A DNA stretch of 64,000 nucleotides, from the NCBI RefSeq assembly GCF_040958095.1, contig NC_091160.1, positions 42,917,968 to 42,981,967 on the forward strand, read 5' to 3'. Positions 1-64,000 of this stretch are shown here, piece after piece; position 1 is the first letter of the stretch, and each line of letters starts with the position of its first letter. The DNA comes from Procambarus clarkii (taxonomy: Eukaryota; Arthropoda; Malacostraca; Decapoda; Cambaridae). The notes beneath the pieces were generated by a model. The model did not search any database and was not told the DNA's origin. It worked only from the letters and a program-made list of their open reading frames with translations. The translations under genes and the position numbers were made by a program.

Positions 1-52
1 TCAAATGTTACTTGTAAGGGATTCAGTTGCAGGTACAATTTGGGAGGTGGCA
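1..52 (-). CDS. BLTP3: BLTP3 coding exon 12, cut by the window edge
   Basis: The visible part reads PPPKLYLQLNPLQVTF, against SPNLYSQLNALQFTVD in homologues. The acceptor is CTATTTTTCAG. The exon continues past the left end of the window. Confidence 0.85.
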
Positions 53-3000
53 CTGAAAAATAGAAAGGAAAATAATTTGTAACTGCAGTGTGAAAATGTA
101 TATTGAAAGTACTGTACTATAACTATGTAAAGTAACAGTGCTTTAATATTTACTAAAACATCACATTTTAACAGATTCGTTGACTGCATACAAAAATATT
201 ACATAATAATTGAGAGGATGGGTTAAAATTTGAGCATATAGTGCAAACCCACTCGTACAGAATTTGGTCCAACGAGAGCTCGGATGCACTGGAAGGATTC
301 CATTTCAGTCATAAATTAGGTTGAAAATTTATAAATAAAAAGAGTGGATATGAGACCACAACTATGACTAACCTGGGAACTCTGAGTCTGCTGGATAATA
401 GTACGTGGTAAACTCCAGGTGGAGGCTGGCCATCTGTGTAGGCAGCTTGAAGCGCTCCTTGTCCCCTAGAAAAGTTAACCATTTCTTGTCAAGTTTGCAC
501 AATAAAAAAAAATCTTATCTAAATACCTTTAATGCTTGTTTCCTCCAGAAACACCCAATCCCTGAGGGGACATGGCCTCAAATTATCTTCCCCTAAACAT
601 CTTAAGCACCTTCAGAATATTTTTCTCTCTATTGATATTCATTGCATTCACACATTCCACGACTTATTACATGAGCCACAAAATAAATCAAATCGGTGCA
701 TCAGTTCACCTTCAAGTCGTCTGCATTCTCAACATAATGCAAGTAGCAAGCACAAAAATGATTTGGCATGAACTAAAGCACTACAATTCAGGAGCCATTA
801 TTAGGAACTAAACACCAATTATATAATGAAAATATAATCCTTCACTTCATGCTTCAAGCTGAGAAAACAAAAGTATTGAAGAAATATACATAAATTCTCT
901 GTTGTGAACAGAACTGTAGACAGTTGGCATCAGTTAAATGAGAGGGTAGGTGCTGCCATAACCATCGCAAGCTGTAAAACATCACATAAAGGTTACAGGG
1001 AAGATGGGACATCCCAAGCATAGCTCTTATTCTGTAACTACCCTTAAAATAGTTACACACAATGTACTATACATAGATTTTTCACAAACATCATGCAGTG
1101 CTACAACTATAAGTGTGTGATCAAATGGTAAAACAGACAATATCAATGAAAAACAGACAAGCAATAAGGTAGGTTGACCAGACCACACACTAGAAGGTGA
1201 AGGGACGACGACGTTTCAGTCCGTCCTGGACCATTCTCACAATCGACTTAATAATGGTCCAGGACGGACCGAAACGTCGACGTCCCTTCACCTTCTAGTG
1301 TGTGGTCTGGTCAACTTACTTTAGCCACGTTATTGTGATGTTTCGCAAGCAATAACATAAGTAGTTAAACATTGCTGTCATTTGGAAAAACAATATAGTG
1401 AAGCTGTAGAAACATTTGAAAAAGAGTACAGTGTGACATCATAGAGCCTGCTCTTTTTGTGTATATCTTAACTAAAAATGTTAAAGAATACTAATGGGTT
1501 ACTACAACACAAATACATGAAGTCGTGATGTTGGGCCCTTTGACTACCATGCACTACACCATGAGGCAAACTAAGACTCCGGTGTTAAATATAATGAAAT
1601 GCCCCTCTCTAGTTTGTCCTTGGTGCTTCCATATTCCTGGGGCCAGATTCACGAAGCAGTTACGCAAGTACTTACGAACCTGTACGTCTTTTCTCAATCT
1701 TTGGCGGCTTTGGTTACAAATATTAAACAGTTAATGAGCTCCGAAGCACCAGGAGGCTGTTTATAACAATGACAACAGTTGATTGGGAAGTTTTCATGCT
1801 TGTAAACTGTTCACTAAATGTAACCAAAATCGTCAAGATTGAGGAAAGATGTACACGTTCGTAAGTACTTGCGTAACTACTTCGTGAATCTGGCCCTGGT
1901 TACTAGCCCTTCGAAGCCACCAAGGACCCACAATTAAGAAACATTTCATTATTCAATGCTGGTTTTCTGGGAGGGCTCCTATGGTGTTAACAACCTGGAA
2001 CAGAGAACCACCATAGGAGCCCTTCCAGAAAAATAATAGCAAAAAATTTAACCCACAACACTAGGGTATTTTATGACTTGTGAATACTGAAATAATGTTG
2101 CCATGCACTAGATCTATCCTTGAGCAATCTCTAACATATTTAGTTAATGACAAAACATTATTTGTGAAGGGGACTACAAGGCGAGCACACCAGAGGTAGT
2201 ATCTACAAGCGTATCAAATCACCTGTTTTCTTCCGTTGTTTTTTGTTGTGTCCAGCTTTATGGTGTTGGGAAGTAAGAGACAGTAAAGTTAGAATAAAAC
2301 AGCATGACAGTCTAGGAAAAGTAGGCAGTCTGGGATTCAACACGTAAAAGGCTTGGCAATGCATAATTTTAATAAGATGACACCAGAGACGACGACTTGT
2401 ATGACTAATATTTTACATTGCTTCCGTTTTTTTAACCCTTATTAATAATTCTATTATGTTTTAAGTCGTCATCTCTGCTTCAGATATCATATTCCAAGTC
2501 ATTGTTGTCGTCTCTGTTTCAGACTAAACATTCATGCAAAACAGGTTACTCAGGGTTGGTATATGAGAATGCAATATGTCTTAACAGTAAAGAAAGCAAG
2601 TTAAAAAAGCCATTTTATTACTTATTGCTGCTTCCCTAACTGTCTAATTTTGAATAATCCATAAGGATCAATATTAATCACTTGCAATGCAAATAAATAC
2701 AAATGTTAAACAGGAAACTTTAATTTTCAATGTTGGTCATTCCTTACATTATTTTTATGAACTTTCTAAATGGTAGCTTATACAGTGCAAGACAATAGAA
2801 TACATAAAATAAAACCCCACTTTTAAGTGGCTTCAACTAGACCATAAATATATTAACCTCTCAGCTTGATGTGGCTTATACTAAACTATAAAATACATTA
2901 CTTAATGTTCTCACTTGTAGAGAATTGAAATTGAAATTGAAATAAGTTTATTGAGGTAAAATACACACAAAGGGATGAGGTAGCTCAAGCTATTCTCACC

Positions 3001-6000
3001 CCGTTCAGTACAACGTGTTAGTACATACATAGACACACATCACAAACAATAAACCTGTTACCAAACATTCTGAGAGATAAACATGTACATTTCCTCCTTC
3101 ACAAGTAGTATGGTATCAGACGTACACAAATACTTTTATGACCTAGTTATACGGATAATTCAACAAAATATTACAGTCTTGGTGCAAAATTCTTATATCT
3201 CTCAAGAATATCATCAACCTTTCCTTTGTGACACATCCAGGCTATTTGCTCAGGAACAGTCCTTATCTCAGTGTTTCTATATACATTAATCAACGGACAA
3301 TCAAGAACATAATGGGCAAGGGTGTGAGACCTTAACATACCACATAGTTTACACTTCGTGTCATTATCATGAACACCTATCCCATATTCCCAGTAATATT
3401 TGTACCCAAGCCTGAGCCGCATGTACACAGAGTCACTCCAAGCATTTCTCCTTTTACCATAAGTGAAATGGGTGTTTTGACTCACATACATGTAGTGTTG
3501 CATGGTTAGACTTCTCTCATACATTATCCCTCTCCTCTCCACTCCTGCCCGTGCCTGAATATTTCTGATTTTGCTTCTTATTTGTCTCATTGTGAATTCA
3601 CATTCAATGTCAATTTGTGGTTTTGATGTGGCACGTTTGGCCAAGTCATCCGCCACCTCGTTGAGCACTATTCCAACATGAGATGGAATCCACATGAATT
3701 TCACACTATGACCTTTCAGCTGTATCTCAGTTATTCTTCTCTTACAATCCTCAACTATAGACATGAAGACTGGGTTTCGACTGTTTAAGGACTCCAGTGC
3801 TCCTCGGCTATCGACAAATACAAAAACATTTTTGTCGTCATGACGTACTTCCTCCAAACACGCCAGAATGGCCTGCAGTTCAGCTTGTGTGGATGATATA
3901 TAATTACTAAGCCGGAGTTCAATTATCCTGTCCACAGTCCCAAACTCCGTATATTCCCTTATTAGGACACCACACCCTGCCCTGCCATCCTCCGCCACCG
4001 ACCCGTCACAATATACATGTAAACTGTTGCCTCTTGGTAACCGAGATATCATGCTTCCATACAAACACCGTAATTGTCCCGGTTCATGATGAATTTTTTT
4101 CACCTTGAGGGGTACAATTTCGACGTCTATTTTCTGTACTTTCCAGGGAGCAGACATATTACACTGTCGAGAGGGTTTACAGCAGTCAAGTACATCGTAT
4201 TCCCTGAGGTCATGAGCTAATCCCCTCGTGTAGCGTGTCTCCCTCAGTTTCCTGGAAGTGTGTACGTCACTCAAGCAGGTCTGAACGCTCTCAAACAACT
4301 TATCCCCTCCTTTTCTCCGCATGAAACGAATAGCTACTCTAGTGTTAATGTCACGGACTCTATCACACACACACTGTAAATTTAATTCCATTCTCATTAT
4401 TTCAATCATTGCATTTCTTTGACATCCAAGAATAATCCTCATAGCCTCGTTCTGTATCAGCTCTATTTTTTGAATTCTGCCTTGGCCTGTGTAAGACAAA
4501 ACGGGTGCTGCGTAGTCTATCAGGGACCGAACAGTGCTTATGTATAACATCCGTAAGATAGGTACCCCAACACCTTTACCAGAAAAAGCCAGTGCTTTTA
4601 GAGGATGCGGTACTTACCAAATTAAGATACTTTTAACTTTGAACTTGTGAGGCCTGTACACACATCACTAACACTGTGACTTGTGAAATGTCATTTTTTT
4701 TTTAGATATGTAACCTTAAATTTAAACATTTCTGCCATAAAAAGCCAGCATGAATGTAATAAAATGCCATTTTTTGGATTGAGCCCCGGAGGATTCCTGC
4801 AGTATTGGACTGATATCCGCCATATTAGTCTATAGCATCAGTTACTGGAGTCCATATGCCTACCGGGAACCACGAGCCATAACCTGGTGTCTTCAGAGAG
4901 GTGAAGGGAGCAATGGCTTATGAACACTCCACTGTTTGAGAGTATAGTCATGTCTGCCATCGACTTGGGGTGTCACCCAGAAAGGTAGGCAAACTATTAC
5001 AAGCCCCAACTAGAAAAAACATTGCAACCCAAGACTGAATAGAGGCTAAAAACTCTCTCTCTCTCTCTCTCCCCCCCCCCCCAAGAGAAAACAACAAACA
5101 AGCAAGCAAATGTTTACTCAACCAGTTTGCCCACTCATTGGCAACCCCCCTCCCTCCCCAGGAGGGGTTCTCTAGCTATCTAGATAGCGATCTATCTAGC
5201 TATCTAGATAGCGATCTATCTAGCTATCTAGATAGCGATCTATCTAGCTATCCAGATAGTTAGATCTGATAGCTGCAGGGTGCCAATGGGGCTCCTCCCA
5301 TAAAAATAATAAATTATCTAACTACACACACCGCACCGCACTAAAGATATAGAACCCTTTGTTGTAACTACCTGATACACAAGTGTGGATGAATTCACTA
5401 CAAAAACTTCACTGAAATAGTCCCTTAAAATCACTTAAGATAACTTTAGGTAACGGAATAATATAGAAAATGACCCCTTAGAAAGTTAACATGGACACGA
5501 CTAAAATAAAATCATATTTTTTAATGATAAATACTGTAATTTAAATCAAGCAAAAATAGTTAAAAAGTGATGCCTTTTGAGTACTATATATGTTGGACAT
5601 GAAGCATGCAATTTTCTGCAAATTTTCTAAAATCATGCTAATATTTCAGATACTTTTACTTCTGAATAACATAGATCAACAAAATATTTTACAAAAAACA
5701 AACTTACAAAATATCACTAAGAGAAAACACATGATGTTAGTGTGTTCGGATGAAATAAATGCCATTACCATATCTCAACCACAAAATCTTGCATTACTTG
5801 ATCAAATATTGAAGCTGTGGGATCAAATCTGCATCCCTGTATTCCTCAGCCATATGATGGGCTTAAACGTATCTCAAACAGAAATACTATGTGACTTTTT
5901 TTTTTAATACACATATCACATTCTTGCAATTTCATTGTCTTGCAACACATACATACTTAATTAACACTCTTTTAAAGATCCACAAACTAACTTCCTCCTG

Positions 6001-9000
6001 ATGTGTTGCCATTCATACAAGAACTTCTAAACTATTTCCTAGCACACATCCTTCCCTCTGCCTGCCACCACCACCACCTCTTCCATCACTGGCTATAGAG
6101 GCAACTCCTGCCTTTTTAAATATTTCTTCATTCCTCCAAGGAACAGGCCAAGCTCTACATAAAGTATGGAAGGCAGGTTTGTGTGTGTTCAGAGTCAGAC
6201 AGACTGGCAAGTGTGTAATTACTTAAGTGCAGTTACAGGATGAGAGCTACGCTCGTGGTGTCCCGTCTTCCCAGCACTCTTTGTCATATAACGCTTTGAA
6301 ACTATTGATGGTTTTGGCCTCCACTACCTTCTCACCTAACTTGTTCCAACCGTCTACCACTCTGCGAAAGTGAATTTTCTTATATTTCTTCGGCATCTGT
6401 GTTTAGCTAGTTTATATCTATGACCTCTTGTTCTTAAAGTTCCAGGTCTCAGGAAATCTTCCCTATCGATTTTATCAATTCCTGTTACTATTTTGTATGT
6501 AGTGATCATATCACCTCTTTTTCTTCTGTCTTCTAGTTTTGGCATATTTAATGCCTCTAACCTCTCCTCGTAGCTCTTGCCCTTCAGTTCTGGGAGCCAC
6601 TTAGTAGCATGTCTTTACACCTTTTCCAGTTTGTTGATGTGCTTCTTAAGATACGGGCACCACACAACCGCTGCATATTCTAGCTTTGGCCTAACAAAAG
6701 TTGTGAACAATTTCTTTATTATATCGCCATCCATGTATTTAAAAGCAATTCTGAAGTTAGAAAGCGTGGCATAGGCTCCTCGCACAATATTCTTTATGTG
6801 GTCCTCAGGTGATAGAAAACTATCTAGAACCACCCCTAGATCTCTTTCTTTATCAGAATTCTTTAAAGATTTCTCACATAATATATAGGTTGTGTGGGGT
6901 CTGTGTTCTCCTATTCCACATTCCATAACATGGCATTTATTAACATTAAATTCCATTTGCCAAGTGGTACTCCATATACTTATTTTGTCCAGGTCATCTT
7001 GAAGGGCATGACAATCATCTAAGTTTCTTATCCTTCCTATTATCTTAGCATCATCAGCAAACATGTTCATATAATTCTGTATACCAACTGGTAGATCATT
7101 TATGTAGACAATAAACATCACTGGTGCAAGAACTGAACCCTGTGGTACTCCACTTTTGATATTTCTCCAGTCCAATACATTGCCTCTGATCACAGCCCTC
7201 ATTTTTCTATCAGTCAGAAAATTTTTCATCCATGTTAGAAGCGTACCTGTCACTCCTCCAATATTTTCCAGTTTCTAGCACAACCTCTTATGTGGAACTC
7301 TGTCGAAAGCCTTTTTTAGGTCCAGATAGATGCAGTCAACCCAACCATCTCTTTCCTGTAATATCTCTGTTGCTCGATCATAGAAACTGAGCAAATTCGA
7401 TACACAGGATCTTCCAGATCGAAAACCATACTGTCTGTCTGATATTATATCATTTCTCTCCAGGTGTTCTACCCATTTAGATTTAATTATTTTTTCCAAT
7501 ATTTTGACTATTACACTTGTCAATGATACCGGTCTATAATTAAGGGGGTCTTCCCTGCTTCCACTTTTGTAGACTGGAACTATGTTAGCCTTTTTCCACA
7601 CATCAGCTACAACTCCTGTAAACAGGGATGCCTGAAAAATCAGTTGAAGAGGAATGCTGAGCTCAGGTGCACATTCTCTCAGAACCCATGGTGAAACTCC
7701 ATCTGGACCAACTGCTTTGTTCTTATTTAGCTCCTTGAGCATTTTTTCCACTTCGTCTCTAGACACCTCTATGTGCTCTATGTTGTTCTCTGGAATTCTT
7801 ATTGTATCTGGTTCCCTGAAGATTTCATTTTGTACAAACACACTTTGGAACTTTTCGTTTAATGTTTCACACATTTCCTTTTCATTTTCCGTGAATCTAT
7901 TTCCCATTTTCAACCTCTGAATATTATCCTTTCCCTGCAATTTGTTGTTTATGAATTTATAGAATAGACCTGGTTCTGTTTTACATTTGTCTGCAATCCC
8001 TTTTTCAAAATTTCTTTCTGCCTCTCTCCTCACTGCCGTGTAGTTGTTTCTCACATCTTTGTACCGCTGGTATGTTTGGGGGTTCGGCCTCTTCCTGTAT
8101 CGATTCCATTTTTGTGTCTTTTGGTCTCTGGCCCTCTCGCACTTTCTATTGAACCAATCCTGTTTCCTAGTTCTTCTTCTCTGTTTTGGTATAAATTTTT
8201 TTGTGCCTTTATTATATATTTCACAAAACTTGACATACATCTCATTCACTTCCTTGCCTAGCAAGTCTGTCCAATTATACTCACTAAAAATTTTTCTAAG
8301 GTTGCCATAATGTCCTCTCCTAAAGTCAGGTTTTTCAATTGCATCGACCATCATATTTTCTTCCTGATTATAACGCATTGCATACTTTATTCCCAAAAAG
8401 ACATGGTCACTTTTACCCAAGGGAGGAAGGTACTGAATGTCAAATATTTCTTCCTCCTTCCTGGTAAATATCAAATCTAGCATGGAGGGAACGTCCCTTT
8501 CCCTCATCCTCGTAGCTTGTTTAACATGTTGATACAAGAATGTTTCCAGGATGAGGTCTACAAATTTACAGGTCCAAAAATCTTCTGTTTTAGCTTCATA
8601 TGCTTCCCAGTCTATGGATTTCAAGTTGAAGTTGCCGACTATGTTTCTCGCGTGCATGCGTGTGTGCGTGCGTGCGTGCGTGTTCGTTCAGTCAGACTAA
8701 GTTTCAACTTTTAATTTTCATTTTTTAGCTCCTCTTGCTAATAAATTTAGCTCTTTTAGAAGAATCTCATTTGGCATTACTTCTTCTATCTTGCAAGAGC
8801 TTTTGTGCATAATCTGTGGTGTGGATAAGTGGTGCTAAAGGCTGGTACATTATACCTGGACACATGTACAGGTATCTGTAAGTAGTGATAACATGATAAC
8901 ACGTGTGGCAATGGATGAGAAGTACATGCACATGCAGTGTTCTGACCTATTTGATATTAAAGGGCACAGCAGCAGTAGACAATAATTAAGGAAGGTGCTA

Positions 9001-12000
9001 CCATGGATGATAGAAAAATTGCCACAAATGAATAGTAAACAAACGATATGTGACAACTATAGGAAAAAACTAAAAGGGATCGTGTTAGTGAGGAAGACCC
9101 AAGCACATCATTTGATGAAGATAGTGACATGGAAGTGGACACAAACAGCACTGAATCAGCTCTACAATCAATGAATGCAAATCTAAGTGGTGTTGGAGTA
9201 TCACCTATCAAGAGGAAGAGAATGAAGGAACATACTACAGAAAAAAAGCTACTAAAATTGCACAAGCTATAAAAAACAAGATACTGCACATGCCAGCTGA
9301 AGTGCCTGTGCTTGCTGGTTATGGTGTGTGGTGGAGGCAGCGGTGACAGAGGCAACACATAAATGTGCAAAGATGATCACAACCCATGTCAAAGTAACTT
9401 CATAAAAACCAATAAGCTTTCTCCACTTCATACTTACTTGTTTAAGATTCTTCATAAAAATAAAATACCACTTAATAGGCTCAAGATTAAAAAACAACAA
9501 GAAAGATGGATATAAAATGAATCATATACTGTATAATAATATTTACCAGAGATAAATTCCTTCGGAGCTTGTTTTCGTTTAGAAGTCGATACTCTATAAA
9601 CACAATAATCATTGATACGAAGCACACAACACGATGACATAAGCTGCCGAAGTTGTGTAGCTACCACGCACTTCAGAGGGCTACCCTGGGTTGCACCACC
9701 ACTTTCACCAGGCCCTGTACGACCACCCGGAGTCTGAAAACAGGATATAGTATAGTACATCAATTATACCCTATCATAGAATAATATATGATGCTACTGG
9801 ATCTTGGCTCCATGAATGATTACAATGGAAGTTTAATCCTAAAGGAGAGATTTGCTCTTATTCTGTGGGTTTAATTGATCAATGATATGCTTCACAGACT
9901 AAATACAAGTAACATCATACACAAGACAATTCGGAGATTTTTAAAACTACCTTACCTAACCTAATCTAACCTAATCAAAACCAACCAAATCTATCTCAAT
10001 TGAGCTCAATGCAGTCTAAGCTAATACATCCTAGACTAACAATATACTGAATATGGGCTTAAATGCAATTCAGTGCTTTGAAAGTGACAATTGACGTGAA
10101 GTTGTACAGTGAGGCCTTTCTGACGTCTCAAGTTGCTGTTTCAGCATGTTTTAGGCTTTTATTTCGTTCTCACAGGGATGATTGGCTGCACGTTTCCTCC
10201 GTGTTCATATTTCGGGCTCCAGACTTCCCCCCCAGATGAATTGTAAATATTTGTTTCTTGTTACCAGTGGAGGGACAGTCGAGCTTTTTAGACTACTTGC
10301 AACTTTTTCATTACCTTAGTGTGGAAAAGGCAAGGACCAAGGTTGGGTGGAGGCAGTTTGTAAGGAGGAAATAATGTATTAGTTTATGCAGATTATGACA
10401 ATTTATGGATGGGGGAAAATCAAGGGCCACAAGTCTGATTCCTTCCCATGGCATCAATATTTACTCATAGATTCATCACTACTCCCAGGTCCCAAGCATG
10501 TGCCTGGGATTTCAGGATCACGGGTTTCAGGATTCTAGGAGCCGGTGGCTGAGCGGGCAGAACACTGGACGCGTGATCTTATGGTCCCGGATTTGATCCC
10601 GGGCGCCGGCGAGAAACAATGGGCAGAGTTTCTTTCACCCTATGCCACTGTTACCTAGCAGTAAAATAGGTACCTGGGTGTTAGTCAGCTGTCACGGGCT
10701 GCTTCCTGGGGGTGGAGGCCTGGTCGAGGACCAGGCCGCGGGGACACTAAAGCCCCGAAATCATCTCAAGATAAATTCATTCCACTCTATGGCATTAATA
10801 TTTATTCTTAGATTCCTCATGTTCTTGTGATTTCATTGTCCACTCTGGCATTATTGCCAATCCCTTAAGCCAAGAGTCAAAGAATATTACATGTACCATA
10901 ACACAGTGGATGTGGCCACACTTCATGGAACTTGCCATAAACTACTTCCAGTTATAGCACACTCTTCCTTTGTCGAAAATTTAGAACAGTGCAATAAAGT
11001 CCAGACCTTCGAGTGTTCAGAGATCTTGGCCGCTGCCGTATTTTGAGAACCCTGGCCAAAATATATATATAAAAAAAATTTGGCAATCAGGTAATATGAA
11101 GATATTTTTTCCTTATAAAAAATTACTAAAACACATTTTGCATATGCACTAATTTTTTGGGGGAAGAATAAAATTGTTGTGCAATACTGTACCTCATATG
11201 ATGTTGAGCATACAGTAGTTAGCACAATTACCATTATTGGGGACAGGAAACCTGTATTTAGGTTGACTGAGTTTCCCCTAGGCCAACTACTGACCATCCC
11301 CAGGATAGAACCAACAACAACTGCTTAACTCCCGGATACTTATTTTCCATCTAAGTGAAAGGAGACTTGCCCAACCATTCTGTCCTGCCCGGGGACTGAA
11401 CCCAGGCCCCTCAGTTGTGAGTCGAGGATATAGACTCCTGTGCTAAAGGACTCTTATATCAAGCCAAAGCCAATATCTTTGACGTACCTGGTATGAAGCA
11501 TCGTGTCGTGTATGCGGAGGAGCACGAGAGAGAGGCGTGTGGGTGGATCGACTTGAGTTCAATGTGTCTGTAAGCAGAGTCTTAAACTGTGCTAAGGCAG
11601 CCTGAGCCCACAATGCTGGCCCACAATCCACACAATATCTGTAAGACATCACAATGTTTGTTTAACAATATTGTAATTAGCTACTAGCAAGTTACAGCAA
11701 ATATTTCTAAACTTCTGTACATGAGTAATGTTTTAGGGTCCTACTTGACATATTATCAAGCAAATGTACTTCAACTTCTTATAATTTTATAGGACCTTTG
11801 TACTGTTGCGGGTAGTATTCTGGGGAAGGTCAGTAGCTGACCTGGAGGGTACGGTGGCATCGATAAGTCTAAGTACGGGTTTCCTGTCCTCAACAATGGC
11901 AAATAAATGGCAGGCCGACTGGCCGTTCATCAAGAAATTCATGGAATTTCACATCAATGAACAATGCAGAGCAGTATTCATACACCTAACATAATGGCCA

Positions 12001-15000
12001 GCATCTGCATCATCACATGACCCATATGCTTCAGCATCCGAGGGCAGCCAATCAATCTCCACTTCAGGCAACTGTAAACAACTTAATACATATCAACCAC
12101 AAATTCCATGTAAACAATTTTGCACCATCCACTAATCTAAAATGATCAGAACTTACCATATTGGTGAGAATTTTTTTTTATTATTTCCCCAAGCAAGATT
12201 TTGAAGATAATGATCTTGCAGGATTTTTTGGCCGGTCTCAGTCAAGGGACAAAACTGTTATTTGTATGTACAGTATAAGGTATATCCAGAATGGATTTTT
12301 ATGACTGGATAATAAATGTTACACATAACTGAAGGATGTATATATCTATAGAGATGTAATGGCAGCAACTGCTGACCAAAACTAATTATTTAATGAAATA
12401 ACAGTGAAGAATTTGTTTTCAAGAGTACTGCTACAATAATACAGAGGACCCTCCAAACTCCAGTTCATACTGTTCTTAACCACGATTCGTATTGCAAATA
12501 CAGATAATCTAAATTTCTGAATATGTAATGCCCCTCTTTTGCTCATTTATAACCCAATTTTTCTGGATTTCTCTATATGATAAAATATTTGTATGCATAT
12601 CTGCATACAAATAATACTGTATATAAAACCAGCGTTGAATGTAATGAAATGCCATTTTCTGGGTGAGTCCCGGAGGCTTCCTGAAGCTATCCAAACTGAT
12701 ATGTGCCATATTAGCTCAGTGCCATCAGTCACAGGAGTCGTCATGCCTACCAGCACCACGAGCCAGAACCTGGCCCCCTCAGAGAGGCACAGGGAGTAAT
12801 GGTCTATGAGCACTTTACATTTAAAGTACTGTGTGACATAATTGCCACTGACCGGGAAAGGACCCAGAAAGGTAGACGAATGAAAACAGACCACTGTCTG
12901 GTTGACCTGTGCAATCCACATTCAAAAAGATAAAAATAACTCCCCTAGAAAGAAACCCAACAAGCAATGCTTCATGCAACTAGCACTCTTGCTCATTAGC
13001 ACTAACCTTCCCCTCCCATAGGGGATGCTGGGGAGCTGGCAGCCAACCACTCCAGTTCTTGAACGATGAAAACCGCCGACCGGAAGGAGGGAGGGTATCA
13101 GAGAGCCTCCGGGGCTCACCCAGAAAATAGCTTTTCATTACATTCAACGCTGGTTTTCTGTGGGGACCCCTGTCAACTCTGTGAAGCTAACTACCCAAAG
13201 ATAAGTAAAAGGAGGGACTTACCTGGGAGACAACAGCACCACAGGTCTCAAAACTAGGAAGAGATAGACAGCCGCGACAGGCACCCCGAAGCCACACACG
13301 GCGGGGAGGGAGGGAACCGGAACGTTCATGAGATACCTGGTGGCCAGAAACCTGTTCAACTTTCAAAACACCCGTGCCAGAATCTCAACCCAAGACATGT
13401 TGCCAAAAACCGCTACTAGGGGAGCATACTTCCGAACATCACGGGTACGAGGGAAGACTGCAGGCTGGCTAGATTTGGTGACACTGCAGACAACCTGAAA
13501 CACAAGAGCCCTTGAACATGTAACCCTTGAACAGCAGCAGCTCCACCAACACAGCATGATACAAAGAGACAGTATTAGGCATGAGATACCGATCCACAAA
13601 AAGCCTAGAGAAAGGACAAAACAACCTGGACTAAAATCGACAAAAACCGACGAAGATAAAGAAAATGATGCAAAGACTGCCAAGAAACTTCATACTGTTG
13701 CTGAGACGAAGACCTCAGGTGGGACACCATCAAAGAAGCCACCTGATCACCATACAAATGGCAATACATACACGACAGAAAGACCAGACGTGTCATGCGG
13801 AGCAATAAGGTGAACCAGCAAGGTACCTCACTGACCCGACCTGCTGAAAGAGGTGGAGCCGCAGAAAAATGCCCAGGTTCAGCAACTCGAACCATCACAC
13901 TCAGAAACCCAAGGTTCACAATCTGTATAGCAAAATTTTTGCCAAAATTATAAACAACAAAATTGCTGATCTGAGAGGAGGGAAGAGCAGGGGTACCAAA
14001 AGCACTGGAAAATTACATGCAATGTATGATGAACCACACGAAAAAGTCATCATACTGTACTGAACAAATCCACAAGGGCCTTGATGGGGGTTTGAACTTA
14101 TGCATGGGAAGTTCCCAGAACATCCATAACCCCATTTAAGTCATCATATTCATTTGCATTTTTTCCCCAGTAGCAAACATCCAAGCAAAAGATGAAGGTG
14201 TTCGATGCAAGAGAGGCGTAAATCACACCGCCAAACATGGTAATATTAATACGGAAAGGGAAGGAGGGGACAAACCCCCTCCCTCTCTTACAGCAAAAAC
14301 CCCTGCCCAGACAATACAAGGGCCCAAGCAGGGACAAAGGGAGCCCAAGCACTCCAAGCAGACTCCCCCAAGCCCCGGGAACCCCCAACACAGGCCCCGG
14401 GGCAGAGCCCTCTTACATGCCCCATCGTCCCTGAAGAAAAGGCAGCATCCAGGGGAACTCTTCCAAGAAGGGAGTCTGCTGGGTTGACCCAGAAGCCTCG
14501 GCGGGGAAAATCGGCCTCAACCACCTCTGCGCCTGAATCGAAAGGGGCAGCCCCTAAACCACCCGAGCTAAACTCTGCCCAGACTCCAAAGCCCTCAGAT
14601 GTTTGGGAATCCAATTTTCACCGAAAACCATCTGGCATTCAATTTTTTCCCCTCAGAATAACTTGAATTTCAGACTTGAACACCAATTTAGAGGAATCCA
14701 CTATATGGAGGTCAAGGGTTTGGAAGGGTCCTCTGTAAAGTAATGACATACTGTACATACATTTACCACATAATGAAATAAATATTTGTGAGTAGAAGAT
14801 AAGCCAACCCATCCTCTCAACTACTAGGTCACTTTTCATATGTTATGGAAACCAACGTTACAAATGCAACCTACCGAGAATAACGAATCACAAATATCTT
14901 GGGTTTTCTATACATTGGACTCGATAGGTCAGGCAACTGCTAGAGATCGTGTGTTTCTGGTTAGTTTCAGAGGTTAGATTTTTCTTGACATGGCAAATCA

Positions 15001-18000
15001 AGACGAAAACTACTACAGCAATGGCATCAACAGCCTACTTTTCCCCCTCACCCTTATATTATAAGTCATAAAGTACACACTTTATCCAGTGTCCTCTGTC
15101 ACCAGCAGCCAGATGGTACGGGTAGAAATCCAGCTCTAGCTGACACAAGGCAACCTGGAGGGCAGCGCCCGTCGACAAATCTGGGTGACCCGACCGTCCC
15201 GCTGAAATCACAATTGTTTACATTCAATGACATTTTGCACTCATAAATGCATGAAAATAGACCATATCACCAGCCACATCACATATATATATCCTATACA
15301 ATACAGGATAAAACATTAACATTTTCACCAACCTAGTATTATTTGGTGCCAATGTGCTGCACTAACAGTTAAGCTTCTCAGGCAATATACAAAGATTATT
15401 TACTAAACTGTTTTAGTCATTTTCACTAGAGCATCTTTCCTTAGCAATTTCAAAAGTTACTTAAGTCACTCAGCCAATAATACAAATATTGTATTGATCT
15501 TCTACAACAACAAGTTCATTCATTAAAACTGTTAAATATACAAACAATTACAATGAAACAATTGCATCGTATACAAAACACTGAGGAACTAGGCCCAGGC
15601 ATCAATGCTATAAGAATATTTAATTACGAAGAAAATATTTGTTAAAATCCGACTCCACGGCACAGTGGTGTGGACCGGGGGTTACGAAGGCTGGATAGAT
15701 TAAAGGGAAAAAATCAACCCTTTGAGGACAGTATTCCTGAAACTTTGTTTCCTTCACACGACTGATTTTTGGTTAAATTTATAAAAACATATACAGTATG
15801 TACAATAAAATTTGATATGACAAAAATGTACAAGAATTAACAATGGCATTTCTTACCTAAAAAATTTCCATATTAAAATTTGTTAAATGTTAAAGCTTAA
15901 AAAAATACAAAAATTGTAATATAAGTAAAGTAAAAGTAATTTGTAAGATATGCATATAAACAATTTTATTACTGCACATTGGCAATCCTACCAAGATGTT
16001 GCCAGGAAAATGCTATGACAATGTTTCAACATGGCAAGGAACATTTGTACAAATGTGCGACACTGTTAATGTGTGTATTTGTGAGGCATTGCGCGCAAAA
16101 TTATAAAACCTGGACATGAATGATGACAGGAAAACAGCTGTCTGTACCATTATAAGATCCAGCCTGATAAAACTGCCTACGTACTCGAGTAATAGTAGTT
16201 GAACCGTCCACAAAGGGTTATATACAAATAAAAATGGAAACACATCTAAATGAATTCAGTTTGCAAGTGTCATGGCTACACACACACACTGGGTGCTGGG
16301 AAGACGGGACACCACGAGCATAGCTCTCATCCTGTAACTACACTTAGGTAATTACACTTAGGTAATTAAATACACACACATACACACACACACTCACACC
16401 ATCAAACACCACCACCAAAGGTAGATTATAATTGAAGATGCGTCGTGTATGTCATTGCTGGTTAAATGAAGAGAAAAGAAATACGATGAAATACTTTATC
16501 TAAAACTGTTTCTTAGCAAGAAACAGTTTTAGATAAACAGTACAGTATTTTGTTTTCTTAAAACAGAAAATATCAGAAATGCCTGTCATTAATTTTTCTC
16601 AATTTGCCAGTCATAAATACATATGAAAATAAACAATTAGGCCAACCTTTCATTCATGTTTTCTAAAAATTTCAAGCACTCTAAATTATTACTACCAATG
16701 AACTACAGTACAACTAACATTTCCATTCAGTTACTGAAAAAATCACACTGTACTGAAGATTTTAACACGTTATAACAAATCTATTAGTTGAAACTAATAA
16801 GAGAAAAACTTATAGCCAGTGGATTTTAAAAAAATAGATACTATACAAATTTAACTTTTAATTCTTATAATTAATCTGTTTTGCCGGGGGAGAGGAATCC
16901 TGTGTATTTGAATACTTTAGGGTTAAATGGAGGTCTCCTCCCCCCAATGTTGAACTACTGTACTGATGTTCCCAGCATGAAACCCCCCATAACAGTTACT
17001 TAACTCATGGGCACCTAGTGACTGCTGGGTGAACACAGGCATTAGGTGACAGAAAATATTCCTAACCATTTCTGTCTTGCCCGGGAATCGAACCCAGGAA
17101 CCGAGAATGATGCCAACTGTACTTCGTGAAAGTACTATCACAAGAAGATTAAAAATGTTATACATTTTCTCCAATAGTTCACAGATTTTCATGTTATAAT
17201 CAATCAAATCTTATTATAAACAATGTTGTTATTTGAAATGAATGATAATTTCCCATTGAACATTTATAGTCTTTCATTCATTTAGATATACTGTTGCTTC
17301 AGCCCTAAAATGGCTACTAAAATTAATAACCACTTGAAAAGTTTGTAAAGATTCCACATTATTTTTTAAGTCCTCGTGGGAATGTCAAAACTCTGATTTA
17401 TAGATATTAAAAGATAAATAACATTAAACAGTTAAGGGAAAACAGTTTAAGGAAATTAAGTCAATGGAAAAAAAGTAACCTTTGGCAGCCAGTAGATATT
17501 TTTGCACAATTATCACTTTCAGGGATAAGAAGCCTGTACTTAGGCATAACAAGTTACCCCTAAGTCAACTATTGACATAACTCAACAGTTGCCTAACGCC
17601 CAGGTACCTATTTACTCAAAAGTGAACAGAACCATCACTAACAAGGAAACGTGCCTAACCATTTCTGTCCTACCCAAATCCTCGATTTCTAGTCGAGAAT
17701 ATGGAGCTGTACTACAGGACGGACATCTCCCTATTACTTTTGTAAATCTATGTGCTTTGCAATCATGATATTTGCAACTGAAAGAAAAGTTAATTGACTA
17801 ACGGTACAAATTTGATAAAGCAATTCAGCATAATGTGCCCCACAATTCCTCTCTGCTTCAATGAAGACTTTATGCATATTTCTGGTTTAGCCTCACACCT
17901 GATGCCCATATCTGTGAAAACAAAATTTCAATCAAGTATTTCCATCATATATTAATTTTAAATTTGTTCTCAACACAACCGTATGAAAAGCTCAAACGAA

Positions 18001-21000
18001 AGGAGCTTAAAAATGTACATGAAACACAAGAGTTGTTTGCATTGTTATGGGTGAGTTTACAGACGAACAGGTGCATTTGGTTAACGAGTGTCTGGAACAC
18101 GACAGATCTTTGTGCAACCTGGGGAGGGAGGTCGGCCGAGTGGACAGCACGCTGGACTTGTGATCCTGTGGTCCTGGGTTCGATCCCAGGCGCCGGCGAG
18201 AAACAACGGGCACAGTTTCTTTCACCCTATACCCCTGTTACCTAGCAGTAAAATAGGTACCTGGGTGTTAGGCAGCTGTCACGGGCTGCTTCCTGGGGGT
18301 GGAGGCCTGGTCGAGGACCGGGCAGCGGGGACACTAAAAAGCCCCCGAAATCATCTCAAGATAACCATCTCAAGAAAACCATCTCAAGAAAACCATCTCA
18401 AGATAACCATCTCAAGATAACCATCTCAAGATAACCATCTCAAGATAACCATCTCAAGATAACCATCTCAAGATAACCATCTCAAGATAACCATCTCAAG
18501 ATAACCATCTCAAGATAACCATCTCAAGATAACCATCTCAAGATAACCATCTCAAGATAACCATCTCAAGATAACCATCTCAAGATAACCATCTCAAGAT
18601 AACCTGACAGCCGAGTGGACAGCGTTTAGGATTTGTAGTCCTGAGGTTCCGGGTTCGATCTCCGGTGGAGGTGGAGACAAATCGGCAAAAAGTTTCTTTC
18701 ACCCTGATGCTCCTGTTCACATAGCAGTAAATCGGTACCTGGAAGTTAGACAGCTGCTATGGGCTGCTTCCTGGAAGGGGGGGGGGGTAACAAAATGGAG
18801 GCCTGGTCAAGGACCGGGCCGCGGAGACGCTAAGCCCCCAAGATCATCTCAAGGTAACCTCAAGATAACGTGTCCTCTCGCTTAATACACCACATTTTTA
18901 ACCAGACAAATCTGCTAAAAATGCGATGTAATGTATTTGTAACAATTAAAGTCACATAATAATGACATTTTCTATGCCTCAGCCTTAATGGGTTAGGTGG
19001 GTTGCTGGGGTTCATACATTTGTGGTTAGACAAAACAGTTGCATTTTGAACAGAGTAGCAAATTGAGAAAACTGGCTAGATTGTGAACAATGAGAGCCAT
19101 ATTTACTCAGGATTACAATCATTCCCATCACAGCTGCAGACAAAAAATTATATCGCCTCAGTCATATACATACTCATAACTACAGGTATATGTGCAACAC
19201 ATTCCATCAAAAATGCATAAAGGATGTATGCAAAATGCATACAAAATGCAATAGGATTTCATAAACTCTTGAGTACAGTATCTTGAATTTTTTTGTATAT
19301 GGTTAATAAAATTTGTACAGGGTGGGAAAAAAATTTACCAGTTTTACAATAAATATTCTATTGGCTAAAGATACCAATAAAACAATTTTTGTTTTTGCAA
19401 CACAAACTTGAAACAATACATTTAACAGTTTCATAAAAAATTTAATGAAATTAAATTAAGGAAGCAATTAAATGAATGAGAAAATCCCTCATCACGTCCC
19501 CTACTAATCTTCTCATTCTCACTGAAAGAGTCATGTTAATGTGACTATTCTCTCTCTCTCTCTTTTAAATGTTATGTTACTTTTAAACTTTGGTTAAAAA
19601 CCATCACAAACTTTTCCCATCCTGTTTATATAATTGAGAGAGCAATGGTGCAGAAGAAAAGCTTGCAACTGAGGACTCTTAAGTTTATCAGGCGACTACA
19701 ATACCATTATGTTAATGATATTTTCCAGACATTGTTTGCGTCAAAAATGCTGTTCTAAAATGCTGCTCTAAAATGCTGTTCTAAAACAGTTCTAAGATAG
19801 TTCTAAAACACCCTCTAAAACATTTCTGTAAATCACAGATCTACAACACTGTTCTAAAAGACTTCTAAAACACAGTTGTAAAACACTGTTGTAAAACGGC
19901 ATTCTAAAACAACGTTCTAAAACGCCGTTCTAAAATACTATTCTAAAACACTGCCTTCCAGGTAAGACTAAATAAAATTCTTTAGCACATACGTAATAGA
20001 TCATCTCTTTTTATTTACTATATGTACATTAGACAACCGTTATTACACAAAGTTGTACTTCTGTACTTTCCATGTATTTTCCCATGCCAAATTTAATTAA
20101 TTAAGAATATAAGAAGTTCCTAAGATATGAAAGTGAACGTAAGGGAAAATGTGGCAAGAATGTGGTCACTGCATAGGAAGTAGCAGAGAATATGACAGTT
20201 TTTTATGCAAGTAATTATTAAAAAGAAGGCACCAAGCTGGGAACACTATTGAACACCAGATTGTTTTTTTGCTAAAAATGCATGAATTGAACAAATCTAC
20301 AAGGGCCGTGACGAGGATTCGAACCTACGTCCGAGAGCATCCCAGACGCTGCCTTAATCGACTGAGCAACGACATGGTAAAAGAATGTCGTAGCTTTTCC
20401 CATGTCATAGCTCAGTCGATTAAGGCAGCGTCTGGGATGCTCTCGGTCATAGGTTCGAATCCTTGTCATGGCCCTTGTGGATTTGTTCATTTGATACATC
20501 ACACTATTGTGATTTCTGCGTGCATGAATTGAGATTTAACTTATGACAGCTCATGTGTAATACTGACTGTCTAGGAAGCAATCAAGATACTGCTGCTATT
20601 GGTTTACCGACAAGTCTTCCGAGATGATATCAAGGATGGAAGATTATTGTTGTTGTAGAAGACTTTAATTTTAACAAACTCATTTCCTATAATGCTTATG
20701 CAGGCCAATGTAGGCAATATAGTCGAGATAATCAGTGACCTCTAGAAGGAACCAATCAAATCCCTCTCTGAAGTAATTTTTATATGTCCAAAGTAGAGTA
20801 TTGAGAAGTCTTGGATCCTACATGTCTACAGTTCTCTCTCTATATATACAAAATGCAAACTTACTTTTCACTGGTGATATTTTGAACATTCTACTGTGCT
20901 ATCCACTGTTGAAATACATTATTTAAGGAGATTTGGAACCAATCCTTTCAGAATTTTGTAAGTATATGACTATAGTATTACAAGGGTACAAATGACAGTC

Positions 21001-24000
21001 GTTTGTGCCTCAATATTAGCGAACTTCAAGCCTGCCGACACGAACGCAATGCTATAGTTAGTGTAGGAATCCAGAACTGCAACCTCCTCTTTTAACTTCC
21101 AGTATTTTACCCACATGTCAGTGGCACCATATATGATCCAACTCTGTTGACCAAACCACACACTAGAAAGTGAATAGACGACGACGTTTCGGTCCGTCCT
21201 GGACCATTATTAAGTCGATCTAACTCCCGAAGTAATTACCAACAGGAGGCACAAAGCCTAGTATACTCTTCAGCACAGACTGTGGCATAGAACAGTAAAA
21301 AAAAGTCCTAGATATTATTCAACATGTGAACACGACAGCAAAGGTTCATGACACAAGTGATGTCACAAGTGTTGGATTCACCAAGGATTATATCGAGGGA
21401 CAAGTAACCAAAAGGAATGTCTACTCACCTGAGCCTTAGTAGCATTTTACTGTACACAGAAAATGTCAAAAAGTCCTTATGTACAAAAAAGTTCAAATAA
21501 TTCATTAATAACATACCTTCAAATGTACCAAATTCTTTTAACACAATATTTTAAGAATTACAATCTTAACCAACAAAACGCAAACCAAGTTAGAGAAGTT
21601 TTCCATTTAATGGCTTTAAATTACTTTATTAAAGGTTAATGTTTCATTCCTAAGAGTCCAAAGTTTGTGAAAAAGTAGGCAAGGGAAAGTAGAGTAAATA
21701 ATGTGAAGTGCTAAAAAATATGAAGGCTCCTTCATGAAACGAAGCAGCTATCTGAAAATTTAATTAAAATTATTTTGAAACAAGTGAAATATTTGTATTT
21801 CTTTTAAATAGCATTAACAAATAAAGGACGAGCAAAGACATTCAAAATTTTTCTCCCAAAATGGGAACAATTCTAAATTATTTCCCGGTATTAGCAAATA
21901 CCATTCAATATGTTTGATTACTGTCGAGGGGCAAATATACGTAGGAGTCTAACAACTTAGCAATACCATTCAATATATTTGATTACGGGTCAAGGGTCAA
22001 ATATTCATAGGAATCTAATAACTAAATAAAGCCTGACATTAAAAGGAAAGGAGAGCTCTAACGTTGTATTTTATTTTTTCCACATTTAGATAACTGTTCT
22101 AAGAATCAAACCCACACACACGAAATTAATGACAGTGCCCTTAAATGACCCTTACCATGTCCCTTCATGACTTGGTAAGGGTCCAGGGGCCAGATTCACA
22201 AAGCAGTTACGCAAGCACTTACAAACGTGTACATCATTCCTCAATCTCTGACGAATTTGGTTACATTTATTAAACAGTTTACAAGCATGAAAACTTCCCA
22301 ATCAACTGTTGTTATCGTTATAAACAGCCTCCTGGTGCTTCGGAGCTCATTAACTGTTTAAAAATTGTAAACAAAGCCACCAAAGATCGAGAAAAGATGT
22401 ACAGGTTTGTAAATTTGCGTAGCTGCTTTGTGAATCTGGCCCCAGGACAGACCAAAACATCATTACTTTCATTTCATTTCATATGCGTGAGTCAAGTTAT
22501 CTGTTTCAGCCACGTCATTGTGACGTTTTCTCCGCAATTGTTCTCGCATTATACTTGAAGCGATAATCAAGATCCCAGTATCCAGCTCTGACAATCATCT
22601 CTATTTAATGATACGTTGAATGTGATATATTATGTTATGATCGTAACATGCCTTCACACATTTTTTTACACAAAGGTTATGAGGACCCAACACATATCCT
22701 CTTCTATCAACTATTCCCATTGTATCAGTTCACATCAAAACATAAAACTCCTCATCAGCTTTATTATAAATATACAGTATTCATATATCGATTGCAAAAT
22801 TTTTCTGAATAAGCTGAAAGCGTCAATAGCTTTCCTAACAAGAAGAAAAAACTTTAAATGTTACTATATACACGTACGCAAGTTGTGAGCGTAGAGTTTA
22901 AACTATTACATAATGTCCATGTGATCACACACACTATCATTATTTGAAATTTAAATAAAATTTAAAATTACTCCACCTCAGATTTACAGGAATGTTAAAA
23001 CAAAACAATATTCTTGTATTATGTTGCAAACATTTGTCTAAAAAAAAAAACTAAAAAAAAAAGAAAAGAAATGATTGTGGTCTATGGTGATGTGCCACGA
23101 CTCAACAATCACAGGGCACAGTAACCTTATGTACAGGTGTGTAACAAGCAGTAAGTATAGTGTACTACGAGGCTAGGCCACAATAACTGCGCACAATACA
23201 AGCCTCGGTGGTATCACCAGTGGCAACTTTTCATGCAAGGATCATCTTTTCTACAGTCTCAAGTCTATAAGTATTCTCTTACCTCCTTCAAAATTCAAGG
23301 AGCATGTTCAAAGGAAAATTTTTGCAATGTTTTTAGAAAATCACTAAACTTCATTCAGGTGTAAATCTAAATAAATTTTCATTACAAATAACAGAAACAT
23401 TTAAAATTACAAAAGAAAAAGAAATACATGAAATCAAACGAGAAATATTGATTATAAAATTAAAGTAGAATATGTTTCCCAGTGTTTAATGAAAGCTAAA
23501 TCTCTTAATATATTATCGTCAAGGCAAGGAAAAAAGACAAGCTAATTTTCTAAATATTCTCTCCACTGAAATCCTGATCACTACATGCTTAAGCCCAGGT
23601 CAAATGGAATTATTTGTCTCATAACTTTACACGAGAGGAACAAATAACTTATAATTTGCAATAATATACTTATGATTCTACTATTTCATGAAGAAATGGT
23701 TTAGAGGAATACACCTTTTCTGGGCCTGAGCCCTAGTGGTTCCCCAGCTCCAGGTATTACAAAAGGCCAATTAAATATAAGGTATTCAAAAGACTCAATG
23801 CCTACTGGAAACACAGCCTTTGTAGTTACTCCTCCATCCTTCAAGGTGGGAGGGAGCAAATGAGGATCAGATCAATTGAAACAGCCTTACTACCCTATAT
23901 AATGAGTCAAATAACACCCACCCTCCCCTTGAGAATGTTTGGAAACTGTTTACAATGAAGAAATATAAATTTCTGTCAACTACTCATCTATCAGAGCTCC

Positions 24001-27000
24001 TTTCTGTGCCGCTGTAGGGTGGCATCCCAACACACCCACCTTTACAACCAGTCCTCAATCTCAAGCCCAGAACAACCAAATACCCTACAGTACAGGTAAA
24101 AGGATTGGAAATGGGAGTCACCAAGCTTAAGCCCAGATATGGGTGTTTCATTACACTCAACTCTACTTTTGAACCTTCTCTTCAGTGGCTTTCCAAGCTT
24201 ACTCTCAGTGTGCCTTGACCGAGGAATCCCGCCAAAGGACAGAACATGAAACTGTTCTAAACAGAAAACTGGAAAATACCCAGGTTAACTAGAGCCATCA
24301 CCCAGGAAGCACAGAGCAACACGGGTGTGGGCAAGCTGATCCACTGTCCGACATTGATAATGCAACAAAGCATGAAGGTATCGAGCCACCAATAAATAGC
24401 TAGAGTGCCAGAATCTACGGGTCTAAATGTTAGCAGCATTTTCTGCATATCATATACACTTGGTTGCAACCTGGCCTTAGAGTTGAGAACCTCAGACCAA
24501 GGATGCAAAAAAAAAACGTTGAATGTAATGAAATGCCAGTTTCTGGGCGAGCCCGGAGGCTCCCTGAAGCTGTCTTACTGATTAAATGCCATACTACTTA
24601 AGTGTCATCAGTCGCAGAGTTCTTTGTTGCCTACCGGAAATCAGAGCCAGAACCTGACCCCCTCAGAAAGTCACAGGGAGCAATGGCCTATGAACACTTT
24701 ATATTTAAAGAGTATCATACTTGCCATCGACCAGGGAAGGCATCAAGAAAGGCAGACGAAACAAAACAAACCACTGCCTAGTTGCAAATTGCGACCTACA
24801 TCGTTAAAAGAGCAACAGAACTCCCAAAAAAAGCAAAAGCAAACAAACAAGCAAGCAAAACTTTATGCAGGCGATGAGTCACAATAACGTGGCTGAAGTA
24901 TGTTGACCAGACCACACACTAGAAGTTGAAGGGACGACGACGTTTCGGTCTGTTCTGGACCATTCTCAAGTCGATTGTCACAATCGACTTGAGAATGGTC
25001 CAGGACGGACCGAAACGTCGTCGTCCCTTCAACTTCTAGTGTGTGGTCTGGTCAAGCAAAACTTTGTCCAACTCCCCCCCCCCTCCCACCCATTAGCCCC
25101 ACAGCCATCAGACAAAAAATATGGTGAACTAGAGGCCTAAACAGAGGACAATGCCAGAATACAGACAACTCATTCTTAAGCCAGAGCACCACCTTGACCA
25201 TAGAGTCTTCTATAGGAGATGCCACCTGAAATTGATGGAAGGACAAGAAAATGGTCAACCGAGCTTCAACAATGACGGAAACTATAAATCCATATTAAAA
25301 CCAAGAAGAGGCTCCCTCACGCCAAAAGATCCAAGGCTCAGCTCAAGCCAAATGATTCGAAGTTCTTCTGAAGCCAAATGATCTGAGGTAATAGTATCAG
25401 GCATGAACCGACTTTCCCCAATAACCAGGAGAGGAACACTAAAACCATTGTTGCAGATATTTCTGAAATTTGCCATAAAGCCAAAGACAAGTTCTCATAC
25501 TGGCATCTAAGCACACCAAAATTTGAAACTAAAGAGACTGCCACCTGAACACCTCTAAAATTCATACATGAAGACACTAGAAAGTGAGGGGACGACAACG
25601 TTTCAGTCCGTCCTGGACCATTCTCAAGTCGATTATGAATGGTCCAGGATGGACCAAAACGTCGTCATCCCTTCACTTTCTAGTGTGTGGTTTGGTCAAC
25701 ATATTTCTGCCACATTATTGTGACTCCTCGTCTTCATACATGAAGATTTGCAGTGTTGTGAACCATCCAAAAATATTATATCTCCAATTGTCTGCATAAG
25801 ACAGAACCATGGGAAGGGCACTGGCAATGAATAACAATAAAAAATAGAAGTGCAGAAAGCAGTTTTGAACTATCCGCCATGTAACACTCGAAAAACATAA
25901 CATTGGATCCTCTCTAACTTCGTTATAACAACAGTGCACAACTTTAACTGGAGGAGAGAGAAATGCCACCCCCATCAGTTTCCGTCCAGGTGTAGTGTGT
26001 TACCTGCAAACATCACTGGAACCTGACGTTCAGCAACATATGCTGGTAGCTTCAGTTTCTAATCGAGATGAAAAAATTCACCACCATACATTAGCATATC
26101 TTTGACACCAGCAAAAATAGGACACATCAACTTCTCCGTCAAAATTGGATGAGAGTGAGAGATAATGTTTGCGAGTACATCTGAAGCCCCCAAATATAAA
26201 CTCTGAAGGGCCAAACCCTGAAAAGCCAGAACTAAGTTTTCTCAGAGGTCATGTCATCAGAGGTGATGCTCACTCTTGTGACAACACAAATAACTGAGAA
26301 AATCTGAATGCAAATGGACTATGAAACTAAGTACCATCTAAAGGTACTGCAACTTCTGCACCATGTAGTGGACTCACCTCACCGAGACTACAAACCCTAA
26401 ATAGAGCAGAATCTGGAGAAAAAATCCTTGCCTATCTCTGATGCAGCCATGTAGTTCTTAAGCAGGTCTGGAAGATGCCAAAGATTCAAACACCAAAAAG
26501 CAGAGAGTGGAAAGCAGTGCAGCAACAGGTCGCACAAAAGCCCCAGGAATATACACAGCATCGATGAAGTGATAAAGAGCCGACAAGTGTAAGAAATGGA
26601 ATGAGGCCTACAGCCACACTTGGCTTGGTGGGCACAGATGATGCCTGTAAAATCAAGGCCACTCAGCAGCTGCTCAAAATTCTGACTTTTCCCATTTGTT
26701 GTTCATGTTTTCTTCCATAACAAAGAATACACCTCTCCTGGATGATCAGCATTCCAACTTGCTTGGATGGTTCAAGTCTTTCCACTGATCGCATCAGGAA
26801 TTATTTACCCATTTAAGGGGACATGTTGGCTGATCCTTTACTGTTCTATTTGCATTCTTTTTCCCAATACTAATATCAAATTGCTTGGTGGTCTTTCCAG
26901 GTCTTTAATTCTCTTTGCCAGTTGTCCTCTGTTTTTGAGTCAATAGTAATGTCCTTTCTTGTCTTGACTATTTGCCGAGTGTTATCTCATACAAAATATT

Positions 27001-30000
27001 GTCAACTAAAATTTGGCCTTGGTGGTACTACTCTTACTTTTTTTTTTTTTGGGGGGGGGGGGGGAGGAAGATGTTTCTTTCTCTGCTGCTCAGTTTCTCA
27101 ATTTCATTTCCTTGGTACCTTGTTCCAAGGTCACACTTTCTCAGTTATTCGTCAGATGGTTAGTCAGAGCAATTTGTACATGTATCTGTGTATGCATAAT
27201 GTGCACAAGTATGCTACCATTACTGCCTTCTTTGCCAATACTGGCAAGCCTCTGGCTTACACTTGGGTTCAAGGCTTCTGGCAATCAAACAGCGCAGGCT
27301 GAGCTTTACCTTTGGGATGTTCCCAGTCCTACTGAAGCAAGTGTGGCATCTTGACAGCTTTCCAGTCACTGAGCTCATCTTTTCTCAAGCCCTGGGACTC
27401 TGGCCTTCTCATCCAATAGATCAGCTCTTTTTCCTTATTACCCTATTTTTTTTTTAGGCCAAAGACCTAAAAAGTCCTATAGAAAAAGACTATTCAAGGC
27501 ACTGTTGTGAATATGCAACAAGAAGCTACTTAGGGGCAGCCCAACAATTAAGCATAAATAAATGCTCCTTTCAGTAGCTCCTCATCCCGCTTTTGTTCTC
27601 AGTTAGGATCGGGGACATTTCAGGGAAGGCACCTATGTGGCACCTATGTGAGACAAGCAGACAAATTGAACCATGGAATACCAGAGGGACCATCTGGTGG
27701 TGAGCTTGGATACATGATATGTATATGATATACATGATTTATTAACACTGGGGCAAATTACAGCTATCCCTGCATCCATCACCTCTACTTTTTGTCAAGA
27801 TACATAGTTTATTGCTGACCAAACCACACACTAGAAAGTGAAAGGACGATGACGTTTCGGTCCGTCCTGGACCATTCTCAAGTCAATTGTGTCGTCGTCC
27901 CTTCACTTTCTAGTGTGTGGTTCGGTCAACATACTTCAGCCACGTTATTGTGACTCCTTGTCTGTATACATAATTTACTTTTACTTTGCACTTTCTGGCC
28001 AGTTTTACTTGGTTATGAAGTAGATCTTGGATGCCCATATTACTCCTTGCCTTTACAAGCACACAAGACTATTCTTGGTGTTCAGTAGACAGCACAAGTC
28101 CCGACACCTAGCAGCATTGTGCATCAGGGAGCTCCCGAGGCTCAGCCCAGAAACTTATTCAAATAATTAGATTAGTTTTAATATATGTGCACAATAAATA
28201 CATTTATATGTAGAGAGTGAGTGTGTGTATAAATGTGGGAATGAATGTGTATGAGAGAGTGAAAGTGCATGAGAGAAAGTGTGTATGAGAGAGCACAAGT
28301 GGGTGTATGTGTGTGTGTGCGCGCGTGAGCGCATGTGTGTGTTCTTCCTCCACACCTGCAGCTTCCCACACTTCAGTCTTATCATTTATACACCTTCCTC
28401 TTCCCCAGATATATCTGCTGGTATTCATGTTCACGGTATCCCTCACACTTCAATTCACCCACCAAGCCCTGCCTACCATTTTTATCCCCATTTATGCAAC
28501 ACTACACACTACCCTAGTAGTCTTAGCTGCACATTCCTCGTATACACCAAACATATCAAATGAAGTTCTTTTGTTCATACACTCTTGCTCCAAGATCAGT
28601 GTAAACTCTTTGTATTCACAAAATAACTTGATTTTCTCTCAACCTTTAATCCTACACCACCTCTTGGAGCCTTCTCTGCCACCATTATCCATATATTTTT
28701 ATTTTACATAGCACCATTATGAGGCAAGACAACCCCCCACTAAGGAAATTTTGGAGCATTACGATGCAATTGAACTCACGCCTCTAGCCTGCCTTGAGCA
28801 CACTATCTGGGAGGCCAGAATTGTGCGATCAGTCCCACTGCATGGCCCCCAAATGTTTCCGATGAATACATCACATTACTCTAAGTTTGGTAAGGAAAAC
28901 ATAGCATATTGATATGCCCTTTTACGACTTTTACATCAGTTACTATACCCAGCATGTACTTTATACTTGTAGTGAGATGCATGTTAATGTCAGTGACTTT
29001 CTTCCCCACATCTTAACCATTCACCCTGAACCTTGTGCACTTATGTAAAGTGTGGGTACCTATAGTTGTGGATAAGAAACCTCTTCATCTTACCATGGTC
29101 CTTCCCCCACCCTAGGCAAATTAGGGGTGGTGGGGGACCTTATCCAAAGATGCTATCCCTTTTAAGACGACTACTCTACCATGCAAATTGCCCATCTCAA
29201 ATCTATAAGTTTTTTGTATTATACGGATCTCATTCTCCATATTACAGAAAATAAAAAACAATACTTTCATTTTCACTTCAATTATACCATTTAAACATGA
29301 ATGTCACATACACAAGAAATTGAACTGTGACCCAAGTCATTCACAGCAAGACACAACTCTTCATTCATTCAATGCAGGGATTCTCACCTGGGATACACGT
29401 GTCCCTAGGCCCTCGAAGTACTGTATATGTACCCCTGGGTAGTTTGCGATACTTTCTACAGACAAGTTTTACATAAACTGAAAGTACCAGTATTTTAAGA
29501 ATCCTCCCCCCCCCCCATAAAAAAATTTCCCCACACGTATCTTTGTGGTACATGTACTGTACACCACAGTGAGAACACCTGCCAAGACTTGCTTCTGATA
29601 TTTTCTCTCACTCCTGCTTCCTATAATCCGTATCTCAATAACACTCTTCATTCTCACTTTCCGATTGTCTCGCATAAATCTAACGCATGAAACTAACCTT
29701 CCATATGAATGTTCACAACTTTTAGCATCATTTATTTTAGAGTTAGTCCTCTAAAATTCAAACTAGCTCTCTGTGTTCTCTAGGACCTGAGTAGATGCAT
29801 GCCCCCAGATTCATGAACAATTTTGCCCTTTGTGGAAGGAAAGAAATTAGGGAAAATGGGTGCCCAGCCCACCTACCCAATGCCCTTATCACAGGAAATA
29901 TAGGGCTTATTGCAACACACAGTAAGATGTGAGGTTATCACATATGTATGTCAATGATAAAAGTGTTTCCATATATCTGGTGCAGTAGTTAATTCATAGT

Positions 30001-33000
30001 AAATATTGTTGTATAAAAAATGAACACATAACAGTGATGGAAGTGGCAAACATTAAAACTTTATTAATATTAAGAATAAAAAAAAATTAACTACTAAAGA
30101 ACTGGTACCAAAGTCAGATGAAAATGAAGGGGAAAAAAATACCAAACTGCTTAAAAAGTAATTATCTCTTATGCACAGACAGAAAATTGCCCAAAAATAT
30201 CAGCCTATGTCACAATCTCAATGTGTACTACAAAAATATTGCCACAGACTTGCATTCAAAACGTGAATGTACTTACGTCCAGGATCATCACAAAAATGCA
30301 AGTCGATCCTCTCCGAATAAAAGTGGTAGGAAGTCTCCGGCACATCATACTTGTTAAAGGCTTTAGTCAGATTGGTTTGGGCCTGTGGTGCCCATCTACC
30401 ACTGCTGACTTTAGCTCCACGTTGCTGTGCACCACTTCCTCCGACATGCTGTGTTTGCTGTGCCTGGAACTCCGGCAAAGACTGTCAAAGAAAATGGAAA
30501 AGGAAAACAAATTTGTTAGGACTTTAATAGTATTGATGGCAGAGCTTACACTTCATAAACCCGAATGTTGCCCCGACATGTGGTCCATTGCATGCTGCCC
30601 GACATGAGGTCAATTTGTAATACTGTACTGTATTATGCTCCCATAGTCCTGAATTTCCATATATAAAATTTAATGGAAGATTAATGACCCACCGGCATAA
30701 AAGTTTACAAAGGAATAACGCTTCGGGCGTTTCTGCCTGAGACGTTAGGCGTAATAGTGGCTTTACAAGAATGTAAAAACCTCAATGCTATAATCTCAAA
30801 CCAAATGTACCTTCTTGTATATATATTAATAAATAATAAATAACCAATGAACAAAGGCTATGAATACTGACTGACAAACACGGCTAAACATTTTACTGGA
30901 CAGTATTTATTTACAGTAGAGGATGAAAATTAAAGAAAAACTGAAATAGTTAATTACAGTGGCACCTCGGCTTACAATTGCCCCGACTTACGATATAAAT
31001 TTGATCGGAAAATGCGACTCGACTTATGATAGTGTCGTCGACTAACAATATTCGTTGATACACGTTTGGGTCGACCAAGCGCAAGGTTCCCGGTCGTGCG
31101 GGCCGACCTGCCTCAGTTTACTAGAGCCGCTCGCTTAGTGATGATCACGCTTATAAAAAATTCCTTTTTTTGGTGATTTTTTGCTTTTTGAACATTAAAC
31201 TAATTATTATATATCACACCATGGGTCCCAAGAAAGTCACTGTTAAGGTTCAACCTAAGAAAATAGTTGTGAGTAGAGGTAGTAGAGGATGTCCCTTCCT
31301 TAAATGTGTGAAGTATGGGAAGAACAGCAAAGTTTTATTGAAAAAACTCGCCCAGATAAAGCTGTAGCAGGCCATTGCATTGACCTTTAAATGACAATGT
31401 GATGTCTTACTACAGACAAGTGTTAAAATGTAGGGAAAAAAACAAGTGTCTTTAGACAGATTCTTAGTAAGACAAGCAAGCAGGGAGTCTCAAGCAGGTC
31501 CTAGTGGTATGCAGGCAAAACGTGCCAGAGAGTGTATCCCAGAAAAGTCATCACTGCCTGATGTGATAATGGAAGGGAACTCCCCTTCCAAACACTAACA
31601 CCTCTTCTCCTCCTCCCTCCTCCTCACCATCTTCCATACGCCATCAAGAGTCCTCCATGAAAATAAGATAAACATATGTACTGTATTGTAGTTAGATAAT
31701 TTTTTATTCAGTATAAAATGAATTTTTAAGTTAATATTTTTGGGGGTGTGGAATGGATTAATTCAATTCTCTTTATTTCTTGTGGGAAAAATCGTTTCGA
31801 CTTATGATACTTCTCTGGGAACGGATTACCATCGTAAATCGAGGCCCCACTGTACTTTACATACACCCTTTGTGTACCAAAGCCTTTTCCTCAAACAATA
31901 GAGATAAGGAATTAGTAAGAACAACAACAAAAACTGTCAAACCTATCCAGTGATTTTATTTTATGTTTATCATCTTCTTTTGAGGTGACACCATCTGATC
32001 TTTTTTTATCTTAAATACTCTTGCAGTGGTACTGCAACTTAGGCCCCATTCTCTTCTTAGGGGAAAATGAGAGGCTTCACAAGTTTGCCTCCTGGCAAGT
32101 ACTCACTTAATTCTGGGGGGAAAATAAATATAAATAAGGCATTGAACATAATGAAATGCCTCTTTCTGGCAAAAAGAGGCATTAGCTGGCAGGTCCTTGG
32201 CAGCTTCCTAGAACAACATTGAAGGCCTTCCAGACAATGTATTTTATTTTTATCAGTTAAATATATATTTAACTTACTTCTAGCTTCCTTATAGCCTTTG
32301 TTTTTTGTGATTGCTGAGTTGCTTGTCGAATTAGATCCGAGAGCGAGTCAAGAAAATGGAAAGCTGCAGTGAGTTGGGAGTCGGTTAACACCCACAACAC
32401 ATCGTCCATCAGCAACACCAGACGACACCCAACTACCGAGCAGTCTGTGAAATCATTTTTCATACAAATTAGCTTTTTCATTACAGAAAACTAAGATTTT
32501 TGCTTTGAGAACATCCTCTATTGCTCACATAGTTATGTAAAAACATTCGGAAACTTGACATGCTACTACCACACTTTACCTGCTAATTTCTTTTTAATAG
32601 TAATTCTGCAACGTGCTTGATTAGTTATAAGTCTGAGGGGTGTGAGCGTTTGGTCACGAGTTGACCGAGCTTCTATCCGTAACGTTTGCCAAGAGAGCTG
32701 AAATTAACACGGAAAAATACCATTCTGAATGAGCAATGTAAATAATGCATGCAAATCAGTAGTATAAATTACATTCTATTAACAGAAGAAAATTATATTA
32801 TCTACTTCTAATTACAAACTTTGTACAGAAAACTAAACCAATTTTCTGACAAGCACAGTCATTTGATTAATGAGTTCTAATATGATCTTTCAAAAGAAGT
32901 TGTCCATTTAGGTACAGTACTCCCAAAACAAACTTATGGTTAAGTGTGCACATCTGATGGCAAATGACAAAGTTAAAAACTGAATGAAGGTAAATAAGAT

Positions 33001-36000
33001 AGAAAGAGATCAAACTAATTAATTTAGACATGCATATTAAGTAAAAACTTATACTTGCAAGTGCATGGAATAAATACCAAAATCTGAAATATAGTCAGTC
33101 CTCCATCTGCAAATTTGAAGAAAGTAAGTGTACAAGAACACAAGTCGACAATCGACTTGAGAATGGTCCAGGACGGACCGAAACGTCGTCGTCCCTTCAC
33201 CTTCTAGTGTGTGGTCTAGTCTACAAGAACACAATTTGGCATTAACTAATTCCAAAATAAGAAGTTTACTGTCATAGTCACACACACACACACACACAAT
33301 TCCATTTTTTGCACATGACTGGCAGGTCTCATTGTCCAGATTATTTTTTTGGCCAGCATTACATTTCACCTCCCACTGCTCAGCCCAGTTAGTGATGTGT
33401 GACCCAATACCACATTACGACCTTTATGACTCGTGCCAACTGTTTCACCTCTCATAAATGGTTTGTGTTACATTCTTACAGCATAATTCCTCCCAATCAT
33501 TGTGCAAAGCCTAGTACACCCAAAGATATCCCTATGAAGAACTTAAAAAGAATATAGAAACCACCACAAATGTAAGTCATGAGAGTGAGGAGACTACAAC
33601 ATTCATCAGTGATGGTCACAACATAAATAAGCCACAAAAACACACCAGATATTTATGTAGTTTTTGTAAAATATTTGCGAATTGTTGGGAGGGGCAACTG
33701 AAGGCACGTTTACAATGAATCCAAATTTGAATAAAAATTTGGAATTCATGAAGGGTTTTGAATCTTCTCTGACTTTATACAGGGAGATCTACAGTTGAAA
33801 ATTGTCCATAATATGATAGTCCACCCAACTTATGGTTGCTCAATTCACAAAAAGAAGTACTGTATTGTATACTTTAGGTTGAACACATGGTATCCAAATG
33901 CCTGGTAACCAATGATAACTGTATCCAACACAAAGCAAGAAAACATATGAACACACATCTGTTCATATATGAGCATATATTTAATGCTGTAAATGGCATA
34001 TGTCATTCACAAACAAATGATTTGGATAATGTGCAGTTCACACTGAACATAGCTCTCGTATCTTATAAGAGCTGGGCGACACGTTCGAGGGGTTAGAATG
34101 CCTGTAATTCCTAGACAGGTCATCTTGAGGTGTGCATGGGCAAGGTGGCACTCAAGAAGTGAGGGGAGGTGGCCTAATGTTTTTGTGTTTCTTCGATTCC
34201 ACCACGTGTCCAGGTCTTCCCCGAAGATCAAACTGCTGACCCACCCCAGGATGCAATCCACAACAGCTGCTAAACTCCTAGGTACCTATTTACTGTTAGA
34301 TGAAGAGGCATCAGGTGAAAGGAAACATGCCCAACCATTTCTGTCCACCCCGGGAATCAAACTCAGGATCTCTGATTTTGACTCAAGAATAAAACCAACT
34401 GTACTGCAATATATATGTTCTACATGATATATTGTATATGAATAGCACACATCTAGTTCATACCAGAAAATTTAATGAAATTGAACTCTCCACAAACTGT
34501 AATTATTCTTGGTTGTATTTAATGATAACCTATGTTTAGAAAACCCTTATGACCTGTTACCAAGTTACTTGGATCATATTTTCTATTAGAAAACAGACTT
34601 GTACCACTGGAAAGAACAAATTACTATCTTAAATTAATACTGATGCACAAAAAAACTGCAAAAATAATCAAGTTGTTTGACCCAAAATGGACAAAATAAG
34701 TAAAGGATCAAAATAATAGTGTCATTGGAAATGGATTAAAACGAGGTGCCAGAGGTGTACTGTATTCCTTAACCCATGCAACATCAATGTTTGACAGGCA
34801 GACTATATCTATTCAAAGTAACAAAATTACCTCTTTGAAGATGAGTACTTCTCCTCGATCTACATCTTTCAGCCGTGTTGTCCGAAGGTCTGCCTTGAGC
34901 CAGAATGGGTTTTTGGAATCCAGTACGATTCGAGAAAGCTAGAGAGACAAAATGCATATTATTTAATATTATTGATGAAAGATATGATAAAGGTAAGGTA
35001 ATTATGAGGAAAAAGCTCCAAGTTAGTATGACTATATAGCACTTGAAAGGGATACGAGGACAAGGAGCTTGGATACGATGGCGGGAAGAAATGGTGCATA
35101 AATGATCTTATAACCTAAGTGTGAAGAACTCAAACTCATATTATTACAGTACTGGTCATGAAAAAAACACATCCAATACCACCATTCTAGAGAAGCAGAG
35201 TTTTCTTTTTGTCTAAATTAATACACAAAAGAGGCTTTAAGTGCACTTTTTAATAGTTTTACTTAGTTGCCTCTTAAGGCAAGCTTCCACTGTTAAAAGG
35301 GTAGCTCTTGTTTAGTCCAGCAGGGCAACATTCAAGGTGCTGAAAACACCTTCCTTTCTGGAAGGTGGAAGGTTTACTGGAAACACAAACGTACTATCAG
35401 GGGTCACCAAAGAGGGCTTGGAAAGGGCTTTCCAAGTGTATATGAGTTTTTCTTACACAGATGGGTACATGAGTAGACAACTTCTGATTCTTGTTAGCAA
35501 GCTGAGAAGCTCCCCCTTACCATGGCATGTACGTTTTCCCTGGAACACGAACAGCCAATTGACCAACAACAACTATAATCCCAATTACATACGACCAAGT
35601 GAACAGAGGCGAACAGTCAAGGATTGATGCCTAGTCAATCCTCCCTGACCAGAACTCGAACTCAGAACAAAGTCACTCATGAGGCACATGGTGAACACTA
35701 ACTGGGAACACTTCACCATCAGGGACTGCAAATGGGCCTAATATCTAAAATGTTTGACAATTTTGTTGTAAACACTACCTTTACTCCGTTAATATATGTG
35801 ACATTATCACATGCACACTTAAAGAAACAAAATACTGTACACAATAGCTTTAACAGCATACCTGGAAGAGCGAGAACTGCTTTAGACATTATGTCAGCTA
35901 AAACTTAAGAAAATATACTGTACAGTAATGAATTACCTGAAATGAAGCATGAAATGCAGGACTACGAAAGGTGATTAGCACTGAGTTAACAGTAACAGTC

Positions 36001-39000
36001 ATGCCATCAATGACCTTGTCAGAGAAGCCATAGCGTCCTCCCGAACTATAGGATGGGAGGACGGACTGGCCACCTTGTGATCGCAGTTCGGTGCATGTCT
36101 CCATTTCCACCTGAACTTCATCCAGGCTCTGTAAAACACACACATTATTAAGATGAGAATAGATGAGACATTTAGATAGTTAAGATATTTAGATAGATAA
36201 GATATTTAGATATTTATTCAGGTCAAGGTACATACACTGAAAATGAGTTACAAATATAATGTCGGATTAATAGATAGAGCTAGTACATACAGTGCCTGAA
36301 GCCACTAATATGCACAGTATTTCGGGCAATTACTCAATTACTACTAAAAGCTAAATTACTATGACAAGTTGCACAATAACTTTGGAAATAAATACTGTAT
36401 GAATGAAAAATAGAAAGTTGTTTGGTACAAAGCAAGCAAATTTAGATATTAAATTAGTGTGAAAATAAGGATGAGAGTGTAAAGTACAGTAGCTTTATTA
36501 GTAAATAAAAGGCTTTTTGAGAAAGGCACATGACTGCTTCCTTAGACGAATGCCTGCTATTCCCAAGGACAAGACTCTGCACCGATAAGGCATACAGAGG
36601 GATTGTTCAAAACTGAGAGGAATGTGTTGGACAAAATATTGCCTTAGCTAACATAAGACATCATTCTAAGATTACATATGGAGGAACACTTGAACCTTAG
36701 GTGAGTATTCTATATTTTTGACACTTTCTACATCTTGATTAATATTATCATGTCTTCAGTTTACAGTATTTAGTAAAGCTGAGCAGTGTTGAATGGACAA
36801 AATTAATATACTGTACTGTATTTGTGTGGGAGGGTTTGTATTTGTGCAAAAGGAAGATGAAACTTTCACCGATGACAACAAAGAAAGGAGCGAGTTACTG
36901 AGGAAGCAGTACGACTCTGTTTTCAGCGAGCCATTAAACGCACTAAAGATTGATAACCCAAATGAATTTTTCATGGATATGATACCAACATCAAATCATA
37001 TATCAGACGTCGCCCTATCCCCACTAGATTTTGAAGAAGCCATAAACAGTATGCCTATGCACTCTGCACCAGGCCCGGATTCTTGGAACTCCATACTCAT
37101 CAAGAACTGTAAAAAACCACTATCGCAGGCCCTTCACATTCTGTGGAGACAAAGCCTAGATACTGGCATTATCCCTGACATACTAAAAACAGCAGAGATA
37201 GCACCACTCCATAAAGGAGGAAATAAGGCAGAGGCAAAAAATTACAGACCGATAGCACTAACATCGCACATCATAAAAATTTTTGAGAGTGCTAAGAAGT
37301 AAGATCACAAAATACATGGAATCACAGCATCTCCATAACCCCGGACAGCATGGTTTCAGAACAGGGCGCTCTTGCCTGTCGCAGTTGCTGGACCACTATG
37401 ATATGGCATTAGATGCTATGGAAGACAAAAAAAATGCTGATGTAATTTACACAGATTTCACAAAAGCTTTTGATAAATGTGACCATGGTGTTATTGCACA
37501 TAAAATGCGTTCAAAAGGAATTACCGGGAAAATAGGCAGATGGATCTACAATTTCCTGACTAACAGAACCCAATGTGTAATAGTCAACAAAATAAAATCC
37601 AGCCCATCAACCGTGAAGAGCTCAGTCCCCCAGGGTACTGTGCTTGCTCCAGTACTTTTTCTCATCCTCATATCGGACATAGACAAGAACACAACCTATA
37701 GCACTGTATCATCCTTTGCAGATGACACTAGGATTTTCATGAGAGTTGGCAACATAGAGGACACGGCAAACCTCCAATCAGATGTAGATCAGGTCTTTCT
37801 ATGGGCTACAGAAAATAATATGGTGTTTAACGAGGATAAGTTTCAGCTCATGCGCTACGGAAAAATTGAAAATATAAAAACGGAAACCACGTTCAAAACT
37901 CGGGCAAATCATAACACAGAACGAAAAGGCAATGTAAAGGATCTGGGTGTACTCATGTCGGAAGACCTTACCTTTAAAGAACACAATAAAATAGCCGTTA
38001 CAACTGCAAGAAAAATGACAGGTTGGATAACAAGAACTTTTCACACTAGAGATGCTATACCGATAATGATACTTTTCAAAACGCTTGTGCTCTCTAGAGT
38101 GGAGTACTGCTGCACAATGACAGCCTCTTTCAAAGCTGGAGAAATTGCTGACCTGGAGAGCGTGCAGAGATCCTTTACTGCTAGAATCCACTCAGTAAAA
38201 CATCAAAATTACTGGGACCGACTAAAGAGCCTAAATCTGTACTCCCTTGAGCGCAGGAGGGAGAGATACATAATAATTTACACGTGGAAAATAATTGAGA
38301 GGCTGGTCCCAAACCTGCACACAGAAATAACATCACATGAGACCAGAAGACATGGCAGGATGTGCAGAATACCCCCCCGTTGAAAAGCAGAGGTGCAACA
38401 GGTACTCTGAGAGAGAACTCTATCAACATCAGAGGCCCGAAACTGTTCAACACGCTTCCACTACACATAAGGGGCATAACTGGCCGACCCCTCACAGTGT
38501 CCAAGAGAACTGGATAAGCACCTCCAAAGGATACCTGATCAACCAGGCTGTGACTCATACGTCAGGCTGCGAGCAGCCGCATCTAACAGCCTGGTTGATC
38601 AGTCCAGCAACCAGGAGGCCTGGTCGACGACCGGGCCGCGGGGATGCTAAGCCCCGGAAGCACCTCAAGGTAACCTCAAGGTAACGTAGGAGGGTACATA
38701 AAGTTATGCATACAAATGAAGTTTTTCTACCACATTAGGTACTCTACCTTCTATTCTGGTTCTCTCATCCATAGACTACAATACACAACTTTTTTTTTTT
38801 ATATACAAGAGTTCTTACATTCTTGTACAGCCACTAGCATGCATAGCATTTCGGGCAAGTCCTTAATCCTATGTTCCCGGAATACGATCCTGCCAACTCG
38901 TTCAGCAACCAGATACCCATTTGAATGTTGGGTAAACAGATGCTACCGTTAAGAATTTACGCCCAGTAAATCCTCCCCGGCCAGGATATGAACCCTGGAC

Positions 39001-42000
39001 AAAGCGCTCATGAAATGCCAGGCGAGTGTCTTACCACTTCACCACGGGGTTCTCAAACATACTCAATGAACAGGGCCCTCTATAGCTGTGATCTTTAATG
39101 TAAGCAGACTTACGACTCCTCAATACAGAGTGTGTCACTCTGGAAGCAAACTTTCATTCACAAGACTTAAAGTTAATGAAGTTAAAATTAAGAATCCTAT
39201 ATTTATGAAATCAACATATGTACTTAATAATATGGATGAGGCTACAATAATATAATACTTTATATGCATAGAAAATTCTGATACCCAAATAATAAAATGG
39301 TGACATTAAAGAGACAACGAAGATACAGTATTCTCACCACAACTATGGGTACACTCTTGAGCTTCGTCCACTGTATTTTCAGACTGACTTTGTTTACTCT
39401 TGCTCGTGTGATACGAAGCCATGTCGGAAGCTCAAGAAGATCTGTCAGTACAGCTTCATTAAGCTCTAAGTTTGTGAGTTCTCCCTCTCCCTTCAGAGTG
39501 CTCACGTTTACACTGTCTGACGATACATTTTTTGCAAATCTGAAAAAATATACATTATATAAAATACCCAGTATATTAAATAGTCACTGGTCCTCAGCCA
39601 CTTGGGGAAATTAATTGATACAGGTGGAATACAAAATATCAACATTAACTCTTTAGAAACATGCATGGTATGAAATAGAGGAAACTTGAACTACATAAAG
39701 TGACATCAAATTCTATTGAGTACCCAAGATGAGGCACTTGTTTAGGTTGTGTTGTGTGATTGGAGACTGGTTCACCTCAGTGCTGGTTCTCTCTCAGGTT
39801 GGTTTGGCATCTACTCTAAGTGAAGAAGTTTCACTTGTGTAAACATGCATATTACACTATATATCATGCAGTGCCCATCAACACTATTGCAAAACCACCG
39901 GATTCCTGTCCTTGTCTAGGCTTCTAGAGATAGTGGCCCTCAGGTAAATTCAGGTAAAGTCTCAGAGTTCTGAACAGTTGCCTGTCTCAGGTCATTTTCC
40001 AATATACAGTGCTGATACTTCTAAAATAGATTTAAATATGAAAGGTATTTTTCAGAACCCTATTAGAAAAAACATTAAAAAAAAAATTGAGTCAGTGCAT
40101 GGTTCTTATGAATATCATTTTTAATAGTAATTTTACAATTATATATAAATTAATTTGTTCCCTATTGCTATCAAGTAAACATATTGTCCCTAAACTGTGA
40201 ATGACACTGTTATACCCACTAGAAATGCTGGCTACACAAGATAACCCTGGCTTCCTGTCTTCATCAAGGCCACTAGTGAGTTAGGGGCCCTCGGGTAAAT
40301 TCAGAAAGGTGCATAACAAGTAATAAACTGTATCCGAAGACTGTGCAAGGTAATTATCAGGATAAAGCACTAAGCCAGTATGACTAAATAGCCCCTGGAA
40401 GTATTATGAGGACAGGTTAGGAGCTGGAAGAGGAGAATAGAGTGAAGAAATGGTTCCCAACCATTTGGTCCATCATGGATCAAACACTGACCTGCAAGAA
40501 GCGAGGCCAGCCAGTGCCCAACAGCCTCAAACGCTGTGGGTATTAGTAGCTTTAGACATCCTACCTAGTATGTACTAGCTATACTGTATCTACAAATTCA
40601 ACATTCTGTTTGTAACTCATCCTGTATGTACATACTTTTACCTGAATAAACATTATTTATTTATTTTTATTACTATTATTTATTATAAGAGTATGGATGT
40701 TTTGTGTTTTTCCTTATCACAACCTTAACAGAAACAAAGAAAAATAAATGAATCTACAAATATTTTCCTTGCAGCTTTAATCCTCATTGTATTATTGTAG
40801 CTTTGTTTTACAAGTGTCACAACAGCCGTACAGGAAACAACTGGCCCAGTCATTAATTTGTTCCTATTCTATTGGCCCTATGGCCCTATTCTAATTACCG
40901 AGTCATTAAGAGCATTATAATGTCAGAAATTTTAACCTCTTAAAAACAATGTTAATTAAGCATGGGGGTATTGGAATACTGCATCAGTGTTCCGATTGTA
41001 CTCATCAGTATCACTGCAGAGGTGGAGGTTTTCCGAGACACGTGTGGCTGACAATTCACAACGTAGCCCTACATCCATAACTGGTTCACCCTTAGTGTTT
41101 CAAGCCCCAGGGCACTGTCTACCCCCCTGAAGCCATAAATGTGTAAAACACTACTTCAGTTTAAAATCCAGCTGGAAAAAATATTCAGGAACATTGGTGG
41201 GTCCTTTGACAAGCCGCCGGCTTCCTGTCTTCATCGAGGTCATCAAAGATTGTGGTCCCTCAGGTAAATTCAGGCAAATTCTTCCCTTTCTGATAGTTCA
41301 GCAATGTTAACTGGGAAGCAATCGATCAAAGAAAGATTTGTTTCAGTGGGCTTTCTTGCCACAAATTGGTGGTGTCTTTTGAAATAAATTATGACATATG
41401 AGGAATGACTAGCTGTCAAGCAATGAGTCACAATAACGTGGCTGAAGTATGTTGACCAGACCACACACTAGAAGTTGAAGGGACGACGACGTTTCGGTCC
41501 GTCCTGGACCATTCTCAAGTCGATTGTTCTCAAGTGATTGATTGTGAAGTCAAAGACCACAATCGACTTGAGAATGGTCCAGGACGGACCAAAACGTCAT
41601 CGTCCCTTCAACTTCTAGTGTGTGGTCTGGTCAACTAGCTGTCAACATCACAGTCACAAGTCCATGTAACTCAACCTCTTTTTGCTCAAAAATAATTCTG
41701 GGTTGTATTTTAGATAAATATACGTGGATTTTATTGACAATTGAAAGGAGACAATTTCTGTGTTTGCCCTTGATAATGGTTAAATGAGCAAAATGAAACA
41801 CTAAATGACTCAAAAATACATTTGCATATGATGAACTCGATCATTTAACATATGGTCACTCGACCGAGCAATGCTGCTCTAACTACCAAGAAAAATATTT
41901 GTAATTAATTGATAGGGTAAGGCTACACTAATGTCATACTGTCCATGTCAGAAAAGTATTCAAAACAATATATAGTAATAAGCAATTCATTTTTCATTCA

Positions 42001-42554
42001 AATAATCCGTCACCACCTGAGATACGCTTCTGAAGTAGCTACAATCCCACAGACTGTAGAGTGCTCCTTGCCACGATGATTCCAATGTAGGTAAACCAAC
42101 TGCGTTCCAGTCACGTCATTTCAGATTGACGAGACACCAGCATAGGTGAGTGTTGAAATTTTTGCAAGGCATTGTCAAGTGCCTGGATATTTGTGGCATG
42201 TCAGTTAACAACAATGATTGGAAGATTATCAACCACAGCTAATCACAGCCTGATTGATACATAATCTGCAGCCACCTTAGCTTGGATGAAGGCGACACGA
42301 TAAACCTTTATGGAAGGAGCACTAAGTATATTTCTTTTAATCAGTTTGGTCATGCAGCTTAAGCGTCAAGACACAGAGAGGCGAGTCACAGCTCAATCAA
42401 CTTATATAAAGCTTAACTTTGCAATATTGTTGAAGAGGTCCAAAGTCCAGAGCAACGATGGTGTGGACACTAACTACCTCAACACACATGCTCTAGCTTG
42501 TCATACTTACTTTGATAAATGCTTAAGTATCTGATTTTTAATGAGCCCTGCCAT
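1..42554 (-). CDS. BLTP3: Bridge-like lipid transfer protein 3 (UHRF1BP1/UHRF1BP1L, SHIP164) gene, 5' part, 12 exons
   Basis: Coding exons, in order of translation: 42511-42554, 39338-39539, 35937-36128, 34831-34938, 32580-32697, 32278-32444, 30277-30481, 15081-15201, 11488-11638, 9547-9733, 373-465 and 1-52 (cut by the window edge). All introns have GT donors and AG acceptors and all junction phases fit, giving about 546 residues without a stop. The product starts with the chorein-type MAGLIKNQILKHLS, then STLKGEGELTNLEL and LPTWL, followed later by VLWVLTDSQL and LEFTTYYYP, all hallmarks of vertebrate UHRF1BP1 and UHRF1BP1L. Family members are rod-shaped proteins with a hydrophobic groove that move lipids between membranes; SHIP164 acts on endosome- and Golgi-derived vesicles. 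Human proteins are roughly 1,400-1,460 residues, so about 60 percent of the protein lies beyond the left edge. Identity rests on remembered family sequence; no search was run. Confidence 0.9.
373..465 (-). CDS. BLTP3: BLTP3 coding exon 11
   Basis: Reads DKERFKLPTQMASLHLEFTT and YYYPADSEFP, matching LPQEMSAVYIEFTEYYYPDG in the family. It starts with two bases that complete a Gly codon with exon 10 and ends with one base of a Val codon. Acceptor TTTTCTAG, donor GTTAGT. Confidence 0.9.
1001..1047 (+). mobile_element. Old solo 3' end of the LINE family at 6222-8645
   Basis: GGAAGATGGGACATCCCAAG then CATAGCTCTTATTCTGTAAC matches the 16288 copy with scattered substitutions. Confidence 0.5.
1168..1345 (+). 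mobile_element. Hairpin retroposon copy 1
   Basis: Arms with ACCACACACTAGAAGGTGAA and GACGACGACGTTTCAGTCCG and their reverse complements, a short loop at about 1241, then a 3' tail TTTAGCCACGTTATTGTGAT. Flanked by the 10-base direct repeat CAAGCAATAA (1158-1167, 1346-1355). Confidence 0.85.
1590..2040. mobile_element. DIRS-like terminal palindrome split by a MITE
   Basis: GAAATGCCCCTCTC and GTCCTTGGTGCTTCC on the left face CCACCAAGGACCC and CATTTCATTATTCAATGCTG on the right. The right side goes on to an inverted pair TTTTCTGGGAGGGCTCCTAT / ATAGGAGCCCTTCCAGAAAA (1964-2034). The MITE at 1640-1899 sits between. Confidence 0.45.
1640..1899. mobile_element. MITE with long terminal inverted repeats
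   Basis: GGGGCCAGATTCACGAAGCA at the left is the reverse complement of the right end; arms extend about 80 bases (TTACGCAAGTACTTACGAAC, then CTCAATCTTTGGCGGCTTTG). The centre holds GCTCCGAAGCACCAGGAGGC. A second copy, centre inverted, is at 22186-22447. No coding capacity. Confidence 0.8.
2922..4610 (-). mobile_element. LINE fragment with RNase H domain (I/Jockey supergroup), 5' truncated
   Basis: An open frame of 459 codons (4550-3171), extending to about 4605 without ATG. It starts at the RT thumb (LYISTVRSLIDYAAPVL). RNase H follows, with the acidic residues in YCDGS, TQAELQAI, FVDSRGAL and NEVADDLAKR. The C-terminus has a Cys/His motif, CKLCG...H...H...C. The polymerase palm and endonuclease are absent, as in typical 5'-truncated LINE insertions. 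The 3' UTR holds AATAAA and ends in (ATTTCA) units at 2922-2942. The frame is intact over 1.4 kb, so the insertion is fairly young. It sits antiparallel-free, in the same orientation as BLTP3, inside its intron 10 (between 373-465 and 9547-9733). Confidence 0.88.
4739..5170 (+). mobile_element. DIRS-like terminal fragment
   Basis: GAATGTAATAAAATGCCATT, GAGCCCCGGAGGATTCCTGC, then CATCAGTTACTGGAGTCCAT and AGAGAGGTGAAGGGAGCAAT parallel 12631-12930. A CT/C simple run at 5055-5082 lies inside. Confidence 0.6.
5175..5259. repeat. 24-bp tandem repeat, about 3.5 palindromic units
   Basis: Unit AGCTATCTAGATAGCGATCT plus ATCT; the core AGCTATCTAGATAGC is itself palindromic. The last unit has a substitution (TATCCAGATAG). 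Confidence 0.85.
5300..6221. other. Intron sequence, nothing recognised
   Basis: AT-rich BLTP3 intron. A 105-codon open frame at 5590-5907 has no recognisable content and no codon bias I can see. Confidence 0.6.
6222..8645 (-). mobile_element. LINE (Jockey/CR1-like), endonuclease to RT C-terminus, broken
   Basis: Segments 8657-7275, 7253-6615 and 6545-6354 are one reading frame interrupted by in-frame TAG (7275-7277) and TAA (6615-6617), then a frameshift near 6375. Order: C-terminal part of the apurinic-type endonuclease (NFNLKSIDW, LDLIFTR, GKSDHVFL), RT (NYRPVSLTS, YGFRSGRSC, DLKKAFDRVPH, GVPQGSVLAP, FADDAKI, DLGVVLD) and the LINE C-terminal block (RTRGHRYKL). The usual GDFN is GNFN here, losing a catalytic Asp. 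The element is 5' truncated into a (GT/GC) simple repeat at about 8645. The 3' end reads GGGACACCACGAGCG on the minus strand. Confidence 0.9.
9088..9300 (+). pseudogene. Decayed coding remnant on the plus strand, probably transposon-borne
   Basis: A plus-strand frame reads SEEDPSTSFDEDSDMEVDTN, then STESALQSMNANLSGVGVSP and IKRKRMKEHT. A one-base shift in the A-run at 9241 gives KATKIAQAIKNKILHMPAEV. A stretch before it (CDNYRKKLKG, 9048-9077) is in another frame. The pattern of an acidic Ser stretch, a SPIKRKR motif and a Lys-rich helix recalls multi-copy invertebrate zinc-finger/transposon proteins, but I cannot name it. It lies in BLTP3 intron 10, opposite strand. Confidence 0.35.
9547..9733 (-). 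CDS. BLTP3: BLTP3 coding exon 10
   Basis: Reads TPGGRTGPGESGG, then QLRQLMSSCCVLRINDYCVY and RVSTSKRKQAPKEF. The block LMSSCCVLRINDYCVYRVST corresponds to LMSSSVVVRLADFNIYQVST in vertebrates. Acceptor GTTTTCAG, donor GTAAAT. Confidence 0.88.
10538..10774 (+). mobile_element. SINE family A, tRNA-derived
   Basis: The tRNA-like head has an A box (GGTGGCTGAGCGGGCAG) and a B box (GGATTTGATCCC). The body is GAGTTTCTTTCACCCTATGC, ACCTAGCAGTAAAATAGGTA and CTGTCACGGGCTGCTTCC. The tail is GGAGGCCTGGTCGAGGACC to ATCTCAAGATAA. Promoter boxes are slightly mutated. Confidence 0.82.
11215..11460 (-). mobile_element. SINE family C, tRNA-derived, old
   Basis: Minus-strand GGGTTCAGTCCCCGGGCAGG (B box region), a body with TTCACTTAG and TATCCGGGAGTTAAGCAGTT, and a 3' part ending CAGGTTTCCTGTCCCCAATA. 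Family C ends in a sequence like AGGCTTCCTGTCCCTGAC in all copies here. Confidence 0.6.
11488..11638 (-). CDS. BLTP3: BLTP3 coding exon 9
   Basis: Reads YCVDCGPALWAQAALAQFKT and then a Ser/Thr/Pro-rich tail (SSRSTHTPLSRAPPHTRHDA). Position and character fit the NELLHEF-like helix and the unstructured loop of the homologues. Acceptor TCTTACAG, donor GTACGT, phase 0 at the end. Confidence 0.82.
11806..11905 (+). mobile_element. SINE family C, 3' half
   Basis: GGGGAAGGTCAGTAGCTGAC through ACGGGTTTCCTGTCCTCAAC is the distal half of family C; the tRNA head is missing. Confidence 0.5.
12627..14660 (-). mobile_element. DIRS-like tyrosine-recombinase retrotransposon, internally deleted
   Basis: Minus strand, 14650 to 14100: a Gly/Pro-rich gag-like segment (ADFPRRGFWVNPADSLLGRV). 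Then 13919-13363: recombinase start SHLRSSSQQQYEVSWQSL and recombinase end RTRDVRKYAPLVAVFGNMSW. RT and RNase H are missing. At 12627-12680 and 13100-13155 are inverted copies of a terminal motif (GTTGAATGTAATGAAATGCC). Several frameshifts. Assignment rests on the DVRKYA...FGNMSW motif and the architecture. Confidence 0.62.
14020..14110 (-). mobile_element. tRNA-like SINE fragment, same family as 20281-20494
   Basis: Plus text GAACAAATCCACAAGGGCCT and GGGGGTTTGAACTTATG match the left arm of the palindrome with many changes. Confidence 0.45.
15081..15201 (-). CDS. BLTP3: BLTP3 coding exon 8
   Basis: Too short for a long ORF but clear by homology: it reads AALQVALCQLELDFYPYHLA and then AGDRGHWIK, against LTIDYYPYHKAGD and HWM in homologues. 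Two bases at the start complete the Pro codon of exon 7 and two at the end begin the Lys codon finished by exon 9. The chosen donor is GTGTGTAC, picked because it keeps the phase. A 15.1-kb intron separates it from exon 7. Confidence 0.87.
15202..16280. other. Intron sequence, nothing recognised
   Basis: AT-rich BLTP3 intron 7 sequence; no repeat family of this window is visible. Confidence 0.6.
16288..16345 (+). mobile_element. Solo 3' end of the LINE family at 6222-8645
   Basis: GGGTGCTGGGAAGACGGGAC and ACCACGAGCATAGCTCTCAT are the last 60 bases of the LINE at 6.2-8.6 kb. It ends with TAGGTAATTACACTTAGGTA and is followed by a CA repeat. Confidence 0.7.
16495..16537. repeat. Perfect 20-bp hairpin with 3-base loop
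   Basis: Arms TTTATCTAAAACTGTTTCTT and its exact reverse complement, loop AGC. Confidence 0.9.
16922..17125 (-). mobile_element. SINE family C
   Basis: Minus strand: GGGTTCGATTCCCGGGCAAG, AGAAATGGTTAGGAATATTT, then GTGCCCATGAGTTAAGTAAC. Intact B box. Near full length. Confidence 0.6.
17520..17720 (-). mobile_element. SINE family C
   Basis: Minus strand: GGACAGAAATGGTTAGGCAC, GGTACCTGGGCGTTAGGCAA, and a 3' end TAAGTACAGGCTTCTTATCC. The B box is eroded. Confidence 0.58.
18122..18365 (+). mobile_element. SINE family A with amplified tail
   Basis: Head GTCGGCCGAGTGGACAGCAC and GGGTTCGATCCCAGG (a near-perfect B box), same body as the 10538 copy. The tail runs directly into the 14-bp tandem array at 18351-18603. 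Confidence 0.85.
18351..18603 (+). repeat. 14-bp tandem array, about 18 units, expanded SINE/LINE tail
   Basis: Unit ATAACCATCTCAAG repeated with near-perfect identity; two early units have AAAACC. It starts at the 3' end of the family A SINE and ends where a family B SINE begins. Confidence 0.9.
18603..18869 (+). mobile_element. SINE family B, tRNA-derived
   Basis: Head CCTGACAGCCGAGTGGACAG and GGTTCGATCTCC. The body resembles family A but has TGATGCTCCTGTTCACATAG. A G-run at 18778-18786 precedes the shared GGAGGCCTGGTC tail. It starts immediately after the tandem array. Confidence 0.82.
18870..20280. other. Intron sequence with only a minisatellite
   Basis: AT-rich. Apart from 19744-19962, nothing is supported. 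Confidence 0.6.
19744..19962 (+). repeat. Degenerate minisatellite, about 14-16 bp unit
   Basis: Repeated TGTTCTAAAA / CTGTTCTAAAACAC motifs with variable spacing. Confidence 0.75.
20281..20494. mobile_element. Palindrome of two tRNA-like SINE heads
   Basis: Left arm 20281-20376 and right arm 20400-20494 are near-perfect inverted copies of a tRNA-like unit (GCTCAGTCGATTAAGGCAGC and B box GGTTCGAATCC) with about 23 bases between. The right arm continues into the SINE body TTTGATACATCACACTATTG. A diverged single copy is at 14020-14110 on the minus strand. Confidence 0.75.
21145..21216 (-). mobile_element. Hairpin retroposon copy 2, single arm
   Basis: One arm only, GTTGACCAAACCACACACTA to CCATTATTAAGTC. 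Flanked by GATCCAACTC (21135-21144) and GATCTAACTC (21217-21226), one mismatch. Confidence 0.75.
22186..22447. mobile_element. MITE with long terminal inverted repeats
   Basis: Same family as 1640-1899: GGGGCCAGATTCACAAAGCA to TTTGTGAATCTGGCCCCAGG. Its middle (GCCTCCTGGTGCTTCGGAGC) is in the opposite orientation. Confidence 0.8.
22484..22541 (+). mobile_element. Possible hairpin retroposon tail only (copy 9)
   Basis: TTCAGCCACGTCATTGTGAC resembles the 3' tail of the hairpin family, without arms. Weakly supported remnant. Confidence 0.35.
24508..25110 (+). mobile_element. DIRS-like terminal fragment nested in a DIRS-like element
   Basis: GTTGAATGTAATGAAATGCC, then GGAGGCTCCCTGAAGCTGTC and CCCTCAGAAAGTCACAGGGA, the same series as 12631-12930 and 4739-5170. 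It is interrupted by hairpin copy 3 at 24865-25052. Confidence 0.6.
24865..25052 (-). mobile_element. Hairpin retroposon copy 3
   Basis: Tail first on plus (GAGTCACAATAACGTGGCTG), then both arms. Flanked by the perfect 13-base repeat CAAGCAAAACTTT (24852-24864, 25053-25065). Inserted into a DIRS-like terminal fragment. Confidence 0.87.
25575..25732 (+). mobile_element. Hairpin retroposon copy 4, slightly 5' truncated
   Basis: Starts inside the arm at CACTAGAAAGTG; both arms and the tail GCCACATTATTGTGACTCCT are present. Flanked by the 14-base repeat TTCATACATGAAGA (25561-25574, 25733-25746). Confidence 0.87.
26800..28150 (+). mobile_element. DIRS-like remnant, plus orientation
   Basis: Frame 27175-27300 reads CMHNVHKYATITAFFANTGK and GFWQSNSA, which resembles the recombinase end DVRKYA..AFFGN..GFW.SN. 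At 28118-28150 GAGCTCCCGAGGCTCAGCCC is the family's terminal motif in plus orientation. Interrupted by a T/G run (27038-27064) and hairpin copy 5. Confidence 0.42.
27812..27965 (+). mobile_element. Hairpin retroposon copy 5, inner arm deleted
   Basis: Left arm complete, right arm lacks its inner 35 bases (TCAATTGTGTCGTCGTCCCT), tail complete. Flanked by ATACATAGTTTA (27800-27811) and ATACATAATTTA (27966-27977). Confidence 0.82.
28200..28345. repeat. GT/GA-rich low-complexity region
   Basis: GTGTGTATAAATGTGGGAAT-like text with (GT)n and GAGAG runs. The apparent ORFs here on both strands are by-products. Confidence 0.8.
28346..30276. other. Intron sequence, nothing recognised
   Basis: Upstream (in gene sense, downstream) flank of BLTP3 exon 7. 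C- and A-runs near 29508-29525; no clear element. Confidence 0.5.
30277..30481 (-). CDS. BLTP3: BLTP3 coding exon 7
   Basis: Begins with a low-complexity Gln/Gly/Ser-rich linker (SLPEFQAQQTQHVGGSG), then KAFNKYDVPETSYHFYSERI and DLHFCDDPG. The second half matches the family pattern DFDVKETSHH and DLHICDD. The linker is variable between animals. Donor is GTAAGT inside the codon after Gly. Confidence 0.88.
30957..31852 (+). mobile_element. Tigger/pogo-like DNA transposon, internally deleted
   Basis: Terminal inverted repeats CAGTGGCACCTCGGCTTAC (left) and GATTTACGATGG...CAGTG (right, as reverse complement) with TA duplicated at both ends (30955-30956, 31853-31854). A start MGPKKVTVKVQPKK (31220) resembles the Tigger transposase N-terminus. 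Remnants of the C-terminus (AVAGHCID, then MSYYRQVLKCREK) lie at 31365-31600. The catalytic core is deleted, so it is non-autonomous. Confidence 0.8.
32130..32245 (+). mobile_element. Short DIRS-like terminal fragment
   Basis: GCATTGAACATAATGAAATG then CAGGTCCTTGGCAGCTTCCT. Lies just downstream of BLTP3 exon 6. Confidence 0.4.
32278..32444 (-). CDS. BLTP3: BLTP3 coding exon 6
   Basis: Reads DCSVVGCRLVLLMDDVLWVL, then TDSQLTAAFHFLDSLSDLIR and a Gln/Lys-rich end. The VLWVLTDSQL block is diagnostic for UHRF1BP1-type proteins. Acceptor TTTCACAG, donor GTAAGT. Confidence 0.93.
32580..32697 (-). CDS. BLTP3: BLTP3 coding exon 5
   Basis: Reads LSWQTLRIEARS and LTPLRLITNQARCRITIKKK; homologues have NWQMIRIEA and PVRLITNQSKIQVTLKR here. 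Ends with one base of the next codon before the donor GTAAAG. Exons 5 and 6 are separated by an intron of only 135 bp, the shortest in the window. Confidence 0.9.
33144..33221 (+). mobile_element. Hairpin retroposon copy 6, single arm
   Basis: Only the second arm, from the loop (GACAATCGACTTGAGAATGG) to GTGTGTGGTCTAGTC, without the tail. Flanked by the perfect 13-base repeat TACAAGAACACAA (33131-33143, 33222-33234). Confidence 0.85.
34225..34405 (-). mobile_element. SINE family C
   Basis: Minus strand: GAGTTTGATTCCCGGGGTGG, AGAAATGGTTGGGCATGTTT, AATAGGTACCTAGGAGTTTA, ATTGCATCCTGGGGTGGG. Old copy. Confidence 0.58.
34831..34938 (-). CDS. BLTP3: BLTP3 coding exon 4
   Basis: 36 codons, phase 0. 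Reads LSRIVLDSKNPFWLKADLRT and then DRGEVLIFKE, which fits the RGEVLTFKE block of homologues. Acceptor CTCTCTAG, donor GTAATT. Confidence 0.9.
35937..36128 (-). CDS. BLTP3: BLTP3 coding exon 3
   Basis: 64 codons, phase 0 at both ends. Begins SLDEVQVEMETCTEL and continues to RYGFSDKVIDGMTVTVNSVL and FHASFQ, matching the family order SLDKV, YGFAEKVVEG, SVSVNS, FNASFE. These are alternating beta strands of the lipid groove. Acceptor TTTTACAG, donor GTAATT. Confidence 0.92.
36836..38685 (+). mobile_element. LINE (Jockey/CR1-like) RT and 3' end; donor of the SINE tail
   Basis: RT is encoded in two overlapping frames (to 37302, then from 37283), a frameshift in KIIKIFESAKK. Motifs: APGPDSW, NYRPIALTS, HGFRTGRSC, DFTKAFDKCDH, SVPQGTVLAP, FADDTRI, VKDLGVLMS, and the C-terminal tail block. 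A second frameshift lies near 38383. The endonuclease is missing (5' truncation). The final 100 bases (38600-38685), from AGGCCTGGTCGACGACCGGG to two CTCAAGGTAAC units, are shared with SINE families A and B. A 10-base near-repeat, GTGGGAGGGT at 36826 and GTAGGAGGGT at 38686, is a likely target-site duplication. It lies in BLTP3 intron 2 (between exons 39338-39539 and 35937-36128), in the opposite orientation. Confidence 0.9.
38790..39051 (-). mobile_element. SINE family E
   Basis: Minus strand: ACCCCGTGGTGAAGTGGTAA head, CAGGGTTCATATCCTGGCCG, CGAAATGCTATGCATGCTAG, ending in A-run (T-run 38790-38800 on plus). Complete copy. Confidence 0.75.
39338..39539 (-). CDS. BLTP3: BLTP3 coding exon 2, chorein domain
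   Basis: Translates from FAKNVSSDSVNVSTLKGEGE through LTNLELNEAVLTDLLELPTW to IQWTKLKSVPIVV. This is the most conserved stretch of the family's chorein N-terminus, the end thought to dock on the donor membrane. The acceptor is a T-run followed by CAG and the donor is GTGAGA. The exon uses one base to finish the Lys codon and ends in phase 0. Confidence 0.92.
39890..39955 (-). repeat. Short interspersed repeat, CTGAATTTACCTGAG family
   Basis: Minus strand: ACCTGAATTTACCTGAGGGC, TCTAGAAGCCTAGACAAGGA, GGAATCCGGTGG. Other copies: 40232-40308 (-), 41207-41275 (-), 56496-56570 (+) and 58095-58175 (+). About 75 bases, probably the 3' end of a LINE or SINE. Confidence 0.6.
40232..40308 (-). repeat. 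CTGAATTTACCTGAG family repeat
   Basis: Plus text GGCTTCCTGTCTTCATCAAG, GCCCTCGGGTAAATTCAG. Confidence 0.55.
40370..40510 (-). mobile_element. SINE family D, old copy
   Basis: Minus strand: GGCCTCGCTTCTTGCAGGTC, AGTGTTTGATCCATGATGGA, AATGGTTGGGAACCATTTCT. The similar arrangement GTATGACTATATAGC at 34990-35105 is another remnant. Confidence 0.42.
40545..40690 (+). mobile_element. LINE 3' end with ATTT-rich tail
   Basis: TATGTACTAGCTATACTGTA, a diverged relative of 58613-58733, is followed by GAATAAACATTATTTATTTA. Non-coding. Confidence 0.5.
41207..41275 (-). repeat. CTGAATTTACCTGAG family repeat
   Basis: Plus text TTTGACAAGCCGCCGGCTTC, TCCCTCAGGTAAATTCAGG. Confidence 0.58.
41420..41633 (-). 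mobile_element. Hairpin retroposon copy 7, enlarged loop
   Basis: Tail on the left (GAGTCACAATAACGTGGCTG), both arms, and about 50 extra loop bases (GATTGATTGTGAAGTCAAAG). Flanked by the perfect 12-base repeat ACTAGCTGTCAA (41408-41419, 41634-41645). Confidence 0.87.
42511..42554 (-). CDS. BLTP3: BLTP3 coding exon 1 (start codon)
   Basis: The exon encodes MAGLIKNQILKHLS plus two bases of a lysine codon, and ends at the strong donor GTAAGTATG. The start is fixed by near identity to the N-terminus of vertebrate homologues, where this amphipathic helix begins the chorein domain. It is only 44 bp and lies about 3 kb upstream of exon 2. The two leftover bases AA join with A of exon 2 to give Lys. 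Confidence 0.9.
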
Positions 42555-42690
42555 TGTGAGGCAAAGGAGGGGGAAGAGGAGAGGTAAAACTGCTAACGAT
42601 CAATCAGCCTCATATTGGCCAAGACCAGAAGTGAAGGACGGTTGTCGTCCGGTGCCGCTTCTCTTCGCCTCCTCATAATAATATCATTTT
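42555..42690 (-). promoter_or_regulatory. BLTP3 5' leader and probable proximal promoter
   Basis: Directly upstream of the BLTP3 start codon, read on the minus strand, is a long pyrimidine tract (CCTCTCCTCTTCCCCCTCC) ending 12 bases before ATG. About 60 bases upstream is a CCAAT motif (GGCCAATATG), and further upstream a GC-richer stretch. No AG lies between the pyrimidine tract and ATG, so the leader is probably contiguous with exon 1 across the tract. The transcription start is not visible. Confidence 0.45.
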
Positions 42691-42824
42691 TATTTATAAA
42701 ACATATATAAAAAAATACTTGTTGTAGTAATTAATTAGTAGATGTAATCCAACCCATTGGTCATTTATGCATTAAGCTATGTGATTAGTTGTTGTTTTAT
42801 GTTGTATCAACCTCAAAACTACCA

Positions 42825-43027
42825 CAATGGAATGCATTAGGCAGTGATGTGGTGGAGGCTGACTCCATACACAGTTTAAAGTATAGATATGATAGAGCCC
42901 AATAGGCTCAGGAACCTGTACATCAGTTGATTAACTGTTGAGAAGCGGGACGAATTTATCAGGATAAAGCACAATTCGGTAATTAACCGGAAGCTCAACC
43001 CCCGCAAGCACAACTAGGTGAGTACAA
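42825..43027 (+). mobile_element. LINE 3' end, second LINE family
   Basis: Contains the coding end GGAATGCATTAGGCAGTGA (RT C-terminal WNALG block) through AGAGCCCAATAGGCTCAGGA, and ends in the tail CCCCCGCAAGCACAACTAGG plus TGAGTAC. A short insertion with AGGATAAAGCAC interrupts the tail. Only the 3' end is present. Confidence 0.75.
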
Positions 43028-43029
43028 TA

Positions 43030-44205
43030 GCTTACTGGCCAACCAAAAAGAATACTTTTTTCCTGTAGATATTGTCCAGGACTTTTTGTTATTAACAAGT
43101 TTAAGTATACACAGCAGTGTGCTCCTATCCTATTCTATATGAAGGGTTATACAGTATAGATAAAAAACTAACTATAAGTTCATCCCCATCTCACATGATG
43201 GTTAGTCATATATGGAATCAGGGGAGAACATGAGATGTGAGGCTGATCTATTAGCCTGAACTCTGGGTACAACACAAGAATATCTTCCAATATTCCTGAT
43301 TGAATGAAGTAGTTACAGAGCTCAAAGTACCTCATACCATTTGGTCTGAAATTATTGATAACAGGGCCATCACAGAGGTGGTGTTGGAGAGAGCATGTCC
43401 CAGCTCTTCTTCACATAGTTTGCAATTGGAATGTTCACCACTGAGGGAGACATTCCCTTCAGCCACCTGCCATAGATATCGATATCACAACCTAATTCTG
43501 GCAATTACAATATCACACTGTCTGTTGGCTGTGTTATACGCGACCCGTGCACATAGTTCTATGTTCTAAACATGTCATAGCTCTTTATACTCGTACTTTC
43601 TGGTCTTTGTGTGTCAGTGACTGATCTTCTGTCTTCCCTAATTTCCTGTAATACTGCGGCTTTTACAACAGAGATTGGGATGCCCATATCCAACTCAATT
43701 TCAGGTTTATCACACGCAGTTTTAGCCAGACTGTAACTTGCTTAGCCACATTAATTTTGGGGTTCTCCACTACCATTCACGCGTTAATGGCCGGGGGTCA
43801 TAATAAATGAACTAAACTAATTTACTAACCTAGTTGACCTCGTATATTATGCCTCTAAATACTATATAACTCCAGGTTTATATATTCATAATACACAAAA
43901 GACCTCACACATTATCTTGGGTTTAGTTAGTTTTCATTTAAAAATGTGTATCTAAGGTATATAGGCTGCCATCGAAATGACTAGTAAGCACAGAGAAAGA
44001 GAGAGAAGAGAGAGAGAGAGAGTATAGTTATGTATAGTTCTATTTAATTGGGCGCCCCAGTAGTTCTGTGTAATTGGGCACCTCATGCAGTAGCTCTGTT
44101 GGGAGCGTCATGCAGTAATTACAGTAATTAAGTACTAATTAAGTACTTATATTGGGAGAGCCTTGCAGTAATAAATAGTTCTGTGAGAGTCTTGCAGTAA
44201 TTAAA
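43030..44205. other. Intergenic, nothing firmly recognised
   Basis: Lies upstream of BLTP3. A GA repeat at 44000-44024 is visible. The 89-codon frame at 43300 is unremarkable. Confidence 0.5.
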
Positions 44206-44209
44206 TACT

Positions 44210-44219
44210 AATTAAGTAC

Positions 44220-44250
<31 letters not shown>

Positions 44251-44345
44251 TGCATATACAAGAATGTACATAAGGAATGTGAGGATACAAATATGGTAAC
44301 TACAGTCTTGTAAAGCCACTAGCACGCGTTTCGTTTCGGGCTTAT
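44210..44345 (-). mobile_element. Family E 3' end with (TAAA) tail
   Basis: (ATTT)n at 44217-44250, then a minus-strand GCCCGAAACGAAACGCGTGC and CTAGTGGCTTTACAAGACTG. Similar headless 3' ends lie at 30715-30835 (+), 36170-36330 (-), 45655-45779 (+), 57945-58085 (-) and 61100-61265 (-). Confidence 0.6.
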
Positions 44346-44349
44346 ATTG

Positions 44350-45732
44350 GGAAGCCTTGCAGTAATTAAGTAATTCTGCTGCGATCGCCATCCCGTAATT
44401 GTTCATGCATATATTTATATATATATTTATATATAAAACATTCGAACAATTCTTTAATTCAGGTAAATTAAGGTAAAACGTTATATTTCTGTGTTCCATG
44501 GCATTAACTAGCTGCTAAATATAAAAGCATGAAATTTTAAGGTAATTTAAAATATATTCTTTGCAAAACGTTGGAATGCCTAAACTGTTAATAGCACTTT
44601 AATTTTTTTTAACACATTATAGTTTGTATTGTACCAATTTATTTAAATATAAGGGCTCCTGAAAACATAAACAAATATAGAAAACGGAACCGACAGAGTT
44701 TATAACAAAAGAACATCGTAAATTGAGATTTTAGATTATTTAAGTCTATAAATAATAGTTAAAAATAAGATTGACTGATTTTGACTTCTTTGCGGAAACG
44801 TTTCGTGTCATTTAATGACCGCCAAAATTTACAATTTAAAACAACACAGAAAACAATCAATATAATTTTTAATTATGCCAGGCAACATAATATACATATT
44901 ATATAAATGTGGTGTTCCGTACAACCTCGGTTATACCTTAATACCCAATCAATCAAGTGTTCCCTTTGCAATACAATACAATAACGAGAAAACGAGAACG
45001 TTCATGGAAAATATCAAAAGAATGTCAAACAGGTGACACTTAAGGATGACAGGCATAGACTATTACAATATGGTGTCAGTAATTATAGCAATGGTATAGT
45101 AGTTTATTTACATTAATAACAGAATGGAAATATATGGCGCAGTTTAGAAAATCAACTGGACTCTATCATAACATTTTGTTTGGAACATCACAGAATATAG
45201 AGTAATATAGTAATTTAAGGCTAATGGGGTCAACACTAAAAATTAACCACATTAAGGACATGAGTAAACACTTTAACAAAGAAAAGCAAGAAAGTTTATC
45301 CTAGAATTCCCACAAATAAAAATAATCATTATTTAATTCCTAATTAGGGCAGGAAGCCTGTTCTGTCCCCCCCCACCCCTAGGTCAGTGGTTCCCAACCT
45401 TTTATATCTCATTCCTCTCTTTTCCAATCACGTCCTCAACCGGATTTTAACCTGTAGTAGGGAATTCCATGGGTTGATAACCCTAGGGGTGAAAAAGCTT
45501 CTCGCTTTGCGTAATTGGCACCATAGCCTGAGTGATAACCTGCAACAGCCTTGAGAAGATTGATTGATGAAGCTACCCAAAAGGTGGCACGGGCATGAAT
45601 AGCCCGGAACACAACTAGGTGAGTACTGATAGTTAAGTTACGCTTGAGGGAACCATGTAGTGGCTTTACAAGAATTTAAATTGAACTTAATTTCTATATT
45701 CTCTGTTAATTTCCAATGTACCTTCTTGTATA

Positions 45733-45781
<49 letters not shown>

Positions 45782-46315
45782 GCACTTGGGACAAGTCGCT
45801 CCACAATAGAGGCGCTCAGATCGTCGACTTCTTATGGCGTCACCTGCCACCTATTTTCGTCTTATTTCCACATAAAATAATTGTATTTCCGAGTCAATTA
45901 TGCTTTTTAACATTGCACGCTCAGCACCAGCATGATGATAAGTAAAGATGTTATATATCTCGTCACTTAGGTATTTAAATTAGTTTAGGATAGTTTAGGG
46001 CAATTGTGGAGAGCGCAGCAGAGACTCGTAAACACTCGGGATTGCCTTCCACGTAATTGGCCAAATGATCAGCAATAAAAGGCTGGTTTTGCTATGTAGT
46101 AGTGAGGTGAGGGTGTAGCTGGTGGTGAAGATGTGCCAGCTCAAGAGGTAAGTCAACAAGAGCTGGGACTGAGGCAGTAACACTGTGTACAGTAGAGAGC
46201 TTGGCTCCTCACACATACACAACACCATTCAATAAAGCTCGTTTTCTTGTTAAAAATCCATATATGTAATATCATTTGGTTAGGCTCAGTTAGGTTCGAT
46301 TAATAGTAATTCCCG
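44350..46315. other. Intergenic between BLTP3 and the zinc-finger gene
   Basis: AT-rich. A retroposon-like 3' end (GGAACACAACTAGGTGAGTA) ends at 45628. No exon found. Confidence 0.5.
45731..45779 (+). repeat. (AAAT)n microsatellite
   Basis: About 12 units, at the 3' end of a family E fragment. Confidence 0.9.
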
Positions 46316-46317
46316 TT

Positions 46318-46432
46318 GTCGGTGACAGGAAGCCTGTATGTATGTATGTATACTTTAGGGTTGTATGGAGGTCCCCCCTAAGGTGGAACCATTGACCCCC
46401 CTTAAGGTGGAACCACTGACCCCTCAAGGATG
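46318..46432 (-). mobile_element. SINE family C, 3' half, abutting a family B SINE
   Basis: Minus strand ends TACAGGCTTCCTGTCACCGA; the inner part has a tandem duplication of AAGGTGGAACCACTGACCCC. It directly borders the family B copy at 46438. Confidence 0.5.
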
Positions 46433-46437
46433 CAATC

Positions 46438-46690
46438 TTATCTTGAGATGATTTCGGGGCTTAGCGTCCCCGCGGCCCGGTCCTCGACCAGGCGTCCTTT
46501 TTGTTATACATCCCCCAGGAAGCATAGCCCATAGCAGCTGTCTAACTCCCAGGTACTTATTTACTGCTAGGTAAACAGGAGCATCAGGGTGAAAGAAATT
46601 CTACCCATTTGTTTCCATCTCCACAGGGGATTGAACCCAGAACCTCAGGACTACAAATACCGAGCGCTGTTCACTCAGCTGTCAGGCCCC
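46438..46690 (-). mobile_element. SINE family B
   Basis: On the minus strand: GGCCTGACAGCTGAGTGAAC head, GGGTTCAATCCCC B box, ACCTAGCAGTAAATAAGTAC body, and the ATCTCAAGATAA tail end at 46438. Confidence 0.82.
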
Positions 46691-46994
46691 CCATAGGGCC
46701 CCCTATGCGTATAGCACTCTTGTATGAATTGACCTTCGTATGTGGTAACTGTGTTTGGTCAAATTGTTCACAAGATAGTTCAATAAAGCTGATTTTCTGA
46801 GTGTCAAAACCATTTATATCATAAAGTTAGGATGTATTTGCTTTGGTTAGGCTATCTTGGGCTCAGTTTGGTCAGGATACAATAATAGGTTATGTTAGAT
46901 AAACATTAATAATTCTTGAAGTTGGAGACAAGGAGCCTGTATATTTAGGCTTACTGAAACACACAGGTTAGGTTGGTTTGGGTTAGGTTAGGTA

Positions 46995-47283
46995 GTCCCC
47001 GTGGTGTAGTGGTTAAGACACTCTCCTGGCGTTTCGTGAGCGTTGTGTCCTGGGTTCGTATCCTGGCCGGGGAGGATTTACTGGGCGCAAATCCTTAACT
47101 GTAGCCTCTGTTTAACTCAACAGTAAAATGGGTACTTGGTTGTTAAACAATTTTTCGCGGGGTCGTATCCCAGGGACCATAGGATTAAGGACTTGCCCGA
47201 AACGCTATGCATACTAGTGGCTGTACAAGAATGTAAGAACTCTTGTATATATGTACAGTATCTATAAATAAATAAATAAAAAA
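46995..47283 (+). mobile_element. SINE family E, tRNA-derived with A-rich tail
   Basis: GTCCCCGTGGTGTAGTGGTT opens a tRNA-like fold of about 80 bases with B box GGGTTCGTATCC and closing CCGGGGA. The body holds GAGGATTTACTGGGC and CCGAAACGCTATGCATACTA, and it ends in (AAAT)n and A-run. A fragment of the shared LINE/SINE tail follows at 47290-47350. Confidence 0.78.
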
Positions 47284-47852
47284 AAGTAGTTTGGAGGCCT
47301 GGTCGAGAACCGGGCCGCAGAGACACTAAGCCCCGAAATCATCGCAAGGTAGGTAGGTAAGGTAGTTTTCAAATCTGTAGGTGAACCATCTTATAATTTA
47401 TATAATAATATCATTTATCTTATTCTTTTGTATGATATGATCTTGTCTAATATAATCTTGTGTATGGTATGACTTGTATCCGGTAATATGGCTACCACAT
47501 TTGAACAATAAAGAATAAAACACTAGAGTGCAGTGCAAAGGAAGGAAATGCAACAATGCAAACCATCTCATATTGTATAACTGTGCTATACTATATGTGC
47601 TGTATATTATTTACGTGCTCGATGTTGAGTTATGTTATAAAACGGATGCAGGTCATTTCGTTCATAAGACAGTTTGCTAATGGATTTTCTTTTATTAAAA
47701 CCTACCCCTATTCTAGGGGTAGAATAGGGCCAACTAAAACCCATCTTAATTTAATATATATATCGATCTGATATAGCAATACAACCTAATCCTACATAAC
47801 CTAACTATATGTTTTAATAACTATAAGTACAGATTATAAACTACGTATATAT

Positions 47853-48104
47853 GGGAGCCGGTCGGCCGAGCGGACAGCACGCTGGACTTGTGATCCTGTG
47901 GTCCTGGGTTCGATCCCAGGCGCAGGCGAGAAACAATGGCAGAGTTTCTTTCACCCTATGCCCCTGTTACCTAGCGGTAAAATTGGTACCTGGGTGTTAG
48001 TCAGCTGTCACGGGCTGCTTCCTGGGGGTGGAGGCCTGGTCGAGGACCGGGCCGCGGGGACACTAAAAAGCCCCGAAATCATCTCAAGATAACCTCAAGA
48101 TAAC
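47853..48104 (+). mobile_element. SINE family A
   Basis: Well-preserved copy: GGGAGCCGGTCGGCCGAGCG head, B box GGTTCGATCCC, and a tail ending with two CTCAAGATAAC units. Good reference for the family. Confidence 0.85.
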
Positions 48105-48109
48105 AGCAT

Positions 48110-48929
48110 CTACAATGAGCCTGTGAATTATTTGACTGTAGCTCTGAAAATAAGGGTATGGTCAAATTGTAAAGATGTTTTGAGAATGCTAATTTTCCGA
48201 GTGTGATTTTTTTGTTAATTGTTAGGTTTGGTTATACAGTACAGTACTGTACAGTATTATCTTTGGTTAGGCTCGCTTGGGTTAGGTTAGGTCACATAAG
48301 GTTAGGTAGGTTTTAAATTATTTTCGCAAACCGTCTTGTGCATGATGTAACTTGTATCTGAAAAATTGGTCTTCAAAAGTACCATATAATTTAGTTTAAT
48401 TTGACTGTATGTAATGAAAGCTTTTCTTTCACCAGTTCTTCAACTTACCCCTCTCATGCCTCGTGCATACTTATCATAAAAAGTGGCCCTCAAGAGTAGT
48501 CTTTGTACATTATCACTACTCTTTAACCAGACCTAAAATAACCTATCCTAACATAACCTATTCCAGTCTGACATAACCTATGCTAACTTGGGTTAGTAGC
48601 ATAAGGTGGGATTCTTAGTTCGTGAAATTAGATACTACATTGTATACTTTTGAATAAAGTATAGGTTGAACAATTTTGTTACTTCATTAGGAAGGGAGTT
48701 CCTTATATTGGTTTCCTTTATTTGCATGGTGTATTTGCATAGATTTAATTTGATTGGGAATATCAAGAGAGATTTATTTCTGGTGTGATGCTCATAGGTT
48801 CTATTACATCTGTCTCGGAAGTTTCAAAACAGGGTTAGAATTGTGTTATAAGCCTTTGCAAGTGTAAATATCAGAAAAGAATGTATGGAGTATGCAATTT
48901 AAAATAAGCATTTAATGAAACACTTATTG
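48110..48929. other. Upstream region of the zinc-finger gene
   Basis: Contains diverged AGGTT/AACCT motifs at 48270-48310 and 48540-48600. No leader exon identified. Confidence 0.45.
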
Positions 48930-49045
48930 TTGAAATTTTTTCTTTTTAGGAAGAAAATTAAAAACTATAATTTCTGTTTTCAGTCATGATTTGATGATGT
49001 GACAAGGCAGCCCACAGGAGGAAAGTTTGAGCGTTGTGCACTAAA
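48930..49045 (+). promoter_or_regulatory. 5' untranslated region and candidate 3' splice sites of the zinc-finger gene
   Basis: Two pyrimidine-tract plus AG sites, TTTTTCTTTTTAG near 48950 and TTCTGTTTTCAG ending at 48983, precede the start codon by 95 and 62 bases. Either could join an upstream leader exon that I cannot identify. Confidence 0.4.
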
Positions 49046-50800
49046 ATGAATGAAGCAAAAGTGCATACGGGGACACCTATGACTGATTGTGTAATTGATC
49101 AACATATTATGGGTTCAGGTGTGATGAATTTAGCAAAAACTAAACATGTAAATATATCTTCACAAACAAAGGAGACATCAGCTTTAGCTGGTAATGAAGA
49201 CAGTCGGAACTGTGAGCCACTTGTAGAAGAGCAAAATGAAATAGTACGTGAAGAGAAAAGTCTAAAAAAGCATTGTGAATGTCCAGCTTGTAAGATAGCA
49301 TGTAAAAGAAAAGAAGAATTGCAAACACATCTTGCAACTCAGTTACTTCAGTGTATTTTATGTAAAAAAGTTTTACAAGATGAACTTTTGCTGAAACAGC
49401 ATATGAACTCATGTCCAAAGAACAAATACAAGTGCCACATATGTGGTACAAAATATATATACAAGAAGAATCTCTTTAAACATTACCTTGCACATCAAAA
49501 AGAAAACCCAGATGTGCATGAGGGTACACATCCTGCGACCAACGCTAAATGTCCAATTATATGTCCTTACTGTGATAGAAAATTTAAATACCAGTTGGCA
49601 TATGAAATGCATATGGTTACTCATGATGGTAATTTACCCTACTGGTGCTTATTCTGCAGGGCCAGATTTGCTTGTAAAGATGAGCTTTTCGTCCATGGTA
49701 GCACTCACGACCTTAAGAAAGCTTATGAGTGTGACCAGTGTGGCAAAGTATTTACAACTAAAAATGCTCTTGAACACCACATTATTTGTCACTCAAAGAA
49801 AAAAAAATCGCGTAAATTATGTGGTAAGAATTCTGAAAAGAACGCTGCGCTACCCAGTGAATGTGAAGAAGTTTGTCCATGCCATGTTTGCAAAAATGAG
49901 CCTTATGTAAGGGAAGAAATACCAGAGGGAAAGTTAAATGCAAAGGCTAAACAATTTCTACAGTTATCTGCAACAACACGGAATAATAATAATAATAATA
50001 GGTTAAAAAATAGTCAGAAAGGCGAGAAATATGTGTGCACAATATGTGGGAAGTCATTTAATGAGAAGACTGCTTTTGAAAATCATGTCCGGTATCATTT
50101 TGAGTGCAAAAAGTGCCGAAAGGTATTTCAAACAAAAGATGACCTTGATACACATTTATTATTTCTGGGCGGTGAAAAATTATTGTCTTGTAATGCATGT
50201 AAAAGCTTATTTCACGGTAAAAAAGAATTGCGCCGTCATATTATGAACTACCTTCATGAACGAGCACACAGATCATTTTATGCCATTGTTCCAGCAGTTA
50301 AAAAGGAGCCTACAGTAAAAATTCATATGGTTACTCATACTGGTAAAAATTCACTGAAATGTTCTGTGTGCAAAAAAGATGTTTCTGTTCGTTATGATCT
50401 TCAAGATCACATGGAAGCGGAAGAAGATAAGTCCACTGAGGCACAGAACTCTAGAGAAGAATATGTCTATATCTCACGACTGAACCAATCTGTCGTTAAT
50501 TGTAGAAAGATGGCCAGTTCTTATTGTAAGTGTCATCATAATACAAGAGGTACATTGCCTACAGCTGAGGATGACTGGAAGAGATCCTTCACTCCTTCTG
50601 ATTGGAACATCAAGGTTCTCGGAAACCACAGCAAGTCTTTGCTGGCAACTACAGCAAAACTTGATTTAGAGATCGTAAACGGAGTAAATGAGATAACCAA
50701 ATTTGATCCTGAGGCAGCATGTGAAGTTGATAGTATCAAGATCGAAACTTTAGATGCCGAAGAAATTATTAAAGAAGAATGGGACAGTAGTTGTGAATAA
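49046..50800 (+). CDS. C2H2 zinc-finger protein, intronless coding region
   Basis: 584 residues from ATG 49046 to TAA. An in-frame TGA at 49028 and an A at -3 support this start; the TTG at 49034 is not used. Classical C2H2 fingers, by Cys/His positions: 130/133/146/150, 173/176/189/193, 201/204/217/221, 229/232/245/249, 331/334/347/351, and 382/385/398/404 with a longer His spacing. Degenerate fingers: 79/82/95, 103/106/119 with Cys123, 354/357/370, and 439/442/455. A finger remnant HMVTHTGK lacks its cysteines. An Asn run (313-318) comes from an AAT microsatellite. The acidic C-terminus holds VKKEP, IKIE and IKEE, possible SUMO sites. The product is probably a nuclear DNA-binding protein. 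Candidate acceptors at 48950 and 48983 suggest an upstream non-coding exon. Specific orthologue not recognised. Confidence 0.85.
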   Translation: MNEAKVHTGTPMTDCVIDQHIMGSGVMNLAKTKHVNISSQTKETSALAGNEDSRNCEPLVEEQNEIVREEKSLKKHCECPACKIACKRKEELQTHLATQLLQCILCKKVLQDELLLKQHMNSCPKNKYKCHICGTKYIYKKNLFKHYLAHQKENPDVHEGTHPATNAKCPIICPYCDRKFKYQLAYEMHMVTHDGNLPYWCLFCRARFACKDELFVHGSTHDLKKAYECDQCGKVFTTKNALEHHIICHSKKKKSRKLCGKNSEKNAALPSECEEVCPCHVCKNEPYVREEIPEGKLNAKAKQFLQLSATTRNNNNNNRLKNSQKGEKYVCTICGKSFNEKTAFENHVRYHFECKKCRKVFQTKDDLDTHLLFLGGEKLLSCNACKSLFHGKKELRRHIMNYLHERAHRSFYAIVPAVKKEPTVKIHMVTHTGKNSLKCSVCKKDVSVRYDLQDHMEAEEDKSTEAQNSREEYVYISRLNQSVVNCRKMASSYCKCHHNTRGTLPTAEDDWKRSFTPSDWNIKVLGNHSKSLLATTAKLDLEIVNGVNEITKFDPEAACEVDSIKIETLDAEEIIKEEWDSSCE

Positions 50801-51233
50801 GCTAATGAAAGTTATTCAGTAGAAATAATCAACATGGCTGTGTCTTATTAACAAAGCCTTGCCTTCTGATGTTAACATTATAAGGAAAAGTTTGTTTTTT
50901 ATGTTACAAGGATAGATTTTGTGTATATTATTTTATCATTTTATTTTGCAGCAAATTTTCTTTTAAATATTGAGTATTTTTTTAATTTTTATATTTATTT
51001 TACATTATTGAAACCCATGTATACTACTGTACTACAAAATTTATTATACAATTTTTTACCGAATGGTGCTTACATTTATGTGGCCAACATTTTATTGATA
51101 TTGGGGTTAGAAATATTAAAATTAACAAATATTTTTTAAGTTTGTTTATTTCTTGCATTTAAATTCTAATAACTTCAGTCACATTTGTCCTCAACATTTA
51201 ATGGGAGATTCATTTCAGGATATTGAAATGAAT

Positions 51234-51239
51234 AATAAA
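51234..51239 (+). terminator. Possible polyadenylation signal of the zinc-finger gene
   Basis: AATAAA about 430 bases after the stop codon, in AT-rich 3' flank, just before a transposon 3' end begins at about 51265. Confidence 0.35.
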
Positions 51240-51264
51240 TGTCTATTGTGTCTATCTGTCATTG

Positions 51265-51345
51265 GTTCCAGTTACGGGCTCACCATAGCCCGTGCTACTT
51301 GGAACTTTGTTCCGGGTAGCGAATCTTTAACAACAACAACATTAG
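51265..51345 (-). mobile_element. Transposon 3' end, single-copy relative of the 56-bp unit
   Basis: Minus strand: TTGTTGTTAAAGATTCGCTA, GGAACAAAGTTCCAAGTAGC, ACGGGCTATGGTGAGCCCGT. Confidence 0.65.
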
Positions 51346-51347
51346 TT

Positions 51348-51495
51348 CCAGGACTTAATGTCCCTGTGGCTCAGTCTCTGACCAGGCCTTCAGGTTGGTC
51401 GTCTGGTCAACCAAGCTGTTAGATGCTGCTGATTGCAGTTTAACATATGAATCACAGCCCAGTTGATCAGGCACTGTTTGGAGATGTTTATCATG
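51348..51495 (-). mobile_element. LINE 3' end fragment, same family as 36836-38685
   Basis: Read on the minus strand it matches the last 150 bases of the LINE at 36.8-38.7 kb: CCTGATCAACTGGG, then AACAGCTTGGTTGACCAG and the AAGGCCTGGTC block. It is clearly older and diverged. Confidence 0.7.
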
Positions 51496-51499
51496 AACA

Positions 51500-52162
51500 A
51501 GGATAGTGTGTAGTTCTTAAGAAGCACTAAATTCTCTCAAATGCAATTGTATAATGCTGTATATATTGTGGTTTTGAGGGAAAGCACTGTATGGTGCATT
51601 CTTATACTGTATATAGTATTTATATTTTAGTTCCTCAGATGAAGTTCTTAGGCATTTTTATATATGCTTTGTATACAGTAAAATAATTTTGAGAAGCACT
51701 ATATGGTTCATTTACAGTATATATGGGGTGTTCTGTATGCTATAGGTCTTGAGGCACTGCATTACTGTTTGACTGGTCGGTAGAACAAAGGCCTTGTACT
51801 GTATCTTACAAGTCAGCATTCAGCTCATAATGGTTCAAGTGGTTGGGCACTGTTCTCTCACCCTGTCCTCACATTCCAGATTCTTAGTCCTCGAATTCCT
51901 TCTCCTGATGGATATACTGTATATACATACACACACACACACACATGTATGTACAGGGTATATGTAATGTGTATGTTGTATTTACAGTTTGAGCTCTATT
52001 ATCCAAATAAGTTGGTACCTCTGGATATCCAGATAACTGAAAATCCAGATACAGTAAATAAGAAATCATGATAATTTTTTGCCCATTTTTCATATTTATT
52101 TTAAGCATGCTAAAAATGCCTGTAATAGTGTTTTAATAGGAATGAACCAATATATATATATA

Positions 52163-52242
<80 letters not shown>

Positions 52243-53220
52243 AAAACGAAAGAGACTGTTGTGTTATTTAATATAAATAAGTATCCTTTCCTGCTGAATC
52301 CTGCAGTCTTGGTTAATAGGGGTTAAATCCCATTAACTGGACATATTCTGGTTAATGGACATGGAGAAACAGAAATGTACAGCGTATGTCCAAATAATCC
52401 AAGAAACCAGAAAAGGGGGGGTTCCAAATAATGTTTTCTTTTTATGTGATGTAATTTCAATAACTAATTTTAGGAACATTATTTAAACAAGTTTAAAATT
52501 ATATTTTATATATTTTGTTCATATACCGTATTGGCAGACATCTTAATTAGGAAATTTCCATTGCAGAGGCAATGGAAATAGTTCACAAGTGTCAGATATT
52601 TGCAGAACTTCATTATTATGTTAGCATTTTTTGCTGTAATTGATATCATTGATGTTTTAAAATATAGAAGAGCTGTGTACAGCCAGATGTTTTAACATGA
52701 AAACTGGAGAGGAATTCTACAGATGTAACGTTTGATCATCAGAGGTCTCTGGGGACAAGGGAACATGTTATGAACAGTTATTTTAAGCCATCAGTGTCCA
52801 CAGGCTCTCTGGGTAAAGAATGTGTCCCCTGCTGCCGCCTCACTCTGCCACCGCCTGCTGACTCTGGCATCTTGGACATTATATTCATGGATTAATTACT
52901 AATATTGATTTTGCCATTACTTTTTTATGACAACGTATTTCAGAATAAATTTGTGGAAATGGCAGATGGTGTAATGATTTTAAAAGGTGACAAATGTGTT
53001 AGGTGATGAGGTAAGGCATGATTTGCCCTTGTCATTTTCCATGTTTAAATTTTTTTTCTGTAGAGTTGCAGAAAAGTATTTTTAATATTGATTTTTTCAC
53101 CTGTAATTTCTTGAGAGCAAGAAGACATTTCACACTTGTCAGTCCTCCACACTCAAATTATAATAACTAAAATTGTTTATGTTGGGGGGGAGGGGTTATG
53201 AGTTAAAGGTAGTATAGGAG
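51500..53220. other. Intergenic, AT-rich
   Basis: CA repeat at 51932-51945 and the TA run at 52150-52238; nothing else supported. Confidence 0.5.
52150..52238. repeat. (TA)n microsatellite
   Basis: Long TA run interrupted once (ATACTGTATATAT). Confidence 0.95.
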
Positions 53221-53224
53221 TAAC

Positions 53225-53515
53225 CAAACATTGAGACAATTTTTGTTGTCAAGGGACACGAAGCATGTATATACAGTATGGTATATATATTTAGGCTTGT
53301 ATCAAGATTCCCTCTCCCCTTGCTAGTCAACTACTGGTCCTTCCCAGGATACAACCCCACAATAGTTGCCTAACTCCTGGGTAAATATTTACTGCTAGGT
53401 GAACAGAGGCATAAGGTGAAAGGAAATGTATACTGTAATCATTTTTGATTAAACACGTTTCCTTTCCTTTCCTGACCGTGAATCGAACTCGGGATTCCTG
53501 ATTGTGATTCAAGAC
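53225..53515 (-). mobile_element. SINE family C
   Basis: Minus strand: CCCGAGTTCGATTCACGGTC, CACCTAGCAGTAAATATTTA, CCCAGGAGTTAGGCAACTAT, CCTGGGAAGGACCAGTAGTT. Confidence 0.6.
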
Positions 53516-53650
53516 CACCACCACCACCTAAGTATGAAGAATTGGATGGTGGCGTTTTATAAGAGGTTTATGCAGTACTGTATCATTAAGTCTGGAATGA
53601 CTGTTGATAGCCTACAGTTACAGTTAGGAGGTGATCGTCATGAACCACTG

Positions 53651-53900
53651 GGCCTGACAGCTGAGTGGACAGTGCTTCGGATTCATAGTCCTGAGGTTAC
53701 GGGTTCAATCCTCGGTGGAGGCAGAAACAAGCGGGCAGAGTTTCTTTCACCCTGATGCTCCTGTTCACCTAGCAGTAAATAGATACCTGGGAGTTAGAGA
53801 GCTGCTACGGGCTACTTCCTGGGGATGTGTAACAAAAAGGAGGCCTGGTCGAGGACTGGTCCGCGAGGACGCTAAGCCCCGAAATCATCTCAAGATAACG
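53651..53900 (+). mobile_element. SINE family B
   Basis: Complete copy: GGCCTGACAGCTGAGTGGAC head, GGGTTCAATCC B box, CACCTAGCAGTAAATAGATA body, GGAGGCCTGGTCGAGGACTG tail ending CTCAAGATAAC. Confidence 0.83.
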
Positions 53901-53904
53901 TAGA

Positions 53905-54470
53905 ATGATATGGTCAGTCTTGGTTAAATGCAGAAGGTGTTTAATGTATACTTTATTTATATGCCCACAAATATTGGTGTATATATTTTTGATGTTTCTA
54001 AAACTGTAAAAATGTTTTCTTGCTTATCCGTAATGCTATATATTTTGAAAGATATTATGATTGAACAAGTGATACAGTACAGTATTTAAAATGTACTGTT
54101 ATTAAATATATTGAGCCTTCTGCTTTAACTCACCATATTTTGGGAGCTGATACCTCCCAACCCCATGAGATGGGAAAGGAGTTGATAATGATGTATGATT
54201 GTAGTAAAAACAAACTTCATTAATTTATATCGTTTGTTTGTTTGTTCCTTGAATTACAAAAATATTAAAAATACTAATTAGTTGTCATATACAGTACTGT
54301 ATGCAAATTAAAATGAAAGGTACAGTATAAAGTCAATGAAGTGTAAAAGTAAATAAGTACTGTATAGCAAAATTTTAAATACAGTAATTCCTAATACATG
54401 CAAGATGAATATACATGTACAAGGAAAATTTTAACTACAGATACTGTATCTTAATACAGTACTGTATACA
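53905..54470. other. Intergenic, AT-rich, nothing recognised
   Basis: Many short TACTGTA and ACAGTA motifs, no element or exon supported. Confidence 0.5.
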
Positions 54471-54474
54471 CTAA

Positions 54475-54850
54475 TTTTATTTATTTTATTTTATTTATAT
54501 ATATACAAGAAGGTACATTGGGTTTGTGAGAATACATTGGATAGTACAGTACAGGGTATTTACATTCTTGTAAAGCCACTAGTACGCACAGCGTTTCGGG
54601 CAGGTCCTTAATCTAGCAGATAATTTTGAGTAGGTAATTTCAATCAGAATTGATAAATGATAAAGATACATTACAAGAGAAAAATGAGATGAGAGAGATA
54701 AGTAGGTATATTAAAGCACATTGTTATATTAAAGCTCTGATTGATTACATTGACAGCTTGATTAGTAATTTAAACAAGGTTAATAGACACCATACAGCAG
54801 ATTGACAGTAGCTAATCTGACAGTCTAATAGCTATAGATATTAGCTATAT
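54475..54850 (-). mobile_element. Retroposon 3' region related to family E, longer form
   Basis: Minus-strand tail TTTATTTAT-type AT repeat, TACAAGAAGGTACATTGGGT (plus), CTAGTACGCACAGCGTTTCG (plus), then 250 bases (GAGATGAGAGAGATAAGTAG) shared with 61330-61760. The longer form suggests that family E borrowed this end from a larger element. Confidence 0.6.
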
Positions 54851-55103
54851 CTTAATTATGTATACAAAAATGTAAATATTGTATTTTAAAATATCATGTC
54901 TTTTATATAAAGTTAAAATATTTTGTATGAAGCTTGATAAATATTTTTTATGCAGCACAGATAGGTCCTTCATATGTGAAATTTAAAGCTGAATGCCTGC
55001 AGGCGAGTGGCTAATTTAAAAACTAACATTTTCCAATTACAGTAATACATTGTGTTACTCTATGGTTAGACTTCACGAACAAGCTCATACTCGAGCCTGC
55101 ACA

Positions 55104-55360
55104 GGGCCTGACAGCTGAGTGGACAGCGCTCGGGATTCGTAGTCCTATGGTCCGGGGATCGATCCCCAGCAGAGGCGGAAACAAATTGGCTGAGTTTCAC
55201 CCTGATGATCCTGTTCACCTAACAGTAAATAGGTACCTGGGAGTTAGACAGCTGCTATGGGCTGCTTCCTAGGGTGTGTGGAAAAAAACGTTGATTGACA
55301 GTTGAGAGGCGGGCCCAAAGAGCCAGAGCTCAACCCCCACAAGCACAGCTAGGTGAGTAC
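55104..55360 (+). mobile_element. SINE family B head and body with a different LINE tail
   Basis: Head GGCCTGACAGCTGAGTGGAC, body up to CTGCTATGGGCTGCTTCCTA as in family B. After 55290 the usual tail is replaced by GATTGACAGTTGAGAGGCGG and CTCAACCCCCACAAGCACAG plus CTAGGTGAGTAC, the 3' end of the second LINE family (compare 63150-63222). Confidence 0.82.
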
Positions 55361-55734
55361 TCTGGGCCAATTAATTAACCCTGAAACAAAATAGATTTGT
55401 TTAAACTGACATGTAATACTGAAATGATGTTTCATGATCTTTGTGTTGATATGTTTAGCACTATACTATACTGTACAGTATATTGTACAACCGCCAGGCA
55501 TTCTCATTATTCTTCATATCTCTTGAGAATGTAAATTAAGTTTTCTTAATGAGAAAGTGTTGAGGCAGTACGATGGGATTCAAACCTGTCTCTCCCGGAT
55601 TCCCAGGGTGCACACGCTACTGGCTACCATGATGAGAGACTGTACAATGGGATCGAACTCTCTCATCCCTGGACTCCCCGGGCACACACAGTATCGACTG
55701 AATGATAACACTTTCATAAACTATTTATAAGGGG

Positions 55735-55870
55735 TAATTTCGAGCAACCAAAGTTGAAATACTGATCCTTCCCAGGATGCAATGCAACAACAATTCTCTA
55801 ACTCCCAAGTACCTATTTACTGCTAGGTGAACAGAGGCATTAGGTGAGAGAAAACCTGTCCTGCCCGGAC
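55735..55870 (-). mobile_element. SINE family C, middle part
   Basis: Minus strand: CCGGGCAGGACAGGTTTTCT, CACCTAGCAGTAAATAGGTA, CTTGGGAGTTAGAGAATTGT, CATCCTGGGAAGGATCAGTA. Confidence 0.55.
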
Positions 55871-56198
55871 AGAAATAATTGTAATAAATAATGTGAATGA
55901 TGAATAATTCACCAGACACGGGAAAGGTCATATGGAACACGACCATCATGGCTTAGACTCTGAAATTGACTTAACTTAAAGTAATGTAGCGTTGGTCAGA
56001 TGTCACATTTTTGTTGTTTTTATATATCAAATACTTTACATACACACATGAGTATGAAACTGACTGATGAGTTGTTCGTTATGTAAGAGTTGTAGCAAAA
56101 TATATATAATAATGTGGCGAGGACACTCGCGGGAACATGATCCTGGTACAGTGTGAGTGTAGCAGGGGGCAACCTCACTCCTCAGTCACCATCCACCA

Positions 56199-56378
56199 GC
56201 CTCACACCTCATTATATCCTCCCCCCGCCTCACACCTCATTATATCCTCCCCCCGCCTCACACCTCATTATATCCTCCCCCCGCCTCACACCTCATTATA
56301 TCCTCCCCCGCCTCACACCTCATTATATCCTCCAGCCTCACACCTCATTATATCCCCCGCCTCACATCTCATTATATC
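56199..56378 (+). repeat. 28-bp minisatellite, about 7 units
   Basis: Unit GCCTCACACCTCATTATATC plus CTCCCCCC; the C-run shortens towards the right end. Open in several frames but not coding in my view. Confidence 0.88.
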
Positions 56379-56495
56379 GGCTATGTAACAACATCAAGTG
56401 TGTTCCCGCTAAAGGAAAGTGATAAGTTACAGTGCCTAAACATTCAAGGAATAATTGAGACGACAGCCGCGACTCCTACACATCTCTGCTGAATT

Positions 56496-56570
56496 TGTAC
56501 CTGAATTTACCTGAGGGCCCAGCATATCTAGTGGCCTCGAAGGGGGACAGGAAAGCGGCGGCTTGTCAAA
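56496..56570 (+). repeat. CTGAATTTACCTGAG family repeat
   Basis: CTGAATTTACCTGAGGGCCC, TAGTGGCCTCGAAGGGGGAC, GCGGCTTGTCAAAGG. Confidence 0.6.
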
Positions 56571-56975
56571 GGTACCCCCCTTATTGTTCCCGAAAATCCA
56601 ATTGCAATGAATCTTTTTTTTCCGGCCTAACAGGTACCATTGGCCCCCCTCCCCCTTTGATTAGTGTTGTGATTAAATAGTGAAATTGTTGAATAGTTTT
56701 TAACAAAGGAAAGGTAAGTCTTATGTAATATGAATATGTGAGAATAAAAAATTGCAGGAGGCCTATATATAGTCCTTCCCAGCGGTTACAACGTCCCTAA
56801 ACTGATGTACTAATTGCCCTAACTGAATGAAGAATATTGTGATAAAATAGTTGAAGAGATTTAAGTTATCTTACTTTTCGCCTGAAGAAAACATGAGTGT
56901 ACAACCATGTGCTTATAGGCTCTGAATTAAGTGTATTATTTAACGATTGGTTCAGTATATATCTAGCAAAGACAA

Positions 56976-57036
56976 ATGATTTTGTCTTTCAGGTACTTGA
57001 TCGTCGTCATCATCATGATGGTGTTCTCCGGTGATG
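56976..57036 (+). CDS. Candidate first coding exon, signal peptide of an unidentified secreted or membrane protein
   Basis: From ATG 56976 it reads MILSFRYLIVVIIMMVFSGD plus one base, then the donor GTATGT. This is a typical signal peptide: short polar start, hydrophobic core LIVVIIMMVF, small residues before the cut. It joins in phase to the exon at 58734. A pyrimidine tract and CAG at 56983-56991 could alternatively be an acceptor within the same frame, making this an internal exon with translation from an upstream ATG. No family recognised. Confidence 0.45.
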
Positions 57037-57160
57037 GTATGTTGTCTAAACTACATGTTTACTGCCAAGAATATATATTTTGATAGCTAATTCCTTAATT
57101 TTGCTGTTTTCACGAAGCCTAATGACATAATTTGAGGTTTTATATATATATATATATATA

Positions 57161-57753
57161 TGTCGTACCTAATAGCCAGAACGCACTTCTCAGCCTACTA
57201 TTCAAGGCCCGATTTGCCTAATAAGCCAAGTTTTCATGAATTAATGTTTTTTCGTCTACCTAACCTACCTAACCCAACCTAACCTAACTTTTTCGGCTAC
57301 CTAACCTAACCTAACCTATAAAGATAGGTTAGGTTAGGTTAGGTAGGGTTGGTTAGGTTCGGTCATATATCTACGTTAATTTTAACTCCAATAAAAAAAA
57401 TGACCTCATACATAATGAAATGGGTAGCCAAGTTTTCCTGAATTAATATTTTTTCTCTAATTTTTTCTTATGAAATGATAAAGCTACCCATTTCATAAAG
57501 TATGAGGACAATTTTTTTTTATTGAAGTTAAAATTAACGTAGATATATGACCGAACCTAACCAACCCTACCTAACCTAACCTAACCTATCTTTATAGGTT
57601 AGGTTAGGTTAGGTTAGGTAGCCGAAAAAGTTAGGTTAGGTTAGGTTAGGTAAGTTAGGTAGTCGAAAAACAATTAATTCATGAAAACTTGGCTTATTAG
57701 GCAAATCGGGCCTTGCATAGTAGGCTGACAAGTGCGTTCTGGCTACTAGGTAC

Positions 57754-57757
<4 letters not shown>
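57161..57757. mobile_element. Foldback element carrying telomere-like AACCT/AGGTT repeats
   Basis: Left arm 57161-57428 and right arm 57483-57757 are near-perfect inverted copies around a loop of about 55 bases. Each arm starts TGTCGTACCTA, has AGCCAGAACGCACTT, and carries blocks of CCTAACCTAACC and AGGTTAGGTTAGG that are themselves inverted. The element is bounded by (TA)n on both sides (57141-57160, 57758-57844). No ORF. Confidence 0.82.

Positions 57758-57844
<87 letters not shown>
57758..57844. repeat. (TA)n microsatellite flanking the foldback element
   Basis: Right border of 57161-57757; a shorter TA run is at the left border. Confidence 0.95.
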
Positions 57845-57852
<8 letters not shown>

Positions 57853-58094
57853 TTACCTAATTATGGCACCGTCTGTATTAAACTTGCTACTAATGACGTA
57901 CGAATTACATGCTGCAGTTATCAATCTCCTGATAATTCAAGGAGAATGTCTTGCAACATTTATAATAATAATATTTATGCAAGAATTCATACATACATAA
58001 GATACATTAAGAGTGGAGGATACATATACTTAAGACAAGTACAATGCATAAAGCCGCTAATACGCAGGGTGCTTTGGGTAAAAAAAACACTAGA

Positions 58095-58175
58095 CCTGAA
58101 TTTACCTGAGGGGCCACTGTCTCTAGTGGCCTTGACGAGGATAGGAAGACAGCGGCTTGTCAAAGGTTCCCTCCA
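58095..58175 (+). repeat. CTGAATTTACCTGAG family repeat
   Basis: CTGAATTTACCTGAGGGGCC, TAGTGGCCTTGACGAGGATA, GCGGCTTGTCAAAGG. Confidence 0.6.
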
Positions 58176-58612
58176 GTATTTGTCCTGATGATTTTATCTA
58201 TTTAAATCTTAAATTACAGCAGTGTTTAGTCATTTACAGTTTAATGCGGTAATTCATATCAAATTCAAATGTTTGTTCAGGTAAAAGTAGTTATATAAGT
58301 GAGTTATAAACATAACGTTGGATTTATGTAATAATTAAAACTAAATGAGATGCAACATTATGAACTGTAGAAGAGATTTAGAAAATTATTGAAAATTTTT
58401 GTAGGTGATATTTGGAAGCTGGTCGTGAGTGTGGCATTGATAAACGTAGTGTCCAAATCTAAATCAAATTCTTGAGTATGCAGTGTATAATTAGAGGTAT
58501 CTCATGTTATTGTTATGATATCTTTGGTACATAATTTTCTGTAAATTTATATTAGCTAACCGGAGTATAAATGTACAAAGTTATATTTATGAGTAAAGTC
58601 TATCTATCTATA

Positions 58613-58733
58613 TTGCTGGCTTTACGGTATTGTATGTACTAGCTCTTTCTATAAATCCAACTTTATGTTTGTAAATCAACACTGTATGTAGTTTTCCGGA
58701 ATAAAGAATTTGAAATTGAATTTGAATTTGCAG
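58613..58733 (+). mobile_element. LINE 3' end with AATAAA and TTTGAA-type tail
   Basis: GTACTAGCTCTTTCTATAAA through GGAATAAAGAATTTGAAATT ends in ATTTGAATTTG, a microsatellite-like LINE tail. A related copy is at 40545-40690. It abuts the candidate exon at 58734 and supplies the sequence just before its acceptor. Confidence 0.6.
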
Positions 58734-58795
58734 GTGAGTATTGGGGCGGTGTGACCCATCGTCACGAGGCTTCCCTAACGACCTGTCCCGCTCAA
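58734..58795 (+). CDS. Candidate second exon of the same secreted or membrane protein
   Basis: Two bases complete a Gly codon, then EYWGGVTHRHEASLTTCPAQ, ending in phase 0 at the donor GTGAGT. With the exon at 56976 this gives a signal peptide followed by a short ectodomain start with one cysteine. The acceptor CAG directly follows the (TTTGAA)-type tail of a LINE 3' end at 58613-58733. Later exons would lie beyond the window. I do not recognise the protein. Confidence 0.42.
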
Positions 58796-58936
58796 GTGAG
58801 TTTAATGTCATTTCCCTTTTATCTAAGTATATCTTCCGGGTAATTGCTTCTTCCTTCCCTGTGGGATCCATTGCTCCTGCGGCTCGTGTGTGTGTGTGTT
58901 GTTGTTGTTATAGATTCAGCTACTCGCAACAAGTTC

Positions 58937-59832
58937 CAAGTAGCACGGGCTATGGTGAGCCCGTAGTGGACTTACCTGGCACAGGAGCGGGGCAAGTAGC
59001 ACGGGGTATGGTGAGCCCGTAGTGGACTTACCTGGCACAGGAGCGGGGCAAGTAGCACGGGCTATGGTGAGCCCGTAGTGGACTTACCCGGCACAGGAGC
59101 GGGGCAAGTAGCACGGGCTATGGTGAGCCCGTAGTGGACTTACCTGGCACAGGAGCGGGGCAAGTAGCACGGGCTATGGTAAGCCCGTAGTGGACTTACC
59201 TGGCACAGGAGCGGGGCAAGTAGCACGGGCTATGGTGAGCCCGTAGTGGACTTATCTGGCACAGGAGCGGGGCAAGTAGCACGGGCTATGGTGAGCCCGT
59301 AGTGGACTTACCTGGCACAGGAGCGGGGCAAGTAGCACGGGCTATGGTGAGCCCGTAGTGGACTTACCTGGCACAGGAGCGGGGCAAGTAGCACGGGCTA
59401 TGGTGAGCCCGTAGTGGACTTACCTGGCACAGGAGCGGGGCAAGTAGCACGGGCTATGGTGAGCCCGTAGTGGACTTACCTGGCACAGGAGCGGGGCAAG
59501 TAGCACGGGCTCTGGTGAGCCCGTAGTGGACTTACCTGGCACAGGAGCGGGGCAAGTAGCACGGGCTATGGTGAACCCGTAGTGGACTTACCTGGCACAG
59601 GAGCGGGGCAAGTAGCACGGGCTATGGTGAGCCCGTAGTGGACTTACCCGGCACAGGAGCGGGGCAAGTAGCACGGGCTATGGTGAGCCCGTAGTGGACT
59701 TACCCGGCACAGGAGCGGGGCAAGTAGCACGGGCTATGGTGAGCCCGTAGTGGACTTACCCGGCACAGGAGCGGGGCAAGTAGCACGGGCTATGGTGAGC
59801 CCGTAGTGGACTTACCTGGCACAGGAGCGGTG
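58937..59832 (+). repeat. 56-bp minisatellite, 16 near-identical units
   Basis: Unit CAAGTAGCACGGGCTATGGT, GAGCCCGTAGTGGACTTACC, TGGCACAGGAGCGGGG. Only a few single-base variants (for example GGTAAGCCC, GCTCTGG, TTATCTGG). The first unit is preceded by TTGTTGTTATAGATTCAGCT, a transposon 3' end also found in reverse at 51265-51345. Confidence 0.95.
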
Positions 59833-59839
59833 CTCGATG

Positions 59840-60480
59840 TGTGTGTGTGTGTGATACCTGATATACCAGCCCCGGGCAGAGTCTGCTCCTCGTCGCTCCA
59901 CTGATACCTGATCCCTAATCCTTATATACCTGCCAGTAGCTACCTTCTGGTCCTGTCTTCCTCGGACTCAAGGTCAGTACGAGGAAGAGCCTTGGAGAGG
60001 AGACGATATATGAGATATAGAGAAGGGGCGCTATATAAGGATAGGTCTGTGAGGGGAGGTGATATAAGAGCCCAGGATAGGGGAGAAAGCCTAAGGGAAA
60101 CAAAAGGAAAAACAAATACTCGATTCCCAAGTCGGCTCGGGAAGGGGTAGTGGTTGGGTGAAATTTGAATTTGAATTTACTAGGGGGGTGGAGGGAGGTA
60201 ATGTACCGGGGGCATGTTACGGAACGCTACCCATGAGTGTAATTGCGTCACAACCATGATATCATGTGTCACAACTCTTTGTACCCACGATAACAAAGAG
60301 GAGGGTAGTTGGAGCATTGTTTTGACCCCGAGGGATTGCTACATAAGCTGTTATAAGATGATTGGGGTAAGAGTTTCGCGGAGCAAGATAGGAGTACCGT
60401 TCAATCAAATTCAAAATTCAAATTTTGAATTTGATCAACAATCATTTAATGCCATAAGAATTTTGAGTATTGAATTCGTC
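59840..60480. other. Possible intron of the secreted-protein gene, nothing recognised
   Basis: G-rich patches and short TTTGAATTTGAATTT microsatellites at 60162-60178 and 60405-60434. A G-run is at 60485-60502. Confidence 0.45.
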
Positions 60481-60504
60481 GTTAGTGGGGGGGGGGGGGG
60501 GGGT

Positions 60505-60635
60505 TAGCACTTGGAAGGGGTCGGATTTGGGATGGGACGGGGAAAAGGAATGGTGCCCAACCACTAGGACGTTCGGGGATTGAACGCGGACCTGCATGAC
60601 GCGAGACCGTCGCTTTACCGTCCAGCCCAAGTGGT
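60505..60635 (-). mobile_element. SINE family D, tRNA-derived
   Basis: Minus strand: GGGCTGGACGGTAAAGCGAC and GTTCAATCCCCGAACGTCCT form a tRNA-like head, followed by AGTGGTTGGGCACCATTCCT. Diverged relatives are at 40370-40510 and 34990-35105. Confidence 0.55.
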
Positions 60636-60964
60636 TGGAGTATCAATGTGATTTGATATATACATGTATATAAGCTCCACGTTAGCGGAGGTAATGTGAA
60701 TGATCAGTTCACGCTAGGCTGGACCAAATATTGCTGTAGCTATCTCCTCCCGACCACCCGGCGGGGGGAACTAAGCACTACGGGTACATTGAACATGTGT
60801 TGGGGGGTTGCTGCTCCAGAAGGAACCTCTCTCCTCCCCCAGCAGAGGTCTGGGGCGCCCCAACAGGGCGGAGGTCCACCTTTAATATTCGACACCTGTT
60901 GCTTCTCTACAACTTCCTCGGTAAGTATTGAGCTTTGCCGGAGAGAGCAGAGGGCACGGGGTGT

Positions 60965-61090
60965 GTGTGTGTGTGTTTACTATTTGTATTTACTACTTGT
61001 ACCTGCAGGATGGAGCTCTTAGCTCTTGGTTCCCGCCTCTCTAACCCTCGGCTGTCTAATGTCTTAACTCCCCACGTGCTTTCCTCTATT
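60965..61090 (-). mobile_element. LINE 3' end fragment
   Basis: Plus-strand text CTGCAGGATGGAGCTCTTAG, then TCCCGCCTCTCTAACCCTCG, resembles the post-stop region of the LINE 3' end at 63640-63690. No coding block is preserved. Confidence 0.4.
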
Positions 61091-61329
61091 ATATCTAATA
61101 ATACTAATATTTTATTTGCAAGAAGATACAATGGGTTTGTGAGATTACATATAATTGATATTTTTTCATTCTTGCAAGGTCACTAAATTCAAATTCAAAA
61201 TTCAAATTCAAATTCAAAAACAAATTCAACGTCTCGTAACCACTAACACGCATAGCTTTTCGGCCAGATCTGCTACATATATTTCTCTCTAACGCACACG
61301 CAGGCTGACTCCGTTGTTTCATATGTACA

Positions 61330-61768
61330 TATTTTTATTTATTTATTTATTTATATACAAGAAGGTACATTGGTTTTGTAAGAATACATAGCATAGCATT
61401 TACAATCTTGTAAAGCCACTAGTACGCGCAGCGTTTCGGGCAGGCCCTTATTCTAACATAATTTTAAGTAGGTAAATTCAAGAAGATTTAATAAAATGAT
61501 AAGATACATTACAAGAAAAAATGAGATGAGAGTGATTAGTAAGTATATTAAAGCACATTGGTATATTAAAGCTCTGATTGATTACATTGACAGCTTGATT
61601 GGTAATTTAAACAAGATTAATAGACACCGTACAGCAGATTGATAACAGATATAAGAAGACAGCAATGATCACAATGGTAAAGATGTTCGGATTGGGTACA
61701 TAAAGATTGGGGGATTGAGTAGCAATAGATACAGTGCAATTTTAAAGAAAAAGGTAAAAAACTATGAA

Positions 61769-61800
<32 letters not shown>
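61330..61800 (-). mobile_element. Retroposon 3' region related to family E, longer form
   Basis: Plus-strand TACAAGAAGGTACATTGGTT, CTAGTACGCGCAGCGTTTCG and GAGATGAGAGTGATTAGTAA match 54475-54850 closely. It ends at a second (AAAT)n run at 61764-61810. Confidence 0.6.
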
Positions 61801-61807
<7 letters not shown>

Positions 61808-61810
61808 ATA
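61764..61810 (+). repeat. (AAAT)n microsatellite
   Basis: About 11 units after a family E-type element. Confidence 0.9.
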
Positions 61811-61887
61811 TGATAGAGTTCGACTGACAGTTGAGAGGCGAAACTCAACCCCAGCAAGCACAACTAGGTGAGTGTACACACATGCTC

Positions 61888-62051
61888 AGGATGCAGTCCG
61901 TAGCAGCTGTCTAACTCCCAGGTACCAATTAACTGCTAGGTGAATAAGAGCATCAGGTAAAAGAAATTCTGCCCATTTGTTTTTGCCTCGACTGGGAATC
62001 GAACCAGAGTCCGACTACCCCAGAGCGCTGTCCGCCCGGCCACGAGGCCCT
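61888..62051 (-). mobile_element. SINE family B body and head between two LINE tails
   Basis: Minus-strand GGCCTCGTGGCCGGGCGGAC head and GGTTCGATTCCC, body to CTGCATCCT. The second LINE family's tail lies on one side in plus orientation (61818-61880) and on the other in minus orientation (62055-62092), so at least two insertions meet here. Confidence 0.65.
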
Positions 62052-62184
62052 GTGTGTACTCGCCTAGTTGTGCTTGCGGGGGTTAAGCTTTTGCAAAAAA
62101 CTTTTGCAAAAACAGAGTATAAATCACATTATCAAAGTATTGAGCAAATGATGGTAAGGTTTACAAAGTCTTGTGATACATTTG

Positions 62185-62360
62185 GCTTCGTTCTCGACTA
62201 GCAATTAGGGATCCTGGGTTCGATTCCCTATGGGGACAGAAATAGCTAGGCATGTTTCCCTTCAACAAATGCCTCGGTTTATAAAGCAGGAAATATGGCC
62301 AACCGGGAACTGCATTCTGGGAAGAGTCAGTAGTTCCACCTCGAAAGGCGTGTATATATA
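62185..62360 (+). mobile_element. SINE family C
   Basis: GGATCCTGGGTTCGATTCCC, AGGCATGTTTCCCTTCAACA, then GGAACTGCATTCTGGGAAGA and a palindromic TGTATATATATACACG end. Confidence 0.55.
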
Positions 62361-62497
62361 TACACGTTACTACACACATATGAATAATTTAGTTAGGCTC
62401 TCTCAAGGTATGAGGCTGCTGGCGGAAAGGTCTAAACCCCTCTAGGGAGGATGGGTAAGCCTGGATACAACTTGGTAGGCGTAACTATAGTAAATAT

Positions 62498-62700
62498 GTT
62501 GACCAAACCACACACTAGAAAGTGAAGGGACGACGACGTTTCGGTCCGTCCTGGACCATTTTCAAGTCGATTGTGACAATCGAGTGGCACAATTGACTTG
62601 AAAATGGTCCAGGACGGACCGAAACGTCGTCGTCCCTTCACTTTCTATAGTGTGGTTTGGTCAACATATTTCTGCCACGTTATTGTGACTGCTCGTCTGC
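62498..62700 (+). mobile_element. Hairpin retroposon copy 8
   Basis: Both arms, loop near 62570, tail to GACTGCTCGTCTGC. Flanked by the perfect 11-base repeat ATAGTAAATAT (62487-62497, 62701-62711). Confidence 0.87.
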
Positions 62701-62924
62701 ATAGTAAATATTTACCACAGAAGGCAGGTGCTCAGAAATGCGCAGAAGCTAAAACGTTCAGATGGGTATGACATATTAGGATGTATAGGCCTTCGGTCCT
62801 TGAGGCGGCATTAAGCCTATATACATCAACAACCAGGCACAAAATATATCTTCATCTTCCTCTCTCTTCCCTTCCCTTTCTCCTCCCTCACTCCTACCTA
62901 CTAAATTCTCATAGGAATTGACAT

Positions 62925-63222
62925 TGGTGGACAGACAAACAATTTAACTCGGGTGGAACGCGAACAAGGGGACACAGGTGGAGACTGAGTACCCAAATGA
63001 GCCACAGAGACATTAGAAAGAACTTTTTCAGTGTCAGAGTAGTTAACAGGTGGAATGCATTAGGCAGTTATATGGTAGAGGCTGACTCCATACACAGTTT
63101 CAAATGTAGAAATGTAGATAGAACCCAATAGGCTCAGAAATCTGTACATAGGTTGATTGGCAGTCGAGAGGCGGGACTAAAGAGCCAAAACTCAACCCCC
63201 GCAAACACAACTAGGTGAGACG
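62925..63222 (+). mobile_element. LINE 3' end, second LINE family
   Basis: Frame: RTRGHRWRLSTQMSHRD, then RKNFFSVRVVNRWNALG and EADSIHSFK, ending at the TAG in CCCAATAGG. This is the conserved C-terminus downstream of RT in Jockey/CR1-like LINEs. It ends with the family tail AACTCAACCCCCGCAAACAC plus AACTAGGTGAG. Confidence 0.78.
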
Positions 63223-63426
63223 AGGGTAGAAATAGCCTAAGCTACTCTATCCTTCTGAGATGTACTTCCTTGTCTCAATAAACTTACTTGAACTAAATGA
63301 GTCCCTCCCAACCAATCAACTCTCCGATGTCTCCACACAGCAATCGGCATCAATCCCCTTCAACCAACCTCCCGGTTCAAGTTACTATTGAGAGCTTGTG
63401 GTGACCAAGTACTCGTCTTGTTCCCG

Positions 63427-63484
63427 GCCAGCCAGGCTCGGCCAGGCTCGGCCAGGCTCGGCCAGGCTCGGCCAGGCTCGGCCA
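63427..63484 (+). repeat. 10-bp tandem repeat, about 5.5 units, GC rich
   Basis: Unit GCCAGGCTCG, perfect, followed by a GC-rich stretch GTCGTCGGGGCCGCCATTGT. Confidence 0.9.
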
Positions 63485-63614
63485 ACGTCGTCGGGGCCGC
63501 CATTGTGGTCCTTCTCGGGAGAGATTATTGTCTTTATTGAAGGACTTTGAAGAGGTTACATGAGACGGGACATTTTGTGGACGGTAATCGTATCTCGTTG
63601 ACGGGTGTGTGTGT

Positions 63615-63985
63615 GTGTACTCACCTAGTTGTACTCACCTAGTTGTGTCTGCAGGATCGAGCATTGACTCTAGGATCCCGCCTTTCGAGCATCGGTTGTT
63701 TACAGCAATGACTCCTGTCCCATTTCCCTATCATACCTGGTTTTAAAATTATGAATAGTATTTGCTTCCACAACCTGTTCCTGAAGTGCATTCCATTTTC
63801 TCACTACTCTCACGCTAAAAGAAAACTTCCTAACATCTCTGTGACTCATCTGAGTTTCAAGCTTCCATCCATGTCCTCTAGTTCTGTTACTATTCCGTGT
63901 GAACATTTCGTCTATGTCCACTCTGTCAATCCCTCTGAGTATCTTATACGTTCCTATCATGTCCCCCCTCTCCCTTCTTTCTAGT
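63615..63985 (-). mobile_element. LINE 3' end, relative of the second LINE family
   Basis: 86-codon frame (63960-63700) reading MIGTYKILRGIDRVDIDEMF, then RTRGHGWKLETQMSHRDVRK and WNALQEQVVEANTIHNFK. It is the RT-distal C-terminal block, and ends at the 3' tail AACTAGGTGAGTAC in reverse at 63618-63640. Confidence 0.78.
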
Positions 63986-64000
63986 GTCGTAAGGCACAGT

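Follow-up and report, generated by a model that had tools for sequence, protein, structure and literature searches.

Some short repeats in the genome of the crayfish Procambarus clarkii take the form of long hairpins, and the question that they raise is whether the two arms are inherited in a mobile RNA that is itself a hairpin or are made anew at each insertion. The DNA analysed here, referred to as the window, is a stretch of 64,000 nt from NC_091160.1 (positions 42,917,968-42,981,967, forward strand). Retroposons mobilised by LINEs have target-site duplications of variable length (about 7-20 bp), and in L1 twin priming the priming sites vary. In hairpin MITEs the arms are known to evolve together, and Penelope-like elements can have inverted repeats at their ends, a short extension on one side and duplications of variable length. 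We propose, giving the reading about an even chance, that an unseen LINE mobilises the crayfish palindromes, which would be SINE-like retroposons: at each insertion a single-arm RNA would be copied from both target nicks and the palindrome built afresh.

Results

Insertions and their borders

An earlier sequence-only reading of the window had described eight insertions with common arms, each bordered by its own direct repeat, and motif and junction checks bear this out. At no more than 3 mismatches, ACCACACACTAGAAG has 14 matches in the window (2.2 expected), GACGACGACGTTTCGGTCCG has 13 (0.00 expected) and the tail motif CAGCCACGTTATTGTGACTC has 6 (0.00 expected); one of the tail matches, at 22507, belongs to an old ninth copy. 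The copies of this main family are:

1168 to 1345, plus strand: c1, both arms, loop and 30-nt tail; duplication CAAGCAATAA at 1158-1167 and 1346-1355; filler GGTAG at the left junction
21145 to 21216, plus strand: c2, half hairpin, left arm only; duplication GATCYAACTC (9/10) at 21135-21144 and 21217-21226, next to the loop
About 22104 to 22536, plus strand: old ninth copy, split by a MITE-like insertion; found by joined-flank alignment to c3, c8 and c7
24865 to 25052, minus strand: c3, full palindrome, 1-nt loop, 37-nt tail; 13-bp duplication at 25053-25065 and 24852-24864
25575 to 25732, plus strand: c4, left arm cut at the outer end, right arm cut at the inner end, 32-nt tail; 14-bp duplication at 25561-25574 and 25733-25746
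27812 to 27965, plus strand: c5, whole left arm, right arm cut at the inner end, 35-nt tail; duplication (11/12) at 27800-27811 and 27966-27977
33144 to 33221, minus strand: c6, half hairpin, left arm only; 13-bp duplication at 33222-33234 and 33131-33143
41420 to 41633, minus strand: c7, both arms, enlarged loop, 31-nt tail; 12-bp duplication at 41634-41645 and 41408-41419
62498 to 62700, plus strand: c8, both arms, loop, 35-nt tail; 11-bp duplication at 62487-62497 and 62701-62711; 6-nt left-junction microhomology AAATAT

Two arms had been ascribed to every copy, but only six of the eight have them (c1, c3, c4, c5 with a partial right arm, c7 and c8). In the half hairpins c2 and c6 the right-hand duplication abuts the loop; all that c6 retains of the right arm is a few inner bases. 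The left end is nearly constant in seven copies (all but c4), and an asymmetric 3' tail is indeed present in most (6/8), two copies stopping in the loop; its length beyond the arm, however, is 30-37 nt and not about 45, and the exact point where it stops at the 3' side varies over about 7 nt. The truncation reported for c4 was confirmed at the outer end of the left arm, which on the inner side outreaches the right arm, itself cut at the inner end, by 11 nt or more.

The old ninth copy consists of a diverged left arm and inner palindrome (about 22104-22186) and a right arm with tail (about 22444-22536), with the MITE-like insertion at about 22187-22443 between them. When joined, its flanks scored 91 in alignment to c3, 79 to c8 and 78 to c7, where the best of 500 shuffles reached 48, 41 and 45, respectively; no clear duplication was seen around it by eye.

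Direct repeats of 10-14 bp stand at the expected junctions of all eight copies, six of them exact (c1, 10 bp; c3, 13; c4, 14; c6, 13; c7, 12; c8, 11) and two with one mismatch (c2, 9/10; c5, 11/12). An exact word of at least 10 in the 20-nt flanks, present in 6/8 copies, was found for 38 of 5000 random window position pairs. The lengths from c1 to c8 (10, 10, 13, 14, 12, 13, 12 and 11 bp) agree with the earlier view that this is not a DNA-transposon MITE with fixed-length duplications. Six left junctions, including that of a second hairpin element, I3 (see below), were compared by script with the expected RNA: target and RNA share a microhomology of 3 nt in c3, 1 in c4, 2 in c7, 6 in c8 and 3 in I3, whereas c1 has filler instead. 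By eye, c5 also has filler, and c2 and c6 show no microhomology. When the duplication was compared with the expected RNA over 12 nt, the match was above chance only in I3 (9/12, equalled by 16 of 20000 random 12-mers) and c8 (7/12, equalled by 423 of 20000) among the six junctions scored; it was weak in c1 (6/12, reached by 1473 of 20000) and at chance level in c3, c4 and c7 (4/12 each).

As had been noted before, no tRNA, 7SL or 5S head is to be found in the main family, either in Rfam searches (at gathering score for the window, at E up to 10 for c8) or in a box scan. Its Pol III A and B boxes are at shuffle level, as good a pair occurring in 139 (c3), 89 (c8), 94 (c7) and 133 (old copy) of 150 shuffles. 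At E up to 10, c8 has many miRNA-family matches in Rfam, all under gathering score. No coding capacity is evident in either hairpin family, the elements being 230 bases or less. Within the window the tail sequence was found in hairpins only, and by eye the stretch after the LINE ORFs is without it; no single-arm RNA, intact single-arm source copy or partner LINE was seen, which counts against the double priming proposed below.

Paired changes in the arms

The arm alignment took in the six two-armed copies, a small sample. All three columns with a non-CpG variant common to at least two copies are changed in both arms (within-copy agreement 5/5, 6/6 and 6/6). Every other non-CpG variant occurs in a single arm of a single copy, and no one-arm non-CpG variant is common to several of the six copies. 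In the hairpin alignment 4 of 78 pairs are altered on both sides, three of the four in several copies; at these three shared sites intermediate types, whether G-U or mismatched, are absent, and one of the sites is a double transversion from G-C to U-A. None of 500 shuffles reached the covariation score or the count of doubly changed cells; the bare count of doubly changed pairs (4) was reached in 52/500 and the further pair types in 461/500. In the 15-nt inner arm of the old ninth copy, as read from the alignments, three of four left-side differences are mirrored by a right-side change. Since subfamily variants are common to both arms within copies, the inverted and sense segments appear to come from one RNA or from RNAs of one kind. 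The arms of c1 are unlike at the inner end (CTC vs ATT); under the double priming proposed here, c1 would need two different RNA templates. In favour of double priming, one inner-arm variant, ATTAAG, is on the left in c2 and on the right in c1.

The six two-armed copies have six different loops. Part of the putative RNA 5' end is present as an extra copy in the loop of c7 (equalled by 3 of 2000 shuffles), in that of I3 (53 of 2000) and, over 8 nt, in that of c8 (20 of 2000). The ninth copy, these loops, the paired arm changes and the second hairpin family at 20291-20520 all go beyond the sequence-only reading.

A tRNA-derived element of the same layout

The second family is represented by a single copy, I3:

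20291 to 20520, plus strand: I3, inverted dimer of a tRNA-derived SINE; duplication TGCATGAATTGA at 20279-20290 and 20521-20532
20401 to 20471, plus strand: tRNA-like head in the right arm of I3; A box at 20408, B box GGTTCGAATCC at 20452

The body of I3 is unrelated to the main family yet has the same layout: 93-nt arms (85/93 complementary), a 10-nt loop, a 34-nt tail from 20487 excluded from the palindrome (30-37 nt in six main-family copies) and a perfect 12-bp duplication, so that main copies and I3 together show variable lengths of 10-14 bp. The head matches the Rfam tRNA model over positions 1-71 of 71 at 17.8 bits (under the gathering score of 29; E 0.32), and its Pol III A and B boxes have 1 mismatch in all, with none of 150 shuffles as good. 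The boxes are in sense in the right arm and the centre of the palindrome (loop 20384-20393) adjoins the tRNA 5' end at 20401; the centre thus probably corresponds to the 5' end of the RNA. The I3 tail modestly resembles that of the main family: out of 20000 random window stretches, 80 score as well for c3, 101 for c8 and 25 for the old copy. A small CACR-loop-UGUG stem-loop appears in the predicted fold of three of five tails; the tail folds show no clear gain in stability over shuffled sequences (138, 13, 42, 21 and 27 of 200 as stable or better).

Discussion

LINE-type retroposition, the first part of the sequence-only reading, has good support in the variable 10-14 bp duplications, the single orientation, the nearly constant 3' tail, the truncations and the filler or microhomology at junctions. 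Its second part, that the moved RNA is itself a long stem-loop, now seems less likely than was then thought, because the sense boxes of I3, its centre at the tRNA 5' end and the co-changing arms speak for an RNA with one arm, the inverted partner arising as that RNA integrates. In the main family the putative start of this RNA is in the loop, near ACAATCGACTTGAGAATGG, and its putative end near TCGTCTGCA. From one nick, the LINE enzyme would prime a first cDNA on the RNA 3' tail; from the other nick, a second cDNA would be primed on the same or a second RNA molecule, about 30-37 nt upstream of the 3' end, would run to the RNA 5' end and would then take the first cDNA as template. The product would read duplication, inverted arm, RNA-5'-end junction (loop), sense arm, tail, duplication. 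Such a process would be a regular, duplicating form of twin priming, with both strands started by reverse transcription. A right arm cut at the inner end beside a left arm whole there (c4, c5) is expected if the first cDNA stopped early. We suggest more tentatively, at somewhat less than an even chance, that a LINE in this crustacean integrates passenger RNAs from both nicks as a rule, every new SINE insertion being born palindromic with a fixed one-sided tail.

The main alternative, that of the sequence-only reading, is an inherited hairpin RNA (left arm, loop, right arm and tail, starting near TTGACC) copied by a LINE from its tail, with arms kept matched by stem selection, gene conversion or strand switching within the hairpin. 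We regard it as a real possibility that will probably prove wrong. It accounts for the nearly constant left end in 7/8 copies, a feature that double priming can explain only if something fixes the second priming site; the predicted fold of c8 is extremely stable (-159.7 kcal/mol, z -21.8), c2 and c6 can be read as reverse transcription begun in the loop, and stem selection would also yield paired changes. An inherited hairpin does not sit easily with arms that share no one-arm non-CpG variant among copies, with three shared paired sites that lack intermediates (one a double transversion), with loops that all differ, with promoter boxes at chance level in c3, c7, c8 and the old copy, or with c4 and c5, which lack the inner right arm only; nor should the internal promoter of I3 be able to yield a left arm.

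One priming event would be enough to explain the matched arms, the constant tail outside the palindrome and the position of the loops at the RNA 5' end if the single cDNA of a single-arm RNA folded its 3' end back and copied itself as far as the RNA-covered tail. This is unlikely, as the left arm of c4 and c5 reaches further inward than its right-arm template (unless a later deletion is assumed), the inner arms of c1 differ, and c2 and c6 lack the right arm from which their left arm would have been copied. An origin as small non-autonomous Penelope-like elements, or as hammerhead retrozymes, is very unlikely: the layout is like that of Penelope ends, and c4, c5 and c8 contain hammerhead cores with one mismatch and GAAA downstream, but these cores are not conserved among copies and a tRNA-derived SINE has the same layout. 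Rfam gave no hammerhead in the window at gathering score and none at E up to 10 in I3, c8, the c3 tail end or the right part of the old copy; the exact CTGANGA core is absent from the nine elements scanned (c2 left out), and there is no Penelope-like protein among six ORFs scanned against Pfam. Hardly probable at all is a DNA-transposon MITE with long terminal inverted repeats and irregular duplications, which would explain long inverted arms about a short centre that change together, as in hairpin MITEs, but is disfavoured by the asymmetric 30-37-nt tail in 6/8 copies with its ragged 3' end, by internally truncated copies that still end in duplications, and by the tRNA-derived sister element of the same layout.

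The second half of LINE integration is described as poorly understood (PMC6895275). If double priming is true, each short palindrome would preserve the RNA 5' end and the template switch along with both strand-priming events, which would allow a sequence-only test, copy by copy. Arm identity, usually read as selection on RNA structure or as DNA transposition, would be a by-product of integration, and the double writing of one small RNA, once from each side of the cut, would be an unusual route of spreading. For annotation, caution is advisable: such elements mimic hairpin MITEs or pre-miRNAs and could be filed as DNA transposons.

Comparison with known systems

Penelope-like elements and metazoan retrozymes share with the crayfish hairpins the inverted repeats, the one-sided extension and the variable duplications. 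According to PMC7229834, metazoan retrozymes have duplications larger than the 4 bp of plants, and crustaceans are among their reported hosts. The crayfish hairpins differ in that no hammerhead was found in the searches above and one member is tRNA-derived. With foldback or hairpin MITEs they have in common long co-evolving inverted arms, but not a fixed-length duplication, and they carry an asymmetric tail and retroposon-like truncations. The A and B boxes in the tRNA-like head of I3 are a feature of tRNA-derived SINEs with LINE-like 3' tails, as are the similar short tail and the 10-14 bp duplications of both hairpin families; the crayfish insertions, however, are inverted dimers and not single units, and the main family has no recognisable Pol III head.

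In L1 twin priming, as set out in PMC2912911, two target nicks prime on the RNA and give a 5' inverted and a 3' non-inverted segment, with microhomology at the 5' junction; the same paper counts 639 of 2068 L1 insertions and one Alu as 5'-inverted in human and chimpanzee, and the single Alu weighs against the double-priming reading. An inverted beside a sense segment and duplications of normal length are common to L1 and crayfish, as is 5'-junction microhomology at some of the crayfish junctions, whereas the inverted segment of the crayfish hairpins is a second copy of the sense arm. The crayfish left arm is present in 8/8 copies, at a nearly fixed site in seven, and the elements are SINE-sized. 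Set beside the R2-model template jumping in LINE second-strand synthesis (PMC6895275), the crayfish second primer would first copy RNA, and so give rise to the inverted arm.

Results

The main hairpin family

The sequence-only reading described eight insertions that share inverted arm motifs, and all eight were recovered within the window. In the following list the copies are oriented with the tail to the right, and the direct repeats are the target-site duplications.

c1: 1168-1345, plus strand, 10-bp direct repeat, exact
c2: 21145-21216, plus strand, 10-bp direct repeat, one mismatch, left arm only
c3: 24865-25052, minus strand, 13-bp direct repeat, exact
c4: 25575-25732, plus strand, 14-bp direct repeat, exact
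c5: 27812-27965, plus strand, 12-bp direct repeat, one mismatch
c6: 33144-33221, minus strand, 13-bp direct repeat, exact, left arm only
c7: 41420-41633, minus strand, 12-bp direct repeat, exact
c8: 62498-62700, plus strand, 11-bp direct repeat, exact

As stated, every copy lies between direct repeats of its own, 10-14 bp long (six exact; c2 and c5 with one mismatch). As a control, 5000 position pairs were drawn at random from the window, and 38 of them had an exact word of at least 10 in common in comparable flanks. The two arms ascribed to every copy are present in six of the eight; c2 and c6 lack the right arm, and their second duplication abuts the loop directly. The asymmetric tail is likewise found in six copies and extends 30-37 nt past the arm instead of the claimed 45 or so. 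The duplications, truncations and tail back the proposed LINE-type mobilization, and because of them the hairpins belong among LINE-mobilized retroposons. A DNA MITE is the least probable origin of the hairpins, given duplications that vary from 10 to 14 bp and an asymmetric tail. A tRNA head for this family was weighed and rejected.

The c8 RNA has a predicted fold of -159.7 kcal/mol (z -21.8), as any such palindrome must fold in this way. Stable folding together with matches to miRNA families, all below the gathering score, was not accepted as miRNA identity, since any long palindrome yields them. A hammerhead-like stretch in the tail antisense was dropped, being without an Rfam hammerhead match and without an exact core; one-mismatch cores occur in some copies and are not conserved among copies. 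A hammerhead retrozyme was likewise rejected as the nature of the hairpins.

The two arms change together

The arm alignment covers the six two-armed copies and leaves out the inner arm of c1. Three of its non-CpG variant columns are shared by at least two copies each, and the two arms of a copy agree in 5 of 5, 6 of 6 and 6 of 6 cases. The remaining non-CpG variants are each confined to one arm of one copy, and one-arm columns found in more than one copy are CpG sites without exception. Over all variable columns, own-arm agreement was equaled in 20 of 720 label permutations. The mean left-right distance is 0.059 within a copy versus 0.081 between copies, and the overall arm-matching signal is therefore seen to be blurred by private decay, largely at CpG. 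The inner arms of c1 are a clear exception (CTC versus ATT), and an ATTAAG variant of the c2 left arm is found in c1 in the right arm only, not the left.

In the hairpin alignment both sides changed in 4 of 78 pairs. No shuffle out of 500 and none of six slid versions equaled the observed covariation score, percentage paired or number of doubly changed cells. At least as many doubly changed pairs arose in 52 of the 500 shuffles, and at least as many further pair types in 461. Intermediate pair types are absent from this alignment at the three shared paired sites.

A diverged ninth copy

Old hairpin copy: about 22104-22536, diverged, split in two by an element resembling a MITE, ends GGGGCCAGATTCAC
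MITE-like element, inverted ends of the GGGGCCAGATTCAC type, two copies: 1640-1896 and 22181-22448, the latter within the old hairpin copy

With the flanks of the old copy joined (two bases omitted at the join), its alignment to c3 covered most of the element and scored 91; alignments to c8 and c7 scored 79 and 78. The corresponding best scores in shuffles that preserve base content only (500 in the case of c3) were 48, 41 and 45. By eye, no clear duplication surrounds this copy. The inner palindrome is GACCCTTACCA...TGGTAAGGGTC, compared with GACCATTCTCA...TGAGAATGGTC in young copies; the 15-nt inner arm has four differences on the left side, three of them paired with a right-side change. On these matched changes, the family was probably palindromic already long ago.

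A second, tRNA-derived hairpin

I3: 20291-20520, hairpin unrelated to the main family, duplication TGCATGAATTGA at 20279-20290 and 20521-20532
SINE fragment akin to the 3' portion of the tRNA-derived body (GGCCCTTGTGGATTTGTTCA): 14061-14102, with a different tail and, by eye, no palindrome

Within its body, I3 has arms of 93 nt, complementary at 85 of these positions, around a 10-nt loop; the arm length is 106 nt if the 13 nt reaching into the left duplication are counted. A tRNA-derived SINE head makes up the right arm: the full length of the Rfam tRNA model aligned to 20401-20471 (17.8 bits, short of the gathering score of 29), and the A and B boxes have one mismatch in total, equaled by none of 150 shuffles. 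The palindrome centre adjoins the tRNA 5' end, and therefore a transcript from a promoter inside the right arm would not be expected to include the left arm.

The I3 tail extends 34 nt past the arm, ends in TCACACTATTGTGATTTCTGCG and resembles the main-family GCCACGTTATTGTGACTC followed by TCGTCTGC-like ends; among 20000 random window stretches, its similarity was equaled by 80 for c3, 101 for c8 and 25 for the old copy. A stem-loop of the CACR-loop-UGUG type is the best predicted fold in three of five tails (c3, I3 and c4), the c1 and old-copy tails having a different one; shuffles folding at least as well as the five tails numbered 138, 13, 42, 21 and 27 of 200.

Loops and left junctions

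The loops of the six two-armed copies are all different. The loops of c7, c8 and I3 hold an extra partial copy of the right-arm start sequence, a match equaled by 3, 20 and 53 of 2000 shuffles, respectively. The right arm of c4 and of c5 lacks its inner end, where the left arm is whole; since the left arm thus reaches inward past the right, snap-back of one cDNA is unlikely.

Six of nine left junctions were scored by script, and c2, c5 and c6 by eye. Identity between the target and the expected RNA is 3 nt in c3, 1 in c4, 2 in c7, 6 in c8 and 3 in I3; c1 and, by eye, c5 contain filler, and no microhomology was seen by eye in c2 and c6. Over 12 nt, I3 matches at 9 positions (16 of 20000 random 12-mers as good) and c8 at 7 (423 of 20000), while c1 with 6 and c3, c4 and c7 with 4 each are at or near chance level.

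Searches for relatives and other features

LINE remnant: 3171-4613, RNase H ORF
LINE remnant: 6615-8687, RVT_1 ORFs, endonuclease match just under the cut-off
LINE remnant: 36793-38383, RVT_1 ORF
Long C2H2 zinc-finger ORF: 49031-50797
Large inverted repeat: 57141-57777, 178-nt arms, 96% complementary, CCTAA/TTAGG tracts, AT dinucleotide runs at the borders

The tail was compared with LINE 3' ends within the window, where it was found in the hairpins alone and, by eye, not after the three LINE ORFs. For the ORF at 36793-38383 the best match bearing a name, third in the list, belongs to the crayfish Cherax quadricarinatus, at 70% identity. Together with repeat motifs, this match points to a decapod as the source of the window. 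The zinc-finger ORF has no close named relative, matches beyond the window's own protein being at most 35% identical. We take the CCTAA/TTAGG tracts to resemble the arthropod telomere repeat.

Exact patterns of 19-20 bases from the arm, tail and SINE body had no matches in viral contigs, nor had the tail pattern in prokaryote genome contigs, an absence that says little for a crustacean repeat. The exact element sequences had no match in open-licence literature, where a palindromic or inverted-dimer SINE is undescribed in the titles and abstract openings of the matches listed; the words "hairpin" and "palindrom" are absent from the main text of a decapod repeat survey (PMC10454600).

Discussion

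The evidence for all statements here comes from a single 64-kb window, which contains nine copies of the main family and one sister element. The sequence-only reading holds as to LINE-type movement; it differs from ours in taking the moved RNA as a hairpin, where we favor a single-arm RNA. We propose, with about even confidence, that the simplest account of the hairpins is dual priming, in which one single-arm RNA would be reverse transcribed from both target nicks and a template switch would occur at the point where the second cDNA meets the RNA 5' end. This account is preferred because the arms are matched and the copy-specific loops lie at what would be an RNA 5' end, because only the right arm is cut at its inner end, and because the same tail length is excluded in two unrelated bodies. 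Its main weaknesses are the nearly fixed left end and the few copies from one window. A mobile RNA consisting of the whole inherited hairpin would explain the nearly fixed left end for free; set against the features that favor dual priming, we regard it as a possible, less probable alternative.

Twin priming of L1 and template jumping of R2 are described in PMC2912911 and PMC6895275. According to the former, the L1 twin-priming product is inverted in its 5' segment and not in its 3' segment; among 2068 L1 insertions of human and chimpanzee, 639 had such an inversion, and one such Alu was found. The hairpins differ from these systems in that the inverted segment would here be a duplication, unlike in L1 twin priming, and in that, compared with L1 and Alu, the left arm is present in all eight of the main copies.
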